The notes under the pieces: model-generated
Seen by the model: only the letters and a program-made list of their open reading frames with translations
The model's database searches: none
What the model was told of the DNA's origin: nothing
Translations under genes and position numbers: made by a program
DNA from: Rhodocyclales bacterium
Lineage (GTDB): Bacteria > Pseudomonadota > Gammaproteobacteria > Burkholderiales > Rhodocyclaceae
Length of the DNA: 64,000 bases
Direction of reading: 5' to 3'
NCBI GenBank assembly: GCA_016235165.1
Contig: JACRLX010000001.1
Span: 1 to 64,000, forward strand
In this document: positions 1 to 64,000 of the stretch, piece by piece
Position numbering within the stretch: the first letter of the stretch is position 1
Layout of the letters: every line of letters begins with the position of its first letter

Positions 1-188
1 CGCACTGGCTTCTCCATAGTCCTTGCCGAGTGCGTCCCCGACATGGTGATCATCGGGGGTTGGGGGTGGTCCGTCCAGAATTCGCCAGATTGATCAAAAT
101 TCGATCAGCTCGCCTTGGCGGCACCCAACTCTATCCGTTACGCATATCTCCCGCCCACTCCTTCACGGGCCTGTGAAATATCCGGGTT
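1..188. other. Intergenic DNA, no gene seen
   Basis: I find no convincing coding region, RNA gene or regulatory site here. Together with the element at 189-334 it makes a gene-free stretch of about 330 bases at the left edge. The edge may cut a neighbouring feature. Confidence 0.5.
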
Positions 189-334
189 AGAGCTTGTGAA
201 GAAATCGTCGCGAGCGGGCCGCAGCGGGGTGCGGCCGGAGCGCAGCTACCGGAATGTACGTCGTTGTACATGAGGATAGCGAGCACCGCCCAAGCCCCGA
301 TCCGGCACGCGCAGTAGATTTCTTCACAAGCTCT
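189..334. mobile_element. 146-bp inverted-repeat element (MITE-like)
   Basis: The segment is bounded by perfect 18-bp terminal inverted repeats at 189-206 (AGAGCTTGTGAAGAAATC) and 317-334. Inside are further hairpins: ATGTAC/GTACAT around 253-271 and GCCGCA/TGCGGC around 220-237. It has no plausible gene of its own. The right end touches the stop codon (334-336) of the small minus-strand gene, so the element sits exactly at that gene's 3' end. Small size, perfect ends and no transposase fit a non-autonomous MITE or a REP-type repeat. No target-site duplication is obvious. Confidence 0.6.
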
Positions 335-603
335 CAGACCAGGCGCAACTCGTCCGCGCTGCACTTGGTAACGCCGAGCGCGGTGCGCACCACCAGCGGG
401 TAGGCGTTGCCGATGAAGTTGCCGAAGCTGGCGATGTTGTAGCCGACCACGATGCCTGGCACCGTGCCGACCAGCACCTCGCGGCCGACGACGAATCCGC
501 GCAGCATGGCCGCATGTATGGCGGCGGCACATGTCTTGCCCGCGGGAGGCTGCCCCGGCTGGAATTTTCCGGGGCGTGATCCAGTGCGTTCCCTGGCGGC
601 CAT
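334..603 (-). CDS. Small hypothetical protein
   Basis: About 89 residues, not recognised. The N-terminal third is hydrophilic (PGKFQPGQPPAGKTCAAA). The rest is glycine- and valine-rich and mildly hydrophobic (VLVGTVPGIVVGYNIASFGN, then ALGVTKCSADELRLV), but no confident membrane segment or catalytic motif is visible. Two in-frame ATGs lie two codons apart (607-609 and 601-603). The second is better placed behind GGGAG, so I start there; using the first adds two residues. The stop codon overlaps the end of the inverted-repeat element. It lies downstream of tsaC on the same strand with an 84-bp gap. Confidence 0.5.
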   Translation of the reverse strand: MAARERTGSRPGKFQPGQPPAGKTCAAAIHAAMLRGFVVGREVLVGTVPGIVVGYNIASFGNFIGNAYPLVVRTALGVTKCSADELRLV

Positions 604-693
604 GTTCATCTCCCGTCGCGGAAAGTCCGCTTTCGATAGATTATCGGCAGCCGGAGAAAAACTTTAGGCCTGAATGACGGGAAGCTTTTGCCC

Positions 694-1653
694 CTATTTC
701 GCCTCGGCGGCGGCGCGCTGCAAACGATCATTGACCGCCCGCCAGGCCTCGTCAACAGGTGGCGCGGCCACCAGGATCAGATCGCAGCCCAGCGTATCGA
801 ACTCGCGCAAGCGGGCGTACAGATCGTGGGCGTAGGCGGCAGGATCGCGACTGGCCTGGCGCCAGATCAGCTTCGAGTCCCCTGTTTCAGGTCGCAGGGA
901 AGCAAACACTGCGACCCGCTGGTCATGGCCGAGCGCCGCAGCGAGCGCCTGGGCCATGGCGGATTCGGCCACCAGCCGCATGGGCGTGGTCGGCGCGTAA
1001 TGCGATTCGAGGCTGCCGGAAACGCGGGGGGCCGCGCCCTCGGCACCGGAAGTCGGTGCGGTACCGAGAACCTCGGCGAGCGCCACCGCATCGAGCATGC
1101 CCGGACGCAGGATGCGCGGCGCTCCGGAAGACAGGTCGAGGATGGTGGATTCAATGCCGACCTGGCAGGGGCCGCCATCGAGGACCATGCCCACGGCCGC
1201 GCCCAGCTCATCGCGCACGTGGGCGGCGGTGGTCGGGCTGACATGGCCGAAGCGGTTGGCCGAAGGCGCCGCCACGCCGCCGTCGAATTCGCGCAGCAGT
1301 TGCAGCGCCAGCGGATGCCGCGGCACGCGCAGTCCGACCGTCTCCTGACCGCCGGTGATGGCATCGATCACCGATGGATGCCGCTTGAGTATCAGCGTCA
1401 GCGGTCCGGGCCAAAACGCGGCGGCCAGTTTCCGGGCTGCTTGCGGAATATCGATTGCCCAGCGATCGAGATGGCCGGCATCCGGCAGGTGCACGATCAG
1501 GGGATGGTCGGCCGGCCGGCCCTTGGCGGCGAAGACCCTGGCCACCGCGGCGGCATTGCCCGCATCGGCGCCAAGTCCGTAAACCGTCTCTGTCGGAAAG
1601 GCGACCAGATCTCCCGCGCGCAGCATGGCCGCGGCGCGGGAAACATCACTCAT
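694..1653 (-). CDS. tsaC: L-threonylcarbamoyladenylate synthase (Sua5/YwlC type)
   Basis: Makes threonylcarbamoyl-AMP from threonine, bicarbonate and ATP in the cytoplasm, the first step of the t6A37 modification of ANN-decoding tRNAs. The 319-residue protein has the YrdC/Sua5 core: AFPTETVYGLGAD at 18-30, KGRP at 44-47 and SANRFGHVSPTT at 131-142. A C-terminal Sua5 domain follows from about residue 215 after the linker SHYAPTTPMRL. That extra domain separates it from the short TsaC (about 190 aa) of E. coli. Its start overlaps the purK stop by 8 bp, so the two are probably co-transcribed. Confidence 0.9.
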   Translation of the reverse strand: MSDVSRAAAMLRAGDLVAFPTETVYGLGADAGNAAAVARVFAAKGRPADHPLIVHLPDAGHLDRWAIDIPQAARKLAAAFWPGPLTLILKRHPSVIDAITGGQETVGLRVPRHPLALQLLREFDGGVAAPSANRFGHVSPTTAAHVRDELGAAVGMVLDGGPCQVGIESTILDLSSGAPRILRPGMLDAVALAEVLGTAPTSGAEGAAPRVSGSLESHYAPTTPMRLVAESAMAQALAAALGHDQRVAVFASLRPETGDSKLIWRQASRDPAAYAHDLYARLREFDTLGCDLILVAAPPVDEAWRAVNDRLQRAAAEAK

Positions 1654-2794
1654 CGCGAATGCCGATCAGTCGCCGTGCCGCCAGCGCCGACTCTTGAACC
1701 CGGCGCGCATCCTCGCCGATGACCGTGAAATGCCCCATCTTGCGACCCGGTCGCGCGTGGTGCTTGCCATAGAGATGCAGCTTGAGCTCGGGCACCGCCA
1801 GCAACCGCGCCCAGTCGGGCTCGTGGCTGTGCTGCGCATCCTTCTGGAACCAGAGGTCGCCAAGCAGGTTCACCATCACCGCCGCGGAGCGGGCGCGGGC
1901 ATCCCCGAGCGGCAGGCCGGTGATCGCGCGTACCTGCTGCTCGAACTGGTTGGTAACGCAGGCATCGATGGTGTAATGCCCCGAGTTGTGCGGCCTGGGC
2001 GCCATTTCATTGACCAGCAACTGGCCGCGCACGACGAAAAACTCGACCGCCAGCGTGCCGACGTAATCCATCTTCCGCGCAATACCCTCGGCAATCTCCT
2101 CGGCATTGCCGGCAAGGCAGCCGGAGCAGCGCGCCGGCACGATGGAGACATCGAGGATGCCATGGCGATGGCTGTTCTCCACGGTCGGAAAACATTTCAC
2201 CCGCCCCGCCGCATCCCGCGCCAGGACGACGGAAACCTCGTAGTCCAACGGCATCAACTGCTCCAGCACGCAAGGCTCGTTCTTCAACTGGCGGAAAGCG
2301 GCGCGCGCGGCAGCGCGATCGGCGACGCGCACCTGGCCCTTGCCGTCATAGCCAAAGCGCGCCACCTTGAGGATGCCGGGGAACAGCCCGGCGCTCGCCG
2401 CGTCGAGATCGGCATCGCCGCGGATGTCGGCAAAAGCCGCGTGGGGGAAGCCATGCCGGCGCAGGAAGCCTTTTTCGGCGCTGCGATTCTGGCTGATGCG
2501 CACCGCCTCCGCACCCGGCCGCACCGGCACGAACTTGGAAAGATAGGCCAGGCTGTCGGCCGGCACGTTTTCGAATTCGGTGGTCACCGCCGCGCAGGAT
2601 TCGGCTATCGCATCGAGCGCATCGGCATCGTCATAGGCCGCCGCCAGATGGCGGTCGGCGATGCGTCCGGCAGGGCTTTGCGGATCAGGATCGAGCACCA
2701 CCACGCGGTAGCCCAGCTCGTGCGCGGCAATGACGAAGAAACGGCCCAACTGGCCGCCGCCCAGCATGCCCAGCGTGGCGGGAGGCAAAATCAT
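1646..2794 (-). CDS. purK: 5-(carboxyamino)imidazole ribonucleotide synthase PurK
   Basis: ATP-grasp enzyme that carboxylates AIR to N5-CAIR in purine synthesis. 382 residues, normal for the family. GMLGGGQLGR lies at residues 9-18, TTEFENVP follows in the N-terminal half, and the ATP-grasp core contains VARFGYDGKGQ, VEFFVV and NEMAPRPHNSGHYT. I start at the ATG at 2792-2794, which matches the conserved N-terminus and lies 4 bp after the purD stop; an upstream in-frame extension to 2938 would run into purD. A copy of the dispersed 22-bp repeat (1671-1692) encodes part of the last 15 residues. Confidence 0.93.
   Translation of the reverse strand: MILPPATLGMLGGGQLGRFFVIAAHELGYRVVVLDPDPQSPAGRIADRHLAAAYDDADALDAIAESCAAVTTEFENVPADSLAYLSKFVPVRPGAEAVRISQNRSAEKGFLRRHGFPHAAFADIRGDADLDAASAGLFPGILKVARFGYDGKGQVRVADRAAARAAFRQLKNEPCVLEQLMPLDYEVSVVLARDAAGRVKCFPTVENSHRHGILDVSIVPARCSGCLAGNAEEIAEGIARKMDYVGTLAVEFFVVRGQLLVNEMAPRPHNSGHYTIDACVTNQFEQQVRAITGLPLGDARARSAAVMVNLLGDLWFQKDAQHSHEPDWARLLAVPELKLHLYGKHHARPGRKMGHFTVIGEDARRVQESALAARRLIGIRDE
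1671..1692 (-). repeat. Dispersed 22-bp repeat, copy a
   Basis: On the minus strand it reads AGTCGGCGCTGGCGGCACGGCG, 20 of 22 matches to the consensus. It lies inside the purK C-terminus (about residues 368-375) and is read as ESALAARR, a different frame from the copies in ksgA and the ubiH-like gene. Confidence 0.6.
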
Positions 2795-2798
2795 TGCG

Positions 2799-4079
2799 TC
2801 AGCGCTTGATCGCCCGGAAGCCGATGTCGCGCCGGCACTGCATGCCGTCGAAACTGATCTGGTCGAGGACTTCGTAGGCGCGCTTCTGCGCAGCCTTGAC
2901 GTTGTCGCCCAGCGCCGTGACGCAGAGCACGCGGCCACCGGCGGTGACTACTTCGCCGGCCTTCTCTGCGGTGCCGGCATGGAACACGTGGCTGTCCTCG
3001 GTGCGCGCGGGCAGGCCGTGGATCACGTCGCCCTTGCGCGGCGTGTCGGGGTAGTTGGCGGCCGCCATCACCACCCCCAGGGCAACGCGTCGATCCCATT
3101 CGGCCTCGACCTGATCGAGGCGGCCGTCGATGCCGGCATCGATCAGCTCGACGAAATTCGACTTCAGCCGCATCATGATCGGCTGCGTTTCCGGGTCGCC
3201 GAAACGGCAGTTGAACTCCAGCACGCGCAGGCTGCCGTCGGGCTTGATCATCAGGCCGGCGTAAAGGAATCCGGTGTAGACGATGCCGTCGGCGGCCATG
3301 CCGTTGATGGTCGGCATGATCACCTCGCGCATGACGCGGGCGTGGATCTCCGGCGTCACCACCGGCGCCGGCGAATAGGCGCCCATGCCGCCGGTATTGG
3401 GGCCCTGGTCGCCGTCCCTGAGCCGCTTGTGGTCCTGGCTGGTGGCCATCGCCAGGGCGTGGCGGCCATCGGCCATGACGATGAAGCTGGCCTCCTCGCC
3501 ATCGAGGAACTCCTCGATCACCACCCGCGCGCCGGCCTCAGTGTGGTGCACGGCGAGCTTGTTGTCGGCAAGCATCATGTCGACCGCGGCATGCGCCTCG
3601 GCCAGATCCATCGCCACCACCACGCCCTTGCCAGCGGCCAGGCCGTCGGCCTTGATCACGATCGGCGCGCCTTCGGCATCGAGGTAGGTGTGCGCCGCCG
3701 CGACGTCGGAGAAGGTCTGGAACTTCGCCGTCGGGATCTTGTGCCGGGTCATGAAGCGCTTGGCGAAATCCTTCGAGCTTTCGAGCTGGGCCGCCGCCTT
3801 GGTCGGGCCAAAGATGCGCAGGCCGCGGGCGCGAAAGACATCGACGATGCCGGCGGCGAGCGGCGCTTCGGGCCCCACCACGGTGGCATGAACCTTTTCC
3901 CTCGCCGCCCAGTCGGCCAGCGCCTCGATGTCGCTCAACGCCAGGTTTTCCAGCTCGTGCTCGCGCGCCGTGCCGGCATTCCCCGGCGCGACATAAACCT
4001 TTTGCAGTCCGGGCGACTGCGCCAGCCTCCACGCCAGCGCGTGCTCGCGCCCGCCCGATCCGACGACGAGTATTTTCAT
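2799..4079 (-). CDS. purD: Phosphoribosylamine-glycine ligase PurD
   Basis: Joins glycine to phosphoribosylamine with ATP to give GAR, the second step of de novo purine synthesis. 426 residues, the usual length. It opens [19 protein letters not shown] (N domain) and has [12 protein letters not shown], the ATP-grasp segment [17 protein letters not shown], and [15 protein letters not shown] followed by [21 protein letters not shown] carries metal ligands. Only 4 bp separate it from both purH upstream and purK downstream, so purH-purD-purK form one unit. Confidence 0.96.
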
Positions 4080-4083
4080 GGCA

Positions 4084-5691
4084 TCAGTGGCGGAAATGGC
4101 GGAAGCCGGTGAATACCATGGCCAGGTTCTGTTCGTCAGCGGCGGCGATCACTTCCGCGTCGCGCACCGAGCCACCGGGCTGGATCACCGCCGTGGCACC
4201 GGCCTTGGCCAGCACGTCGAGGCCATCGCGGAAGGGGAAGAAGGCATCCGAAGCCACCACCGAACCGGCGACGGTGAGGCCGTTGTTTTCGGCCTTGATC
4301 GCGGCAATGCGCGCCGAGTCGACGCGGCTCATCTGGCCTGCGCCGACGCCCACCGTCATGGCGTCCTTGCAATACACGATGGCGTTGCTCTTGACGTACT
4401 TGGCGACGCGCCAGGCGAACAGCAGGTCCGCCATCTCCTGCGCGCTCGGCGCGCGCTTGGTCACCACCTTGATATCGGCCTGGGTGATGCGCGCGTCGTC
4501 GGCGCTTTGCAGCAGCAGGCCACCGCCGACCCGCTTGTAATCGAAGACGGCGCCGGCAAGCTTGCCCGCATTTGCCAGCATGGGCACCACCAGTACGCGC
4601 AGGTTCTGCTTGGCGGCGAACACGGCGCGCGCCTCGGCGGTGATTTCGGGGGCGATGATCACTTCCGCGAACTGCCCGGCCACGGCTTCCGCCGTCGCCT
4701 TGTCGATGGCGACGTTGAAGGCGATGATGCCGCCGAAGGCCGAGGTCGGATCAGTCTTGAAGGCCTTGCGATAGGTCTCCAGGGCATTCGCGCCGACCGC
4801 CACGCCGCAAGGATTGGCATGCTTGACGATGACGCAGGCGGCCGGCGCGATAGCGGCGTCGAAGGCCTTGACGCATTCCCAGGCCGCATCGGCATCGGCG
4901 ATGTTGTTGTAGGACAGTTCCTTGCCCTGGATCTGCTGGTAGCTGGCGATGCTGCCCGGCACCGCGAGGTTGCCCGCCATGGTCTCGCGATAGAAGGCAG
5001 CCTGCTGGTGCGGGTTCTCGCCGTAGCGCAGGGTCTCCACCTTGTCGAAGGCGAGTTGCAGCCTGTCGGGGAAGACGCCGGGCTTGTTCTCGGCGTCAAG
5101 CGCAGTCAGCCAGTTGGCGATTGCCGCGTCGTAGCGCGCCGTGTGCGTGAAGGCCTTCTTGGCCAAGGCAAAGCGCGTCTTGTATGACAGGCCGGCGCCG
5201 GCCTTCAGTTCCTCCAGCACCGGCGCGTAGTCCTCCGGGTCGGTGATAACGCCGACGCCGCCCTGCTCGTTGCCGTGATTCTTGGCCGCTGCCCGCACCA
5301 TGGTGGGGCCGCCGATGTCGATGTTCTCGATGGCGTCGTCCAGCGTGCAGCCGGGCTTGGCCACCGTCTCGCGGAAGGGGTAGAGATTCACCACCACCAG
5401 GTCGATCGCCGGAATGCCGTGCTGCGCCATCACCGCCTGGTGCTCGGGCAGGTCGCGGCGACCGAGGATGCCGCCATGCACCTTGGGATGCAGGGTCTTG
5501 ACGCGACCGTCGAGCATCTCGGGAAAACCCGTGTAGTCGGAAACATCGGTGACGTCGAGCCCGGCGTCGCGCAGCAGCTTGGCGGTGCCGCCAGTGGACA
5601 GGAGCTTGACCCCGAGCTGGGCCAGGCCGCGGGCGAAATCGACCGCGCCGCGCTTGTCGGAAACGCTGAGCAGCGCTTGTGTGACTTTCAT
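4084..5691 (-). CDS. purH: Bifunctional AICAR transformylase/IMP cyclohydrolase PurH
   Basis: Catalyses the last two steps of IMP synthesis. 535 residues. The N-terminal MGS-like cyclohydrolase domain opens with [18 protein letters not shown], followed by [11 protein letters not shown] and HGGILGRRD. The transformylase half carries the conserved [22 protein letters not shown] and the C-terminal [12 protein letters not shown] and [11 protein letters not shown]. It follows dusB and fis (16-bp gap to fis) and precedes purD. Confidence 0.96.
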
Positions 5692-5707
5692 GGGAACCTC
5701 GCAGGGA

Positions 5708-5938
5708 TTAAAGCAGTTTGTGTTCGACCAGCATGCGGCGCAGTGTGCCGCGGCTGATGCCCAGCATCTCGGCGGCGACGGTTTGGTTGCCGTCGGCCTG
5801 CTTCATTACGACCTCCAGCATCGGGCGCTCGACGGACTTCAGCAACATGTCATAGATGGCGTGCGGCGCCTGGCCGTCGAGGTCGCGGAAATAGCGATTC
5901 AGGCTGCGCCGCACGCAGTCGTGGATTTCGCTGCTCAT
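5708..5938 (-). CDS. fis: Fis family DNA-binding protein
   Basis: A 76-residue Fis-type nucleoid protein and regulator. The C-terminal helix-turn-helix spans about residues 50-72 ([20 protein letters not shown]), the recognisable Fis/NtrC-type HTH. The N-terminal part is shorter than the 98-residue E. coli Fis, as is usual in betaproteobacteria. Its ATG overlaps the dusB stop (ATGA, 5935-5938), the classic dusB-fis coupling. Confidence 0.93.
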
Positions 5939-6957
5939 GCGGCCTTCATCGCCTGGGCGTCGTCGAGATAGCGCAGGCGCTCGTTGGCCGCGCCGTGACC
6001 GAGGAAGAACTCGTCGGCGGCGGCCAGTTGTTCCTCCACCGTTTGCAGCTGGTTCATGGCGTGGCGGAAATTCGCCGAACCGACCAGGCCCTTGGTGTAC
6101 CAGCTGATGTGCTTGCGCGCGACGCGCACGCCGGTCTCCTCGCCATAGAAGGCGTAGAGCTCGTTCAGGTGGCCGCGCAGGATGTCATGGATTTCCTTGA
6201 CGCCGGGCGGCGCCATTTCCTCGCCGGTGGCGAGAAAATGCTCGATCTCGCGGAACAGCCAGGGTCGCCCCTGGGCGGCACGACCGATCATGACGCCGTC
6301 GGCGCCGGTGTATTCGAGCACCTGGCGCGCCTTGCGCGGGCTGCCGATGTCGCCGTTGGCGATCACCGGAATCGCGACCCGCGACTTGACCAGCGCGATG
6401 GTGTCGTATTCGGCGTTGCCCTGATACTGGTCGGCGCGGGTGCGGCCGTGGATGGCGATGGCACGCACGCCGGATTCCTGGGCGATGCGCGCGATGGTCG
6501 GCGCGTTGCGGTTTTCGCGATTCCAGCCGGTGCGGAACTTGAGCGTGACCGGCACCTCGGGCACGGCGGCCACCACGGCTTCGAGTATCTTCGCCACCAG
6601 CGGCTCGTTCTGCATCAGGGCCGAGCCCGCCATGACATTGCATACCTTCTTCGCCGGGCAGCCCATGTTGATGTCGATGATCTGGGCGCCATGGTCGGCG
6701 TTGTAACGCGCCGCCTGGGCCATCATGGCCGGATCGGCGCCGGCGATCTGCACCGAAACCGGATCGGCCTCGCCCTCGTGGTTGGCGCGGCGGCGCGTCT
6801 TGGCGCTGCCGTAAAGCAGGGAATTCGAAGTCACCATCTCCGACACCGCAAGGCCGGCGCCAAGCTTTTTGCATAGCTGGCGGAAGGGGCGATCCGTCAC
6901 CCCGGCCATGGGCGCGACAAACAGCATGTTGCGCAACTGAAAGCCGAGGAATTCCAT
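5935..6957 (-). CDS. dusB: tRNA-dihydrouridine synthase DusB
   Basis: FMN enzyme that reduces uridine to dihydrouridine in the tRNA D-loop. 340 residues. The TIM barrel opens MLFVAPMAGVTDRPFRQLCK. The family signature with the catalytic cysteine is GCPAKKVC at 99-106, and GRAAQGRPWLF near the phosphate site is typical. It heads the dusB-fis-purH-purD-purK-tsaC run. The 95 bases upstream, towards the ubiH-like gene, should hold the promoter, but I see no clear -35/-10 pair. Confidence 0.95.
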   Translation of the reverse strand: MEFLGFQLRNMLFVAPMAGVTDRPFRQLCKKLGAGLAVSEMVTSNSLLYGSAKTRRRANHEGEADPVSVQIAGADPAMMAQAARYNADHGAQIIDINMGCPAKKVCNVMAGSALMQNEPLVAKILEAVVAAVPEVPVTLKFRTGWNRENRNAPTIARIAQESGVRAIAIHGRTRADQYQGNAEYDTIALVKSRVAIPVIANGDIGSPRKARQVLEYTGADGVMIGRAAQGRPWLFREIEHFLATGEEMAPPGVKEIHDILRGHLNELYAFYGEETGVRVARKHISWYTKGLVGSANFRHAMNQLQTVEEQLAAADEFFLGHGAANERLRYLDDAQAMKAA

Positions 6958-7052
6958 GTCGGGAGGGAAAGGGAGCGTTTCGCGGAGGGCGCGATTTTAG
7001 CGCAAAGCGTCCGCCCGGATATCGACGCTATTTATGGCAACCGGCCGCCGGA

Positions 7053-8246
7053 TCAGGGCCAGGCGCGGGCGCCGAAGATCATTCGCCGGGCAACAAAACC
7101 GCGCAGCGGCGGCAAGATATCCATGGCCAGCAGGCCGGCGCCGCGCAGCGTCCGCAGCGGCCCGAACTCGTTGCCGAAGCCGTGGATCAGCAGGTCGGTA
7201 AAACCGATGGCACCGCTTCGGTCCGCCACCCGCCCGCGGGCATAGGCGGCAAGCAGTTCCGGCGCACCGGGATCATCAGCGCCACACAAGCTCGTGGCAA
7301 GCTCCCAGATGTCGCGCAGGGCCAGGTTGAAACCCTGGCCCGCAACCGGATGCAGGGTCTGCGCGGCGTTGCCCAGCCAGACCTGGCGCGCTCCGACCGG
7401 GTGCGGACGATAGCGCAGGCCAAGCGGGTAGGCCACGCGTGCTGTCGCGGTCAGGAAGCGATGACGCGTGCCGAAGCGGCGTTGCAACAGGGCGAGGAAT
7501 TCCTCGTCATCGAGCGCGCGTACCCATTCCAGAATCTCGTCCTTGCAGGTCAGCACCACCGAATAGCGATCGCCCAGCGGCAACAGCGCCAGCGGGCCTT
7601 CGTCGGTGAATCGTTCCCAGGCCACATTGTGGTGCGGCTCGGCGGTTTCGACATTGCACAGTACCGCATGCTGCCCGTAGTCACGCCGCCTGGCAGCCTC
7701 GGCATCCACCATGCCCTCGGCGTAAGCGGTCAGGGCGAAATTCGCCGTGTCGCCAGCGCCGACTTTGGTCCGCTCCCGGTAGGGAATTCCGGCCCGCGAC
7801 AAGGCCTTGTCCAATGCGGCAACCACCTCGCTCGCCGCCACCACCCAACCCAGGGCCGCCACACCCTGTTCCTCGGCGCGGATCAGGGTGCGGCCAAATC
7901 CGCTGCGCTGGGAAACATGGATGCTGCGGATGGCGGTCGCCGCCTTGGCCGGCCAGGCACCGAGCCAGCCCAGAATCTGGCGCGCGCCCTCGGACAAGGC
8001 AAGCACGCGGGCATCCTTGCGCACCGCGTCGCGCTCGCGCGCTTCGAAAATTTCCGCCTCCAGCCCATGCAGCCGCAAGGCCAGCGCGAGCGCCATGCCG
8101 GTCGGCCCACCGCCGACAATGGCAACGGGGCTACGCCCGCTGCCATTGCCAATAAATTGAGAGCCATCCCCCCGCCCCCCTTCCCGAGGAAGGGGGTGAC
8201 TGGCTTGGCTCGCTGCGCTCGCGAAAGGTTTAGCCGCCGCGGGCAT
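7053..8246 (-). CDS. UbiH/COQ6 family FAD-dependent monooxygenase
   Basis: Probable aromatic hydroxylase of ubiquinone synthesis. The Rossmann motif VAIVGGGPTGMALALAL begins near residue 41, and the second FAD motif is WLGNAAQTLHPVAGQGFN, close to the UbiH-family GDAAH...P..GQG..N form. The middle has RDYGQHAVLCNV, as in bacterial UbiH. 397 residues. The only usable start is the ATG at 8244-8246, inside the end of pepP, giving about 40 extra residues before the FAD motif. These include PLPREGGRG, encoded by a REP-like hairpin. A dispersed-repeat copy encodes KVGAGDTA at about residues 160-168. Which hydroxylation step it performs cannot be told from sequence alone. Confidence 0.82.
   Translation of the reverse strand: MPAAAKPFASAASQASHPLPREGGRGDGSQFIGNGSGRSPVAIVGGGPTGMALALALRLHGLEAEIFEARERDAVRKDARVLALSEGARQILGWLGAWPAKAATAIRSIHVSQRSGFGRTLIRAEEQGVAALGWVVAASEVVAALDKALSRAGIPYRERTKVGAGDTANFALTAYAEGMVDAEAARRRDYGQHAVLCNVETAEPHHNVAWERFTDEGPLALLPLGDRYSVVLTCKDEILEWVRALDDEEFLALLQRRFGTRHRFLTATARVAYPLGLRYRPHPVGARQVWLGNAAQTLHPVAGQGFNLALRDIWELATSLCGADDPGAPELLAAYARGRVADRSGAIGFTDLLIHGFGNEFGPLRTLRGAGLLAMDILPPLRGFVARRMIFGARAWP
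7743..7764 (-). repeat. Dispersed 22-bp repeat, copy b
   Basis: On the minus strand AGTCGGCGCTGGCGACACGGCG, 21 of 22 matches to the consensus and preceded by ACCAA as in copy g. It lies inside the ubiH-like gene and is read as KVGAGDTA. Confidence 0.7.
8161..8227. repeat. REP-like hairpin at the ubiH N-terminus
   Basis: A perfect 9-bp stem with a 3-base loop lies at 8176-8196 (CCCCCTTCC / GGAAGGGGG). It is flanked by GAGCCA (8161-8166) and TGGCTC (8205-8210), which are also complementary. It falls within the first 30 codons of the ubiH-like gene and encodes SHPLPREGGRGDG, a peptide typical of translated REP-type palindromes. Confidence 0.5.
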
Positions 8247-9582
8247 CGCGCATCAGGGCTTCGATGTCGGCGATTTTCCTGGGCGCCTCGGCGGTGATGA
8301 TCTCGCATCCGCCCGCCGTCACCACCGCGTCGTCCTCGATGCGCACGCCGATGTTCCAGAAGGCCTCGGGCACGTCGGCGGCGGGGCGCACATAGCAACC
8401 GGGCTCGATGGTCAGGACCATTTCAGGGGCCAGCGGCGCCCAGTGCTCGCCCTGCTTGTATTCGCCGGCATCGTGCACGTCCTTGCCCAGCCAGTGGCTG
8501 GTGCGGTGCATGTAGAAGCGTTTGTAACTTTCGGATTCGAGCACGGCGTCGAGCGAACCGGCAAGCAGCTTCATGTCGATCATGCCCTGCGCTAGCACCT
8601 TCAGCGCCGCGTCGTGGGGATCGGCAAAGTTGGCGCCGGGACGCACCGCCGCGATCGCCGCCGACTGGGCATCGAGCACCAAGTCATACACATCCGCCTG
8701 CGGGCCGCTGAAGCGGCCGCCGACGGGGAAGGTCCGGGTAATGTCAGAAGCATAACCGCCGAGCTCGCCGCCGGCATCGATCAGCAGCAGGTCGCCGTCG
8801 CGCAACACCTGGTCGTTGCCGACGTAGTGCAGCACGCAGGCGTTGGCACCGCCGGCCACGATGGGGGTGTAGGCGGGGAATTCACAGCCATGGCGACGGA
8901 ACTCGTGCAGCAACTCGGCCTCGACCTCGTATTCGTAGCGGCCGGGCGTGGTGAAGCGCATCGCGCGGATATGCGCACCCGCCGAAATCCGCGACGCGCG
9001 CCGCATGATCTCAAGCTCCTGCCCATCCTTGACCAGGCGCATCGCATCGAGCTCGGCGCGCACGTCACGGATCGCCGCCGGCGCGCGCTTGCCGCTGCGG
9101 GATTCGCCTCGCACCTTGTTGAGCGCGGCGGCGACGCGGGCATCCCAGGCGGCATCATGGCCGATCGAGAACCAGAGTGCCGGCTGGTCGGCGATCAGTT
9201 CCGCCAGCTTGGCGTCGAACTCGGCGATCACGTGTGCCGCCTCGAAAGCAAAGCGCGCGCGCGCGCCGTCCGGGCCGTAACGAAAGCCATCCCAGATTTC
9301 GCGCTCGGCATTCTTTTCGCGGCAGAACAGGATCGATCTGGATTCCGCGGCATCGCGCCCAGCAACCAGGAGCAGCGCCGCCTCGGGTTCGCTGAAGCCG
9401 GTCAGGTACTGGAAGTAACTGTCGGCACGATAGGGGAACTGGGTGTCCCGATTGCGCGCCATTTCCGGCGCGGTGGGAATCAGCGCAACGCCACCGCCGG
9501 CCTGGCGCATGCGCTCGGCGAGCAGAAGTCGGCGCCGGTGATACGGCGACGGCGCGTCCGTCACTAAGGGCTGGCTGTCCAT
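8230..9582 (-). CDS. pepP: Xaa-Pro aminopeptidase PepP
   Basis: Cytoplasmic dimetal peptidase that releases N-terminal residues preceding proline. 450 residues. The N-terminal AMP_N domain includes FPYRADSYFQYLTGFSEPEA. The pita-bread catalytic domain carries LLIDAGGELGGYASDITRTF (two metal aspartates), the histidine loop HRTSHWLGKDVHD, TIEPGCYV and a final GVRIEDD. I start at the ATG at 9580-9582, whose product begins MDSQPLVTDAPSPYHRRR. The gene overlaps the ubiH-like start by 17 bp, the usual pepP-ubiH arrangement, and lies 7 bp after murU. Confidence 0.93.
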   Translation of the reverse strand: MDSQPLVTDAPSPYHRRRLLLAERMRQAGGGVALIPTAPEMARNRDTQFPYRADSYFQYLTGFSEPEAALLLVAGRDAAESRSILFCREKNAEREIWDGFRYGPDGARARFAFEAAHVIAEFDAKLAELIADQPALWFSIGHDAAWDARVAAALNKVRGESRSGKRAPAAIRDVRAELDAMRLVKDGQELEIMRRASRISAGAHIRAMRFTTPGRYEYEVEAELLHEFRRHGCEFPAYTPIVAGGANACVLHYVGNDQVLRDGDLLLIDAGGELGGYASDITRTFPVGGRFSGPQADVYDLVLDAQSAAIAAVRPGANFADPHDAALKVLAQGMIDMKLLAGSLDAVLESESYKRFYMHRTSHWLGKDVHDAGEYKQGEHWAPLAPEMVLTIEPGCYVRPAADVPEAFWNIGVRIEDDAVVTAGGCEIITAEAPRKIADIEALMRDARGG

Positions 9583-9589
9583 CGGCCGA

Positions 9590-10285
9590 TTATAGCGAGC
9601 GCAGTTCGTCGTCCAGCGCGCGCAGGCGCTCCGGCGTGCCGACATCCACCCAGCGGCCGCCATGCAGTTCGCCGGAAGCGCGGCCGCTGGCCATCGCCAT
9701 GCGCAGCAGGGGCGCCAGCTTGGCCGGCTGACCGCGACCGACAGCGGCAAACAGTTGGGGACGATAGATGCCGATGCCGGCGAAGGTAAGCATCTCGCCG
9801 CGGCCAGCAAGGGCCGCGCAGTCCACGCCAAGCACGTTGCCATGCAGGCAGAAATCGCCGCCGGGATGTTGCGGCGGATTGGGCACCATCACCAGGTGCG
9901 CCAGCTTGTTTGCCGTCAGGCTGTCACGGGCGCCGGAGGGTAACCAGTCGCAATAGATATCGCCATTCAGCACCAGGAAGGGGGCGTCCGCGCCGAGCAG
10001 CGGCAGGGCATTGGCGATGCCGCCCGCCGTTTCCAGGGCTCCGGGCGGCTCCGCCGAGTAGGCGATGCGCAGGTTCCAGGCGGCGCCGTCGCCGAGCAGG
10101 GCTTCGATCTGCCCGCCGAGGTGGGCGTGATTGATGACGATGTCTACGAAGCCGGCCGCCGCCAGCCGCTCGATGTGCCACACGATCAGGGGACGTCCGC
10201 CCACCGGCAGCAAGGGCTTGGGCGTGTGATCGGTCAGCGGCCGCATCCTCTCGCCGCGGCCGGCGGCGAGAATCATGGCTTTCAC
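9590..10285 (-). CDS. murU: N-acetylmuramate-1-phosphate uridylyltransferase MurU
   Basis: Nucleotidyltransferase that turns MurNAc-1-phosphate into UDP-MurNAc, bypassing de novo synthesis and fosfomycin-sensitive MurA during peptidoglycan recycling. 231 residues. The signature LAAGRGERMRPLTDHTPKPL lies at 6-25, with LETAGGI and FLVLNGDIYCDW for metal and nucleotide binding. Coupling to amgK by a 4-bp overlap supports MurU over other sugar-1-phosphate nucleotidyltransferases. Confidence 0.9.
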   Translation of the reverse strand: MKAMILAAGRGERMRPLTDHTPKPLLPVGGRPLIVWHIERLAAAGFVDIVINHAHLGGQIEALLGDGAAWNLRIAYSAEPPGALETAGGIANALPLLGADAPFLVLNGDIYCDWLPSGARDSLTANKLAHLVMVPNPPQHPGGDFCLHGNVLGVDCAALAGRGEMLTFAGIGIYRPQLFAAVGRGQPAKLAPLLRMAMASGRASGELHGGRWVDVGTPERLRALDDELRSL

Positions 10286-11313
10286 CGCGCGCCGCCGGCG
10301 AGCTGACCGGCATCCATGGTATAGCCGAGTACCGTGAGCTTGTCCTCGACCCGGTCCAGCAGGTAGCGCAGGGGCGACAGTTCGGCATAGCGCTCGCAGG
10401 CCTTGCGCAAATAGCGCGCGACCAGCGGCATGTCCCGGAGATAGCCGTCCTTGCCGTCACGATGCCAGAGCCGGGCGAAGATGCCGAGCACCTTGAGGTG
10501 ACGCTGCACGCCCATCCATTCGTAGGCACGAAAGAACTCGCCGAAATCCGCCGCCACCGGAAGCCCGGCCTTGCGCGCCTGCTCCCAGTAGCGGATCAGC
10601 CAGTCGAGCGCCAAATCCTCGTCCCACTCGACATAGGCATCCTTCAGCAGCGATACCAGGTCATAGCTGATCGGGCCGTAGACGGCATCCTGGAAATCGA
10701 TGATGCCGGGGTTGGCGCCCCGCGCGATGTACATCAGGTTGCGGGAATGGTAGTCGCGATGCACGAAGACCCTGGGCTCGGCCAGGTTCGCCGCCAGGAT
10801 GCGGGCGAAGGCCTCTTCCATGCCCTCCCGCTCGCTGACCGAAAGCTCGATGCCGTGGTGCTTCGTCAGATACCAATCGGGAAACAGGTCGAGTTCGCGG
10901 CGCAGCAGGACCTGGTCATAGGCGGGCAGCACATCGGGACGGCTGGCGAGCTGGACGCGCACCAGCGCGGCGATGGCATCCGCATACAAGCCGGCCGCGT
11001 TGTCGGCCGACATGGCCTGCAGATAGGTGGCATTGCCGAGATCGGACAGCAGCAGGAAACCGCGCCCGAGATCCTCGGCCAGCACCTCGGGCACATGGAC
11101 ACCGGCGCCACGGAACAGGCCCTGCACCCGGAGCCAGGGCCGGCAATCCTCGTTCGCGGGCGGCGCATCCATGATCACGAAGGAGCTTCCGTCACCTCGC
11201 CGGGCGCGAAAATAGCGCCGGAAACTGGCATCGGCGGAGGCGGCTTCGAGCTCGAATTCGGCGCCCGACCAGAGGCCGGTTAGCCACTTCTTGATCTGTT
11301 GCTGGCGTTCCAT
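10282..11313 (-). CDS. amgK: Anomeric MurNAc/GlcNAc kinase AmgK
   Basis: APH-fold kinase that phosphorylates the anomeric hydroxyl of MurNAc and GlcNAc, feeding MurU. 343 residues. The catalytic loop is VFVHRDYHSRNLMYI and the metal motif IIDFQDAVYGP; the N-lobe has SFRRYFRARRGDGSSFVIMD. I use the ATG at 11311-11313 (MERQQQIKKWL) because the upstream in-frame extension is unlike the family N-terminus. It is divergent from lptD across 183 bp, a layout common in betaproteobacteria and consistent with envelope maintenance. Confidence 0.9.
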   Translation of the reverse strand: MERQQQIKKWLTGLWSGAEFELEAASADASFRRYFRARRGDGSSFVIMDAPPANEDCRPWLRVQGLFRGAGVHVPEVLAEDLGRGFLLLSDLGNATYLQAMSADNAAGLYADAIAALVRVQLASRPDVLPAYDQVLLRRELDLFPDWYLTKHHGIELSVSEREGMEEAFARILAANLAEPRVFVHRDYHSRNLMYIARGANPGIIDFQDAVYGPISYDLVSLLKDAYVEWDEDLALDWLIRYWEQARKAGLPVAADFGEFFRAYEWMGVQRHLKVLGIFARLWHRDGKDGYLRDMPLVARYLRKACERYAELSPLRYLLDRVEDKLTVLGYTMDAGQLAGGAR

Positions 11314-11386
11314 GTGCGTGCCATCCGCGCCGCGCGAAAACACGCAAGAACTCAGTCGGAGAGCGCGTTCCACAGGGTTGAGGTGA

Positions 11387-11403
11387 TAGAATGCGCGATT
11401 CTA
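11387..11403. promoter_or_regulatory. Palindrome in the amgK/lptD divergent region
   Basis: TAGAAT-GCGCG-ATTCTA is a perfect 6-bp inverted repeat. Read on either strand it gives TAGAAT, an acceptable -10 hexamer, so it could serve divergent promoters for amgK and lptD. I see no strong -35 partner on either side, so the promoter role is tentative. Confidence 0.3.
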
Positions 11404-11496
11404 GCATCGGCCGGTAATTGCACTTCCGGCGGGTGGCAGGCGATCTCCGGTTGTACCCGCCTGGTCGCCAGCGTTGCGCCCACGGATTTGATTGGC

Positions 11497-14277
11497 ATGC
11501 ATTCTTCGCGTCACGAAAAATTCGGGATCGCCCTGTTGCCCGTCCTGCTGCTATCGGCTGGATCGGCGAGCGCGCAAGCCTTGCCGCCCTTGCGCATCAA
11601 CCCCGCATTGCTGGGCGCCGGCACGCCGCCGGCCGCGGCGCCGGCACCTGCGCCCATGACGGCCTCGCAAGCCACGCCCGCCGTGGCCAAGGCATCGCAG
11701 CCCGCGCCAGCACCCGCACAACCCGCTCTCCCGTCCCCGCCACCGGCCACCCCGGCGCCAGGCACCAGCACCGTCACGCCGGTAGCGGCGCCCGCCGCGC
11801 CGGCCCTCGTCGCCGCCGACAAGCCGACGCGAACGCCAGCCGCCGCAGCATCCAAAGCACCGGCTGCACCGCCCACATCGAACGCGGTGCCGACGCCAAC
11901 CGCCACCGCCAGGACAGATCCCAAACCTGTCCCGGCACAGCGTGACAGCCTGACCGCCGAGAGCGTTATCAAGCGCCCCGAGCCGCCGCTGGTGGCCGAG
12001 CGCCCGAGCCTGCCGCCCCTGTATTCCGCGCACCTCGCGGCGGGCGAGTTGCCGCAACCGGCATTGCGCGGTTCGGCTTCGCTTTCCGCCCATCTGAAGC
12101 AGCCCGGCGAAGAATTGCCGACCTTCATCGCCGCGGACCGCATCAGCGGCCGGAACGATGTCGAGGTGGTGGCCGAAGGCAGTGTCGAAATGCGCAAGCG
12201 CAACTCCATCCTGCTCGGTGATCGCATCGTCTATCACCAGGCCGCGGATGAAGTCGAAGCCACCGGGGATGTACGCCTCTCGCGTGACGGCGACCGCATC
12301 AGCGGCCCGAGCATGAAGATGCGGCTCGACGACAGCACCGGCGTCTTCGAACAACCGAACTACAGCATCCGCCGCATCAAGACCGGCTCCGCCGCGACGC
12401 TCTGGACCGGCAACGAGGAACGCGAATCGACTGCCCTGACCACCGGCACGGGCGCCGCGTCACGCCTGGAATTCGAGGGAGAAGGCAAGTACCGGCTGCA
12501 TGACGCGACCTACAGCACCTGCGCCCCGGCAGCCGGGCGCGACCCGGACTGGTTTGCCCGCACCGCCGACCTGCGCCTCGACTACGACACCGAGCAAGGC
12601 ACGGCGCGCGATGCGACCTTGTACTTCAAGGGTGCCCCCATCCTCTACTCGCCCTGGCTGAGCTTCTCGCTCAACAACGAACGCAAGAGCGGCCTGCTGA
12701 CGCCCACCGCCGGCTCGACCAGTCAGGGCGGAGCCGAATTCACCCAGCCCTTCTACTGGAACATCGCGCCCAACATGGACGCCACGATTGCGCCGCGCAT
12801 CATGTCCAAGCGCGGCACGATGTGGAAGGGCGAATATCGCTACCTGCAGCCCAGCTATGCCGGAACGGTGGATGTGCATTACCTGCCGAAAGACAAGCTC
12901 GTGCAGCGGTATCGCGGCAGCTACTCGGTCAATCACTCACAAAACCTCGGTTACGGTTTCTCTGGTGCACTGGCCCTTAACGGCGCATCGGACGACACCT
13001 ACTTCAGCGACCTCGCCAATGGTTCCTCGACGATCGCGCAGACCAATCTGCTGCGGCAAGGCACGCTGGGTTACAGCGGCGGCTGGTGGTCGGCGAACCT
13101 CCTCGCCCAGAGCTACCAGACACTGCAGGATCCCTCGCTGCCGCGTGTCCTGGAACCCTACCGCCGCCTGCCCCAGCTCACGGTCGACGCCAATCGCTAC
13201 GACCTGCCTTTCGGACTCAACTTCGGCTTCCGCGGCGAGCATGTCAATTTCCGCAATCCGGCCCTGGTCGAGGGACGCCGCGTCACGCTTTATCCCCAGC
13301 TGTCCTTGCCGCTGCAAACGGAAGTGATCAGCATCACGCCGAAGATCGGCTTCCATTCCACCCGCTACTCGCTCGAACGCCAGGCGGCGGGCGTGCCGAA
13401 CAAGCTGACGCGCAATGTGCCCATCTTCAGCCTCGACTCCTCCTTGACCTTTGAGCGCGATCTGGACTGGTTTGGCGCCTCCCTGACCCAGACGCTGGAA
13501 CCGCGCCTTTACTATCTGTATGTGCCGGAACGCGATCAGCGCCCGATCCCGGTTTTCGACACGGCCGCCAACGATTTCAACTTCGCCCAGATCTTCGGCG
13601 AGAATCGTTACGGCGGCGGCGATCGCATCGGCGACGCCAACCAGGCCACGGCAATGTTGACTTCACGCCTGATCGACCCGCAAACCGGTGCCGAAACCCT
13701 GCGCGTCGCCTTCGGTCAGCGCTTCTATTTCAGCACCCAAAAAGTCGGCTTGCCGGGCGAGGTATTGCGCAGCGACCGCCAGACCGACTTCCTCGCCTCG
13801 CTTTCGGGACGGGTGCTGCCCAAGACCTACGGTGACGTCGGCGTCCAGTACAACCCGCGCCTGAACCGCATGGAACGCCTCAATGTCAGCGGACGCTACC
13901 AGCCGGAACTCGGCAAGGTGGTCAGCGCCGGTTACCGTTATTCGCGCGACCAGCTCGGTCAGGTCGACATTTCGGGGCAGTGGCCGATGTTCGGCGGCTG
14001 GCATGCGGTGGGACGCTTCAACTACTCGACCAAGGACAGGCGCATGATCGAGTCGGTCGCCGGGCTCGAATACGACGGCGGCTGCTGGATCGGTCGCATC
14101 GTCATGCAGCGCCTCGCCACGCTGACGCAGCAGTCGAACACGGCGCTCTTCTTCCAGCTGGAACTGAACGGTTTTGCCAAGGTCGGCTCCAATCCGCTGG
14201 ACATCCTCAAGCGCAATGTCCCCGGTTATGGCGTGATCAACCAGCAGGGCGACGAAGGCCAGGGCACGGCACAATGA
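11497..14277 (+). CDS. lptD: LPS-assembly protein LptD
   Basis: Outer-membrane barrel that inserts LPS into the outer leaflet, working with LptE. 926 residues from the ATG at 11497, which gives a signal peptide ending SAGSASAQA. An Ala/Pro-rich segment follows (roughly residues 30-155). An LptA-like OstA domain contains FIAADRISGRNDVEVVAEGS, and the long C-terminal LptD barrel ends near the stop. Only two cysteines stand out: C342 (TYSTCAPA) and C863 (YDGGCWIG), fewer than the two pairs in E. coli. It is first in the lptD-surA-pdxA-ksgA run; its stop overlaps the surA start. Confidence 0.94.
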   Translation: MHSSRHEKFGIALLPVLLLSAGSASAQALPPLRINPALLGAGTPPAAAPAPAPMTASQATPAVAKASQPAPAPAQPALPSPPPATPAPGTSTVTPVAAPAAPALVAADKPTRTPAAAASKAPAAPPTSNAVPTPTATARTDPKPVPAQRDSLTAESVIKRPEPPLVAERPSLPPLYSAHLAAGELPQPALRGSASLSAHLKQPGEELPTFIAADRISGRNDVEVVAEGSVEMRKRNSILLGDRIVYHQAADEVEATGDVRLSRDGDRISGPSMKMRLDDSTGVFEQPNYSIRRIKTGSAATLWTGNEERESTALTTGTGAASRLEFEGEGKYRLHDATYSTCAPAAGRDPDWFARTADLRLDYDTEQGTARDATLYFKGAPILYSPWLSFSLNNERKSGLLTPTAGSTSQGGAEFTQPFYWNIAPNMDATIAPRIMSKRGTMWKGEYRYLQPSYAGTVDVHYLPKDKLVQRYRGSYSVNHSQNLGYGFSGALALNGASDDTYFSDLANGSSTIAQTNLLRQGTLGYSGGWWSANLLAQSYQTLQDPSLPRVLEPYRRLPQLTVDANRYDLPFGLNFGFRGEHVNFRNPALVEGRRVTLYPQLSLPLQTEVISITPKIGFHSTRYSLERQAAGVPNKLTRNVPIFSLDSSLTFERDLDWFGASLTQTLEPRLYYLYVPERDQRPIPVFDTAANDFNFAQIFGENRYGGGDRIGDANQATAMLTSRLIDPQTGAETLRVAFGQRFYFSTQKVGLPGEVLRSDRQTDFLASLSGRVLPKTYGDVGVQYNPRLNRMERLNVSGRYQPELGKVVSAGYRYSRDQLGQVDISGQWPMFGGWHAVGRFNYSTKDRRMIESVAGLEYDGGCWIGRIVMQRLATLTQQSNTALFFQLELNGFAKVGSNPLDILKRNVPGYGVINQQGDEGQGTAQ

Positions 14278-15584
14278 AGCGGCTGGTCCTGGTCGGATTG
14301 ATCGCAGCCCTGCTGCTGCCACTGGCACAGGCGCAAACCCGGCGCGCGCAACCGCTGGAAGTCGACCGCGTGGTCGCCGTCGTCAATGATGAGGTCATCA
14401 CCTCCTTCGAACTCAGGACCCGCGTCGCCAGCGTCGAGCGCCAGTTACAGGGCCAGCGTGCCCAGCTCCCCGCACGCGAGGTGCTGGAGCGCCAGGTATT
14501 GGAGCGCCTGATCACCGACCGGGTACAGCTCCAGTTCGCGAAGGAAACCGGCCTGCGTGTTTCCGACATCGAACTCGACGCCGCCATTCGCCGCATCGCC
14601 GAAAACAACAAGTTGTCGCTGCCCGAATTTCGTGCCGCACTGGAGCGGGATGGCATCGCCTGGGTGAAATTCCGCGAGGAGATCCGCGTCGAAATCATCC
14701 TCTCCCGTCTACGCGATCGCGAAGTGGAAAGTCGCATTGTGGTTTCGGACGGGGAAATCGACAACTACCTGGCCAATCCGGAACAGGGCGACACCGGCGC
14801 GGTGGAGGTGAATCTTTCGCACATCGTCCTGCGCGTTCCCGAGCAGGCAACGCCGGACCAGCTGATGCGGATTGGTGCCCGAGCCCGGAATGCGCTCGAT
14901 CAGTTGCGCAAGGGCGAAGACTTCGCCAAGGTGGCGGCAAGCTTCTCCGACGCGCCCGATGCGCTGACCGGCGGTGCCATGGGCATGCGTCCGCTCGATC
15001 GCCTGCCGGCGCTGTACGCCGATGCCGCGAAGAAGCTGAAACCCGGCCAGCTCAGCGAAATCCTGCGCAGCCCGGCCGGCTTCCACATCGTCAAGCTGAT
15101 CGACATGCACGGCAGCGCCGGAGCCAAGGCGGCGGTGGCGCTGAAACAGACGCGCGCGCGCCACATCCTGGTCAAGGTCAACGAACTGGTGTCCGAAGCC
15201 GAGGCCCGACGCAAACTGGTGGCGATCAAGGAACGCCTGGACAATGGCGCCGACTTCGCCGAGCTGGCCAGGCTGAACTCCAACGACCTCTCCGCCGCGC
15301 GCGGGGGCGACCTCGGCTGGCTGTACCAGGGCGATACCGTGCCGGATTTCGAGAAAGCCATGGATGCGCTGAAGATCAACCAGATCAGCGAACCGATCCA
15401 GTCGCCATTCGGCTTCCACCTGATCCAGGTCCTGGAACGCCGCACCGAGGATGCCACTGCGGAGCGGCAGCGCCTGACCGCGCGCCAGGTGCTGCGCGAC
15501 CGCAAGTCCGACGAGGCCTACCAGGACTGGGTCCGGCAAATGCGCGACCGCGCCTATGTCGAATACCGCAGCGAAGAACGCTGA
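14274..15584 (+). CDS. surA: Periplasmic chaperone and peptidyl-prolyl isomerase SurA
   Basis: Guides outer-membrane proteins across the periplasm. 436 residues. Signal peptide [20 protein letters not shown] with cleavage before QTRRAQ. The SurA N domain covers about 25-145 ([18 protein letters not shown]). Two parvulin domains follow, beginning at [12 protein letters not shown] and [12 protein letters not shown] and each containing GGxxG/DLGW-type motifs. The start codon overlaps the lptD stop (ATGA), tying the chaperone to one of its main clients. The pdxA start lies 29 bp inside its 3' end. Confidence 0.95.
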
Positions 15585-16524
15585 TCCGGTCATTGCGATC
15601 ACCTCCGGCGAACCCTCGGGCATCGGGCCGGACATCTGTCTGCACCTGCACCAGCGGAGCTGGCCGGCACGCCTGGTGGTAATCGGCGACCGCGGGCTCT
15701 TGGCACAACGCGCTGGCGCACTGGGCCTCGCTCCAGGTGGGCTCGAAATCCGCCATGTGCCGCTGCGCCGGCCGGTCACCGCCGCCAGGCTCGACCCGGC
15801 GAATGCCGCCTACGTGCTCGAAACCCTGGACCTGGCGCTGGCCGGCTGCGTTTCCGGCGAGTTCTCCGCGATGGTCACGGCGCCGGTGCACAAGGGCGTC
15901 ATCAATGATGCCGGCATTGCCTTCACCGGCCACACGGAATATCTTGCCGAACACACCGGCACGCCGCGCGTGGTGATGATGCTGACCGGCGCCGGATTGC
16001 GCGTCGCACTGGCGACGACGCATCTGGCGCTAAAGGATGTCCCAGCGGCAATCACCGCCGAGGATCTGGAAACCACCCTGCGCATCCTTCATGCCGACAT
16101 GCGCGCCAAGTTCGGCATCGCCCGTCCGCGCATCCTCGTCGCCGGCCTCAATCCCCATGCCGGCGAAAGCGGCCACATGGGCCGCGAGGAAATCGAGGTG
16201 ATCGCCCCGGTGCTGGAAAAGCTGCGCGGGGAAGGCATGGACCTGGTCGGCCCCTTGCCGGCCGACACCCTGTTCACCCGCAAGGTGCTGGCCGGCTCCG
16301 ATGCGCAACTGGCGATGTACCACGACCAGGGTCTGGCCGTGCTCAAGTATGCCGCCTTCGACGAAGGCATCAACGTCACGCTGGGCCTGCCGGTGATCCG
16401 CACCTCGGTCGACCACGGCACCGCGCTCGATCTCGCCGGGACCGGCAAGGCCTCGCCGACCAGCCTGTTCGCGGCGGTCGATGCCGCCATCGAGATGGCG
16501 CGGCGGCGCAGCACTTTGTCATGA
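15556..16524 (+). CDS. pdxA: 4-hydroxythreonine-4-phosphate dehydrogenase PdxA
   Basis: NAD-dependent enzyme of pyridoxal-phosphate synthesis. 322 residues. [11 protein letters not shown] near the N-terminus, [38 protein letters not shown] and [13 protein letters not shown] carry the substrate and metal residues, including the conserved histidines. The start at 15556 overlaps the end of surA by 29 bp, and the stop overlaps the ksgA start (ATGA). The order surA-pdxA-ksgA is conserved across proteobacteria. Confidence 0.95.
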
Positions 16525-17330
16525 GCCGGGTCGACGGGCACGATGCCCGCCGTCGCTTCGGCCAGAACTTCCTCGTCTCCGACGGCGTCATTCGCAAGAT
16601 CATCGACGCCATCGCCGCCCGGGCCGACGACACCGTGGTCGAGATCGGCCCCGGGCTGGGCGCCCTGACCGCGCCACTGCTGGAGCGCGTCGCGCAACTG
16701 CATGTGGTCGAAATCGATCGCGACCTGATCGCGCGCCTGCGCCAGCGCTTTCCGCCCGAACGCCTGCGGATCCACGAAGGCGACGCGCTCGAATTCGACT
16801 TCGCCGCGCTCAAGGGCGAGGGCCGCCTGAAAATCGTCGGCAACCTGCCCTACAACATCTCCAGCCCCCTGCTGTTCCATCTGGTGCGCTATGCCGCTTT
16901 GGTCTGCGACATGCACTTCATGCTGCAAAAGGAGGTCGTCGATCGCATGGTCGCCGTGCCGGGCAGCAAGGATTTCGGCCGCCTGTCGGTGATGCTGCAA
17001 TACCGTTTCCACATGGAACGCCTGTTCGTCGTTCCCCCCGGCTCCTTCAATCCGCCGCCCAAGGTTGATTCGGCCATCGTGCGCATGATTCCGATCGACT
17101 TCGCAAAAGTCGGCGCTGGCGATACGGCGAGCGATGACTCGCTGTTTGCCAAGGTGGTGGCTAATGCCTTCTCGCAACGGCGCAAGATGCTGCGCAACAC
17201 CCTGCGCGAGTTTTTTACCGAGGACGAAATCGCCGCGCAGGGCATCGCGCCCACCGCGCGCGCCGAAGATCTGGCCGTTGCCGACTATGTGCGTCTCGCC
17301 AACCGGCTGGCCGAACGTGGGCCACGCTGA
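16521..17330 (+). CDS. ksgA: 16S rRNA dimethyladenosine transferase KsgA/RsmA
   Basis: Dimethylates two adjacent adenines near the 3' end of 16S rRNA late in 30S assembly. 269 residues. The SAM motif is [12 protein letters not shown], then VEIDRDL, and the catalytic NLPY in [12 protein letters not shown]. The C-terminal domain has [14 protein letters not shown] and [16 protein letters not shown]. Between them, at about 196-203, it reads KVGAGDTA, encoded by a perfect copy of the dispersed 22-bp repeat. It falls in a loop that is variable in the family, so function should survive. Confidence 0.95.
17108..17129 (+). repeat. Dispersed 22-bp repeat, copy c (matches consensus exactly)
   Basis: AGTCGGCGCTGGCGATACGGCG, 22 of 22, preceded by GCAAA as in copy h. 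It lies inside ksgA and is read as KVGAGDTA. Confidence 0.75.
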
Positions 17331-18582
17331 AAGCCAAGGCCCGCGCGTCGCCGTGATCGGCGGCGGCCCCGCCGGCCTGATGGCGGCTGAAGTCCTGGCC
17401 CGGGGCGGGGCCCATGTCGAGGTGTTCGACGCCATGCCTTCGGTCGCGCGCAAGTTCCTGCTCGCCGGGCGCGGCGGTCTCAATCTCACCCATGCCGAAG
17501 CCGAGGCGGCGTTCCTCTCCCGCTATGGCTCGCGCCAGGCGGAAGTCGGTCGCTGGCTGGCGCACTTCGGTCCCGCGCAGCTGCGCGCCTGGGCTCAAGA
17601 CCTGGGCATCGAAACCTTTGTCGGCAGCTCCGGGCGCGTGTTTCCCGAGGGCATGAAGTCCGCCCCGCTGCTGCGCGCCTGGCTGCGGCGGCTGCGCGAA
17701 GCCGGCGTGCGCTTCCATGCCCGCCACCGCTGGAGCGGCTGGACCGGGGACGGCCGGCAATTGCGTTTCGCCACGCCGGAAGGCGAGGCCCTGCATACCG
17801 CCGCCGCCACCGTGCTGGCGCTGGGCGGCGGCAGTTGGGCCAGGCTGGGCTCGGACGGTGCCTGGCTGCCATGGCTGGCGGCGCGCGGCGTGGCGACGCG
17901 AGCCCTGCGGCCGGCCAACTGCGGCTTCGAGGTGGCCTGGAGCGAACACCTGCGGCAACGCCACGCCGGCCAGCCGGTCAAGACCGTGCGCGTCAGCTTC
18001 ACCACCCCGGCCGGCGATACCCGTTCGCTCGATGGCGAATTCATGCTCACCGCCCACGGGGTGGAGGGCGGACTGATCTATGCGCTGTCCGCCGCGCTGC
18101 GTGACGCAATCGAAGCCGAGGGCGCCACCACCCTGACCATCGACCTGGCGCCCGGACGCAGCCTGGATCGCCTGCGCAGCGAACTCGCCGCGGGTCGCGG
18201 CCGCGACTCGCTGGCCAATCACCTGCGGCGACGCTGCGGCATCGAAGGCGTCAAGGCTGCGCTGCTGCGCGAAGTGGCATCGCCGGAGGATCTGCAACAG
18301 GCGCCGCGCCTGGCGAGCCTGATCAAGGCGCTGCCACTGCGACTGCTGGCGCCCCGTCCGCTGGACGAAGCCATAAGCAGTGCCGGCGGCGTTGATTTCT
18401 CGGCGCTGAACGACGCACTGATGCTGACCGCCCTGCCGGGTGTTTTTTGCGCCGGGGAAATGCTGGACTGGGAAGCGCCGACCGGCGGCTACCTGCTCAC
18501 CGCCTGCCTGGCCAGCGGACGCCACGCGGCGCTGGGCGCGCTCGACTGGCTGGCCGGGCCGCCGAATCGCGATGCGCGATAA
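17317..18582 (+). CDS. HI0933/BaiN-like NAD(P)/FAD-dependent flavoprotein
   Basis: Predicted flavoprotein oxidoreductase; substrate unknown. The dinucleotide-binding motif [21 protein letters not shown] lies near the N-terminus, followed by [29 protein letters not shown] and the C-terminal [19 protein letters not shown] typical of this family. I use a GTG start at 17317 inside the end of ksgA, giving 421 residues. No ATG fits, and longer forms would run deep into ksgA. The overlap suggests co-transcription. Related proteins include HI0933/YhiN and the PP_4765-type group, whose roles are poorly defined. Confidence 0.82.
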
Positions 18583-18613
18583 TTTGCATGCCTGCAACAT
18601 CACCCGGACAACC

Positions 18614-19630
18614 ATGTGCCGTCGGATTCTCCTGCCGCTGTTTCTATCCTTGACCCTGGTGTCGCTGGCGCGACCCGCGCATGCGGTCGAACGGCCGCCC
18701 GCCGGCAGCGAATTCCAGCTCTTCATCGAAAACGACATGTTGGCGCGCAGCGACCGCTACTACACCAACGGCATCAAGTTCGGCGGTGGTATGGAATTCG
18801 ACCTGCTGCAACTGCCCGCCGCGGAAATGCTGCGCCAGTTGGCGCCGGAAGCCAAGGGCAAGATCCACCTCGGTCTGTTTCTCGGCCAGAACATGTACAC
18901 CCCGCGCTCGATCACGGTCAGCCAGGCGCAAGCGCTCGATCGGCCCTGGGCGGCCTGGCTTTACCTGGGCGGTGTCGCGCAACGGGTGCGGGACAAGCGC
19001 CTCGACACGGTCGAGATCGACCTCGGGCTGGTCGGGCCGTCGGCGCTGGGCAAGGAGGTCCAGTCCGGCTGGCACCGACTGATCGGTTCGCCGCAACCGC
19101 AAGGCTGGCAGCACCAGATTCCCAACGAACCGGCAGTGATGGTCTCCTGGCTGGCCAAGCGCAAGCATGGCCTGGGCAACATGGCGGGCCTGGATATCGA
19201 GGCGATTCCGCACGGTGGCGCCAGCCTCGGCACAGTGATGACCCTTGCACGCGCCGGCGGCATCCTGCGCCTGGGGCGGCACATGACCGGCTTCGGGCCC
19301 GACACCATCGAGCCCGGTGGCGCCATGCTGCAGAACATGCGCCGCGACCTGGAGCCTGGCCGGGCCCAGGGCCTGGAGTGGTATGCCTTCCTCGGCCTCG
19401 ACCATCGTCTGGTGGCGCACAACATCTTTCTCGACGGCACGGTGTTTCGCGACAGCCCCAGCGTGCGGCGGCGCCCGCACGTGTATGACCTCAGCGCCGG
19501 CATCAGCCTGCGCATCGACGCCTTCCGCCTGTCCCTGACCCGGGTGCGCCGCAGCGAGGAATTCTTTACCCCGGCCAGCAACGGCGGGCGGCAGACCTTC
19601 GACTCGGTAAATCTCGGTTTCGAGTTTTAA
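18614..19630 (+). CDS. LpxR-like lipid A deacylase (DUF2219)
   Basis: Probable outer-membrane lipid A 3'-O-deacylase. 338 residues. Signal peptide MCRRILLPLFLSLTLVSLARPAHA, then the family opening FQLFIENDMLARSDRYYTNG with the Asn-Asp pair and Thr that in LpxR line the calcium and active site. LGLVGPSALGKEVQSGWHRL carries the expected Ser and His. The C-terminus ends in alternating strands (FDSVNLGFEF). The start is uncertain: an ATG 39 bp upstream is possible, but the chosen one begins the signal peptide. Lipid A remodelling would fit the nearby LPS-assembly genes; activity is inferred from the family. Confidence 0.8.
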   Translation: MCRRILLPLFLSLTLVSLARPAHAVERPPAGSEFQLFIENDMLARSDRYYTNGIKFGGGMEFDLLQLPAAEMLRQLAPEAKGKIHLGLFLGQNMYTPRSITVSQAQALDRPWAAWLYLGGVAQRVRDKRLDTVEIDLGLVGPSALGKEVQSGWHRLIGSPQPQGWQHQIPNEPAVMVSWLAKRKHGLGNMAGLDIEAIPHGGASLGTVMTLARAGGILRLGRHMTGFGPDTIEPGGAMLQNMRRDLEPGRAQGLEWYAFLGLDHRLVAHNIFLDGTVFRDSPSVRRRPHVYDLSAGISLRIDAFRLSLTRVRRSEEFFTPASNGGRQTFDSVNLGFEF

Positions 19631-19647
19631 GGCTGGCAGAAAGCGAA

Positions 19648-19678
19648 AACGCCACGCTCCGGTGAGGAGCGCGGCGTT
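19648..19678 (-). terminator. Rho-independent terminator between convergent genes
   Basis: AACGCCACGCTCC and GGAGCGCGGCGTT form a 13-bp stem with one G-U pair and a GGTGA loop. On the minus strand the hairpin is followed by TTTTCGCTTTC, so it suits the DUF2892 gene best. It lies 18 bp after the LpxR-like stop and may act in both directions. Confidence 0.65.
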
Positions 19679-19696
19679 CTGAAACAAATCCGGAAC

Positions 19697-19891
19697 TCAG
19701 GCGTCCTTCTTCATCGGGCAGGTATTCAGGCCCAGCAGGGGATAGAAGGGGCAGAAGCCGATCGCGCCGGTGGCCAGGGGCACGACACCGATCCAGGCCC
19801 ACACCGGGCCGCCGACAGCCGCCCAGGCGACCAGTCCAAGACCAGCGCCGATACGAAGAACACGGTCGATACCGCCAACATTGAGTTTCAT
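19697..19891 (-). CDS. DUF2892 small membrane protein
   Basis: 64 residues from the ATG at 19889-19891, which has a good AAGGAG site. The N-terminus MKLNVGGIDRVLRIGAG is typical of DUF2892/YgaP-type inner-membrane proteins. Two hydrophobic segments follow (LGLVAWAAVGGPVWAWIGVV and GAIGFCPFYPLLG), then a short tail NTCPMKKDA with a cysteine. Such genes often sit beside Crp/Fnr or rhodanese genes. Here the Crp/Fnr gene on the same strand would be its neighbour if the 2.8-kb insertion were removed, about 65 bp upstream. Role unknown; sulfur or redox links are only inferred. Confidence 0.8.
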   Translation of the reverse strand: MKLNVGGIDRVLRIGAGLGLVAWAAVGGPVWAWIGVVPLATGAIGFCPFYPLLGLNTCPMKKDA

Positions 19892-19956
19892 GGTTTGCTC
19901 CTTGGGTTTGGTTAGGGTGAACGCATTACAGCATTCCACCCGGCCCGGGATATGTA

Positions 19957-19975
19957 ACCTAAGTCACAGAGGCCA
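19957..19975. repeat. Left 19-bp direct repeat (att-like)
   Basis: ACCTAAGTCACAGAGGCCA, identical to 22807-22825. Flanking bases differ on both sides, so the match is exactly 19 bp. Confidence 0.7.
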
Positions 19976-19995
19976 CCGTCGCCCCAGCGCCGACT
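19974..19995 (-). repeat. Dispersed 22-bp repeat, degenerate copy d
   Basis: On the minus strand AGTCGGCGCTGGGGCGACGGTG, 18 of 22 matches. It overlaps the last two bases of the left direct repeat, at the boundary of the proposed insertion. Between here and 20237 I see no gene. Confidence 0.45.
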
Positions 19996-20237
19996 TTCGG
20001 ACTCAGTCCTAGCCTGTAAGCTACCCAACCCCGCCAATACCCATCGAGGACCCGACCTATGGCCTGAATCGCGGTCTGTTTCAGGATATGCCGGGATAGT
20101 CGTAGAAGGTATAGTTTCGCCTTGCCAAACTGAGCCACCACCGCCGAAATGCAGACCCTCGCCGAATCCGATCTGTTAATGAGCGAACCAATACCCAAAG
20201 TTTCGGTACTTTTCTGCATCAGCCCGGTGGCAAACTG

Positions 20238-20566
20238 ATGACCATCAACGGCGCAAGCAATTTCGGCATCCGCGACAATCACTCGCGCGGCACGGTCGCT
20301 GACTTCATCAAGGACAAAATTGCGGCCGGCAGCGATCTTTCGGTTGTTTCGGCATATTTCACCATTTACGCCTATGAGGCACTATCCACGGAGCTAGACA
20401 AGGTCGAGCGGCTTCGCTTTCTCTTTGGCGAACCCCGATTCATAGCTTCGCTAGACCCGGAAAAGACCGACAAAAAGTCCTTCAAGATCGAAGACGAAGG
20501 GCTCGAACTCGCGAACCGCCTGCAACAAAAGGAAATTGCCCGTCGTTGCGCGGCATGGATATCTGC
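20238..20566 (+). pseudogene. Truncated N-terminus of a PLD-type/helicase protein
   Basis: The first 110 or so residues resemble the N-terminal PLD-like domain of large DEAD/SNF2 helicase-type proteins found in restriction and phage-defence loci: GTVADFIKDKIAAGSDLSVV, AYFTIYAYEALSTELDKVE, LRFLFGEPRFI, and EIARRCAAWI where homology appears to stop. After 20566 the frame continues to 20750 with unrelated sequence, so the catalytic remainder is gone. Base composition is more AT-rich than in neighbouring genes, as in acquired DNA. The family assignment is from memory of the motif pattern and is moderate. Confidence 0.5.
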
Positions 20567-20842
20567 GTGTGACATTCATCGGCCGGCTGAGAGGAATGGC
20601 AAGCGGAAGGAATCTTGCCCTGCCGTTTTCCATGGAGTCACACAAAGTCAAGCCTGCGGATTTGTGGGGCGCGATGAATGCTGTCGGTTGGCCACCCAAA
20701 CGCGCGCCTTGGGTCAGCGGGATCAATACGAACAGGGCGGTGCTGCTTGATGACTGGACCTAGCCAACCTTGCTCACCTTCACGGTGGCGCAATTGCAGT
20801 CGGCTCTTCAAGCTGTGAAGCAGCACTGAAGGATAGTTGACC

Positions 20843-22711
20843 ATGCGTAGCGCCCAAGACATTCTCGCCGAACTCAACGCCGCCGATGAATCCCCTCGCG
20901 TTGAAGCCAAGCGCTCGCGTGATATCGGCAAGTCCGTGATTGAGACGGTCGTGGCATTTGCCAACGAGCCGGGGCTGGGCGGCGGCCATATCCTGCTCGG
21001 CGTCGGCTCCGGCGTCGACGACAAGGGCGACGCCCGTTACTGGCCGGAAGGCCTCTCCGATCCGGACAAGATTCAGAAGGATCTCGCCAGTCAGGCCGCG
21101 ACCATGCTCAATGTCGCGATTCGCCCGGAGATGAGTGTCGAGCGTATCGATGGCAAGACCATCGTCGTGGTGTTTGTTCCGGAAGCCGATGTCACCCAGA
21201 AACCGGTTTATCTCAAGGCAACCGGATTGCCCAGGGGTGCGTTCCGGCGCATTGGCTCTACCGACCAGCGCTGCACGGATGAAGACTTGTGGGTTCTGCG
21301 CGGCGCCAGTCAGCCCCAAGTCGGGCCGGACATGGCCATCGTGCCCGATGCCCGGATGGAAGACTTCGATCCAGCAGCCATTGCCGAATACCGGCGTTTG
21401 CGCGCCCAGGCGAATCCGCAGGCCGAGGAACTGGGTTACGAAAATCCGGACATGCTGGAAGCGCTGTCAGCGGTACGCCGCGTGGATGGCGGGCTCAAAC
21501 CGACGCTGGCCGGCATCGTGCTCTTTGGCAAGCCCTTGGCATTGCGCCGGCTGTTCCCGGCGCTGCGCATCGATTACATCCGGGTTATCGGAACCCAATG
21601 GGTCGACGATCCCGAGCAGCGCTTCCAATCCGTCGATATCCGCAAGGCGTTGATGCTGGCATTGCCCGTGGCCGAAGCAAGCATCGTGGACGAAATGCCC
21701 AAGGGCTTTCGACTGCCGGAAGGCGAATTGCAGAGCCGGCAGGAGCCGATCCTGTCGCGCAAGGTGATCCGCGAAGCCTTGGCCAACGCGGTGATGCACC
21801 GCAGTTACCAGGACCATGGTGCGATCCAGATCATTCGCTACAGCAATCGTATTGAAATCCTCAACCCCGGCTACTCGCTGAAGGACATGGCCAGCATCGG
21901 CACGCCGGGTTCCCGCTTGCGCAACCCGGCGATTGCTGCCGTGCTTCATGAGTTGAACTGGGCGGAAACCAAGGGCTCCGGCATTCGCACCATGCGGCGC
22001 ATGGCCGGGGATGCCGGACTGCCGCTGCCCGAATTCGTATCCGACCGCCAGAAGAACGAGTTCAAGGTCACGCTGTTCCTGCATCATTTGCTGACGGAGG
22101 ATGACTACGCCTGGCTCAAGGCGCTGGCTGGTGACACGCTCTCGGGTGACGAAGCCAAGGCCTTGATTTACGCACGGGAAACCGGTGCCATCGACAATAC
22201 GGCCTGCCGCGATTTTTCCGGGCTGGATACCTTGCAGGCCAGCAGCCTGCTGCGACGCCTGCGTGACCGGGGGCTGCTGGAAAAGCAGGGAGCGGGCAGC
22301 CGCACCCACTACACGCTCACGTCGCCCGGCGCGCATGTTGAACACGATACCGCGCAGGGCGAGTTGCCGCTCGAAGGTGGTAAGCGAGGGGGCGAAGGTG
22401 GTAAGCCGGGTGCCCAAGGTGGTAAGCGCACTTTGCCGAACTTGCCACCCGAGCTGACCGCCCGCCTGCCCAAGCCCGGCCAGCGCCTGAGTACGGTTGC
22501 ACTACGACAACTCATCCGAGCCCTTTGCGGGTGGCAAGCGTTGCGGGGCGAAGAGCTTGCCACCTTGCTGCATAAGGACCTGAAATACCTGCGCAACAAG
22601 CACCTTACCGAGATGATGCAGGGCGGCGAACTTGCCTTTTTGTTTCCCGAGTCACCCAACCACGCGCTACAGGCCTATACCTTGCCGGCAAACAAGGGGA
22701 AAACTGATTGA
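20843..22711 (+). CDS. Schlafen/AlbA_2-domain, HATPase-containing protein
   Basis: About 622 residues of the COG2865 type. The N-terminal AlbA_2 (Schlafen-like) domain has the pattern ESPRVEAKRSRDIGKSVIET, then GGGHILLGVG and a gap to YLKATGLPRGAFRRIGSTDQR. The centre is a RecG-like/HATPase_c_4 region with REALANAVMHRSYQDHGAIQ, SNRIEILNPG and ETKGSGIRTMRR. A winged-helix part follows (ASSLLRRLRDRGLLEKQG), then a short tandem repeat (GGKRGGEGGKPGAQGGKR) and a C-terminal domain. I use the ATG at 20843 behind GAAGGA. Such proteins often occur in defence or mobile loci, but the role is not established here. Confidence 0.75.
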   Translation: MRSAQDILAELNAADESPRVEAKRSRDIGKSVIETVVAFANEPGLGGGHILLGVGSGVDDKGDARYWPEGLSDPDKIQKDLASQAATMLNVAIRPEMSVERIDGKTIVVVFVPEADVTQKPVYLKATGLPRGAFRRIGSTDQRCTDEDLWVLRGASQPQVGPDMAIVPDARMEDFDPAAIAEYRRLRAQANPQAEELGYENPDMLEALSAVRRVDGGLKPTLAGIVLFGKPLALRRLFPALRIDYIRVIGTQWVDDPEQRFQSVDIRKALMLALPVAEASIVDEMPKGFRLPEGELQSRQEPILSRKVIREALANAVMHRSYQDHGAIQIIRYSNRIEILNPGYSLKDMASIGTPGSRLRNPAIAAVLHELNWAETKGSGIRTMRRMAGDAGLPLPEFVSDRQKNEFKVTLFLHHLLTEDDYAWLKALAGDTLSGDEAKALIYARETGAIDNTACRDFSGLDTLQASSLLRRLRDRGLLEKQGAGSRTHYTLTSPGAHVEHDTAQGELPLEGGKRGGEGGKPGAQGGKRTLPNLPPELTARLPKPGQRLSTVALRQLIRALCGWQALRGEELATLLHKDLKYLRNKHLTEMMQGGELAFLFPESPNHALQAYTLPANKGKTD

Positions 22712-22715
22712 TGGC

Positions 22716-22802
22716 GATGAGTAGCGGGAATCAATTTCTGGTATCGCCGTCCCGCCAGTGCCGACTATTGACCCTGGTCGGAGTCGTTACCAGCTACTCA
22801 TC
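22716..22802. repeat. Nested inverted repeat downstream of the Schlafen gene
   Basis: GATGAGTAGC (22716-22725) is perfectly complementary to GCTACTCATC (22793-22802). Inside, CTGGTA pairs with TACCAG and CCGAC with GTCGG. Dispersed-repeat copy e sits within this foldable structure, 5 bp from the right direct repeat. It may be a terminator, an attachment-site arm, or a fuller form of the repeat element. Confidence 0.5.
22745..22766 (-). repeat. Dispersed 22-bp repeat, copy e
   Basis: On the minus strand AGTCGGCACTGGCGGGACGGCG, 19 of 22 matches, non-coding. It lies near the right end of the insertion, as degenerate copy d does at the left end. Confidence 0.55.
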
Positions 22803-22806
22803 AGCC

Positions 22807-22825
22807 ACCTAAGTCACAGAGGCCA
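22807..22825. repeat. Right 19-bp direct repeat (3' end of the Crp/Fnr gene)
   Basis: Identical to 19957-19975. It contains the TAG stop and last codons of the Crp/Fnr gene, so this is taken as the original site and the left copy as the duplicate. Confidence 0.7.
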
Positions 22826-23462
22826 GTTTGCGCAGGCCGGGGGCGTCCAGCACCTCGACCTGCTCGCGTCCCAGTCGCACCAAGCCCTGCTCGGCAAAGC
22901 CCTTGAGCAGGCGGCTGACCATCTCACGCACGCTGCCCAGCTCGTCGGCCAGTTGCTGGTGCGTGGCATGGACCAGGCGGCCCTTGCCCAGCAGCAGCGC
23001 CGCCAGTCGCTGGTCGAGCTTGCGGAAGGCAACTTCCTCGACCAGTTGCATCAGTTCCGCCATGCGCTCGGAAAACAGTGAAAACACGAAATCGCGGAAC
23101 ACCGGCGTGCCCAGCATTTCATCGAACAGCGGGCGCGGCAACAGGGCCAGCGTGGTTTCGCCCTCGCTGATGCCGCGCGCGTTGTAGTCGGCGTGCCCGA
23201 GCAGGCAACTGGAACTGATGATGCAGCTCTCGCCCGCCAATACCCGGTATAGCGGCAGCTCGCGACCGCTGGCGCTGAGCTTGACGACACGGATCGCGCC
23301 GGCGAGCACGAAGGGGAAGCCGCGGCAGGGCTGGCGCTCGTCGAACACCGCCGTGGCACCCGGCACCGTCATGGTCTGCATGGTATCGACGATGCGCTGC
23401 TGCAAGCTTGGTGGCAGCTTACCGAGCACCGGGTACAGGGCCAGCAGATCGGCCAGGATCAT
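22809..23462 (-). CDS. Crp/Fnr family transcriptional regulator
   Basis: 217 residues. An N-terminal cyclic-nucleotide-binding fold (VPGATAVFDERQPCRGFPFVLAGAI, then GRELPLYRVLAGESCIISS) is followed by a long helix and a C-terminal winged helix, with THQQLADELGSVREMVSRLLKGF as the HTH. There is no N-terminal four-cysteine cluster, so it is not a classical oxygen-sensing FNR; scattered cysteines in GESCIISSSCLLG could have another role. The start overlaps the xthA stop (ATGA). It probably controlled the DUF2892 gene that now lies across the insertion. Effector unknown. Confidence 0.85.
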   Translation of the reverse strand: MILADLLALYPVLGKLPPSLQQRIVDTMQTMTVPGATAVFDERQPCRGFPFVLAGAIRVVKLSASGRELPLYRVLAGESCIISSSCLLGHADYNARGISEGETTLALLPRPLFDEMLGTPVFRDFVFSLFSERMAELMQLVEEVAFRKLDQRLAALLLGKGRLVHATHQQLADELGSVREMVSRLLKGFAEQGLVRLGREQVEVLDAPGLRKLASVT

Positions 23463-24235
23463 GGTGCGGGAAGTTCCAGCGTCGCCAGCACCGGCGCATG
23501 GTCGGAAGGCCGCTCCAGCTTGCGCGGGGCCTTGTCGATTTGGCAGGCGCGACAGGCGGCGGCGAGCGGCGCGGACAGCAGGATATGGTCGATGCGCAGG
23601 CCGCGATTGAGGCGGAAGCCCATCTGCCGGTAGTCCCACCACGAGTAGCTTTTCGGCGCCTGCTCGAAGAGGCGGAAGGCATCGCTCAAGCCGAGATCGA
23701 GCAGGCCGCGAAACGCCGCGCGCTCCGGCTCGCTGCACAGGATCTGGTCTTTCCAGGCCGCGGGATCATGCACGTCCGCGTCGGCCGGAGCAATGTTGTA
23801 GTCACCCAGCAGCGCAAGGCGCGGCCACTGCCGCAGGTCCTCGCGCAGCATCGCCTGCAGCGCGGCCAGCCAGCGCAGCTTGTAGTCGTACTTGTCGGAG
23901 CCGACCGCCTGCCCGTTGGGCATGTAGGCACAAACGATGCGCACGCCGCCGACAGTGGCGGCAATCGCGCGCTTCTGCTCGTCGGCAAAGCCAGGAATGT
24001 CCAGACGGACATCCTCGGCCGGCATGCGCGACAGGATGGCGACCCCGTTGTAGGTCTTCTGGCCATTGTGCAGGGCGTGATAGCCGGCGGCGGACAGCTC
24101 GGCAAAGGGGAAGCCCTTGTCTTCCGTCTTGGTTTCCTGCAGGCAAAGCACATCGACGGGATTGGCGGCGAGCCAGTCGAGCACATGCGGCAGGCGTACC
24201 TTCAGCGAATTGACGTTCCAGCAGGCGATCCTCAT
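23459..24235 (-). CDS. xthA: Exodeoxyribonuclease III
   Basis: AP endonuclease and 3'-5' exonuclease of base-excision repair. 258 residues from the ATG at 24233-24235. Family motifs: MRIACWNVNSLKVR, VLCLQETKTEDKGFP (metal Glu), GVAILSR, LLGDYNIAPADADVHDP, SWWDYR and GLRIDHILLS, ending in PSDHAPV with the catalytic His. An upstream in-frame extension was rejected because MRIACWN is the family start. It overlaps the Crp/Fnr gene by 4 bp, and the zinc-ribbon gene is divergent from it across 76 bp. Confidence 0.95.
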   Translation of the reverse strand: MRIACWNVNSLKVRLPHVLDWLAANPVDVLCLQETKTEDKGFPFAELSAAGYHALHNGQKTYNGVAILSRMPAEDVRLDIPGFADEQKRAIAATVGGVRIVCAYMPNGQAVGSDKYDYKLRWLAALQAMLREDLRQWPRLALLGDYNIAPADADVHDPAAWKDQILCSEPERAAFRGLLDLGLSDAFRLFEQAPKSYSWWDYRQMGFRLNRGLRIDHILLSAPLAAACRACQIDKAPRKLERPSDHAPVLATLELPAP

Positions 24236-24311
24236 GCGGCGATGATACCCGAGCAAGGTGGCCGTCTATAATCAAGACGCGACAGATGCCATCCTGAAAG
24301 GGAGGTGCGCC

Positions 24312-24500
24312 ATGTTCGATTCACCGATCGCCCCCTGCCCGCTGTGCGGCGAAATGGTGCTGCTGGATCAGACCCGCGCCGAGTGCGCGCGCGAGCATCA
24401 TTGCGACAAAAACACGGCATGCCCCCTGGATCGCTATTTCAGCGGCATCGATTTCAGCATCACGCAGCCCAAGGAGATGTTTCGTGACACAGGCCATTGA
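24312..24500 (+). CDS. Small zinc-ribbon-like protein
   Basis: 62 residues, starting at the ATG at 24312 after a strong GGGAGGTG site. CPLCGEM near the N-terminus and CAREHHC further on form a plausible four-cysteine zinc site. The C-terminal part (SGIDFSITQPKEMF) is unremarkable. It overlaps the PilZ gene by 17 bp, so the two are probably translated from one message. Role unknown. Confidence 0.7.
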   Translation: MFDSPIAPCPLCGEMVLLDQTRAECAREHHCDKNTACPLDRYFSGIDFSITQPKEMFRDTGH

Positions 24501-24852
24501 ACGACGCAGTTTCTGGCGCGCGGCGTTTCATTCCCCGGTACACCTGGTCACCCATCAGGGCGAAATGACGGCCCGGCTGCTCGATATTTCACTCAAGGGT
24601 GCCTTGCTCGAAACCAGCGAACGCTGGGGCGGCAAGCCGGGCGAGGAGTGCCAGGTAAGGCTCAAGCTGGCGCCGGATGCCATGATTTCGATGTCGGCCG
24701 AGGTGATGCATGTCGATGGCGCCCATGTCGGGCTGCGCTGCAAATCCATCGATATCGACAGCATCGCCCACCTGCGCCGCCTGGTCGAACTCAACAGCGG
24801 CGACCCGAGCCTGCTCGATCGCGAGTTCGGCAGCCTGGTGCGCGGCGGCTGA
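24484..24852 (+). CDS. PilZ domain protein
   Basis: 122 residues with a GTG start at 24484. The c-di-GMP-binding N-terminal arginine motif is ERRSFWR, and the second motif appears as DISLKGALLET (D-x-S-x-x-G type). The barrel continues through SAEVMHVDGAHVGLRC. A free-standing PilZ domain suggests a c-di-GMP effector; the target is unknown. It is translationally coupled to the zinc-ribbon gene and convergent with prlC. Confidence 0.85.
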   Translation: MTQAIERRSFWRAAFHSPVHLVTHQGEMTARLLDISLKGALLETSERWGGKPGEECQVRLKLAPDAMISMSAEVMHVDGAHVGLRCKSIDIDSIAHLRRLVELNSGDPSLLDREFGSLVRGG

Positions 24853-24887
24853 GGGCCAGCGGTGAGGGGTCAGCGGCTCAGGCCAGG

Positions 24888-24909
24888 AGTCGGCGCCGGC
24901 GACACGGCG
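24888..24909 (+). repeat. Dispersed 22-bp repeat, copy f
   Basis: AGTCGGCGCCGGCGACACGGCG, 20 of 22 matches. Non-coding, in the 71-bp gap between the convergent PilZ and prlC genes. Confidence 0.65.
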
Positions 24910-24923
24910 GCGAGGCCAGAAAA

Positions 24924-26969
24924 TTACGCGCTTGCCGCCATGCCGCTGTGCCTGAGCAGCGCATCGGGCAGCGGATCGCGGCCGCGAAAGGCGCGGAAGG
25001 ATTCCAGCGCCGGACGCGAACCGCCGACGGCGAGGATTTCGCGCCAGAAGCGCTCGCCGGTTTTCGCATCCAGCGTCGAGCCGCCGAGCCTGGCCGCTTC
25101 CTCGAAGGCTTCGTAGGCATCGGCGGAAAGCACCTCGGCCCATTTGTAGCTGTAGTAGCCGGCCGCGTAGCCGCCGGCAAAGATGTGCGAAAAGCTGTGC
25201 GGAAAGCGGTTCCATTCCGGCGGGATCAGCACCGCGACTTCGGCGCGGACCTCGGCCAGCAGGTCCATCACTCCGCGCCGCCCTTCCGGTGCCCCATGCA
25301 GCAGCAGGTCGAAGAGGCCGAACTCGACCTGGCGCAGGGTGAACATGCCGCTCTGGAAATTCTTTGCCGCGATCATCCTGTCGTACAGCGCGCGCGGCAG
25401 CGGCGCGCCGGTTTCGGCGTGGGCCGTCATGCCGGTGAGGACATCCCATTCCCAGCAGTAATTTTCCATGAACTGGCTGGGCAATTCGACCGCGTCCCAC
25501 TCCACGCCGTGGATGCCCGAGACCGGCAGTTCCTCCACCTGGGTCAGCAGATGGTGCAGGCCATGGCCGCATTCATGGAACAGGGTGATGACATCGTCGT
25601 GGCTGAAGGTCGCCGAACGGCCGCCCACTGGCGCCGGAAAATTGCAGTTGAGGTAGGCCACCGGGGTCTGCACCCCGGCCGCGACGCGACGGCGCGTGAT
25701 CGCCTCGTCCATCCAGGCGCCACCGCGCTTGGTCTCGCGCGCATACAAGTCGAGGTAGAACTGGCCGATCAGCCGTCCGTCGCGCTCGATGCGGAAAAAT
25801 CGCACATCGGGATGCCAGGCCGGTGCGGCATCGGCGTGCAGCTTCACCGCGAACAGCGACTCGATGACGCGGAACAGGCCGGCCAGCACCTTCGGCTCGG
25901 GGAAGTACTGCTTCACCTCCTCGTCGGAGAAGCTGTAGCGCTGCTGCTTGAGCTTTTCCGAGGCCCAGGAAAGATCCCAGGGCTCGAGCGCGGCAAGGCC
26001 GAGTTCCTGTCCCGCGAAGTCGCGCAGCTCATCGACATCGCGCTGGGCGAAGGGCCGCGCCTTGCGTGCCATGTCGCGCAGGAAGTCGGCGACCTGCTGC
26101 GGCGTGTCGGCCATCTTGGTCGCCAGCGAGACTTCGGCATAACTGGCATAGCCCAGCATGCGCGCTTCCTCGTCGCGCAGGGCGAGGATCTTGTCGATCA
26201 GCGGGCCGTTGTCCCATTCCACCTTGCCGAACTCGGAGGCGCGGGTGGCGTAGGCGCGGTACATGCGCTCACGCAGGGCCCGGTTGTCGCTGAACTGGAG
26301 CACGGGCAGGTAGGACGGCGCGTGCAGGGTGAATTTCCAGCCCCTGTCGGCATCGCCATCCCGTTCCGCCGCCACGCGGGCCGCCGCGCGCACGTCCTCG
26401 GGCAGGCCAGCCAGATCGGCCTCGCTCGCTATCCATTCGGCATGGGCATTGGTGGCGTCGAGCAGGTTCTCGGAAAATTTGGCGCCCAGCGCCGAGAGTT
26501 CTTCCTGGATTTGCTTGAACCGCGGCTTTTGCTCCTCGGGCAGTTCGGCGCCGGAAAGGCGGAAATCGCGCAGGTCGTTCTCGATGATGCGGCGGCGCGG
26601 CGCCGAGAGTTCCCTGAAGCCGGGCGAATCGGCGAGCTGTTTGAATCTGGCGAACAGCGCCAGGTTCTGCCCCAGTTCGGCATAGAAACTGGAAACTTCC
26701 GGCAGCAACGCGTTGTAGGCCTCGCGCCAGGGCGGCACGTCATTTACCGAATGCAGGTGGCCGACGACGCCCCAGGCGCGCGACAGGCGTTCGCCGGCAT
26801 CGAGCATGGGCTGCACGAAGTCATCCCAGGTCGCCGGCGTTTGCGCTCCGACCAGAGCGTCGATCAATTTGCGATTCTCGTCGATCAGTTGGCGGATCGC
26901 AGGCGCCACGTGCTCCGGAGTCACGGTGTCGAAGCGGGGCAGGCCGGAAAAATCGAGCAATGGATTCAT
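24924..26969 (-). CDS. prlC: Oligopeptidase A (M3 family)
   Basis: Cytoplasmic zinc oligopeptidase that degrades peptides, including cleaved signal peptides. 681 residues, the normal length. The zinc motif HECGH lies at about residue 465 (TLFHECGHGLHHLL), preceded by YLNCNFPAP and followed by VELPSQFMENYCWE with the third ligand. FPHSFSHIFAGGYAAGYYSY is the C-terminal hallmark. I start at the ATG at 26967-26969 (MNPLLDFSGLPRFD), which matches the family; the in-frame upstream extension has no support. Confidence 0.94.
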   Translation of the reverse strand: MNPLLDFSGLPRFDTVTPEHVAPAIRQLIDENRKLIDALVGAQTPATWDDFVQPMLDAGERLSRAWGVVGHLHSVNDVPPWREAYNALLPEVSSFYAELGQNLALFARFKQLADSPGFRELSAPRRRIIENDLRDFRLSGAELPEEQKPRFKQIQEELSALGAKFSENLLDATNAHAEWIASEADLAGLPEDVRAAARVAAERDGDADRGWKFTLHAPSYLPVLQFSDNRALRERMYRAYATRASEFGKVEWDNGPLIDKILALRDEEARMLGYASYAEVSLATKMADTPQQVADFLRDMARKARPFAQRDVDELRDFAGQELGLAALEPWDLSWASEKLKQQRYSFSDEEVKQYFPEPKVLAGLFRVIESLFAVKLHADAAPAWHPDVRFFRIERDGRLIGQFYLDLYARETKRGGAWMDEAITRRRVAAGVQTPVAYLNCNFPAPVGGRSATFSHDDVITLFHECGHGLHHLLTQVEELPVSGIHGVEWDAVELPSQFMENYCWEWDVLTGMTAHAETGAPLPRALYDRMIAAKNFQSGMFTLRQVEFGLFDLLLHGAPEGRRGVMDLLAEVRAEVAVLIPPEWNRFPHSFSHIFAGGYAAGYYSYKWAEVLSADAYEAFEEAARLGGSTLDAKTGERFWREILAVGGSRPALESFRAFRGRDPLPDALLRHSGMAASA

Positions 26970-27054
26970 GGCGGTCGGGGATGGCACGGGAGTTATGTAG
27001 ATCGGGGCGAAGCCGGCAAGCGCAAGGGGCGGCAAGCCCGCTACATCGGTGAGG

Positions 27055-27819
27055 CTATTCGACCAGGTCGCGGTAGGCGTGGAAACTGGCGTGGCCGAGC
27101 CAGGGCAGGAACAGCACCAGGCCGACCAGCGCGGTGGCAAAGCCGAGACCCGTCAGCAGCATCAGGATGAAGGCCCACAGCGCCAGCGGCAGCGGGTTCT
27201 CGGCCACGGCATTGATGCTGGTGGAAAGCGCGGTCAGCAGGTCGCAGCGACGGTCGACCAGCATCGGCATCGACACCACGCTGAGGGCGAACACCAGCGC
27301 GGCAAGAAAGCCGCCGGCGCAGACGTAAACGAAGAACAGCAGGTAGTGCTGCGGATTCACGATTACCTCGACCATCATGGCCATTGGCGCCATGGCCGGG
27401 CCCTTGTAGAACAGGGCGACGATCACCACCGAGGCGACCTGCCAGGCGGTGCCGGCAAGTATCGACAGCAGCGCGAAGCCCACCAGTCCGGAAGGATTGC
27501 GCCGCCAGGCGAACATGGAATCGACCAGGACCGCCGGCTCGCCGGCCAGGTAGCGGCGCGAGAGTTCGTAGAGGCCCGCGGCCAGCATCGGTGCCACCAG
27601 CAGGAAGCCGGTGATCGCCGCGGCAAACAGGTAGGGCAGGCTGGCGGTAATGCCGAGGATCACCGCCCCCGCAACCGCTGTCGCGACGCCATAGAACAGG
27701 CTGGCCGCAGGCTGCCGCCAGAGATCCTTCCAGCCGCGCGCCAGCCAGGCCAGGGGCGCGGCGAATCCGACCTGGCGCACCTGGACCAAAGTCGGCGCTG
27801 GCGATACGGCGTCTTGCAT
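27055..27819 (-). CDS. DUF2189 integral membrane protein
   Basis: 254 residues with about six hydrophobic segments, including AGAVILGITASLPYLFAAAI, GFLLVAPMLAAGLYELSRRY, YLLFFVYVCAGGFLAALVF and LWAFILMLLTGLGFATALVG. The pattern and the motif RRNPSGL fit DUF2189. Residues 3-10 are encoded by the antisense reading of a perfect dispersed-repeat copy (AVSPAPT). It starts 15 bp after purC. Function unknown. Confidence 0.8.
   Translation of the reverse strand: MQDAVSPAPTLVQVRQVGFAAPLAWLARGWKDLWRQPAASLFYGVATAVAGAVILGITASLPYLFAAAITGFLLVAPMLAAGLYELSRRYLAGEPAVLVDSMFAWRRNPSGLVGFALLSILAGTAWQVASVVIVALFYKGPAMAPMAMMVEVIVNPQHYLLFFVYVCAGGFLAALVFALSVVSMPMLVDRRCDLLTALSTSINAVAENPLPLALWAFILMLLTGLGFATALVGLVLFLPWLGHASFHAYRDLVE
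27790..27811 (+). repeat. Dispersed 22-bp repeat, copy g (matches consensus exactly)
   Basis: AGTCGGCGCTGGCGATACGGCG, 22 of 22, with the same ACCAA before it as copy b. It overlaps the first codons of the DUF2189 gene, which is read from the other strand. Confidence 0.75.
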
Positions 27820-27834
27820 CGCGGCGCGCCGCCC

Positions 27835-28743
27835 TCAGGCCGCCTGCACGCCGGTGAGGCGGGTCAGGGCTTCGCGGTAATTGGCCGCCGTCTTCTCGAT
27901 AATGTCCGGCGGCAGCCTGGGCCCGGGCGCGGTCTTGTTCCAGTCCAGGGTTTCCAGGTAGTCGCGGACGAACTGCTTGTCGAAGCTCGGCGGGCTGCTG
28001 CCCGGCTTGTAGCGATCGGCCGGCCAGAAGCGCGAGGAATCCGGCGTCAGGACTTCGTCGATCAGGTGCAGCCGGCCGTCGGCGTCGCGACCGAACTCGA
28101 ACTTGGTGTCGGCGATGATGATGCCGCGCACGCGGGCAAATGCCGCCGCCTCGCGATAGAGGCGCAAGGTGGTGTCCTTCACGGTCTTTGCCAGCTCGCC
28201 GCCGATCAGCTTTTCGACCGCGGCGAAGCTAATGTTTTCGTCATGATCGCCGGCCTCGGCCTTGGTCGCCGGGGTGAAGATGGCCTCGGGCAACTGCTGC
28301 GCCATTTGCAGCCCGGCCGGCAGCGGAATGCCGCAGACGGCGCCGCTGGACTGGTAATCCTTCCAGCCCGAGCCGATCAGGTAGCCGCGCGCCACGGCTT
28401 CGATGGGCAAGGGCTTGAGGCGCTTCACCACCAAGGCGCGGCCACGCACCTGGGCTTTTTCTTCCTCGCCGGAAACCACGGATTCGGGATCGATGCCGGT
28501 CAGCTGGTTGGGCACCACGTGCGCCAGCTTGCCGAACCAGAAGTTGGCCACCGCGGTCAGCACCGCGCCCTTGCCCGGAATCGGATCGGGCAGGATCACG
28601 TCGAAGGCCGAAAGGCGGTCGGTGGTGACGATCAGCAGCCTGTCCTCGCCGACGGCATAGATGTCGCGAACCTTGCCGCGCCCCAGCAGCGGCAGGCTGG
28701 TGATGGTGGATTCGAACAACAGCGGGGTGGCGATGATGGGCAT
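27835..28743 (-). CDS. purC: SAICAR synthetase PurC
   Basis: Joins CAIR and aspartate with ATP in purine synthesis. 302 residues. The N-terminus has [20 protein letters not shown] and [19 protein letters not shown]. The aspartate and nucleotide motifs [33 protein letters not shown] and [14 protein letters not shown] are all present. The start is the ATG at 28741-28743, 16 bp after psiE. The other purine genes in this window lie 22 kb away, so purC has its own context. Confidence 0.95.
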
Positions 28744-28759
28744 GGGTGAGCTCGAATGC

Positions 28760-29206
28760 TTACTCGCGAACGTAAGCCTTGCCGGGATCGGCGTCGGCAT
28801 CTTCGCGATAGGGGTAACGGACATGACCGTAGCGGATCACCAGCACACCCACGGTCAGCAGGAAAATCGCCGCGGCCACAGCCAGCATGCGCCACTCCGT
28901 CATTTCCTTGAGATCGAGGATCAGGTAGCGCGCCAGGGCAACCATGGCGATGTACATCGGAAAACGCACCGGCAACTGGCCGGACTTGAAATACTGGCCG
29001 ATCATCGCCAGCACTTCGAGGTAGAGGAACATCAGCAGCAGGTCGGCCAGCGCCACGCGCCTGGCTTCCACCATGATCACCGCCTCCTGGTACATGGCGA
29101 TCGTGGTGGCAAAGGCGATCACCAGCAGGCCCACGTACTCGACGGCGTCAAGGCCGCCGCTGAAAAACCTGCGCAGGCGATCGAAGGTGTGGGAACGGAT
29201 GTCCAT
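28760..29206 (-). CDS. psiE: PsiE-like membrane protein
   Basis: 148 residues of the phosphate-starvation-inducible PsiE family. Four hydrophobic helices: [59 protein letters not shown] and [18 protein letters not shown]. Function is not known in the family, and no Pho box was found here. It lies just beyond the fba terminator and probably leads psiE-purC-DUF2189. Confidence 0.82.
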
Positions 29207-29215
29207 GGGGGACCC

Positions 29216-29247
29216 AAGAAAAAGGCCGCCGGAGGTGACCGGCGGCC
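29216..29247 (-). terminator. Rho-independent terminator of the cbb operon
   Basis: A perfect 9-bp stem GGCCGCCGG / CCGGCGGCC (29224-29247) with loop AGGTGA. On the minus strand it is followed by TTTTTCTT. It lies 39 bp past the fba stop and closes the fbp-to-fba operon. Confidence 0.85.
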
Positions 29248-29285
29248 CGAAACTTTACTCCAAAACGGTTAGGGCTTCACCACCC

Positions 29286-30350
29286 TTACTTGATGATCGC
29301 GTTGAGCTCGCCCTTCTTGTAGCGATCGGCCATGGAATCCATCGAGATCGCCTTGATTTTCGACGCCTGTCCGGCGCAGCCGAAGGCCTCGTAGCGCGCC
29401 TTGCAGATGGCCTTCATGGCCTTGCGCGCCTCGGCCAGGTACTTGCGCGGGTCGAAGTTCTTGCGGTCCTTGTTGAGGAACTGGCGGATGGCGCCGGTGG
29501 AGGCCATGCGCAGGTCGGTGTCGATGTTCACCTTGCGCACGCCGTGCTTGATACCCTCGACGATTTCCTCGACCGGCACGCCGTAGGTGGAACCCATTTC
29601 GCCGCCGTTCTCGTTGATGATCTTGAGCCAGTCCTGCGGCACCGAGGACGAACCGTGCATCACCAGGTGGGTGTTGGGGATGCGAGCGTGGATTTCCTTG
29701 ATGCGGTCGATGCGCAGCACGGCGCCGGTGGGCGGGCGGGTGAACTTGTAGGCGCCGTGGCTGGTGCCGATGGCGATGGCCAGGGCATCGACGCCGGTGG
29801 CCTTGACGAATTCGGCGGCTTCATTGACGTCGGTCAGCAACTGGTCGTGCGACAGCGCGCCCTCGGCGCCATGGCCGTCCTCCTTTTCGCCCATGCCGGT
29901 TTCCAGCGAGCCGAGGCAGCCCAGTTCGCCTTCCACCGAGACGCCGATGGCGTGCGCGATGTCGACCACATGGCGGGTCACCTTGCTGTTGTAGTCGAAG
30001 CTGGCCGGGGTCTTGGCGTCTTCCATCAGCGAGCCGTCCATCATCACGCTGGAGAAACCCGAGCGCATCGACTGGATGCAGATCGACGGGCTGGCGCCGT
30101 GGTCCTGGTGCATCACGATCGGGATCTCGGGATGGGTTTCGATCGCGGCCTCGATCAGGTGGCGCAGGTAGGGTTCGCCGGCATATTTGCGGGCGCCCGC
30201 CGAGCCCTGCATGATGACCGGGCTGTTGGTCTCCTGCGCGGCTTCCATGATGGCCTGGATCTGTTCCAGGTTGTTGACGTTGAAGGCCGGCAGGCCATAG
30301 CCGTTTTCGGCGGCATGATCGAGCAGTTGGCGCATGGATACGAGGGGCAT
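29286..30350 (-). CDS. cbbA: Fructose-bisphosphate aldolase, class II, Calvin type
   Basis: Zinc aldolase interconverting fructose-1,6-bisphosphate with GAP and DHAP, and also making sedoheptulose-1,7-bisphosphate in the Calvin cycle. 354 residues. Zinc and active-site segments: [46 protein letters not shown] and [13 protein letters not shown]. The C-terminal [20 protein letters not shown] is typical of the Calvin subtype. Last gene of the cbb operon, 30 bp after pyk. Confidence 0.93.
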
Positions 30351-30380
30351 GGCAATCTCCTGGCTTTGAATGGGAAGGAA

Positions 30381-31829
30381 TTAGTGATTGGAGCGGTGCT
30401 CACCGACCTTGACGATCTTCATGGTGTTGGTACCGCCCGACTTGCCGATCGGCTCGCCGATGGTGAGCACGATCAGGTCGCCGACTTCCACGGCACCGGC
30501 GGCGATCAGGGCCTCTTCGGCGTCGAGCAGCACCTGGTCGCGGTCGTGGCCGCTCTGCGGCACCATCACCGGAAACACGCCCTTGAAAATGCTGACTTTG
30601 TAGCGGGTACGAACTTCCTGGGTCAGTGCATAGATCGGGATGCCGGTGTTGAGCCGCGACATCCACAGCGCGGTGGAGCCCGACTCGGTCAGCGAGGCGA
30701 TGGCCTTGACCTTGAGGTGATGCGCGGTGAATAGCGCGGCCATGGCGATCGACTGGTCGATGCGGGTGAATACGCGGTTGAGGAAGTGCGTGTCGAGCGG
30801 GAAATCGGAGGACTTCTCGGCCTCGATGCAAATCCGCGACATGGCCTCGACGGTTTGCACCGGGTAATCGCCGGTCGCGGTTTCGGCCGACAGCATCACC
30901 GCGTCGGTGCCGTCGAGCACGGCATTGGCGACGTCCGAGACCTCGGCCCGCGTCGGCACCGGGCTGTGGATCATCGACTCCATCATCTGCGTCGCGGTGA
31001 TGGCGAACTTGTTGAATTCGCGCGCGGTACGGATGATGCGTTTTTGCAGCGCCGGCACGGCCGCGTCGCCGACCTCGACCGCCAGGTCGCCGCGCGCCAC
31101 CATCACGCCATCGGTGGCTTCGAGGATGTTGTTGAGGTTCTCGATGGCTTCGACGCGCTCGATCTTGGCCACCAGCAGGGCCTTCGATCCCGCCGCATTC
31201 AGCAACGCGCGGGCCAGGCGCATGTCATCGCCCGACTTGGGGAAGGAGACCGCGACATAGTCGATGCCCAGGCCCGCCGCGGTGCGGATGTCCTCCATGT
31301 CCTTGGCGGTCAAGGCCGGCGCGGTGAGTCCGCCACCTTCCTTGTTGATGCCCTTGTTGTTCGACAGTTCGCCGTCGTGACGGTTGCGGCAGCGGATTTC
31401 CTTGCCCTGCACCTGCAACACGTCGAACACGACACGGCCGTCGTCCAGCAGCAGCACTTCGCCGCTGCGCACGTCATTGACCAGATCGGGATAATCGAGG
31501 CCAACCCGGCCCTCGTCACCCAGGCTGCACCCGGCATCGAGAATGAATTCCTGCCCGGCCTTCAACTGCACCGGACCGGCGGCAAACTTGCCGATGCGGA
31601 TCTTCGGCCCCTGCAGGTCGGCCATGACCCCCACGGTGCGGCCATTCCCGAGTGCAGCTTCGCGCAGGGAGTCGACGCGCTTGCGATGGTCCCCTGCCGT
31701 GCCATGTGAAAAATTGATGCGTACGACATCGACCCCGGCGGCAACCAGGGCCAGCATCTGCTCGGTGCTGCTGGACGCGGGGCCCAGCGTGGCGACGATC
31801 TTGGTCGAGCGCTTGTGCGTAACCGTCAT
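30381..31829 (-). CDS. pyk: Pyruvate kinase
   Basis: Makes pyruvate and ATP from PEP. 482 residues. [14 protein letters not shown] at the start, VRINFSHG, the ADP/metal segment [17 protein letters not shown] preceded by VMVARG, and the signature region [12 protein letters not shown] followed by [16 protein letters not shown]. The C-terminal effector domain ends at RSNH. It overlaps pgk by 4 bp. A pyruvate kinase within a cbb operon lets fixed carbon leave towards pyruvate and, through the PDH genes of this window, acetyl-CoA. Confidence 0.94.
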
Positions 31830-33010
31830 CCGGCAGCCCGTTGTTCGAGCATGGCCACGGCCGGCAAAACCTTGCCTTCCAGGTATTCGAGGAAGGCCCC
31901 GCCTGCCGTCGAGATGTAGGACAGCTTGTCGTAGATGTCGTATTTCTGGATCGCGGCGATGGTGTCACCGCCACCGGCCAGGGTAAAGGCCCTGGTGTTG
32001 GCGATGGCCATGGCGATGGCCTTGGTACCCTCGCCGAACTGGTCGAACTCGAAAACGCCGACCGGGCCGTTCCACACCACCGTACCGGCTTTCATGATGA
32101 TGTCGACCAGGTCCTGCGCCGACTTCGGCCCGATGTCGAAAATCATGTCGTCGTCGGTGACGGCGCCGGCGTCTTTCAGCACGGCCGGCTCGGCGGCATC
32201 GAATTTCTTGCCGCAGACCACGTCGACCGCGATCGGAATCGTCGCGCCGCGCGCCGTCATCTTCTTCATCAGCGCTTGTGCCGTGGGCACCAGATCGTCC
32301 TCGCACAGCGATTTGCCGACGTTCTTGCCGGAAGCCTTGAGGAAGGTATTGGCGATGCCGCCGCCGACCACCATCTGGTCGACCTTCTCGGACAGCGATT
32401 CGAGCACGGTGAGCTTGGTCGACACCTTCGATCCGCCGACGATGGCCACCATGGGCCGCGCCGGATTGGCCAAGGCCTTGTGCAGGGCTTCGAGTTCCTC
32501 GGCCACCAGCAGGCCGGCGCAGGCCGCCGGGGCGAACTGGGCGACGCCGTAAGTCGAAGCCTCGGCGCGATGCGCGGTGCCGAAGGCATCCATGACGAAC
32601 AGGTCGCACAGCGCGGCGTATTTCTTCGCCGTCGCCTCGACGTTCTTCTTCTCGCCCTTGTTGAAGCGGCAGTTCTCCAGCAGCACGACTTCGCCGGCGG
32701 CGACATCAAACCCGCCGTCGACCCAGTCGCGCACCAGGCGCACCGGCTTGCCGAGCTTGGCGGCCATCACATCGGCCACCGGCTTGAGCGAGTTCTCGTC
32801 GGTGAATACGCCCTCCTCTGGGCGGCCAAGGTGGGAAGTCACCATGACCTTGGCGCCGGCCTTGAGGCAATGCGCTATGGTAGGCATGGACGCCGTGATG
32901 CGGGCATCCGAGGTGACCTTGCCGGCCAGTACCGGCACGTTGAGGTCGGCGCGGATGAAAACGCGCTTGCCCGCCAGGTCGAAATCGGTAAGACGTTTGA
33001 AACTAGCCAT
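31826..33010 (-). CDS. pgk: Phosphoglycerate kinase
   Basis: ATP-dependent phosphorylation of 3-phosphoglycerate, the first reduction-phase step after RuBisCO. 394 residues from the ATG at 33008-33010. Motifs: [59 protein letters not shown] and [10 protein letters not shown]. The ATG is preceded by a curious run of related GAGGACAGA/GGAAGACAG units in the 29-bp gap after gap. An in-frame upstream extension over gap is rejected. Confidence 0.95.
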
Positions 33011-33039
33011 GTCTGTCCTCTGTCTTCCGTCCTCTGTCC

Positions 33040-36200
<3,161 letters not shown>

Positions 36201-36313
36201 GGCGGCTCAAAGAATGGATGGGCGGGAGTTATCCCGTCCAGAGAGCCCGGTATTATCGGCGAAACCGGGCGGATCGCGCTAGCTGGCTAGCCAGGTACTT
36301 GATTCGCTTGAAC

Positions 36314-37186
36314 TCAGGCCCGTTTGCTATTTTCGATCAGGCGCAGGATCAGGGGTGTGAAGATCAACTGCATTGCCAGTTCCATCTTGCCGCCTGGCAC
36401 CACGATGATGTTCGGCCGCGACATGAAGGAGTCGTGGATCATGGCCAGCAGATAGGGAAAGTCGATGCCCTTGGGATTGGCGAAGCGGATCACCACGAAG
36501 CTCTCGTCGGCCGTCGGGATGTCGCGGGCGATGAAGGGGTTCGAGGTATCGACCGTCGGCACGCGCTGGAAATTGATGTGGGTGCGCGAGAACTGCGGCG
36601 TGATGTAGTTGATGTAGTCGGGCATGCGCCGCAGGATGGTATCGACCACCGCCTCGGTCGAATAGCCGCGCTGGTTCTTGTCGCGGTGCAGCTTTTGTAT
36701 CCATTCGAGGTTGACCGTCGGCACCACGCCGACCAGCAGGTCGGCATGCTGGGCGACATTGACCTTGTCGGTGACGGCGGCACCGTGCAGTCCTTCGTAG
36801 AACATCAGGTCGGTACCCTGCGGAATATCCGCCCATGGCGTGAATTCGCCGGACTGCTGGCCGTAGGGCGCCGCCTCCTCGGCGTTGTGCAGGTATTTGC
36901 GCACCTTGCCGTGGCCGCTTTCGCCATAGCCCTTGAACAGATCCGCCAGTTCCTCCAGCAGGTTTGCCTCGGGGCCAAAGTGGCTGAAGTGGTTGTTGCC
37001 CTGCTGGCGGGCTTCTTCCATCGCCACCTTCATCGACTTTCGGTCGTAGCGGTGGAAGGAGTCACCCTCGACGACGGCTGCCTTGAGCTTCTCGCGGCGG
37101 AACACCAGTTCGAAGGACTTGGTGACCGTGGAGGTGCCGGCGCCCGAAGACCCGGTGATGGCGACAATGGGATGCTTGACCGACAT
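36314..37186 (-). CDS. cbbP: Phosphoribulokinase
   Basis: Makes ribulose-1,5-bisphosphate, the RuBisCO substrate, from ribulose-5-phosphate and ATP. 290 residues, the short bacterial class I type. P-loop AITGSSGAGTST at 9-20, GDSFHRYDRKSM with the catalytic Asp, and FYEGLHGAAVTDKVNVAQHA. It lies between fbp (30 bp) and tkt (113 bp). This enzyme and RuBisCO are the two unique Calvin steps, so the pathway is intended to be complete. Confidence 0.95.
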   Translation of the reverse strand: MSVKHPIVAITGSSGAGTSTVTKSFELVFRREKLKAAVVEGDSFHRYDRKSMKVAMEEARQQGNNHFSHFGPEANLLEELADLFKGYGESGHGKVRKYLHNAEEAAPYGQQSGEFTPWADIPQGTDLMFYEGLHGAAVTDKVNVAQHADLLVGVVPTVNLEWIQKLHRDKNQRGYSTEAVVDTILRRMPDYINYITPQFSRTHINFQRVPTVDTSNPFIARDIPTADESFVVIRFANPKGIDFPYLLAMIHDSFMSRPNIIVVPGGKMELAMQLIFTPLILRLIENSKRA

Positions 37187-37216
37187 GGCGGTGACTCCTG
37201 AAGTGTGAATTCCTGG

Positions 37217-38308
37217 CTACTGCGTGCGGAACAGCGAGCGGGTGCCGAACAGGGGCGAATTGAAGCCGTCGGCATCCTTGCCGCTGACCCATTCCTGATG
37301 GTAGCGGACGACGCGCTCGACCTCGTTCTTCGAGCCGAAGATCAGCGGCACGCGCTGGTGCAAATCGCCGGGCCCGATATCCATGATGCGCTCGCGGCCC
37401 GTGCTCGACGCACCGCCGGCCTGCTCGATCAGGAAGGAAATCGGGTTGGCCTCGTACATCAGGCGCAGGCGGCCAGGCTTGGCGGGGTCCTTGTTGTCCC
37501 GCGGGTACATGAAGATGCCGCCGCGGGTCAGGATGCGGAAGGTTTCGGCGACCAGCGAGGCCACCCAGCGCATGTTGAAGTCCTTGCCGCGCGGGCCGGT
37601 CTTGCCGGCCAGGCATTCCTCGACGTAGCGCTTCACCGGCGGCTCCCAGAAGCGCTCGTTGGAGGCATTGATGGCGAACTCGCGAGTGTCGGCCGGGACC
37701 CGCATCTGCGGATGGGTGAGGATGAAGGCGCCGATGTCGCGATCGAGCGTGAAGCCATCGACGCCGTCGCCGGTGGTCAGCACCAGCATGGTCGACGGGC
37801 CGTAGAGGGCGAAACCGGCGCAGACCTGCTGCGCGCCCGGCTGCAGGAAGTCCTCCATCGCGGCGTCCTGGCCCGGGTTGGGCGCGCGCAGGACGGAAAA
37901 GACGCTGCCGACGGTGAGGTTGACGTCGATGTTCGAGCTGCCGTCGAGCGGATCGAACACCAGCAGATACTTGCCGCGCCGGCAGGTCACAGGCAGGGTG
38001 TAGACAGCCTCCATTTCCTCGGACGCCATGCCCGCCAGGTGGCCGGTCCACTCGTTTTCCTGCAGCATGATCTCGTTGCTGATGACATCGAGCTTTTTCT
38101 GCACCTCGCCCTGCACATTGACCACATTGCCGTCGGCGTCGGCATTGCCCAGGGTGCCGACCAGCGCCCCCTTGTTGACCTGGTTGGAAATGATCTTGAT
38201 GGCGGTGGCCAGCGAATTCAGCAGGCCGGAAAACTCGCCCGAGGCGCCCGGATGCTTGTGCTCGGCCTCGATGGTGTAACGCGTCAGCGTGATGCGTCCG
38301 TACTGCAT
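37217..38308 (-). CDS. cbbF: Fructose-1,6-bisphosphatase, class I
   Basis: Dephosphorylates fructose-1,6-bisphosphate and, in Calvin operons, often sedoheptulose-1,7-bisphosphate. 363 residues from the ATG at 38306-38308 ([14 protein letters not shown]). The metal site is [21 protein letters not shown]-type variants are replaced by [26 protein letters not shown] and GGIFMYPRD are conserved. First gene of the operon; a CbbR-like site lies about 97 bp upstream. A longer in-frame start at 38422 would overlap that site and is rejected. Confidence 0.94.
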
Positions 38309-38404
38309 GTTCCCGCCCCCTTGCTGTTCTGGTCCAGGCGGCCGCCGCGCGACCCTACCCGGAATGATGTCCATGCTCTTCAAGACGCAATGTAGCCCGA
38401 TCGA

Positions 38405-38443
38405 CCTATAAGCACCATTCACTTTTTCTTATTTCATCAATAA
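38405..38443 (-). promoter_or_regulatory. CbbR-like operator upstream of fbp
   Basis: On the minus strand it reads TTAT-N7-ATAAGAAAAA-GTGAATGG-TGC-TTATAGG. The TTAT-N7-ATAA part is a LysR-type T-N11-A dyad. The same arrangement, with identical spacing, occurs upstream of cbbM and in front of cbbR. It sits in the 317-bp gene-free stretch between fbp and the antitoxin; apart from this site and the antitoxin promoter I see nothing else there. Confidence 0.7.
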
Positions 38444-38568
38444 GGAGCTTGTTTGGCGCCTGGCGCAGCTTTGACGACACGACGACGACACCGAAACCGA
38501 TCGGGCGCAATGTAGAGGACGACGGGGCGTTTACCGACCTTCGCAGCACGGGATGAAATCTGCCTCGC

Positions 38569-38605
38569 TTGAAAAGCTCCACAATTGGCTCTATATTTGG
38601 AGCCA
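38569..38605 (+). promoter_or_regulatory. Promoter and operator of the toxin-antitoxin pair
   Basis: TTGAAA (38569-38574), a 17-bp spacer and TATATT (38592-38597) form a near-ideal sigma70 promoter. The inverted repeat TGGCTC / GAGCCA (38586-38591 and 38600-38605) brackets the -10 box, as expected for autorepression by the antitoxin. Confidence 0.65.
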
Positions 38606-38625
38606 TTCCATTCAAGGAGCACCCC

Positions 38626-38877
38626 ATGGATACCCTCTACGCGGAACTCACCATCAGCATGTCGGAATTCAAGAAGAACCCGGCGCAGGTCTTGCGCACG
38701 GCGGGCGAAATGCCGGTTGCCGTGCTCAACCACAATCGTCCGGCCTTCTACATGATCACCCCCGGACTGTTCGCGGCCATGGTCGAGGAATTGGCGGATC
38801 GGGACTTGCTCGAACTTGCGCGCCGCCGACTCGCCAACAGGGATGCCGCCATCGAGGTGGATATTGACCAGATCTGA
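38626..38877 (+). CDS. Phd/YefM-type antitoxin
   Basis: 83 residues from the ATG at 38626 behind AAGGAGC. TISMSEFKKNPAQVLRTAGEMPVAVLNHNRPAFYMITP is the typical Phd/YefM DNA-binding half (StbD-like). The helical C-terminus (AMVEELADRDLLELARRRLA) should wrap the toxin. An operator overlapping its promoter suggests autoregulation. The toxin gene overlaps its 3' end. Confidence 0.85.
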   Translation: MDTLYAELTISMSEFKKNPAQVLRTAGEMPVAVLNHNRPAFYMITPGLFAAMVEELADRDLLELARRRLANRDAAIEVDIDQI

Positions 38878-39190
38878 TGCCGGCGCTGATGCGCCGCGCT
38901 ACCGGCTCAAGTTCGTCCCCGAGGCGCTGGCCGAGTGGAAAGCGCTGGACGGCAGCGTCAAGGATGTACTGCGCAAGGCACTCAAGAAACGCCTCATGCA
39001 GCCCCATGTGCCGGGTGCCGAATTGCATGGCGATCTTCGCCACTGCTACAGGATCAAGCTGCGTCAGCAGGGTTACCGTCTGGTCTACTGTGTCGAGGAC
39101 GAGGTGCTGACGGTGCTTGTGCTGGCCGTGGCGAAACGCGAGGGAATGGCGGCTTACCGATTGGCTGTCCAAGGTCGCCAGGGCGGATGA
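38864..39190 (+). CDS. RelE/ParE family toxin
   Basis: About 108 residues. YRLKFVPEALAEWKALDGSV at the front and LRHCYRIKLRQQGYRLVYCVEDEVLTVLVLAV are the RelE fold; the last part (KREGMAAYRLAV) holds the usual basic and aromatic catalytic residues. The start is uncertain: a TTG at 38864 behind GAGGTGG, or an ATG at 38843; both lie inside the antitoxin gene. Likely a ribosome-dependent mRNA interferase. The pair separates the two cbb gene groups. Confidence 0.82.
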   Translation: MTRSDAGADAPRYRLKFVPEALAEWKALDGSVKDVLRKALKKRLMQPHVPGAELHGDLRHCYRIKLRQQGYRLVYCVEDEVLTVLVLAVAKREGMAAYRLAVQGRQGG

Positions 39191-39227
39191 GGAGGCAGCC
39201 CGGTCGCCGCCCTGACGTGGCGGAGCC

Positions 39228-41540
39228 TCATTTCGTCAGATTGAGGTAGACCATCGGCAACTGCTCGGGCAGGCGCTCAATGCGGTCGAGCACGCGCCAG
39301 CGCTGGCCGAAGATCTCCCGCACGTACTCGTCCGCCTTGCGGTCGAGGCTGAGGCAGAAGGTGGTCAGCCCTTTTGCCGCCAGTTCGTCGACCGCCCGTT
39401 TGGCGTCGGCGCGCAGGTAGGCGCCATCCTCGACATCGACGTCGGAGGGTTCGCCATCGGTCAGCAGCAGCAGGATGCGCTTGTCCGCCCGGCGCGCGGC
39501 CAGGTAGTGCCCGGCATGACGCAGCGCGGCGCCCATGCGCGTCGAGTACCCGGCCTGCATGGCGGCAACGCGGGCCTTGACCGCCTCGTCCCAGCGCTCG
39601 GAAAAGCCCTTGATGTGCTGGAAGCGCACCTCATGCCGGGTGTTGGAGTGGAAGCCGGCGATGGCACAGGGATCGCCGAGATGGTCGATGGCCCAGGCCA
39701 GCAGCGACACCGCTTCCTGACTTAGTTCGAGCACCGTCTGGCCACCGTCGGCGACGCGCTGGTTCAGCGATGCGGACAGATCCAGCAGCACCATCACCGC
39801 GATGTTGCGCCCGGCGGTGGTGTGGCTCATGTTGATGCGCGAATCGGGCGTCACGCCGCTGCGAAAATCGATCAGCGAGCGCAGCGCGACATCGAGGTCG
39901 AGCTCGCTGCCCTCCTCCTGGTAGCGCAGCCGAACCTTGTCCTGCGGCTTGAGGATGTCCAGCAGGCGCTTGAGCTGGCGCGCCAGCGCCGCATGGCGTT
40001 GCAGCAGCCGGTCGATGTGCGCGGCCTCGCCGCTCGGGTGCAGCGCCTCGTAGACGCTGGCCCAGTCCGGCTTGTAGCTTTGCGTGCGGTAATCCCACTC
40101 GGCATAGCGCCGCGGCGGCAGGCCCACCGTTTCCTCGGCCGGGGTACGCCGGCGCGGCTCGTCGAAGGCCTCTTCCTCGTCGCCCTCCTCGATGAAACGC
40201 CAGAGCTGGCGGTTGTCGTCGCGGTAGTCGATCACCGTGTCGGTGAAGTGAATCCTGGCGTACTGGTCGCTCTGGCGCCGCGTCTTCGCCACCCAGGACA
40301 GCGCCAGGGCCGCCACGTCGGCGGTGCCGGCCGCGCCACCTTCCAGCAGCGCATGGAGGCGCGCCACGTAATCGAGCAACACCGGATCGGCATAGCCGTG
40401 ATCCGGATCGAGCGCGGCGCGCGAAAACATCGCCAGCCGGTGGCGCAGGCAGGAGGTGGTTTCCGGATCGCAGCCCGCGGCGGCAGGATGCGGATGCAGG
40501 GCAAGGAAGACCCGCCGCAGGCCGGGGTAGTCGCGGATCAGCAGCAGCTCGACGCGGCAGTCCTCGAAGAACTCCACCGCCATGCGCTGGAAAGGGCTCC
40601 AGTTGTCGGCGATCTGCGGCGTGCTCCAGCGCCGGTGGCCGACCATGTGCGCCAGCACGGCACGGTAGCGGTCGAGGCCGGAAACCCGGCCGCCGGCACG
40701 CATGGCGTCGTCGAGCACGTCCGGCACCCGCATGCCCTGGCTGTCGTAATAGGGCATGGGCTGGCGGATTTCGCCATGGGTCAGTGGGGCGGTCGAGTAC
40801 GGCACCAGCAGCTCGCCCTCGCGCCACAAGGCGCGCAACCAGAGTTCCAGCTTGCGCTCGACGTCGGCGAACAGCGTGCCGTGGCGCTCGCGCTGCAGGA
40901 TGGCGCGGCTGTCGGCGGATTGCAGGGCGAAGTACTCTTCCTGCCGCTCCGGGTGCGTGGCATGGCTGAGGATGCCGTAATCGACCCAGTTGCGCAGCCC
41001 GCCCAGCGAGAGCAAGCCGAGCAGTTGCGGCGCCTGGCGACAGAAGACCGGCAGCGAGGGACTGGGAAAGGTGATGTGGCGGCCGTGGATCGAGGTCGAG
41101 GTGCGCTGCATCAGCTCGCGCAGCAGGCCGAGATACAGCTCCAGCTGCTCGATCGCCTGCAGGCGCCGCGCCACCGGCGCCAGGGTCTGCAAAAAGCCGG
41201 CGATGGCGCCGCCATTGGGTGACTTCTGCATCGCCCTGACCAGGTCCAGCACCGGCGCCAGCGCGTCGCCGCGAACCGTAGCGACCACCGTCGGCCAGAT
41301 CTGAAGGAAGACCAGTATCGGCTCGGCACCACGCCCCAGCTTGCCCAGACCGCGCGCGGCCTCGATGTAGGCGGCAAACTGGCTCGCCGACAACACCGCC
41401 AGCGCCTCCTTCACGCACTCTTCGAAGACGTCGGCGACCTGGGCGAAGCCGCAGTCCAGCGCCGACCATGCGGCCTGCACCTGCGGATCGGCGAAGGTTC
41501 GCGCGCGGGCGTCGCTTACCGGTCTAAGGCCGATGGGCAT
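39228..41540 (-). CDS. cbbO: RuBisCO activase subunit CbbO (VWA protein)
   Basis: Adaptor of the CbbQO activase, which removes inhibitory sugar phosphates from RuBisCO. 770 residues. A long helical N-terminal part is followed by a C-terminal VWA domain whose MIDAS motif DLSAS begins at about D587 (VMVLLDLSASLNQ); later MIDAS elements are in GYSTRMGAALRHAG and LLLLTDGEPSDVD. The acidic linker (EEGDEEEAFDEPRRR) is typical. It follows cbbQ by 35 bp, a gap filled by a dispersed-repeat copy. NorD is the closest alternative family; the cbbM-cbbQ context settles it. Confidence 0.9.
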   Translation of the reverse strand: MPIGLRPVSDARARTFADPQVQAAWSALDCGFAQVADVFEECVKEALAVLSASQFAAYIEAARGLGKLGRGAEPILVFLQIWPTVVATVRGDALAPVLDLVRAMQKSPNGGAIAGFLQTLAPVARRLQAIEQLELYLGLLRELMQRTSTSIHGRHITFPSPSLPVFCRQAPQLLGLLSLGGLRNWVDYGILSHATHPERQEEYFALQSADSRAILQRERHGTLFADVERKLELWLRALWREGELLVPYSTAPLTHGEIRQPMPYYDSQGMRVPDVLDDAMRAGGRVSGLDRYRAVLAHMVGHRRWSTPQIADNWSPFQRMAVEFFEDCRVELLLIRDYPGLRRVFLALHPHPAAAGCDPETTSCLRHRLAMFSRAALDPDHGYADPVLLDYVARLHALLEGGAAGTADVAALALSWVAKTRRQSDQYARIHFTDTVIDYRDDNRQLWRFIEEGDEEEAFDEPRRRTPAEETVGLPPRRYAEWDYRTQSYKPDWASVYEALHPSGEAAHIDRLLQRHAALARQLKRLLDILKPQDKVRLRYQEEGSELDLDVALRSLIDFRSGVTPDSRINMSHTTAGRNIAVMVLLDLSASLNQRVADGGQTVLELSQEAVSLLAWAIDHLGDPCAIAGFHSNTRHEVRFQHIKGFSERWDEAVKARVAAMQAGYSTRMGAALRHAGHYLAARRADKRILLLLTDGEPSDVDVEDGAYLRADAKRAVDELAAKGLTTFCLSLDRKADEYVREIFGQRWRVLDRIERLPEQLPMVYLNLTK

Positions 41541-41548
41541 GTCAAGCT

Positions 41549-41570
41549 CGCCGTATCATCAGCGCCGACT
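41549..41570 (-). repeat. Dispersed 22-bp repeat, copy h
   Basis: On the minus strand AGTCGGCGCTGATGATACGGCG, 20 of 22 matches, preceded by GCAAA as in copy c. It fills most of the 35-bp gap between cbbQ and cbbO. Confidence 0.65.
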
Positions 41571-41575
41571 TTTGC

Positions 41576-42379
41576 CTAACCGAGAATGCTGTCGATGGCG
41601 TTGTCCAGCGTGGCGCGGATGTCGGCGTCGTCGGTGATCGGCCGCACCATGGCCATGCGGCAGGCATCGGCGGCACTCACGCCCTGGCGCACCAGATTCG
41701 CGGCGTACACCACCAGCCGCGTCGAGACGCCCTCGTCGAGGCCGTGGCCCTTGAGGTTGCGCCCTGCCTGGGCGACCTTGACCAGTTGCGCCGCCAGCGC
41801 CAGCTCGATGCCGGCCTCGTTGGCGACGATGCCGGCTTCCAGCGTGGCCTCGGGGTAATCGAAGTCGAAGGCGGTGAAGCGCTGCTTGGTCGACTGCTTG
41901 AGATCCTTCATCAGCGACTGGTAGCCGGGGTTGTAGGAGATCACCAGCTGGAAATCCGGATGTGCCGCCACCACCTCGCCCTTCTTGTCCAGCGGCAAGC
42001 TGCGGCGATGGTCGGTCAGCGGATGGATCACCACCGTGGTGTCCTGCCGCGCCTCGACGATTTCATCCAGGTAGCAGATGGCACCGATGCGCGCCGCCGT
42101 AGTCAAGGGCCCGTCCAGCCAGCGCGTACCGCCGGCATCGAGCAGGTAACGGCCGACCAGGTCGGACGCCGTCATGTCCTCGTTGCAGGCGACGCTGATC
42201 AGCGGCCTGCCCAGCTTCCAGGCCATGTATTCGACGAAGCGCGACTTGCCGCAGCCGGTGGGGCCCTTGACCATCACCGGCAGGCGCGCGGCATAGGCCG
42301 CCGCGTAAAGCACAACCTCGTTGCCTTGCGGCCGGTAGAAAGGCTGGTTATTGATCAGGAAATGTTCCTTGCTCGACAT
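41576..42379 (-). CDS. cbbQ: RuBisCO activase AAA+ subunit CbbQ
   Basis: MoxR-type AAA+ ATPase that drives RuBisCO remodelling with CbbO. 267 residues from the ATG at 42377-42379. Walker A is GPTGCGKS at 39-46, Walker B is ICYLDEIVEA, and sensor 1 lies in LVISYNPGY. The NorQ family is very similar, but the position directly after cbbM identifies CbbQ. A terminator-like hairpin lies between cbbM and this gene, so it should be expressed below cbbM. Confidence 0.92.
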   Translation of the reverse strand: MSSKEHFLINNQPFYRPQGNEVVLYAAAYAARLPVMVKGPTGCGKSRFVEYMAWKLGRPLISVACNEDMTASDLVGRYLLDAGGTRWLDGPLTTAARIGAICYLDEIVEARQDTTVVIHPLTDHRRSLPLDKKGEVVAAHPDFQLVISYNPGYQSLMKDLKQSTKQRFTAFDFDYPEATLEAGIVANEAGIELALAAQLVKVAQAGRNLKGHGLDEGVSTRLVVYAANLVRQGVSAADACRMAMVRPITDDADIRATLDNAIDSILG

Positions 42380-42424
42380 GGCAGCCTCGCAAAAAAGTCG
42401 ATCAAAACACTCGGATTTGGGAGC

Positions 42425-42451
42425 CAAAAAATCCCCGTCGCGACGGGGATT
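42425..42451 (-). terminator. Terminator or attenuator after cbbM
   Basis: A perfect palindrome AATCCCCGTCG / CGACGGGGATT (42430-42451), followed on the minus strand by TTTTTGG. It lies 15 bp after the cbbM stop. Because cbbQ and cbbO follow on the same strand, partial read-through would set a high RuBisCO to activase ratio. Confidence 0.75.
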
Positions 42452-42466
42452 CTGGTGCAGCCCGAA

Positions 42467-43846
42467 TTACTTGTGCACGCCGATCTTCTCGCGCCAGCCG
42501 GGATAGAGCTTGTCGGCGTCCTTGGGGAAGGATTCGAAGGCGCGGGCGAATTCCTTGTGCTCCTTGGCGTACTGGATCGGGTCGGCGCCGGACTTCCAGC
42601 ATTCGTAGGCCTGGCGCAGCGACCTGGCGCCGGCGGCCGGGGAATCGATGTGGCCGTAGGAGCCGCCGCCGGCGGTGTTGATCACGTTGCCGTGGCCGAG
42701 GTTCTCGAAAAAGCCGGGCAGGCGCAGCGCATTCATGCCGCCGGAGATGATCGGCGTGGTCGGCTTCATGCCAAACCATTTCTGGTAGTAGACCGGGCCC
42801 TGGCACTCGTCGCGCTCGATCATGTAGGCGATGATCTTGTCGTCGCCCTCGCCTTCCATCTTGCCGTAGCCCATGGTGCCGACGTGGATGCCGGAAGCGC
42901 CCTGCAGGCGGCTCATCTTGGCCAGCACGAAGGCGGTGTAGCCGCGCTTGGCCGAGGGCGAGGTGACGGCGCCGTGGCCGGCGCGGTGGTAGTGCAGGTA
43001 CTGGTTGGGAAACTGGCGCCGCGCGGTGGTAACCATGCCGGGGCCGCCTACGTAGCCATCAACCAGGAAGGCCAGCTTGTCGGCGTCGGGGCCAAAGGTT
43101 TCCAGCGCGAAGTCGGCGCGGGCACACATTTCGTAATGGTCGTCGGCGGTGATGTTCATCGAAAACAGTTTGGCCTCGCCGGTTTCGTCCTGGGCACGCT
43201 TCATCGCGTCATAGACCAGCGGCAGCACCTGCTTGATCGGGGCGAACACCTGGTTGCCCTGCGGTTCGTCGTTCTTGATGAAGTCGCCGCCCAGCCAGAA
43301 CTGGTAGGCCGCCTGGGCGAAGGGCTCGGGACGCAGGCCGAGCTTGGGCTTGATGATGGTGCCGGCGATGTAGCCGCCGTCCTTGACCGGACGACCGAGG
43401 ATGCGCCACAGGTCGGAGATGTCCTTGGCCGGGCCGTCGAACATCTGGATCACGCGGTCGGGCATGTAGAAGTCGATCATCTTGGCGTACTCGATGTCGC
43501 CCATGCCCTGGTTGTTGCCGATCACCAGCGTCAGGAAGGACACCAGCATGAAGCGGCCGTCGGTGACGTTGCGGTCGAACAGCTCGATCGGATAGGCGAT
43601 GCGCATGTCCTCGGTCGCTTCGTCGATGTAATACACCAGCGCATCGACGCCCTTGGTGAAGTCATCGGTAGTGGACACTTCAACATTGGTGCCGGTGGAG
43701 GATTCGGCGGCGAAGTGGGCCGCGCCTTCGAGGTAGCCGGTGCCCGCCTTGGGCTTCATCTTGTAGGCCACCAGGATGTGCCGGCCGCCCTTGATCAGGT
43801 CTTCTTCCTTCAGCGACAGGTCGGCATAGCGGTTCGATTGATCCAT
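42467..43846 (-). CDS. cbbM: Ribulose-bisphosphate carboxylase, form II
   Basis: CO2-fixing enzyme, a dimer (or multiple of dimers) of large subunits without small subunits. 459 residues, the form II length. Catalytic K166 is in [10 protein letters not shown], the carbamylated K191 in [11 protein letters not shown], matching form II numbering exactly. [16 protein letters not shown] and the C-terminal [20 protein letters not shown] are diagnostic. Good AGGAG site before the ATG at 43844-43846. Form II favours high-CO2, low-oxygen niches. A CbbR-like site lies 73 bp upstream. Confidence 0.98.
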
Positions 43847-43918
43847 TCGGTTCTCCTCGGTTCAGTGCAGCACAAACTGCATTCGGGTTGGCATGGACAG
43901 CATCTTAGTCAGCGAAAA

Positions 43919-43956
43919 CCATAAATTCCATTCACGAATTTTTATCATGACCATCA
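43919..43956 (-). promoter_or_regulatory. CbbR-like operator upstream of cbbM
   Basis: On the minus strand TGAT-N7-ATAAAAATTC-GTGAATGG-AAT-TTATGG, with the same spacing as the fbp and cbbR sites; the outer TTAT half is less well kept. Its upstream end overlaps the stop codon of cbbY. Confidence 0.65.
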
Positions 43957-44724
43957 ATTTCTACTGATGGCGTGGCGATGCCAGCTGCGCAGCAGGTCGA
44001 GATCGACGCAGGCCTTGCCCTGCATGTCGCCCCGCCTGGCCAGCGCCGGCCGCTCGGGCAGGCCAAGATCGGACAGCACCGCGCAGGCGCCGCAGAAATC
44101 GTGGTCCCGCGTGTATTCGCCGTCCGTGACGACGGTCACCAGGCCGGCGCCCAGCGCTGCCTTGAGGCCGTTGCCGGAATCCTCGAAGACCAGGCAGGCA
44201 TCCGCCGCCAGGCCCAGGCGCTCCAGCACCCAGAGGTAGATATCGGGTGCCGGTTTCTTGCGCGGCACCACGTCGCCGGCGCCGATCACCTCGAACCAGG
44301 ATTCCGCATCCGGCGCCAGGCTGGCGCGCAGCAGCGCCGAAACGTTTTCCGGCGAGGTGGTGGTGGCGATCGCCAGGCGCAGGCCGACGGCCCGCGCCTG
44401 GCGCAACAGCGGGCCGACGCCGGGCCGCAGCGGAATGCCGCCGGCATGGACCAGCTGCACGTAATGCTCGGTCTTCAAGACATGCAGCTTGCGCACCAGG
44501 TTGTCGAAGCCGGGCTTGGCCGCCAGATCCGGCGCATGGCGCAGGGCGTAATGCACCATGCGCTCCTTGCCGCCGGTTACCGCCAGCAGTTCGCCATAGA
44601 GCCTGACATCCCAATGCCAGGGCAGGCCGGCCTCCCTGAAGGCGGCATTGAAAGCCAGGCGATGGCCATCGCGCTCGGTGTCGGCGAGCGTGCCATCGAC
44701 GTCGAAGATCAGGGCCTGCAACAT
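43954..44724 (-). CDS. cbbY: CbbY-type HAD sugar phosphatase
   Basis: HAD hydrolase that in autotrophs removes xylulose-1,5-bisphosphate, a misfire inhibitor of RuBisCO. 256 residues from the ATG at 44722-44724. Motif I LIFDVDGTLADTE at the N-terminus, motif II LAIATTTSPENV, motif III and IV GAGDVVPRKKPAPDIY and CLVFEDSGNGLKAALGAG. The same gene could be called phosphoglycolate phosphatase by general annotation; position next to cbbM and cbbR favours CbbY. A longer start at 44736 or 44766 is possible. Confidence 0.88.
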   Translation of the reverse strand: MLQALIFDVDGTLADTERDGHRLAFNAAFREAGLPWHWDVRLYGELLAVTGGKERMVHYALRHAPDLAAKPGFDNLVRKLHVLKTEHYVQLVHAGGIPLRPGVGPLLRQARAVGLRLAIATTTSPENVSALLRASLAPDAESWFEVIGAGDVVPRKKPAPDIYLWVLERLGLAADACLVFEDSGNGLKAALGAGLVTVVTDGEYTRDHDFCGACAVLSDLGLPERPALARRGDMQGKACVDLDLLRSWHRHAISRN

Positions 44725-44749
44725 GGCGCACAGCATAGCCCGGGGACAT

Positions 44750-44787
44750 CCATAAGTTCCAGTCATGGTTTCTTATGGCAGTGATAA
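44750..44787 (-). promoter_or_regulatory. CbbR-like operator between cbbY and cbbR
   Basis: On the minus strand TTAT-N7-ATAAGAAACC-ATGACTGG-AAC-TTATGG, matching the fbp site in layout. It lies between the divergent cbbR and cbbY genes, where LysR regulators normally bind for autoregulation and activation. Confidence 0.7.
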
Positions 44788-44832
44788 GATGATTCGCAAG
44801 CCCATCCCCACGCCTTTCCGGAACCTGTCGCC

Positions 44833-45819
44833 ATGAAGAACGTCACCTTGCGCCAGCTCAAGATCTTCGAGGCGGTGGCGCGCCATCTCTCGTTCTCGCG
44901 CGCCGCCGAGGAACTGCACCTGACGCAGCCGGCGGTGTCGATGCAGGTCCAGGCGCTGGAGGACCAGGCCGGGCTGCCGCTGACCGAGCAGGCGGGCAAG
45001 AAAGTCCGCCTGACGGCGGCCGGCGAGGAAGTTGCGCGTCAGGCACGGCGCATCGCCGAGCAATTGCGCGAGGCCAGCGAGGCGCTGGCGGCGCTCAAGG
45101 GCGTCGAGGCCGGGCGGCTGAAGATAGGCGTGGTCAGTACCGCGAAATATTTCGCACCTTCGCTGCTCGCCGAGTTTCGTCGCCGCCACCCGGGGGTCGA
45201 TATCCAGCTCACGGTCAACAATCGGGGCGCCATCGTCCGTTATCTGGCGGATAACGACATCGACCTGGCGATCATGGGCACACCACCGACGGAATTCGAT
45301 ACCGTGGCCAAGGTATTCGCCGATCATCCGCTGGTGTTCATCGCCGCGCCGGAACATCCCCTGGCGCAGAAACGCCGCATCGATGCCCGTCAGCTGGCGG
45401 AGGAAACCCTGCTGATCCGGGAACCTGGATCGGGCACCCGTGGCGCCCTCGAACGCTTTCTCGCCGAGCATGGCGTGGCGGCAGGCGCCACCATGGAGCT
45501 TGGCAGCAACGAGACGATCAAGCAGGCGGTGATGGCGGGCCTCGGCATTTCCTTCATTTCGGAACATACCATTGGCCTGGAACGCTCGGCCGGAAGGATC
45601 GTCCGCTTGAACGTGGCCGGCACGCCGGTAAATCGCCAATGGCGCCTGGTGTACCGTACCGACAAGCGCCTGATGCCGGCCGCCATAGCCTATGTCGATT
45701 TCATGAACAAGGAAGGCTCGCGTTTGATCTGGGAACGAATCGGACAATTCGACAGTGCCGGCGGACAAGCAATGTCGAAGGAGCCCCGCCCCCGCCCGCC
45801 GGACGGCCGACATGGTTAA
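44833..45819 (+). CDS. cbbR: LysR-type regulator CbbR
   Basis: Activator of Calvin-cycle genes. 328 residues. The N-terminal HTH is FSRAAEELHLTQPAVSMQVQALEDQAG, and the effector domain includes RLKIGVVSTAKYFAPSLLAEFRRRHPGV and GSNETIKQAVMAGLGISFIS, both close to known CbbR. It is divergent from cbbY and cbbM. Three shared sites upstream of fbp, cbbM and itself are its likely targets. The last 25 residues are unusual and proline-rich. Confidence 0.92.
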   Translation: MKNVTLRQLKIFEAVARHLSFSRAAEELHLTQPAVSMQVQALEDQAGLPLTEQAGKKVRLTAAGEEVARQARRIAEQLREASEALAALKGVEAGRLKIGVVSTAKYFAPSLLAEFRRRHPGVDIQLTVNNRGAIVRYLADNDIDLAIMGTPPTEFDTVAKVFADHPLVFIAAPEHPLAQKRRIDARQLAEETLLIREPGSGTRGALERFLAEHGVAAGATMELGSNETIKQAVMAGLGISFISEHTIGLERSAGRIVRLNVAGTPVNRQWRLVYRTDKRLMPAAIAYVDFMNKEGSRLIWERIGQFDSAGGQAMSKEPRPRPPDGRHG

Positions 45820-45861
45820 CATTGTCCGTCCGCGACGAACCGGACAACCCGGAGGAAAACG

Positions 45862-47466
45862 ATGAGTGAAGCACTGTTCGACCCGACGCAGACCACTCCG
45901 CTCGAGCAAATGCAGGACCGGCTCGATTTTGCGCGGAAGTTGCAGGAACTCACGAACAGGATTCACGGCACCGACAATGTCGATCAGATCATGATCGAGC
46001 TGTCGTCCGAGATCAGCAACCTGTTCCTCTGCGAACGCCTCACCCTGTACGTGTTCGATCCGGAACGCAAGGCGCTGGTGTCCCGCGTAAAGTCGGGCAT
46101 CAATTCCAGCAAGGATCTGGTGCTGCCCCTCGACCACCGCAGCATTGCCGGCTACGTCGCCGCGACAAAGACCACGGTGCGCATCGACGACCTGGACGAC
46201 GCCGAGGAATTGAAGCGTATCGATCCGCGGTTGAATTTCTTCAACCGTGTCGACGGCGTCACCGGGTTCAAGTCCAGGCAAATGCTGGCCGCCCCGCTGC
46301 TGCAAGGAGCGGACAAGACGCTGGTGGGTGTCCTGCAACTCATCAACCAGCGGGTGGACGGGCGATTCGACAAGGTTGCCGAGGAAGGAGTGACCGCCCT
46401 GACGACGACGCTGGCGCTTGCCCTGTCGAAGCGGATGCAGGCCTTGACGTCGTCGAGCAAACCGGCCGAGGCATCGCAGGCGAGGGAAAGTAGCGCCCAG
46501 GACCGTCTGGATTTTGCCAAACGACTGCAGGCACTGACCAACAAAATTCACGGCACCGACAACGCGGCGCAGATCATGGTCGGGCTTTCCGCCGAAATCA
46601 GCGATTTGTTCAGCTGTGAGCGGGTGACGCTCTATGTCCATGACAAGGAGCGACGCGCCTTGGTCTCGCGCGTCAAGAGCGGGATCGATTCCAGCAAGGA
46701 TCTGGTGCTGCCCCTGGATAGGCGCAGCATTGCCGGCTATGTCGGCGTGACGAGAAAGGCCTTGCGCATCGACGATCTGGAAAACAAGGAGGAAATGAAG
46801 CGTATCGACCCGAACCTCCACTTCTTCAGCGGCGTGGATGGCGCAACGGGCTTCCGCTCCAGGCAGATGCTGGCGGCTCCCCTTCTCGAAGGATCGCTCA
46901 AGGAACTCGTCGGCGTCCTGCAATTGATCAATCAGCGCAGCGGCAGCCACTTCGACAAGATGGCCGAGGAAGCCTTGGAGACCCTGACCTCGACACTTGC
47001 ACTTGCGCTCTCCAAGCGCATGCAGGCCTCGGCCATGCTCCCCGAGCGTTACGAAGCCCTCGTCGAACAAGGCATGATCGAGCAACCCGAACTCGATCTG
47101 GCCCAACGCTGGGCACAACGCAAGGCAAAGGACATCGAAACCGTCCTGGTGGAGGATTTCAACATTCCGCTGGCGAAGATCGGCACCGCACTCGGCAAGA
47201 AATTCAACCTGCGCTATCAACCCCTGGAGGAAACGTGGTCACCCAATCGCGACCTGGCCTCCAGGATCAGCAAGGGGGTCGCCGAAGCGCAGGAGTGGCT
47301 GCCCTATTCCCGCGATGGCAACATTATCGTGCTGGTGACGATCGATCCGGCGAACGCTGCCAACCGCCAGAACATGAACCGGATATTTCCCTACAACGAA
47401 CTCTCGATTCGCGTCACGACCCGGACCGAGTTCCTGCAGATGTTGAAAAAGGCCTGGCCGGGGTAG
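45862..47466 (+). CDS. Double-GAF protein with C-terminal MshEN-like domain
   Basis: 534 residues. Two GAF domains about 17-195 and 212-390 are clear internal duplicates: both contain LTN-IHGTDN, KSGI-SSKDLVLPLD, RSIAGYV, RQMLAAPLL and GVLQLINQR. From about residue 396 a domain like the N-terminal segment of PilB/GspE/MshE follows (VEQGMIEQPELDLAQRWAQR, LAKIGTALGKKFNLRYQPLE), ending near the stop. No secretion ATPase follows, so this is a stand-alone form. MshEN domains can bind c-di-GMP; whether this one does is untested. It is on the same strand as cbbR, 42 bp downstream. Confidence 0.75.
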   Translation: MSEALFDPTQTTPLEQMQDRLDFARKLQELTNRIHGTDNVDQIMIELSSEISNLFLCERLTLYVFDPERKALVSRVKSGINSSKDLVLPLDHRSIAGYVAATKTTVRIDDLDDAEELKRIDPRLNFFNRVDGVTGFKSRQMLAAPLLQGADKTLVGVLQLINQRVDGRFDKVAEEGVTALTTTLALALSKRMQALTSSSKPAEASQARESSAQDRLDFAKRLQALTNKIHGTDNAAQIMVGLSAEISDLFSCERVTLYVHDKERRALVSRVKSGIDSSKDLVLPLDRRSIAGYVGVTRKALRIDDLENKEEMKRIDPNLHFFSGVDGATGFRSRQMLAAPLLEGSLKELVGVLQLINQRSGSHFDKMAEEALETLTSTLALALSKRMQASAMLPERYEALVEQGMIEQPELDLAQRWAQRKAKDIETVLVEDFNIPLAKIGTALGKKFNLRYQPLEETWSPNRDLASRISKGVAEAQEWLPYSRDGNIIVLVTIDPANAANRQNMNRIFPYNELSIRVTTRTEFLQMLKKAWPG

Positions 47467-47473
47467 TCCGGGC

Positions 47474-47980
47474 TCACCTGCCGGCGGAACGGGGTTTCCA
47501 GATCGCCACCATGACACCGATGTTGGTCAGGTAACTCTTGGCATGATGTTCCGCGTCGAGCACGAGACGCGGCCCGCCGCCCGGCAGGGCGGCCATCACC
47601 AGATCGGTCGCCTGGTCCTCGCTGAGGCGGGTGACGCCTTCCGCATGCCAGGTCTTGACATGGCCGCAGGCGTCGCGATCGACCAGCAATTCCCGGTCGC
47701 GCGCACGCTCCGTCAGCTCGATGATCACGCCCTGGGCTGTGCGCAGCGCGCGCGCCGGCCCCAGCGCGGTTGCCGTCGGCTGGCTGCCGCCGACTTCAGC
47801 GAGCGACTCCAGCAGCATCACCTCGTCGTCGTCGAGGATCGAAACGCCATCCGCATGCCAGATCCGGAAACCGCCACCCGCCAGGGTCTGGATCAGGAGA
47901 TTGCTGATCTGGGCGAAAGCGACGCCGGGGAGTAGCGCGGCACAGAGCAGAACCGCCAGGGCCGCGCGCCGCGCGCTCAT
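47474..47980 (-). CDS. Exported hypothetical protein
   Basis: 168 residues from the ATG at 47978-47980. A good signal peptide (ARRAALAVLLCAALLPGVAFA) precedes QISNLLIQ. The mature part has two related stretches, FRIWHADGVSILDDDEVMLL and VKTWHAEGVTRLSEDQATDL, suggesting an internal repeat built round a WHA-GV motif. Not recognised. Its start overlaps the stop of the thioredoxin-like gene (ATGA), implying co-expression. Periplasmic by prediction. Confidence 0.7.
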   Translation of the reverse strand: MSARRAALAVLLCAALLPGVAFAQISNLLIQTLAGGGFRIWHADGVSILDDDEVMLLESLAEVGGSQPTATALGPARALRTAQGVIIELTERARDRELLVDRDACGHVKTWHAEGVTRLSEDQATDLVMAALPGGGPRLVLDAEHHAKSYLTNIGVMVAIWKPRSAGR

Positions 47981-48534
47981 GCCTCGCGCCACTTGATCGA
48001 GCAACCGATGCTGGGTGTCTGCTGCCGCGGACCCAGCCCGGTTTGCGCCACGGCACGCATCGCCTCGAACAGTTCCCGTCGCACCGTGGGAGGGGCGGCT
48101 TCCTTGCGCGACTCGTCGAGGCGACCGCGATACTGCAATTCCAGCTTCGCGTCGTAACCGAAGAAATCCGGCGTGCACACCGCGCCATAGGCCCTGGCCA
48201 CGGCCTGCGATTCGTCGAGCACGTAGGGAAAGGGGAAATCCTGGTCGCGCGCCAGCCTGACCATGTTGTCCCAGGAGTCTTCGGGGTAATCGCTTGGATC
48301 ATTGCTCATGACGGCAATGCTGCCGACGCCGAGCGCGGCGAGTTCGCGGGTGTCGCGGATGATCCGGTCGAGCACGGCCTTGACGTAAGGGCAATGGTTG
48401 CAGATGAACATCACCAGCAGCCCACGCGGTCCCCTGGCGCTGGCCAGGGTGTGGCGACGACCATCCACGCCGGGCAGGTCGAAGTCGATCGCCGGACGAC
48501 CAAAATCGCAAACGGGTGGGGAAAGACTGGCCAT
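47977..48534 (-). CDS. Thioredoxin-like (AhpC/TSA) protein
   Basis: 185 residues, start at the ATG at 48532-48534. The redox-active region is GLLVMFICNHCPYVKAVLDR, a CxxC site of the thioredoxin fold, followed by IAVMSNDPSDYPEDSWDNM and the cis-Pro region VCTPDFFGYD. No signal peptide is evident, so probably cytoplasmic. It is coupled to the exported protein gene downstream; the physiological partner is unknown. Divergent from rsmE across 33 bp. Confidence 0.82.
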   Translation of the reverse strand: MASLSPPVCDFGRPAIDFDLPGVDGRRHTLASARGPRGLLVMFICNHCPYVKAVLDRIIRDTRELAALGVGSIAVMSNDPSDYPEDSWDNMVRLARDQDFPFPYVLDESQAVARAYGAVCTPDFFGYDAKLELQYRGRLDESRKEAAPPTVRRELFEAMRAVAQTGLGPRQQTPSIGCSIKWREA

Positions 48535-48567
48535 GCGCGGCATCCGGGTTTTGGGGATAATCCGCCC

Positions 48568-49296
48568 ATGATACCGAGGTTTTTCTGTCCCTTTCCGCTA
48601 CACCCCGGCGCGGTTGTCGAGCTTACCGCCGACGCGACCCACCATGCCCTGAAAGTCCTGAGAGTCGGCGCCGGCGACACGGCGATTCTGTTCGACGGGT
48701 GCGGCGGACAATGGCGCGCGAGCCTCCATCCCGCCGGCAAGAGCCTGCGCGCGACGCTGGACAGCTTCGAAGACATCGATTGCGAACCTCCGCTCGACCT
48801 GACCCTGGTGCAAGCGCTGCCAGCCAGCGACAAGATGGATTTCGTGGTGCAAAAGGCGGTCGAGCTCGGCGTGCGGCGCATTCAGCCGGTGGCGGCAAGG
48901 CGCAGCGTGATCCGGCTCACCGGCGAACGCGCCGAGCGCCGGGTCGAGCATTGGCGCAACGTCGCCATCGCCGCCTGCGAGCAATCCGGGCGCAACCGGG
49001 TTCCCGCCGTCGCGCCGATTCTTGATCTGCCGCAATACCTTGGCATGGCCGCGCAGCAAAATGGAATGCGCCTCGTCTGCGCTCCGGGGGTTGCCGCCCG
49101 CCTGCGCGACTTGGGCGTTCCCGAAGGGCCGGTCAGCCTGCTGGTCGGACCCGAGGGTGGTTTCGAGGAAGGCGAAATCCTGGCAGCGCGCGCCGCCGGT
49201 TTCCATGCCATTGGCTTGGGGCCGCGGGTACTGCGCACCGAAACGGCCGGATTGGGCGCCGTGGCGGCAATGATGGCACTTTGGGGAGATTGGTGA
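48568..49296 (+). CDS. rsmE: 16S rRNA m3U1498 methyltransferase RsmE
   Basis: SPOUT methyltransferase of the 30S decoding region. 242 residues from the ATG at 48568. The PUA-like N-terminus has HHALKVLRVGAGDTAILFDG, and the SPOUT core has QALPASDKMDFVVQKAVELGV, LLVGPEGGFEEGE and the C-terminal LGPRVLRTETAGLGAVAAM knot. The stretch RVGAGDTA (32-39) coincides with a repeat copy, but families often have a similar GxGD there. Its stop overlaps the ppk2 start by one base. Confidence 0.94.
   Translation: MIPRFFCPFPLHPGAVVELTADATHHALKVLRVGAGDTAILFDGCGGQWRASLHPAGKSLRATLDSFEDIDCEPPLDLTLVQALPASDKMDFVVQKAVELGVRRIQPVAARRSVIRLTGERAERRVEHWRNVAIAACEQSGRNRVPAVAPILDLPQYLGMAAQQNGMRLVCAPGVAARLRDLGVPEGPVSLLVGPEGGFEEGEILAARAAGFHAIGLGPRVLRTETAGLGAVAAMMALWGDW
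48663..48684 (+). repeat. Dispersed 22-bp repeat, copy i
   Basis: AGTCGGCGCCGGCGACACGGCG, 20 of 22 matches, identical to copy f. It encodes RVGAGDTA in rsmE, where a similar motif is natural, so this copy could be convergent. Confidence 0.45.
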
Positions 49297-50990
49297 TGTT
49301 CGAATCCGCGGAACTCGGTCACAAGATCGACAAACAGACCTACAAAAAGGAAGTCCCGGCCCTGCGCGCCGCCTTGCAGGACGCGCAATACGACCTCAAG
49401 GAAAACGGCAAGATTCCCGTCGTCGTGCTGGTCAGTGGCCAGGACGGCGCCGGCAAGGGCGAGACCATCAACATCCTGTACGAGTGGATGGACCCGCGCT
49501 TCATTTCCACGCTGGCGTTCTCCACGCCCACCGACGAGGAGCGCGAGCGCCCCTTCATGTGGCGCTACTGGCGCGCCCTGCCGCCCAAGGGCCGCATCGG
49601 CGTGTTCGCCGGTTCCTGGTATTCCAGCCCGATCCATGATCGCCTCGAAGGCAGCATGCGCCAGGCCGACATGGATGCCCGCATCGACCAGATCAACCGC
49701 TTCGAGGCGATGCTGGTCAACGAGGGCGCGCTGGTGCTCAAGTTCTGGTTCCACCTGACCAAGGATGGCCAGAAGCGGCGCCTGAAAGCGCTGGAGAAAG
49801 ATCCCAAGACCGCCTGGCGCGTCACCAAGTGGAACTGGGACCGGCTCAAGACCTACGACAAATTGCAGGACGTGGTCGGCCATGTGCTGCGCATGACCAA
49901 CACGCCCTGGGCGCCATGGATCATCGTCGAGGGCGAGGATGACCGCTATCGCTCGCTGACCACCGGCCAGATCCTGCTCAAGGCCATCCGCCAGCGGCTG
50001 GCCGACGAGGGCAAGCAGGCCACGCCGGTGGCGCCGCCGATGCGGGTCAATATCGACGGCCGCAACGTGCTTTCCGAACTCAACCTGAAACATGCCCTGA
50101 GCGAAAACGAATACGACGCACAGTTGGCCAAGTGGCAGGGCAAACTCTCCGAGCTGGTGCGCGATCCGCGCTTCAAGGGGCGTTCGCTGGTCTGTGCCTT
50201 CGAGGGTGCCGACGCCGCCGGCAAGGGCGGCGCCATCCGCCGCATTGCCGCCTCGATGGACGCGCGCGACTACCAGATCATTCCGGTCGCGGCGCCGACC
50301 GAGGAAGAGCGCGCCCAGCCCTACCTGTGGCGCTTCTGGCGCCACATGCCGCGCAACGGCCGGGTGGCGATCTTCGACCGCACCTGGTACGGCCGCGTGC
50401 TGGTGGAGCGCGTCGAGGGTTTCTGCGCCGAGGCCGACTGGCTGCGCGCCTACTCCGAGATCAACGACTTCGAGCACGACCTCGCCGATGCCGGCGTCAT
50501 CGTGACGAAATTCTGGCTGCAAATCAGCCAGGAGGAACAGTTGCGGCGCTTCAAGGAACGCGAGAAGATCGAGTTCAAACGCTTCAAGATCACCGAGGAA
50601 GACTGGCGCAATCGGGAAAAATGGGATGCTTATCAGGAAGCCATTTGCGACATGGTGGACCGCACCAGCACCGGCATCGCGCCATGGACCCTGGTCGAGG
50701 CCAACGACAAGGGTTACGCAAGAGTGAAGGTATTGCGCACCATTTGCGAACGCCTCGAAGCCGAGCTTGAGGGCAAGCCGATTCCGCGCGCCAAGCCGGA
50801 AAAGCCCGTCAAGGAAAAGAAGGACAAGAAAGCCGGGAAAGCGGCCCGGCCTGCTGCCCAGGCAGCCAAGCCATCCGCGCCGCAAGCCCTTCCCGACCAG
50901 GCGGCGAAAGCCACGCCGGTCGCGGCGAAGCCCAAACCCGCAAGCCGGCCTGCCCCCACCACCCCCAGCAAAGGCAAACCCAAGAAATGA
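49296..50990 (+). CDS. Two-domain PPK2 (polyphosphate:AMP phosphotransferase type)
   Basis: 564 residues with two PPK2 kinase domains, about 10-240 and 285-490. Walker A motifs are SGQDGAGKG near 47-55 and EGADAAGKGG near 303. Aspartates and lid residues appear in RYWRALPPKGRIGVFAGSWY and FWRHMPRNGRVAIFDRTWYG. In the class II two-domain enzymes the second domain is the active one, converting AMP to ADP with polyphosphate. The last 70 residues are a Lys/Pro/Ala-rich tail. It overlaps rsmE by one base and argA by 4 bp. Polyphosphate use as an energy store is implied. Confidence 0.9.
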   Translation: MFESAELGHKIDKQTYKKEVPALRAALQDAQYDLKENGKIPVVVLVSGQDGAGKGETINILYEWMDPRFISTLAFSTPTDEERERPFMWRYWRALPPKGRIGVFAGSWYSSPIHDRLEGSMRQADMDARIDQINRFEAMLVNEGALVLKFWFHLTKDGQKRRLKALEKDPKTAWRVTKWNWDRLKTYDKLQDVVGHVLRMTNTPWAPWIIVEGEDDRYRSLTTGQILLKAIRQRLADEGKQATPVAPPMRVNIDGRNVLSELNLKHALSENEYDAQLAKWQGKLSELVRDPRFKGRSLVCAFEGADAAGKGGAIRRIAASMDARDYQIIPVAAPTEEERAQPYLWRFWRHMPRNGRVAIFDRTWYGRVLVERVEGFCAEADWLRAYSEINDFEHDLADAGVIVTKFWLQISQEEQLRRFKEREKIEFKRFKITEEDWRNREKWDAYQEAICDMVDRTSTGIAPWTLVEANDKGYARVKVLRTICERLEAELEGKPIPRAKPEKPVKEKKDKKAGKAARPAAQAAKPSAPQALPDQAAKATPVAAKPKPASRPAPTTPSKGKPKK

Positions 50991-52330
50991 CCCTGGAGAC
51001 ACGCGAAAGCCAGCCCGAGACCGATGCCCGCCTGGTGGCCTGGGTGCGCCAGGCGGCGCCTTACATCCATGCCTTTCGCGGTCGTACCTTCGTCATCGCC
51101 TTCGGTGGCGAAGTCCTCGAGTCGGGCGCCGCCCAGGCCCTGATCCACGACATCGCCCTGCTCGACAGCATGGGCATCCGCCTGGTACTGGTGCATGGTG
51201 CACGGCCACAGATCGACGCAGAAATGCACGCACGCGGATTGACGCCGCGCTTTCACAAGGGCCTGCGCGTCACCGACGGCGCGGCGCTGGAGTGCGTCAA
51301 GCGCGCCATGGGCGTGACCCGCATCGAGATCGAGGCCCTGCTTTCGCAAGGCCTGCCCAACACGCCGATGGCCGGCGCCTTTTTGCGCGTGACCGGCGGC
51401 AATTTCATCACCGCGCGCCCGGTCGGCGTGGTCGACGGCATCGACTTCCAATACACCGGCGCGGTGCGCAAGGTGATCGCCGAAGAAATCCAGGCCGATC
51501 TGGCGCAGGAAAACGTGGTCCTGATCACCCCCATCGGCGCCTCGCCCACCGGCGAGATTTTCAACCTGGCCTGGGAGGAGGCGGCCGAGGCGGTTGCCAT
51601 CGCGGTCAAGGCCGACAAACTGATCTACCTCTGCGACGCGCCGGGGCTGCGCAACGCCAAGGGCGCGCTGATCGACGCCGTCACCGCCGATGAAGCGCAG
51701 AAACTCGCGGCCCGCTACCTGGGCAAGCAGGCGCCGGAAGTCGCCCGTGTCCTGCCCAGCGCCATCCGCGCCTGCCGTTCCGGCGTCGGTCGCGTGCATT
51801 TCCTCGACCGCCAGGCCGACGGCGCCATGCTGATGGAACTATTCACGCGCGACGGCATCGGCACCGTGCTGACCAGCGCGCCCCTGGCGCGCCTGCGCGA
51901 TGCCACCATCGACGACGTCGGCGCCATCCTCAGCCTGATCGAGCCCCTGGAAGCCGACGGCACCCTGGTCAAGCGCGGACGCGAGCGGCTGGAAATGGAA
52001 ATCACCCGGTTCTCGGTGGTGGAACACGACGGCGTGATCGTGGGCTGCGCCGCCGTCTATCCCTTCTCCAGCGAAAAGGCCGCCGAGCTCGCCTGCCTGG
52101 CCGTGGTGCCCGATTTCCGCCGCAGCGGCTATGGCGACCAGTTGCGCACCCACATCGAAGCCAGGGCAAAAAAGCTCAAGCTGAAGCGCCTGTTCGTGCT
52201 CACCACGCGCACCGCGCACTGGTTCATCGAGCGCGGCTTTGCCGAAACCGATGTCGATGCCCTGCCCGCCGCGCGGCGCGAACTGTATAACCTGCAGCGC
52301 CGTTCGAAAGTGCTGGTGAAGGCCTTGTAG
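50987..52330 (+). CDS. argA: Amino-acid N-acetyltransferase ArgA
   Basis: First step of arginine synthesis, N-acetylglutamate from glutamate and acetyl-CoA. 447 residues, the classical fusion. The N-terminal amino-acid-kinase-like domain (TFVIAFGGEVLESGAAQAL, LVLVHGARPQID) is regulatory. The C-terminal GNAT domain has LACLAVVPDFRRSGYGDQL and LFVLTTRTAHWFIERGF. It starts inside the ppk2 stop (ATGA). Confidence 0.94.
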   Translation: MTLETRESQPETDARLVAWVRQAAPYIHAFRGRTFVIAFGGEVLESGAAQALIHDIALLDSMGIRLVLVHGARPQIDAEMHARGLTPRFHKGLRVTDGAALECVKRAMGVTRIEIEALLSQGLPNTPMAGAFLRVTGGNFITARPVGVVDGIDFQYTGAVRKVIAEEIQADLAQENVVLITPIGASPTGEIFNLAWEEAAEAVAIAVKADKLIYLCDAPGLRNAKGALIDAVTADEAQKLAARYLGKQAPEVARVLPSAIRACRSGVGRVHFLDRQADGAMLMELFTRDGIGTVLTSAPLARLRDATIDDVGAILSLIEPLEADGTLVKRGRERLEMEITRFSVVEHDGVIVGCAAVYPFSSEKAAELACLAVVPDFRRSGYGDQLRTHIEARAKKLKLKRLFVLTTRTAHWFIERGFAETDVDALPAARRELYNLQRRSKVLVKAL

Positions 52331-52391
52331 GCCCCCGCGCAAGTCAGGGTAAACTGCGCGCTTTGCGCTGCTTACTGCGAAAGGAATGTCC

Positions 52392-52664
52392 GTGGCACGA
52401 ATGGTGAACTGCGTCAAACTGGGACGCGAGGCGGAAGGCCTCGACCTGCCGCCCATGCCGGGCGAACTCGGCAAGAAACTGTGGGAGAACGTTTCCAAAG
52501 AGGCTTGGCAGCAGTGGATACGCCTGCAAACCATGATCATCAACGAGAACCGCCTCAGCCTGGCCGATCCGCAGCACCGGAAATACCTGGCGGAGCAGGT
52601 CACCAAGCATTTCTTCGGTGAAGGTGCCGACCAGATCAGCGGCTACGTGCCACCCAGGCAGTAA
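52392..52664 (+). CDS. yggX: Oxidative-damage protection protein YggX
   Basis: 90 residues that protect iron-sulfur proteins and assist iron traffic. [26 protein letters not shown]-type [19 protein letters not shown] and [14 protein letters not shown] are diagnostic. I use a GTG at 52392: the AAAGGA site is then 6 bases upstream and the product begins [11 protein letters not shown] as in relatives. An ATG at 52386 is too close to that site. Confidence 0.92.
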
Positions 52665-52672
52665 ATCGAAAG

Positions 52673-52691
52673 GCCGGGCTCAGCGCCCGGC
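52673..52691. terminator. Hairpin between convergent yggX and phoU
   Basis: GCCGGGC-TCAGC-GCCCGGC is a perfect 7-bp stem that overlaps the phoU stop codon. There is no long T run on either side, so it may be a weak or Rho-assisted terminator. Confidence 0.4.
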
Positions 52692-53384
52692 GACTTCCTT
52701 CTCCATCGCTTCCAGGCCGATGTGGCGCACGTCGCGGCCCTTGACCAGATACACCACGTATTCGGAGATGTTCTTGGCATGATCGCCGACGCGCTCGATC
52801 GAGCGCGCGACGAACAGCAGATCCAGCGAACTGGAAATGGTGCGCGGATCTTCCATCATGTAGGTGATCAGCTGGCGCATCGCGGCCTGGAAACCGGCAT
52901 CGACTTCCCGGTCCTGGCGCACCACGTCGGCGGAAGAATTGACGTCGAGGCGGGCAAAGGCGTCGAGCGCCTTGCGCAGCATGGCCACCGCGATATCGGC
53001 CGGACCGCGCAGGTCCACCCGCGGCATGCCGCGTGAGCCGCCGACATGAAGCGCGCGCGCCATCTTGGCGATTTTCTTGGCCTCGTCGCCGATGCGCTCG
53101 AGATCGGTGATGGTCTTCACCACGGTCATGATCATGCGCAGGTCGACCGCTGCCGGCTGGCGCCGCGCAATCACGTTGTTGCAGGCCTCGTCGAGCTCGA
53201 CCTCGTGGCGATTGACCTGGCGATCGTTGGCGATGACCTGATCGATGAGGCCGATGTCGCCCGATTCCAGGCCATCCATGGCGCGTTTCAACTGCTGTTC
53301 GACCAAGCCGCCCATCGCCAGCACGCGCGTGCGCAAGCCTTCGAGATCGGCGTCGAATTGCCGACTGATGTGTTCCTGGTTCAT
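52680..53384 (-). CDS. phoU: Phosphate-signalling regulator PhoU
   Basis: Negative modulator of PhoR/PhoB and of Pst phosphate uptake. 234 residues in two PhoU three-helix repeats, with the metal-binding motif ExxxD in LDEACNNVIARRQP (first) and RSIERVGDHAKNISEYVVYL (second), and DLERIGDEAKKIAKMA between. No pst genes are in the window. It sits near the PPK2 gene, in line with links between phosphate control and polyphosphate, although they are on opposite strands. Confidence 0.94.
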   Translation of the reverse strand: MNQEHISRQFDADLEGLRTRVLAMGGLVEQQLKRAMDGLESGDIGLIDQVIANDRQVNRHEVELDEACNNVIARRQPAAVDLRMIMTVVKTITDLERIGDEAKKIAKMARALHVGGSRGMPRVDLRGPADIAVAMLRKALDAFARLDVNSSADVVRQDREVDAGFQAAMRQLITYMMEDPRTISSSLDLLFVARSIERVGDHAKNISEYVVYLVKGRDVRHIGLEAMEKEVAGR

Positions 53385-53440
53385 GGCGCCACCCGTTAAA
53401 CGATCCCGCGACTATAGCCGCCGCGTGTGACGAAATTGTT

Positions 53441-54115
53441 TCAGCGCTGGAAAGTCTGCACGCCGTGCGGACTTGCCAGCAACAGCAGGTCGGCGCCGCG
53501 CAGGGCAAACAGGCCGTTGGTGACGACGCCGACGATCTGGTTGATGACCTGCTCCATACCGGCCGGGTCGGTAATCGACAGGCCATGCACGTCGAGGATC
53601 AGGTTGCCGTTGTCGGTCACGAAGCCCTCGCGCAGCCTGGGTGCGCCGCCGAGCTTTTGCAGTTCGCGCGCCACGTGGGCGCGCGCCATGGGGATCACTT
53701 CGACCGGAAGGGGAAAGCGCCCCATGACCGGCACACGCTTGGACGCATCGCAGATGCAGACAAAGGTTTCCGCCACGGCGGCAACGATTTTTTCGCGCGT
53801 CAATGCACCGCCACCGCCCTTGACCATCGCCAGGCCGTGATCGATCTCGTCCGCGCCATCGACATAAATTCCCATGGCATCGATGTCGTTGAGGTCGAGG
53901 ACCCGGATGCCGTGGCCGGCCAGGCGCTTGGCGGTGGCTTCCGAACTGGCGACGGTGCCCCCCAGCCGCCCCTTGATCGCGGCGAGCTCGTCGATGAAAA
54001 AATTCGCCGTGCTGCCAGTGCCGACTCCCAGGATCGCGCCTTGCGGCAAGCGATCGGCCACGTAATCGCGGGCGGCCCGTGCCACCGCCTGCTTCAGTTC
54101 GTCTTGGGTCATCAT
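53441..54115 (-). CDS. rpiA: Ribose-5-phosphate isomerase A
   Basis: Interconverts ribose-5-P and ribulose-5-P, feeding both nucleotide synthesis and the Calvin cycle. 224 residues. [16 protein letters not shown] at 30-45 (phosphate and substrate site), [20 protein letters not shown] with the active-site Asp, and the C-terminal [17 protein letters not shown]. It lies 56 bp downstream of phoU's start on the same strand; no operon partner is clear. Confidence 0.95.
54005..54026 (-). repeat. Possible dispersed repeat, copy m
   Basis: On the minus strand AGTCGGCACTGGCAGCACGGCG, 19 of 22 matches. It encodes GVGTGSTA in rpiA, which is a conserved active-site motif, so this match may be chance. Confidence 0.3.
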
Positions 54116-54212
54116 TCCGCTCCGTTATTCCCTGCGCGAATTTTAACGCTGCGCGGCAGCGTCCATCGGACCGGTGGCAAGCGCAACGCGACGCCGCGGC
54201 AGGATTGCCAGA

Positions 54213-54252
54213 CGTACTTAATTTCAGTACGATCGCACCTGTTATCAGTACG
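54213..54252 (+). promoter_or_regulatory. Probable operator upstream of the HTH-nucleotidyltransferase gene
   Basis: CGTACT-N7-AGTACG is a perfect inverted repeat (54213-54231), and a third AGTACG lies at 54247-54252, 15 bp before the GTG start. Three spaced half-sites suggest binding by the product's own HTH domain. Confidence 0.5.
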
Positions 54253-54267
54253 ACTACAGCCTGCTTC

Positions 54268-54891
54268 GTGACTACCGTCGCCCCCACCGTCGGCTTTGCA
54301 AATGCCTTGTTCGGAAAGGCAAGGCGCGGCGTGCTCGCCTTGATGTTCGGCCACCCGGGCGAAGCGCGCTATACCCGCGAGATCGTCAAGAGGATCGGCG
54401 CCGGCGCCAGCCAGGTACAAAAGGAGCTGGAACTGCTGACCGCCGCGGGCCTGCTGCTGCGCGAGGAGCGCGCCAACCAAGTCTATTACCGCGCCAATCC
54501 GGCGGCGGCGATTTACCCCGAACTCGTCGGTCTCGTCAGCAAGTCATTCGGCGTCGCCGACGTGCTGCGCGAACTGCTGGAGACCTTCGGCGCGCGAATC
54601 GCCTACGCCTGCATTTACGGCTCCGTCGCGCGCGGCGAGCAGCGTGCCGACAGCGACATCGACCTCCTGATCGTCGGCTCGCTGCGCCTGTCCGAACTGG
54701 CCCTGCCGCTTCAGTCCGCCGAGGCCAGGCTCGGCTACCGCATCTCGCCTGTGCTGACGGATGAATCTGAATTCCGGCGGCGGCAGGCTTCCGGCGAGAC
54801 CTTTCTGCGCAGGGTCCTGGCGGAAGATCCAATTTTCCTGATCGGCGAACCGCCCGTGGCGAAGGTAAGCAAACGTATCCGCGCTCGATAA
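54268..54891 (+). CDS. Winged-helix/MNT-type nucleotidyltransferase
   Basis: 207 residues with a GTG start at 54268. The N-terminal winged helix includes YTREIVKRIGAGASQVQKEL and LTAAGLLLREERANQVYY. The C-terminal minimal nucleotidyltransferase domain has IYGSVARGEQRADSDIDLLI, the GSxxRG...DxD signature. Fusions of this kind partner HEPN proteins in MntA-HepT-like antitoxin/toxin pairs, and a broken HEPN gene follows directly. The inverted repeats upstream suggest autoregulation. Toxin neutralisation by AMP transfer is inferred. Confidence 0.78.
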   Translation: MTTVAPTVGFANALFGKARRGVLALMFGHPGEARYTREIVKRIGAGASQVQKELELLTAAGLLLREERANQVYYRANPAAAIYPELVGLVSKSFGVADVLRELLETFGARIAYACIYGSVARGEQRADSDIDLLIVGSLRLSELALPLQSAEARLGYRISPVLTDESEFRRRQASGETFLRRVLAEDPIFLIGEPPVAKVSKRIRAR

Positions 54892-55289
54892 CCTGGTCCG
54901 CATCGGGCAGTTAAAAGCGGAACCGCCTGCGGACGACGAAATCGGCACTTACCGCCGCAAGGCTTCGCTATTCCTGCGTGACGCGGCCCTGACCGGCATG
55001 AGCCCGGCCGGCCGCTTCATGCTTGCCTACGACGCCGCGCATGCACTGGCATTCGCCGCGCTGCGCGCCAGGGGCTACCGGCCCGATGCCGCGCGCGGTC
55101 ATCGCGCAGTGGTGTTTCAAACCCGCGAAGTCACCGTCGCGGCGCCGAGGGACCTGTGGGTTGCCCTGGATCGCTACCACACCCGGCGCAACGCCTCCGA
55201 ATACTCGGGCGTGGTCGAAGCCAGTAAAAGATCTGCTCGACCTGGCCAAGCGGCTCGAGGCCCTTTGCACAAGCGTCTTCGATGGCTGA
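54869..55289 (+). pseudogene. HEPN-domain protein, broken
   Basis: The reading from 54869 gives LDNLVRIGQLKAEPPADD, then MLAYDAAHALAFAALRARGY and LDRYHTRRNASEYSGVVEAS, a typical HEPN protein. It has no normal start codon in frame before 54998, and near 55222 one base is missing around an AAAA run: the expected end (KDLLDLAKRLEALC, TSVFDG) is in the next frame to 55289. The gene looks decayed; a sequencing slip in the A run could explain only the second fault. It would be the toxin partner of the nucleotidyltransferase. Confidence 0.6.
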
Positions 55290-55503
55290 TCATGTCGAGC
55301 TCGATCGCCGTTTCCACGCCGCCGCGCTTGATAGCGACAGCGAAACCACGGCGCTCTTGAGCTACGCCGCGTCATGGAATCAGCTTGAGGCCGGGCTGCC
55401 GTGGACGGAGGTACTGAGCCATCGCCTTGTCGTGATACTGGGGGAGCCCGGCAGCGGGAAGACCGCGGAATTCAAGGCCCAAGCCAGATCGTCGGGCTTC
55501 CGG
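55282..55503 (+). pseudogene. Stump of a large P-loop NTPase
   Basis: An ATG at 55282 starts MADHVELDRRFHAAALDSDS, and Walker A GEPGSGKT lies at residues 54-61, followed by AEFKAQARSSGFRLFL. This resembles the N-terminus of large STAND/NACHT-like NTPases seen in defence loci. The homologous part ends where the lpdA stop codon begins (55504); the frame runs on into antisense lpdA to 55710. Everything beyond the P-loop is lost, apparently by a deletion ending at lpdA. Confidence 0.5.
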
Positions 55504-57309
55504 CTATTTCTTCCGCATCGGCGGCAGGTCGGTGCAGGAACCGTGGGCGACTTCGGCCGCCATGCCTATGGTTTCGCCCAGGGTCGGATGGGGGTGGATG
55601 GTCTTGCCAATATCTACTGCGTCGCAGCCCATCTCGATCGCCAGCGCCACTTCGCCGATCATGTCGCCGGCGTTGGGACCGACGATGCTGCCGCCGATAA
55701 CGCGGTGTGACTCCTCATCGAACACCAGCTTGGTGAAGCCGTAGTCGGCGCCGTTGGCAATGGCGCGGCCGGAGGCGGCCCAGGGAAACCTGGCGACGCT
55801 CACTTTGCGCCCGGCTTTCTTCGCCTCGTCCTCGCCGACGCCGACCCAGGCCACTTCGGGATGGGTGTAGGCGACGCCGGGAATCACCGTCGCGTCGAAA
55901 TGCGCCTTCTGGCCGGCGGCGGCTTCGGCGGCGACGTGGGCCTCATGCACCGCCTTGTGCGCCAGCATCGGATTGCCGACGATGTCGCCGATGGCGAAAA
56001 TGTGCGGGATGTTGGTGCGCATCTGGCTGTCGACCGGGATGAAGCCGCGGTCGCTGACAGCCACGCCTGCCTTCTCGGCGCCGATCTTTTTTCCGTTCGG
56101 CGCACGGCCGGCGGACTGCAAAATCATGTCGTAGCGCACGGCTTCGGCCGGCGCCTTCTCACCCTCGAATTTCACCCACAGGCCATCGTCCTTCGCCTCG
56201 ACGGCGACGGTCTTCGTCTTCAGCATGACCTGGTCGAAGCGATGCAGGTTCTGCTTTTCCCAGACCTTGACCAGATCCCGGTCCGGCCCCTGCATCAGGC
56301 CGTCGAGCATCTCGACCACGTCCACCCGGGCGCCCAGCGTCGAATACACGGTGGCCATTTCGAGGCCGATGATGCCGCCGCCGATGACCAGCATTTTCTT
56401 TGGCACCTGCCGCAGCTCCAGCGCTCCGGTGGAATCGACGATGCGCGGATCCCTCGGAATGAAGGGCAGGTGAAAGGCCGCCGAGCCGGCGGCAATGATG
56501 CACTTCTGGAAGCGCACCACCTTTTTGGCGCCGGTCTTGTCCTGCGCGCTGCCCGTGGTCTCCTCGACCTCGATGTGGTTGGCGTCGAGGAAATGGCCGT
56601 AGCCGCGCACGATCTCGACCTTGCGCGCCTTGGCCATGCCGGCCAGCCCGCCGGTGAGCTTGCCGACCACCTTTTCCTTGTGCTTGCGCAGCTTGTCGAT
56701 GTCGACTGCCGGCTGAGCGAAGCTGACGCCGAGGTCGCCGGCGTGCTCCACCTCCTCCATGACCGCGGCGACGTGCAGCAGCGCCTTCGATGGGATGCAG
56801 CCGACATTGAGGCAAACGCCGCCCAGCGTCGCGTAGCGCTCGACGATCACCGTCTTCATGCCCAGGTCGGCGCTGCGGAAGGCGGCGGAATAGCCGCCGG
56901 GGCCGGCACCCAGCACCAGCATTTCGCACTCGACGTCGGCCTTGCCGGCGTATTGACCGGCGACCGGCGCAGAAGTCGGCGCTGGCGGGACGGCGGCTGG
57001 CGCGGCGGCCGGGGCCGGTACAGCGGCAACCGTCGCCGTGGCGCCGACGCCAGCGCTTTGCGTACCTGCGGCAAGCTTTATCAAAGCGACCAGCGTACCC
57101 TCGGCGATCTTGTCGCCGACCTTGACCTTCAGTTCGGTGATGGTGCCCGAAACCGGCGAGGGCACGTCCATAGTCGCCTTGTCCGATTCCAGCGTGATCA
57201 GCGCATCCTCGGCCTTGACCGTGTCGCCGGCCTTGACCAGCACTTCGATGATCGGTACGTCCTTGAAGTCGCCGATGTCGGGGACTTTCACTTCGACGCT
57301 GTCGCTCAT
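55504..57309 (-). CDS. lpdA: Dihydrolipoyl dehydrogenase with lipoyl domain (PDH E3)
   Basis: Re-oxidises dihydrolipoamide for pyruvate dehydrogenase. 601 residues: an N-terminal lipoyl domain with K44 (LESDKATMD), an Ala/Pro linker about 85-120, then the flavoprotein with GAGPGGYSAAF and the redox disulfide C166/C171 in GGVCLNVGCIPSK, and the C-terminal HPHPTLGETI with catalytic His. The linker carries a copy of the dispersed repeat. Its start overlaps the HslV-like gene (ATGA). No terminator is seen after it because the defence remnant abuts the stop. Confidence 0.95.
   Translation of the reverse strand: MSDSVEVKVPDIGDFKDVPIIEVLVKAGDTVKAEDALITLESDKATMDVPSPVSGTITELKVKVGDKIAEGTLVALIKLAAGTQSAGVGATATVAAVPAPAAAPAAVPPAPTSAPVAGQYAGKADVECEMLVLGAGPGGYSAAFRSADLGMKTVIVERYATLGGVCLNVGCIPSKALLHVAAVMEEVEHAGDLGVSFAQPAVDIDKLRKHKEKVVGKLTGGLAGMAKARKVEIVRGYGHFLDANHIEVEETTGSAQDKTGAKKVVRFQKCIIAAGSAAFHLPFIPRDPRIVDSTGALELRQVPKKMLVIGGGIIGLEMATVYSTLGARVDVVEMLDGLMQGPDRDLVKVWEKQNLHRFDQVMLKTKTVAVEAKDDGLWVKFEGEKAPAEAVRYDMILQSAGRAPNGKKIGAEKAGVAVSDRGFIPVDSQMRTNIPHIFAIGDIVGNPMLAHKAVHEAHVAAEAAAGQKAHFDATVIPGVAYTHPEVAWVGVGEDEAKKAGRKVSVARFPWAASGRAIANGADYGFTKLVFDEESHRVIGGSIVGPNAGDMIGEVALAIEMGCDAVDIGKTIHPHPTLGETIGMAAEVAHGSCTDLPPMRKK
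56974..56995 (+). repeat. Dispersed 22-bp repeat, copy j
   Basis: AGTCGGCGCTGGCGGGACGGCG, 20 of 22 matches. It lies in the lpdA linker and is read antisense as AAVPPAPT (105-112). Confidence 0.55.
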
Positions 57310-57881
57310 TGCGATTTCTCCAGGGTGAACTCGTGGACCACAATCGGCGGTCCCGAGGAGGTGTCGAATTCAATGCCGGCGTCGACGCCGGCACGGGCGA
57401 TCCCGGCCGCGGTGAGCGCCGAGTCGTACAGTGCATGCATGGCACCGAGCGCGAAGCTGCGCCCCGAGCCGGCGGCCCAGACGCGATCGAACTCGAACAC
57501 CTCGCGGTAGGAATAGACGCCGTAGATGCCGCTGCGGTTGGCAATCAGCGCCGTGATCTGCGAGCTTTCGTAGGGGTCGTCCTCGTCTTCCTTGGGATTG
57601 AGGAAGGCGTGCTCCTTGAGGATGGGATGCAGGCGGCGGAAGGTCTCGTACACCTCCATGCGCGAGCCCAGCTTCACATCCTCCAGCTTGGAGAAGGCGG
57701 AGAGCAGCACCAGGTGGTGGGCCGAAGAACCGCAGATGCCGACCTTCGAGCCCGCGATGTCGAGGATCTTGTCGTGCTCGCCCTTGTAGCTGCGCGCCAG
57801 CCGCGTGTCGCCGAAGGTGGTGAGACCGTCCGCCGCGATGGCGACGCGGTCTCCCTTCTTGGCCACGGTGAGCGTAGTCAC
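57306..57881 (-). CDS. HslV-like Ntn hydrolase (proteasome-type)
   Basis: 191 residues with a GTG start at 57881. After removal of the initiator, the N-terminus is [18 protein letters not shown], matching HslV in the Thr nucleophile and in Asp17. A Lys (HDKIL) follows four residues later than HslV Lys33. [15 protein letters not shown] and [16 protein letters not shown] fit the proteasome fold. No hslU or other unfoldase is nearby. It lies between aceF and lpdA, overlapping both by 4 bp, so translation is coupled to PDH. Such proteins are sometimes labelled as unrelated transporters. Function unknown. Confidence 0.7.
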
Positions 57882-59251
57882 AGCATGCTCCTCCGCATGT
57901 CGGCCAGGAGTTGCGCGAGATAGACGTTGAAGCGCGTCGCCAGCGCGCCGTCGATCACACGATGGTCGGCGGTCAGCGACAGCGGCAGGGTCAGGCGCGG
58001 CACGAATTGCTTGCCATCCCACACCGGCTTCATCGCCGACTTATTGACGCCGAGGATGGCGACTTCGGGCGCATTGACGATGGGTGCGAAATAAGTGCCG
58101 CCGATACCGCCGAGGCTGGAAATGGTGAAGCAGGCGCCCTGCATGTCGGCCGGCTTCAGCTTGCCTTCGCGCGCCTGCTTCGCCAGTTCGCCGGATTCGC
58201 GCGCCAGCTCGAACACGCCCTTGCTGTCGGCGTTCTTGATCACCGGCACCACCAGGCCGTTGGGCGTGTCGGCAGCGAAACCGATGTTGAAATACTTCTT
58301 CAGCACGAGGTTGTCGCCGTCGAGCGAGGAATTGAACTCCGGATATTTCTGCATCGCCTTGACACAGGCCTTGATCAGGAAGGCGAGCATGGTCAACTTG
58401 GCGCCACCGACTTTTTCGTTCTCCTTGTTGATCTGCACGCGGAAGGCTTCGAGGTCGGTGATGTCGGCGTCCTCGTGATAGGTGACGGCCGGGATCATGA
58501 CCCAGTTGCGCGCGAGGTTGGCGCCCGAGATCTTCTTGATGCGCGACAGCGGCTGCACCTCGATGGCACCGAACTTGGAGAAGTCGATCTTCGGCCAGGG
58601 CAACAGCTCCATGCCGCCCAGGCTACCGCCCGCGGCAGGCGCCGCCGCCGGTGGCGGCGCGGTGAGCACGCCCTTGACCCAGGCCTGAACATCGCTCTGC
58701 AGGATGCGACCTTTCGGTCCCGTGCCGGGTACCTTGCCGATATCCACGCCGAGTTCGCGCGCGAAGCGCCGCACTGAGGGGCTGGCGTGGGCGGCCGTGC
58801 CGGTCAGGCGGTCGGCGGGCGTGGGCATCGCCACGCGCGGCGGCTGGGTGATGAGTTCGGCATCGCCGGGACGGAAGTCGACCGATGCGACGCCTACTGC
58901 GGCAGGGGCCGCTGCGGCTGGCGCAGGTGCCGCCGGAGTGGCCGGGGCCGCCGCCTTAGGTGCCGCCGCCGGCGCGGCAGCCGCCGCGACGCCAGAGCCC
59001 TGCGTCCCTGCGGGAACTGTCAACAGCGCCAGCAGCGCCCCTTCCGAAACCTTGTCACCGACCCCGACCTTGAGTTCGCTGACCACACCGGCCACCGGCG
59101 ACGGAATGTCCATCGTCGCCTTGTCCGATTCAAGGGTCATCAACGAGTCTTCCGCCTTGATGCTGTCGCCGACCTTGACCAGCAGTTCGATGATCGGCAC
59201 GTCCTTGAAATCGCCGATGTCTGGCACTTTCACTTCCACTATCGTGCTCAT
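57878..59251 (-). CDS. aceF: Dihydrolipoamide acetyltransferase (PDH E2)
   Basis: Core of pyruvate dehydrogenase; transfers acetyl groups to CoA. 457 residues with one lipoyl domain (K44 in LESDKATMD), a long Ala/Pro linker, a peripheral-subunit-binding domain around 155-190 ([20 protein letters not shown]) and the catalytic domain ending [14 protein letters not shown]. The lipoyl domain is nearly identical to that of lpdA, so one was probably copied from the other. It is 3 bp after aceE and overlaps the HslV-like gene. Confidence 0.96.
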
Positions 59252-59254
59252 GGC

Positions 59255-61930
59255 TTATACCTTCGCGGGATTGGGCTTGTTCGGATCGAGGCCGTACTTC
59301 CTGATTGCCTCGGCGACCTTCTCCTTCTTCACCGCGCCGTCTTCGGCCAGCGCGGTGAGCGCCGCCAGCGCGATCCAGTGCCGATCGACCTCGAAGAAGT
59401 GGCGCAGCTGTTCGCGCGTATCGGAACGGCCGAAGCCATCGGTACCCAGCACCGTGTAGTGACGCGGCACGAAGGGCCGGATCTGCTCGGCGAAGGCGCG
59501 CACATAGTCGGTCGCGGCGATCACCGGGCCGCGCGTTTCGGCGAGACAGGCGGCGACATGCGAGACGCGGGGCTTCTCGGTCGGGTGCAGCAGGTTCCAG
59601 CGGGCCTTGTCCTGTCCTTCCCGCGCCAATTCGTTGAAACTCGGGCAGGACCAGAGGTCGGCTTCGACGCCCCAGTCCTGCTTCAGCAGTTCGGCGGCGG
59701 CGACGGCTTCCATGAAAATGGTGCCGGAACCCAACAGCTGCACGCGCGGACCGTTGGACGCGGCGCCCTTCCTGAACTGGTACATGCCCTTGAGGATGGC
59801 GGGCGCCACGCCCTCGGGTATGGCGGGATGCTCGTAGTTCTCGTTCATCACCGTCAGGTAATAGAACACATCTTCCTGCTCGGTGATCATGCGCCGCAAG
59901 CCGTCCTGCATGATCACGGCGACTTCGTAGGCGAAGCTCGGATCGTAGGAAATGCAGTTGGGCACGGCACCGGCGAGCAGTTGGGAATGTCCGTCCTCGT
60001 GCTGCAGACCTTCGCCGTTGAGCGTGGTGCGCCCGGCGGTGCCGCCGACCAGGAAACCCCGCGCGCGCTGGTCGGCGGCGGCCCATACCAAGTCCATGGT
60101 GCGTTGCAGGCCGAACATCGAGTAGAAGACATAGACCGGAATTGTCTGCACGCCATGGGTGGAATAGCTGGTGCCGGCGGCGATCCAGTCGGCCATCGCG
60201 CCCGCCTCGTTGATGCCTTCCTGGAGGATCTGGCCGGTCTTGGTCTCCTTGTAGAACATCATCTGGTCGGCGTCCTGCGGCACGTAGTTCTGGCCGTCCT
60301 GGTTCCAGATGCCGATCTGGCGGAACAGGCCTTCCATGCCGAAGGTGCGCGATTCATCAACCACGATCGGCACCACGCGCTTGCCGATCACCTTGTCCTT
60401 GAGCATGACGTTGAGGCCGCGCACGAAAGACATCGTGGTGGAGAACTCGCGTCCTTCGCCGCCGGCCTTGAGCAGCGCATCGAAGGCGCTCAGCGGCGGC
60501 ACCGGCAGCGCCTCGGCCTTGGCCCGCCGCGCCGGCAGGTAGCCGCCCAACGCCATGCGCCGCTCGCGCATGTAGTTGAGCTCCGGCGAGCCTTCGGGGA
60601 AGCTCAGGTAGGGCAGCTTTTCCAGATCCTCGTCCTTCACCGGCAGCCTGAAGCGATCGCGGAAAGACTTCACCGACGTGGTGCCCATCTTCTTCTGCTG
60701 GTGGGTGATGTTCTGCGCCTCGCCGGCCTCGCCCATGCCATAGCCCTTGATGGTCTTGGCCAGGATGACCGTGGGTTGCCCCTTGTGCGCCACGGCGGCG
60801 GCATAGGCCGCATACACCTTGTGCGGATCGTGACCGCCGCGATTCAGGCGCCAGATGTCGTCGTCGCTCCAGGTCGACACCATCTTCAGCAACTCGGGGT
60901 ACTTGCCGAAGAAGTGCTTGCGCACATAGGCGCCATCGCGCGCCTTGAAGGTCTGGTAATCGCCGTCTATGCACTCCATCATGCGCTGGCGCAGCAGGCC
61001 GGTCTTGTCCTGGGCCAGCAGCGGATCCCAGTAACTGCCCCAGATCACCTTGATCACGTTCCAGCCGGCGCCGCGGAAGTCGGATTCGAGTTCCTGGATG
61101 ATCTTGCCGTTGCCCCGCACCGGACCATCCAGGCGTTGCAGGTTGCAGTTGATGACGAAGACCAGGTTGTCGAGGCGCTCGCGCCCGGCCATGCCGATGG
61201 CACCCATCGACTCCGGCTCGTCCATCTCGCCGTCGCCCATGAAGGCCCAGACCTTGCGGTTATCCGTGGGGATCAGGTCGCGATGCTGCATGTATTTCAT
61301 GAAGCGCGCCTGGTAGATCGCCTGCAAGGGTCCGAGGCCCATCGAGACGGTGGGGAACTGCCAGAAATCCGGCATCAGCCAGGGGTGCGGATAGGAGGCG
61401 AGCCCCTTGCCATCCACCTCGCGACGGAAGTTGTCCATCTGGCTTTCGCTCAGACGCCCGAGCATGAAGGCACGGGCATAAATGCCGGGCGCCGAATGGC
61501 CCTGGGAAAACACCAGGTCGCCGCCATGGCTGGCCGAAGGCGCATGCCAGAAATGATTGAAGCCGACGTCATAGAGCGTCGCCGCCGAGGCGTAGCTGGC
61601 GATATGGCCGCCCAGGCCAGAATCGTTCTTGTTGGCACGCAGCACCATGACCAGGGCGTTCCAGCGTGCGTAATCGCGGATGCGCTGCTCCATCTCGTAA
61701 TCGCCCGGCGTGACCGGCTGCTGGTCGGATGGAATGGTGTTGATGTAATCCGTGGTCGCGCTGTATGGGATGTTGATGCCCGTCTGGTGGCCCATCGCGA
61801 TCAATTGTTCGAGCAGGAAGTGCGCGCGTTCCGGCCCCTCCTGCGCTATCACGGCTTGCAGTGCGTCAAGCCATTCACGGGTTTCCTGCGGATCGGCGTC
61901 GGATGACGCCATTTGGGGCGCGGCTGACAT
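59255..61930 (-). CDS. aceE: Pyruvate dehydrogenase E1, homodimeric
   Basis: Thiamine-diphosphate decarboxylase that feeds acetyl groups to E2. 891 residues, the homodimeric type. TPP site MGDGEMDEPESMGAIGMAGR then LVFVINCNLQRLDGPVRG; HFWHAPSASHGGDLVFSQGH holds active-site histidines; ETKTGQILQEGINEAGAM and DYVRAFAEQIRPFVPRHY are further hallmarks. First gene of the operon. The upstream region carries a strong palindrome but no clear promoter hexamers. Confidence 0.97.
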   Translation of the reverse strand: MSAAPQMASSDADPQETREWLDALQAVIAQEGPERAHFLLEQLIAMGHQTGINIPYSATTDYINTIPSDQQPVTPGDYEMEQRIRDYARWNALVMVLRANKNDSGLGGHIASYASAATLYDVGFNHFWHAPSASHGGDLVFSQGHSAPGIYARAFMLGRLSESQMDNFRREVDGKGLASYPHPWLMPDFWQFPTVSMGLGPLQAIYQARFMKYMQHRDLIPTDNRKVWAFMGDGEMDEPESMGAIGMAGRERLDNLVFVINCNLQRLDGPVRGNGKIIQELESDFRGAGWNVIKVIWGSYWDPLLAQDKTGLLRQRMMECIDGDYQTFKARDGAYVRKHFFGKYPELLKMVSTWSDDDIWRLNRGGHDPHKVYAAYAAAVAHKGQPTVILAKTIKGYGMGEAGEAQNITHQQKKMGTTSVKSFRDRFRLPVKDEDLEKLPYLSFPEGSPELNYMRERRMALGGYLPARRAKAEALPVPPLSAFDALLKAGGEGREFSTTMSFVRGLNVMLKDKVIGKRVVPIVVDESRTFGMEGLFRQIGIWNQDGQNYVPQDADQMMFYKETKTGQILQEGINEAGAMADWIAAGTSYSTHGVQTIPVYVFYSMFGLQRTMDLVWAAADQRARGFLVGGTAGRTTLNGEGLQHEDGHSQLLAGAVPNCISYDPSFAYEVAVIMQDGLRRMITEQEDVFYYLTVMNENYEHPAIPEGVAPAILKGMYQFRKGAASNGPRVQLLGSGTIFMEAVAAAELLKQDWGVEADLWSCPSFNELAREGQDKARWNLLHPTEKPRVSHVAACLAETRGPVIAATDYVRAFAEQIRPFVPRHYTVLGTDGFGRSDTREQLRHFFEVDRHWIALAALTALAEDGAVKKEKVAEAIRKYGLDPNKPNPAKV

Positions 61931-62092
61931 GACTTCTCCTCGTCTGATGGTGAGCGTCGCCGGGAGATCGTCCCGTCGACGTCCTGCTCGTCACGCCACG
62001 GATGCGTCGCAGGGATCGGCCTGCAAGGCAGCATCCACAACGTTTTTCTTTCGCAGCATAGACCGGAATGATGTTTGGGCGATCTGCGAGTG

Positions 62093-62127
62093 TTGCGCAT
62101 TGTAAAACGCTTATTCACAATGCGCAA
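62093..62127 (-). promoter_or_regulatory. Palindrome upstream of aceE
   Basis: TTGCGCATTGT-N13-ACAATGCGCAA, perfect 11-bp arms, lies 163-197 bp before the aceE start in the 266-bp gap that otherwise shows no gene. A GntR/PdhR-type or other dimeric regulator site for the PDH operon is plausible. There is no T run, so it is not a terminator of the neighbouring gene. Confidence 0.5.
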
Positions 62128-62196
62128 TAGCGGTTTTCCACAATCGGGACGAGCGGAGTCCCCGGCGGCCCGGTTCGCAAGGCAACGAATGGGATC

Positions 62197-62349
62197 TCAG
62201 TCGTCGTTGGAACGCTGGCGCAGGGACGCCTTCTGGCGGGCGCGGCTGGCGCGCTTGTCCTTGCGCTGGTGCACGCCACCCTTTTTCAGCAGGGGCAGGG
62301 TGGCCAGCGGGTTGCGCTTCGGCAAGGCCCGCAGCTTGGCGCGCTTCAT
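62197..62349 (-). CDS. Small basic protein downstream of bioC
   Basis: 50 residues, starting MKRAKLRALPKRNPLATLPL and ending in RRARQKASLR-like Lys/Arg-rich sequence. About one third of residues are basic. Its ATG overlaps the bioC stop (ATGA), so it is translated with bioC. Similar short basic proteins follow bioC in other betaproteobacteria as I recall it; function unknown. Nucleic-acid binding is a guess from charge. Confidence 0.6.
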   Translation of the reverse strand: MKRAKLRALPKRNPLATLPLLKKGGVHQRKDKRASRARQKASLRQRSNDD

Positions 62350-63200
62350 CGCGGCCGAAACTTCATTACGGCGCGGCCATCGGCGATCTGCCGCGGCTCG
62401 GGCTTCCATGCATGGCCGAAGACGATCTCGAAGCTCGCCGGCAGGCGCCCTTCCGCGTCGCGCGGCCAGGCATCGAAAATCTGCCGCCAGGTGCGCCATG
62501 ATTGCGCACCGAACAAGGCGTTGCGCACGCCGAGGTGGCGCTGGTCGGCCAGCATGCCGCGCGGCGTAGCGTAGGTCAGGGTGATCATCTCCATGTCCAT
62601 CACCGGATCGCCGAAGCCGGCGGCGACCAGCATGTCACCCAGGTCGTGCATGTCGAGGAAGCGCTTCGCCGTTGCCGGCGCGCGAAGCGCTTGCCCCGGC
62701 AGGCAAGGCCCGTCAGCGCCGACTTTTGTCGCCGCACTGCGCAGTTCCTTCAGCGTATCCGGCCCGAGTGCCGCGAAGCAAAGCAGCCCGCCCACTTCCA
62801 GCACGCGATGCAGTTCGCGGAAGGCCGGCAGGGGATCGTCCAGCCAGTGCAGCATCAGGTTCGACCAGGCCAGGCCCAGGCTGTTCGCCGCCAGCGGCAG
62901 CGCGCGTACATCGGCGTTGAGCAGGCGCGGCCCCCGCCTGAGCAGGCGCTGTGACAGCGGCGCCGCCGCACGGACCGCGCCCAGCATCGGCCGCGCATAG
63001 TCGACGGCCAGCGGCATGGCTTTCGGGTAACGCCTTTGCAGTTCGCGTATGCCGTCGCCGGTGGCGCAGCCGATGTCGGCCACGCGTGCCGGGCTCAGCT
63101 TGACGAGGTCGAGGCGCTCGGCCATGCGAGCGCCCACTTCGCGGGCAAGGACCGCCGCCGAATCGTAAGTCGCGGCGGCTTGAGCGAAGTCGCCGCGCAT
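62346..63200 (-). CDS. bioC: Malonyl-ACP O-methyltransferase BioC
   Basis: Methylates malonyl-ACP so that the fatty-acid machinery can make the pimeloyl chain of biotin. 284 residues. The SAM motif is VADIGCATGDGIRELQ near 36, then LPLAANSLGLAWSNLMLHWLDD and FAALGPDTLKELR. After TLKELRSA there is an insertion (ATKVGADGPCLPGQALRAPAT) relative to the usual loop, starting with a partial dispersed-repeat copy and followed by IDMHDLGD-type FLDMHDLGDMLVAAGF. It lies 6 bp after bioB. Confidence 0.9.
   Translation of the reverse strand: MRGDFAQAAATYDSAAVLAREVGARMAERLDLVKLSPARVADIGCATGDGIRELQRRYPKAMPLAVDYARPMLGAVRAAAPLSQRLLRRGPRLLNADVRALPLAANSLGLAWSNLMLHWLDDPLPAFRELHRVLEVGGLLCFAALGPDTLKELRSAATKVGADGPCLPGQALRAPATAKRFLDMHDLGDMLVAAGFGDPVMDMEMITLTYATPRGMLADQRHLGVRNALFGAQSWRTWRQIFDAWPRDAEGRLPASFEIVFGHAWKPEPRQIADGRAVMKFRPR
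62703..62724 (-). repeat. Dispersed 22-bp repeat, partial copy l
   Basis: On the minus strand AGTCGGCGCTGACGGG matches the consensus closely for the first 11 bases, then diverges. The upstream ACAAA also fits. It marks an insertion in the bioC loop, next to small hairpins (CTTGCC/GGCAAG at 62690-62707). Confidence 0.4.
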
Positions 63201-63206
63201 GGCTGC

Positions 63207-64000
63207 TTACGCGGCGTGCAGCCCCAGCCGCCGGAACAAGGCTTCGTCGCGCCCGGCTTCCGGGTTGTCGGCCGTCAGCAGCTTGTCGCCGTAGAAGATC
63301 GAGTTGGCGCCGGCGAGGAAGCACAGCGCCTGCAATTCGTCGCTCATTTCCTGGCGACCGGCCGAGAGCCGCACCAGCGATTCCGGCATGATGATGCGCG
63401 CCACGGCGATGGTGCGCACGAACTCGAAGGGGTCGAGCGGCGGCGCATTTTCCAGCGGCGTGCCGGGCATCGGCACCAGCTGGTTGATCGGCACCGACTC
63501 GGGCGGCGGTGCGAGGTTGGCCAGCTCGGCCAGCAGCGAGGCGCGCGCGCGGCGCGTCTCGCCCATGCCGACGATGCCGCCGCAGCAGACATTGATGCCG
63601 GCCGCGCGCACCTGGCCCAGGGTGTCGAAACGATCCTGCTGGCTGTGGGTGCTGATCACCTGGCCGTAGAACTCGGGCGCGGTATCGAGGTTGTGGTTGT
63701 AGTAGTCCAGCCCCGCCGCCTTGAGCTTTTCGGCCTGGCCGGGCTTGAGCATGCCCAGCGTGACGCAGGTCTCCATGCCCAGCGCCTTGACCGCGCCGAT
63801 CATGGTCGCCACGCGGTCGAGGTCCTTGTCCTTGGGGCCGCGCCAGGCGGCGCCCATGCAAAAGCGCGTGGCGCCCTTGTCCTTGGCGGCCTTGGCCGCC
63901 GTCACCACCTCGTCGACATCCAGCAGCGCCTCGCGCTCGGCTTCGCCGTGATGGGCCGACTGCGAGCAATAGCCGCAGTCCTCCGAGCAGCCACCGGTCT
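63207..64000 (-). CDS. bioB: Biotin synthase BioB (5' part beyond the window)
   Basis: Radical-SAM enzyme that inserts sulfur into dethiobiotin. The visible 264 or so residues include the cluster motif [15 protein letters not shown] near the right edge, then [39 protein letters not shown]-type [11 protein letters not shown] and [14 protein letters not shown]. The gene enters from beyond 64000, so the start is not seen; an internal ATG at 63908 is not the real start. bioC follows after 6 bp. Confidence 0.95.

Follow-up and report, generated by a model that had tools for sequence, protein, structure and literature searches.

The 25-letter motif AAAGTCGGCGCTGGCGRNACGGCGA, in which two conserved blocks (AAAGTCGGCGC and ACGGCG) flank a variable spacer, is probably a DNA uptake sequence of the DUS/USS class. 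It lies in many copies in a stretch of 64,000 nucleotides, hereafter called the window, and throughout the genome to which the window belongs (G000). A first-pass annotation of the window had described it as a dispersed 22-bp repeat and had proposed either an uptake or architecture signal or behaviour like that of Rickettsia palindromic elements. The former turned out to be the best-fitting class, with uptake as its best reading.

Gene calling and placement counts

Genes were predicted with a home-made codon-bias caller, whose gene starts are rough. For placement counts, 562 kb of G000 were read. In these counts and in the codon shuffles, a copy was accepted with up to three mismatches, positions 15-16 being ignored. 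The copy at 27790 was scored as non-coding by the caller despite its overlap with the DUF2189 ORF.

Motif and copy number

Ten window copies with at most three mismatches were found versus none in 100 dinucleotide shuffles, and the whole genome contains 569 copies versus one for the reversed pattern; the dispersed repeat is thus real. The genomic copies are split 285/284 between the strands, with contigs not oriented. Copies with 0-3 mismatches are clearly separated from a background at five or more. The motif is a short, non-palindromic word strongly overrepresented genome-wide, which is a trait of the uptake-sequence class. Among 78 copies, A is found at position -1 in 77%, at 0 in 71% and at -2 in 45%, and C at -3 in 55%, so that the shared 5' CAAA noticed in the first-pass annotation is a genuine tendency. 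The consensus is free of stop codons in all six frames, two copies folded no better than shuffled sequences (z -0.98 and -0.37), and Rfam gave zero matches in the window at the gathering threshold. Seven Pseudomonas plasmid records with a 26-letter match (E 0.05) were taken as chance.

Table 1. Motif copies in the window and a neighboring gene referred to by one of them
Feature	Position	Strand	Location and reading
Motif, 2 mismatches	1671..1692	-	3' end of purK, read ESALAARR
Motif, 1 mismatch	7743..7764	-	UbiH-family hydroxylase gene, read KVGAGDTA
Xaa-Pro aminopeptidase gene	8230-9510	-	start rough
Motif, 2 mismatches	9527..9548	+	barely outside called start of Xaa-Pro aminopeptidase gene
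Motif, exact	17108..17129	+	ksgA, loop of variable length, read KVGAGDTA
Motif, degenerate, 4 mismatches	19974..19995	-	outside called genes
Motif, 3 mismatches	22745..22766	-	outside called genes
Motif, 2 mismatches	24888..24909	+	outside called genes
Motif, exact	27790..27811	+	antisense at start of DUF2189 gene (ORF 27055-27819, -)
Motif, 2 mismatches	41549..41570	-	between CbbQ-like and VWA-domain genes
Motif, 2 mismatches	48663..48684	+	rsmE, read RVGAGDTA
Motif, weak, 4 mismatches	54005..54026	-	rpiA, read VGTGSTAN
Motif, 2 mismatches	56974..56995	+	antisense in dihydrolipoyl dehydrogenase gene
Motif, split	62667..62724	-	bioC-like gene; left half 62724-62709, right half 62672-62667

The mismatch scan (Table 1) recovered both exact copies of the first-pass annotation and, at up to four mismatches, most of its other positions, and added the site at 9527, which had been overlooked. 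The host genes purK, the UbiH-family hydroxylase gene, ksgA, the DUF2189 gene and the dihydrolipoyl dehydrogenase gene of that annotation were confirmed. The supposed degenerate copy at 62703 is a motif site, but actually a split copy starting at 62724. Its halves are parted by 36 bp that belong to hairpin family B, and the motif is uninterrupted at this site in the genomes G018 and G002. At 24888, G018 is 58 bp shorter than the window, and at the rsmE site motif and length are the same in G002, G017 and G018. The copy at 56974 falls in the N-terminal acetyltransferase-like (lipoyl) portion of its host gene, close to where that portion ends. Membership of the rpiA copy is uncertain, as the protein may maintain it.

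Placement in coding and non-coding DNA

In the 562 kb of G000, 67 of 101 copies lie in coding sequences (CDS) and 33 in non-coding DNA, which makes up 9.6% of the bases and is thereby enriched. Coding copies use all six frames with a bias toward mild peptides such as KVGAGDTA; same-strand frame 2, which yields this type, is the most frequent (27 of 67), and 33 of the 67 are antisense. The earlier description of a dispersed repeat that uses both strands and several frames is supported. After synonymous-codon shuffling of the CDS (20 shuffles), 8.85 copies remained on average and never more than 15, versus the 67 observed, and the genes within the window hold six copies versus a mean of 0.98 in 50 such shuffles. 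Counts therefore exceed the codon-shuffled controls, and the earlier claim that peptide selection is insufficient stands. Motif density is 0.15-0.24 per kb, and 223 CDS copies distributed over ten bins gave no excess at gene termini.

Comparison of orthologous sites

For 39 of 200 coding copies, a homologue in DNA of non-carriers spans the site. The modal length change at these sites is 0 (17 of 39), and a change of -7 or -8 residues was found at none of them. Likewise, none of 31 syntenic sites shows a clean 22-25 bp insertion relative to the nearest sampled species, and the likeness to Rickettsia palindromic elements is thus not borne out. For pdxA and for the gene of a TIGR03862-family flavoprotein, several orthologue pairs match in length although one partner has the motif and the other lacks it. 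At 75 named loci of other genera, the motif does not exceed the level of the reversed control, and orthologues from other genera lack these bases at the tested sites.

The motif is present in both species at 27 of the 31 syntenic G000 sites, a few of them bearing a hairpin in G000. At 27 sites shared by two species, 11 changes fall on 405 block cells and 42 on 189 spacer cells, with block limits chosen after the data were seen; the flanks change at a rate of about 15%. All 20 core positions taken together differ from the flanks with p 7e-7. These comparisons point to birth and decay of the motif by substitution, a trait of the uptake class, rather than by insertion of a 22-25 bp unit.

Hairpin elements

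Small hairpin elements are located precisely within some motif copies. Family C was found inside the motif in four of six rows from G000 and in six of 13 pattern-matched rows from G002 (our own reading, with one copy degenerate), and family B in ksgA of relatives as well as at 62.7 kb of the window. Composite copies of motif plus hairpin insert exist at several loci. Other hairpins, solitary or in tandem, lie outside the motif, and tandem hairpin units of 54 bp in G048 contain it.

Replication strand and spacing

Strand preference was analyzed in 480 kb of the single-contig genome G002, where 14 of the 105 copies were omitted because they lie close to the origin. Of the remaining 91 copies, 55 are on the lagging and 36 on the leading strand (p 0.06), which means that no strong replication-strand bias was seen in this sample and that a bias is weak at most. 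Spacing is irregular (CV 1.26), and contig 17 of G000 contains 40 kb without a copy.

Distribution among relatives and competence genes

The scan of relatives revealed several that are rich in the motif. At least 100 copies were counted in six of 68 sampled Rhodocyclaceae genera, and two further genera carry motif dialects; related dialects, which are another trait of the uptake class, were found in G043, G106 and G048. The 99% complete genomes G005 and G010 have 681 and 458 copies. G016 has 47 copies and G301 has none, while sister genomes of both are rich. Relics in 307 kb of G016 (16 copies at up to four mismatches versus 1.35 expected) demonstrate decay of the motif in at least one lineage, and no replacement dialect was present among the 25 11-mers listed for these 307 kb. 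Contigs of a viral collection contain at least 120 stretches with the motif and none with the reversed pattern; Haemophilus phages likewise accumulate USS (PMC6776037).

G000 has matches for ComEC, DprA, GspH- and ComP_DUS-type pilins and a strong ComM-type match; minor pilin genes of the GspH and ComP_DUS types are neighbors on its contig 26 near 82 kb. ComEC was detected in 74 of 81 genomes, a set that does not include G301. In 30 genomes of the genus plus 19 of other families, GspH matched in 43 of 49 and the ComM-type family PF13541 strongly in 40 of 49, with G010 among the nine weak ones. In 36 chosen genomes, ComP_DUS matched in 34 and DprA in all 36, 35 of them above cut-off. The carrier G005 has a DprA match below cut-off only, and the carrier G106 has no ComP_DUS match. 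G016 retains ComEC, DprA and a ComP_DUS match adjoined by pilin-like ORFs, and G301 has DprA and ComP_DUS matches. None of the five genes separates carriers from non-carriers; the ComP_DUS match also occurs in non-carriers and is therefore no evidence for a receptor.

Alternative explanations

An intracellular signal for architecture, segregation or recombination, comparable to KOPS, matS, Chi or nucleoid-protein sites and selected by an internal DNA-binding protein, is the rival to be taken most seriously, yet we consider it unlikely. The bipartite, bounded motif with its conservation at the DNA level, the spread of copies over the chromosome and the weak lagging-strand excess in G002 would suit such a role. 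KOPS- or Chi-type polar signals have a strong strand bias with replication, however, and none was seen in the G002 sample, so that a polar signal of this type is not supported. The irregular spacing, the copy-free 40 kb and the motif-bearing contigs of the viral collection also argue against an architecture signal, and a dispensable function would better fit the few copies left in G016 and the lack of any in G301 next to rich sisters. A recurrent peptide motif or a codon bias in GC-rich DNA is hardly conceivable. The prevalence of the KVGAGDTA frame, the rsmE and rpiA copies that suit their proteins and the copies retained after synonymous shuffling speak for it, but the codon-shuffle control refutes it, and the non-coding and antisense copies and the 75 loci in other genera disagree with it as well.

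A mobile micro-element of the RPE, REP or MITE kind, copied into genes and spacers, would account for near-identical copies in many frames with a stop-free consensus, for the tandem units of G048, for the composite copies and for the window site at 9527, which is 25 bp longer than its orthologue in L125. Rickettsia palindromic elements are inserted palindromic, hairpin-forming units. In our comparisons, however, gaps of 22-25 bp are not in excess among orthologues, and the nine pairs at -24 stem from copies of G002 and L120 that contain a hairpin. The spacer varies freely while the blocks stay fixed, and pdxA pairs with and without the motif are of equal length. The orthologue length comparisons thus largely refute a mobile element, which we regard as very improbable. 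Slightly less probable still is that the motif serves mainly as a landing site for hairpin elements or phages and is kept by them: families B and C do sit inside some copies, but at most syntenic sites both species carry the motif, a few of these sites bearing hairpins in G000, and hairpins are also solitary or in tandem elsewhere.

Uptake as the preferred reading

The data show an overrepresented motif on both strands and in all frames that arises by substitution, has decayed in at least one lineage, is conserved block by block, has genus dialects and is present in contigs of a viral collection; that uptake drives this, and the nature of the receptor, we infer. A surface DNA-binding protein, probably a minor pilin of the type IV pilus, would bind the two blocks during natural transformation, and DNA bearing the motif would enter the cell and recombine at a higher rate. 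Over many generations, this bias would draw near-matches toward the consensus at places where the protein or the spacer permits the change. Counting against this reading are the competence families, which do not separate carriers from non-carriers and lack a match in some carriers, the low density, a length above that of DUS, the missing bias to gene ends and the lagging-strand excess in G002. That Rhodocyclaceae evolved a further uptake system independently, with an unusually long bipartite signal of about 25 bp, several dialects and lineages that lost it, and that the motif is also a precise landing site for small hairpin elements, selfish DNA thus riding on the signal, is a tentative proposal, for and against which the chances appear nearly balanced. 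If true, the coexistence of carriers, dialects and near-losers in closely related genomes would enable comparative mapping of the receptor, and the lineage would show whether such signals can be built by uptake drive without other forces. Environmental Rhodocyclaceae, here mostly metagenome-assembled, would then be predicted to exchange genes by self-selective transformation.

Comparison with known systems

As in Rickettsia palindromic elements, copies lie inside protein genes at tolerated places; those elements are inserted units, whereas here neither an insertion signature nor a stable fold was found. Hairpin families B and C, some in tandem, resemble REP/BIME-like repeats, whereas the motif itself is no hairpin and is mostly genic.

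In the literature covered, Pasteurellaceae and Neisseriaceae are the families with dedicated uptake sequences. A search that left aside most subscription journals and all preprints gave no report of one in Rhodocyclaceae and none that prints the pieces of the motif used as queries; PMC4212676, on a competent member of the Burkholderiales, refers to DUS, in the passages covered, solely as a feature of other families. ORFs hold 65% of uptake sequences in H. influenzae and 35% in N. gonorrhoeae, and both types show a non-coding excess, no orientation bias and an origin by point mutation (PMC1939737, PMC1626085). The motif shares with the USS of Pasteurellaceae the high copy number, the predominance of ORF copies together with an enrichment in non-coding DNA, the conserved core with weaker parts, the substitution origin, the dialects and the phage copies; USS lack a strong orientation bias, and that of the motif in the G002 sample is weak at most (PMC1939737, PMC1626085, PMC12616744, PMC6776037 for USS). 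Its 5' end resembles the H. influenzae consensus aAAGTGCGGT (PMC1939737), perhaps by chance. A USS consists of a 9 bp core and an AT-rich tail, its H. influenzae consensus spanning 29 bp, in contrast to the GC-rich, bipartite 25 bp found here in another taxon with another sequence. The density here is below the 300 per Mb used for USS-rich genomes (PMC12616744). A bias of intragenic copies to gene termini is reported for all Pasteurellaceae, Neisseriae not being named (PMC2346458), and is thus no trait of the whole uptake class; the present motif does not show it. The DUS of Neisseriaceae have dialects congruent with the core-genome tree, lie in genes and spacers and are bound by the minor pilin ComP (PMC3630211). 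The dialects, the genic and spacer copies and the ComP_DUS Pfam matches in 34 of 36 genomes are the corresponding likenesses here, whereas DUS are 10-12 bp long and of another sequence.

Results and discussion

Motif copies and their conservation

The first-pass annotation had described a dispersed repeat on both strands of the window, and this description holds: ten copies with at most 3 mismatches to AGTCGGCGCTGGCGATACGGCG were detected versus none in 100 shuffles, and the list was completed by two weaker copies and a split one (see table). The genome-wide scan it had proposed yielded 569 copies across the 57 contigs (4.47 Mb) of the own genome, divided 285 to 284 between the strands, versus 1 for the reversed control pattern. 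Of the 25 11-mers listed as most overrepresented in 464 kb of this genome (at least 12 copies, order-5 model), 20 are pieces of the motif. High counts of unrelated 11-mers in sampled loci of genomes G002 and G048 (TAGCTCCCTCT 15, TAATGGACAAT 14) point to tandem or CRISPR-like arrays.

The consensus derived from 78 copies is AAAGTCGGCGCTGGCGRNACGGCGA. Positions 2, 5, 6, 18, and 19 were invariant and positions 15-16 nearly free, while information amounted to 0.56 bits at position -2, 0.20-0.28 bits at positions -3, 24, and 25, and at most 0.18 bits at every position outside -3 to 25. When positions 15-16 were ignored, 19, 33, 25, and 10 copies had 0, 1, 2, and 3 mismatches, respectively, and the background was reached from 5 on. 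Conservation calculated from copies chosen by similarity is inflated, a bias that affects a two-species comparison less. At the 27 sites common to the own genome and G018, the nearest species compared, changes were found in 11 of 405 cells at positions 1-9 and 17-22, in 42 of 189 cells at positions 10-16, and in 14.6% and 16.0% of the flanks (Fisher p 7e-7 for 20 core positions versus flanks), with block limits set after the data were seen, flanks below 70% ungapped identity omitted, and at most 3 mismatches required of both copies, a requirement that excluded 4 of 31 syntenic sites. Thus, the two blocks around the spacer are maintained at the DNA level.

Placement in genes and strands

The 101 copies counted in 562 kb of the own genome comprised 67 in predicted CDS, 1 on a CDS edge, and 33 in non-coding DNA, which makes up 9.6% of the bases. 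The numbers in CDS were similar in G018 (23/34), G002 (71/105), and G048 (62/95). Six reading frames were used in the own genome and G002 and five in G018 and G048; the encoded peptides are mostly mild, including RRxASADF and KSALA types, and the SRRW-encoding frame is seldom used. After synonymous shuffling, 8.85 copies remained versus the 67 observed in CDS, so that protein-level selection is insufficient as an explanation, as the first-pass annotation had argued. No excess at gene ends was found among 223 CDS copies. Two of 21 sampled G002 segments were copy-free, both of low GC (0.534, 0.589), and two further ones at GC 0.595-0.596 hold 2 and 3 copies; in the own genome, two segments at GC 0.633-0.644 were without any copy. 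Judged by GC skew, the lagging strand of G002 carries 55 copies and the leading strand 36 (p 0.06), a tally omitting 14 copies in three segments near the origin.

The window also contains a perfect tandem duplication of 115 bp, a length that is not a multiple of 3, which splits a transketolase gene into two overlapping ORFs; both match one transketolase family, at model positions 4-448 and 412-653. It is either an assembly error or a real lesion.

Locations of motif copies, dialects and associated elements
Feature	Location	Remark
Weaker copy	window 54005	4 mismatches
Weaker copy	window 19974	4 mismatches
Split copy	window 62724-62667	last site listed in the first-pass annotation
Additional copy	window 9527	absent from that list, added by this analysis
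Genomes with at least 100 copies	Rhodocyclaceae genera	g1 22/23, g8 1/1, g19 18/19, g70 1/1, g78 4/4, g96 9/9
Dialect	G048	AAANTCGGCGCTGGCGRGACGGCA
Dialect	G043	AGTTGGTGCTGGCGATACGCCG
Dialect	G106	AAGTCGACGCTGGCG...
TATG...GGGA hairpin family	G000 (own genome): L255:7217, L037:19072, L050:7391; G002: L200, L202, L207, L214; G016: L227	
Second hairpin family	ksgA of G001, G005, G015, G026, G027; window 62.7 kb	intact in G018 and G002 at the window site
Tandem duplication	window 34693-34922	transketolase gene
Region ahead of Xaa-Pro aminopeptidase gene	window ~9510-9600, L106 ~18.8k, L117 ~19.1k	
Five motif copies	L303 500-2300	IMG/VR contig

Distribution and dialects

All 31 genomes of the genus, the own one included, carry 35 to 688 copies each, and the reversed pattern occurred at most once in these and at most 3 times in any of 81 genomes. 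In a family survey of 395 genomes from 68 genera, at least 100 copies were present in 55 genomes of 6 genera; counts were intermediate in G084 (57), G016 (47), and G106 (29) and at most 18 in the remaining genomes, with at most 5 for the reversed control. With a dialect-tolerant pattern, the count rose to 251 in G043 and to 51 in G106 and remained at 0 in G301 (87% complete) and G144 (79% complete). In G117, 9 of 13 such matches lay on three contigs (C66, C104, C557), which suggests foreign contigs in the bin or recent transfer. Among the best 80 named ksgA loci of the matches listed, the five nearest, whose record titles read beta proteobacterium, Rhodocyclales, or Rhodocyclaceae, had 1 to 7 motif matches each (at most 5 mismatches); the other 75 had at most one each, always with 5 mismatches, totaling seven versus ten for the reversed control.

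Origin of the copies

Orthologues with and without the motif, a comparison also suggested by the first-pass annotation, revealed no signature of an inserted unit in 39 protein or 31 syntenic comparisons. A homologue spanning the site in non-carrier DNA (at least 35% identity) was available for 39 of 200 coding copies; the modal length change was 0 in 17 and -5 to +4 residues in 34 of the 39, and the -7 or -8 residues expected from inserted 22-25 bp occurred in none, some alignments being poor and some sites representing one gene in two genomes. The 31 own sites with a G018 counterpart (70 of 101 lay outside the G018 DNA compared) comprised 27 common, 2 degenerate, and 2 absent ones without any clean unit insertion, and the reverse comparison of 34 G018 sites gave 27 common, 2 degenerate, 2 absent, and 3 remaining.

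At the DNA level, motif-less orthologues were found for 35 sites among the compared sequences (321 pairs, many of them ksgA). Several pairs were equal in length (pdxA, a flavoprotein gene downstream of ksgA) and others unequal, with differences of +39 to +87 for pdxA of three distant genomes and of 3-9 bp for the flavoprotein gene. The ksgA loop differed mostly by 3-18 bp, and ksgA makes up most of the peak at -12 (146 pairs). The 10 pairs at -33 stem mainly from ksgA of locus L121, which has a longer loop, the 9 pairs at -24 involve G002 and L120 copies that bear a hairpin, and one pair, window 9527 versus L125, differed by 25 bp. As relics, G016 holds 0, 1, 3, 5, and 7 copies at 0, 1, 2, 3, and 4 mismatches (1.35 expected in all). 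Ahead of the Xaa-Pro aminopeptidase gene, large indels between species were seen, with motif-like and hairpin sequences present.

Hairpins inside the motif

At 131 kb on own contig 12, AAAGT and CGGCGCTGG flank a unit of 42 bp, TATG...GGGA, which folds better than shuffles (z -2.86); the motif is uninterrupted at this site in G018. The family (TATG-stem-loop-CGGTATCC...GGGA) occurs at the same place inside the motif in additional loci of the own genome and G002, and elsewhere alone or in tandem, with variable, self-complementary stems. A second family interrupts the motif between its positions 16 and 17. As the motif is interrupted in some genomes and intact in relatives, it is at times a landing place for small hairpins; the polarity, with the hairpin entering a motif already in place, is based on two empty-site comparisons and on plain motifs in the ksgA genes of G037 and G048. 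In G048, 54-bp tandem units (L057, L064, L069) start with the left half of the motif, carry an inverted near-copy, and end in a complete motif; at another locus, identical altered letters occur in both arms.

Viral-collection contigs

With two positions left free, the exact pattern matched at least 120 IMG/VR stretches and the reversed pattern none. One of 80 loci compared shares 129 bp with the bacterial genome DNA sampled; since this sample is small, some motif-bearing stretches may be host flanks or proviruses. The ten proteins scanned, taken from six loci, included integrases, a ParB-like protein, tail protein J, primases or helicases, and an RNA ligase, two of the ten being without a family match. 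On the contig with the tail protein J gene, the five copies are spaced 316 to 385 bp apart (four intervals) and lie in repeats ending GCCTAAC...GTTAGGC, which we take to resemble integron attC sites. Beyond the selecting copy, motif density was 0.060 per kb (43 copies in 712 kb) versus 0.15-0.24 per kb in carrier bacterial genomes. Haemophilus phages are reported to accumulate USS, very large, likely lytic ones excepted (PMC6776037).

Relation to DNA uptake sequences

The combined traits of the motif fit uptake drive, uptake itself being the step we infer. We regard a function as DNA uptake sequence as reasonably probable, which makes the motif a probable rather than a proven member of the DUS/USS class. 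More tentatively, with chances close to even, it may represent an independently evolved uptake system of Rhodocyclaceae, bipartite and of about 25 bp, with dialects and losses, the motif also being a hairpin landing site. In carriers and non-carriers, matches were obtained for ComEC (74/81 genomes), GspH (43/49), and ComP_DUS (34/36); DprA matched in 36/36 with G005 below the cut-off, and PF13541, a ComM-type family, strongly in 40/49. Competence families are present in the own genome and also in non-carriers, which neither helps nor excludes the uptake reading; a receptor with changed specificity would stay invisible in such counts. G016 and G301 retain the families tested there, so that signal loss must have another cause, e.g. 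a changed receptor or silent competence.

In the literature searched, uptake sequences are described for Pasteurellaceae and Neisseriaceae, and no paper showing this motif was found; the sources used were PMC3630211, PMC1939737, PMC12616744, PMC1626085, PMC6776037, PMC4212676, and PMC2346458. For the USS of Pasteurellaceae, the same origin test is reported to have given the same answer (PMC1626085).
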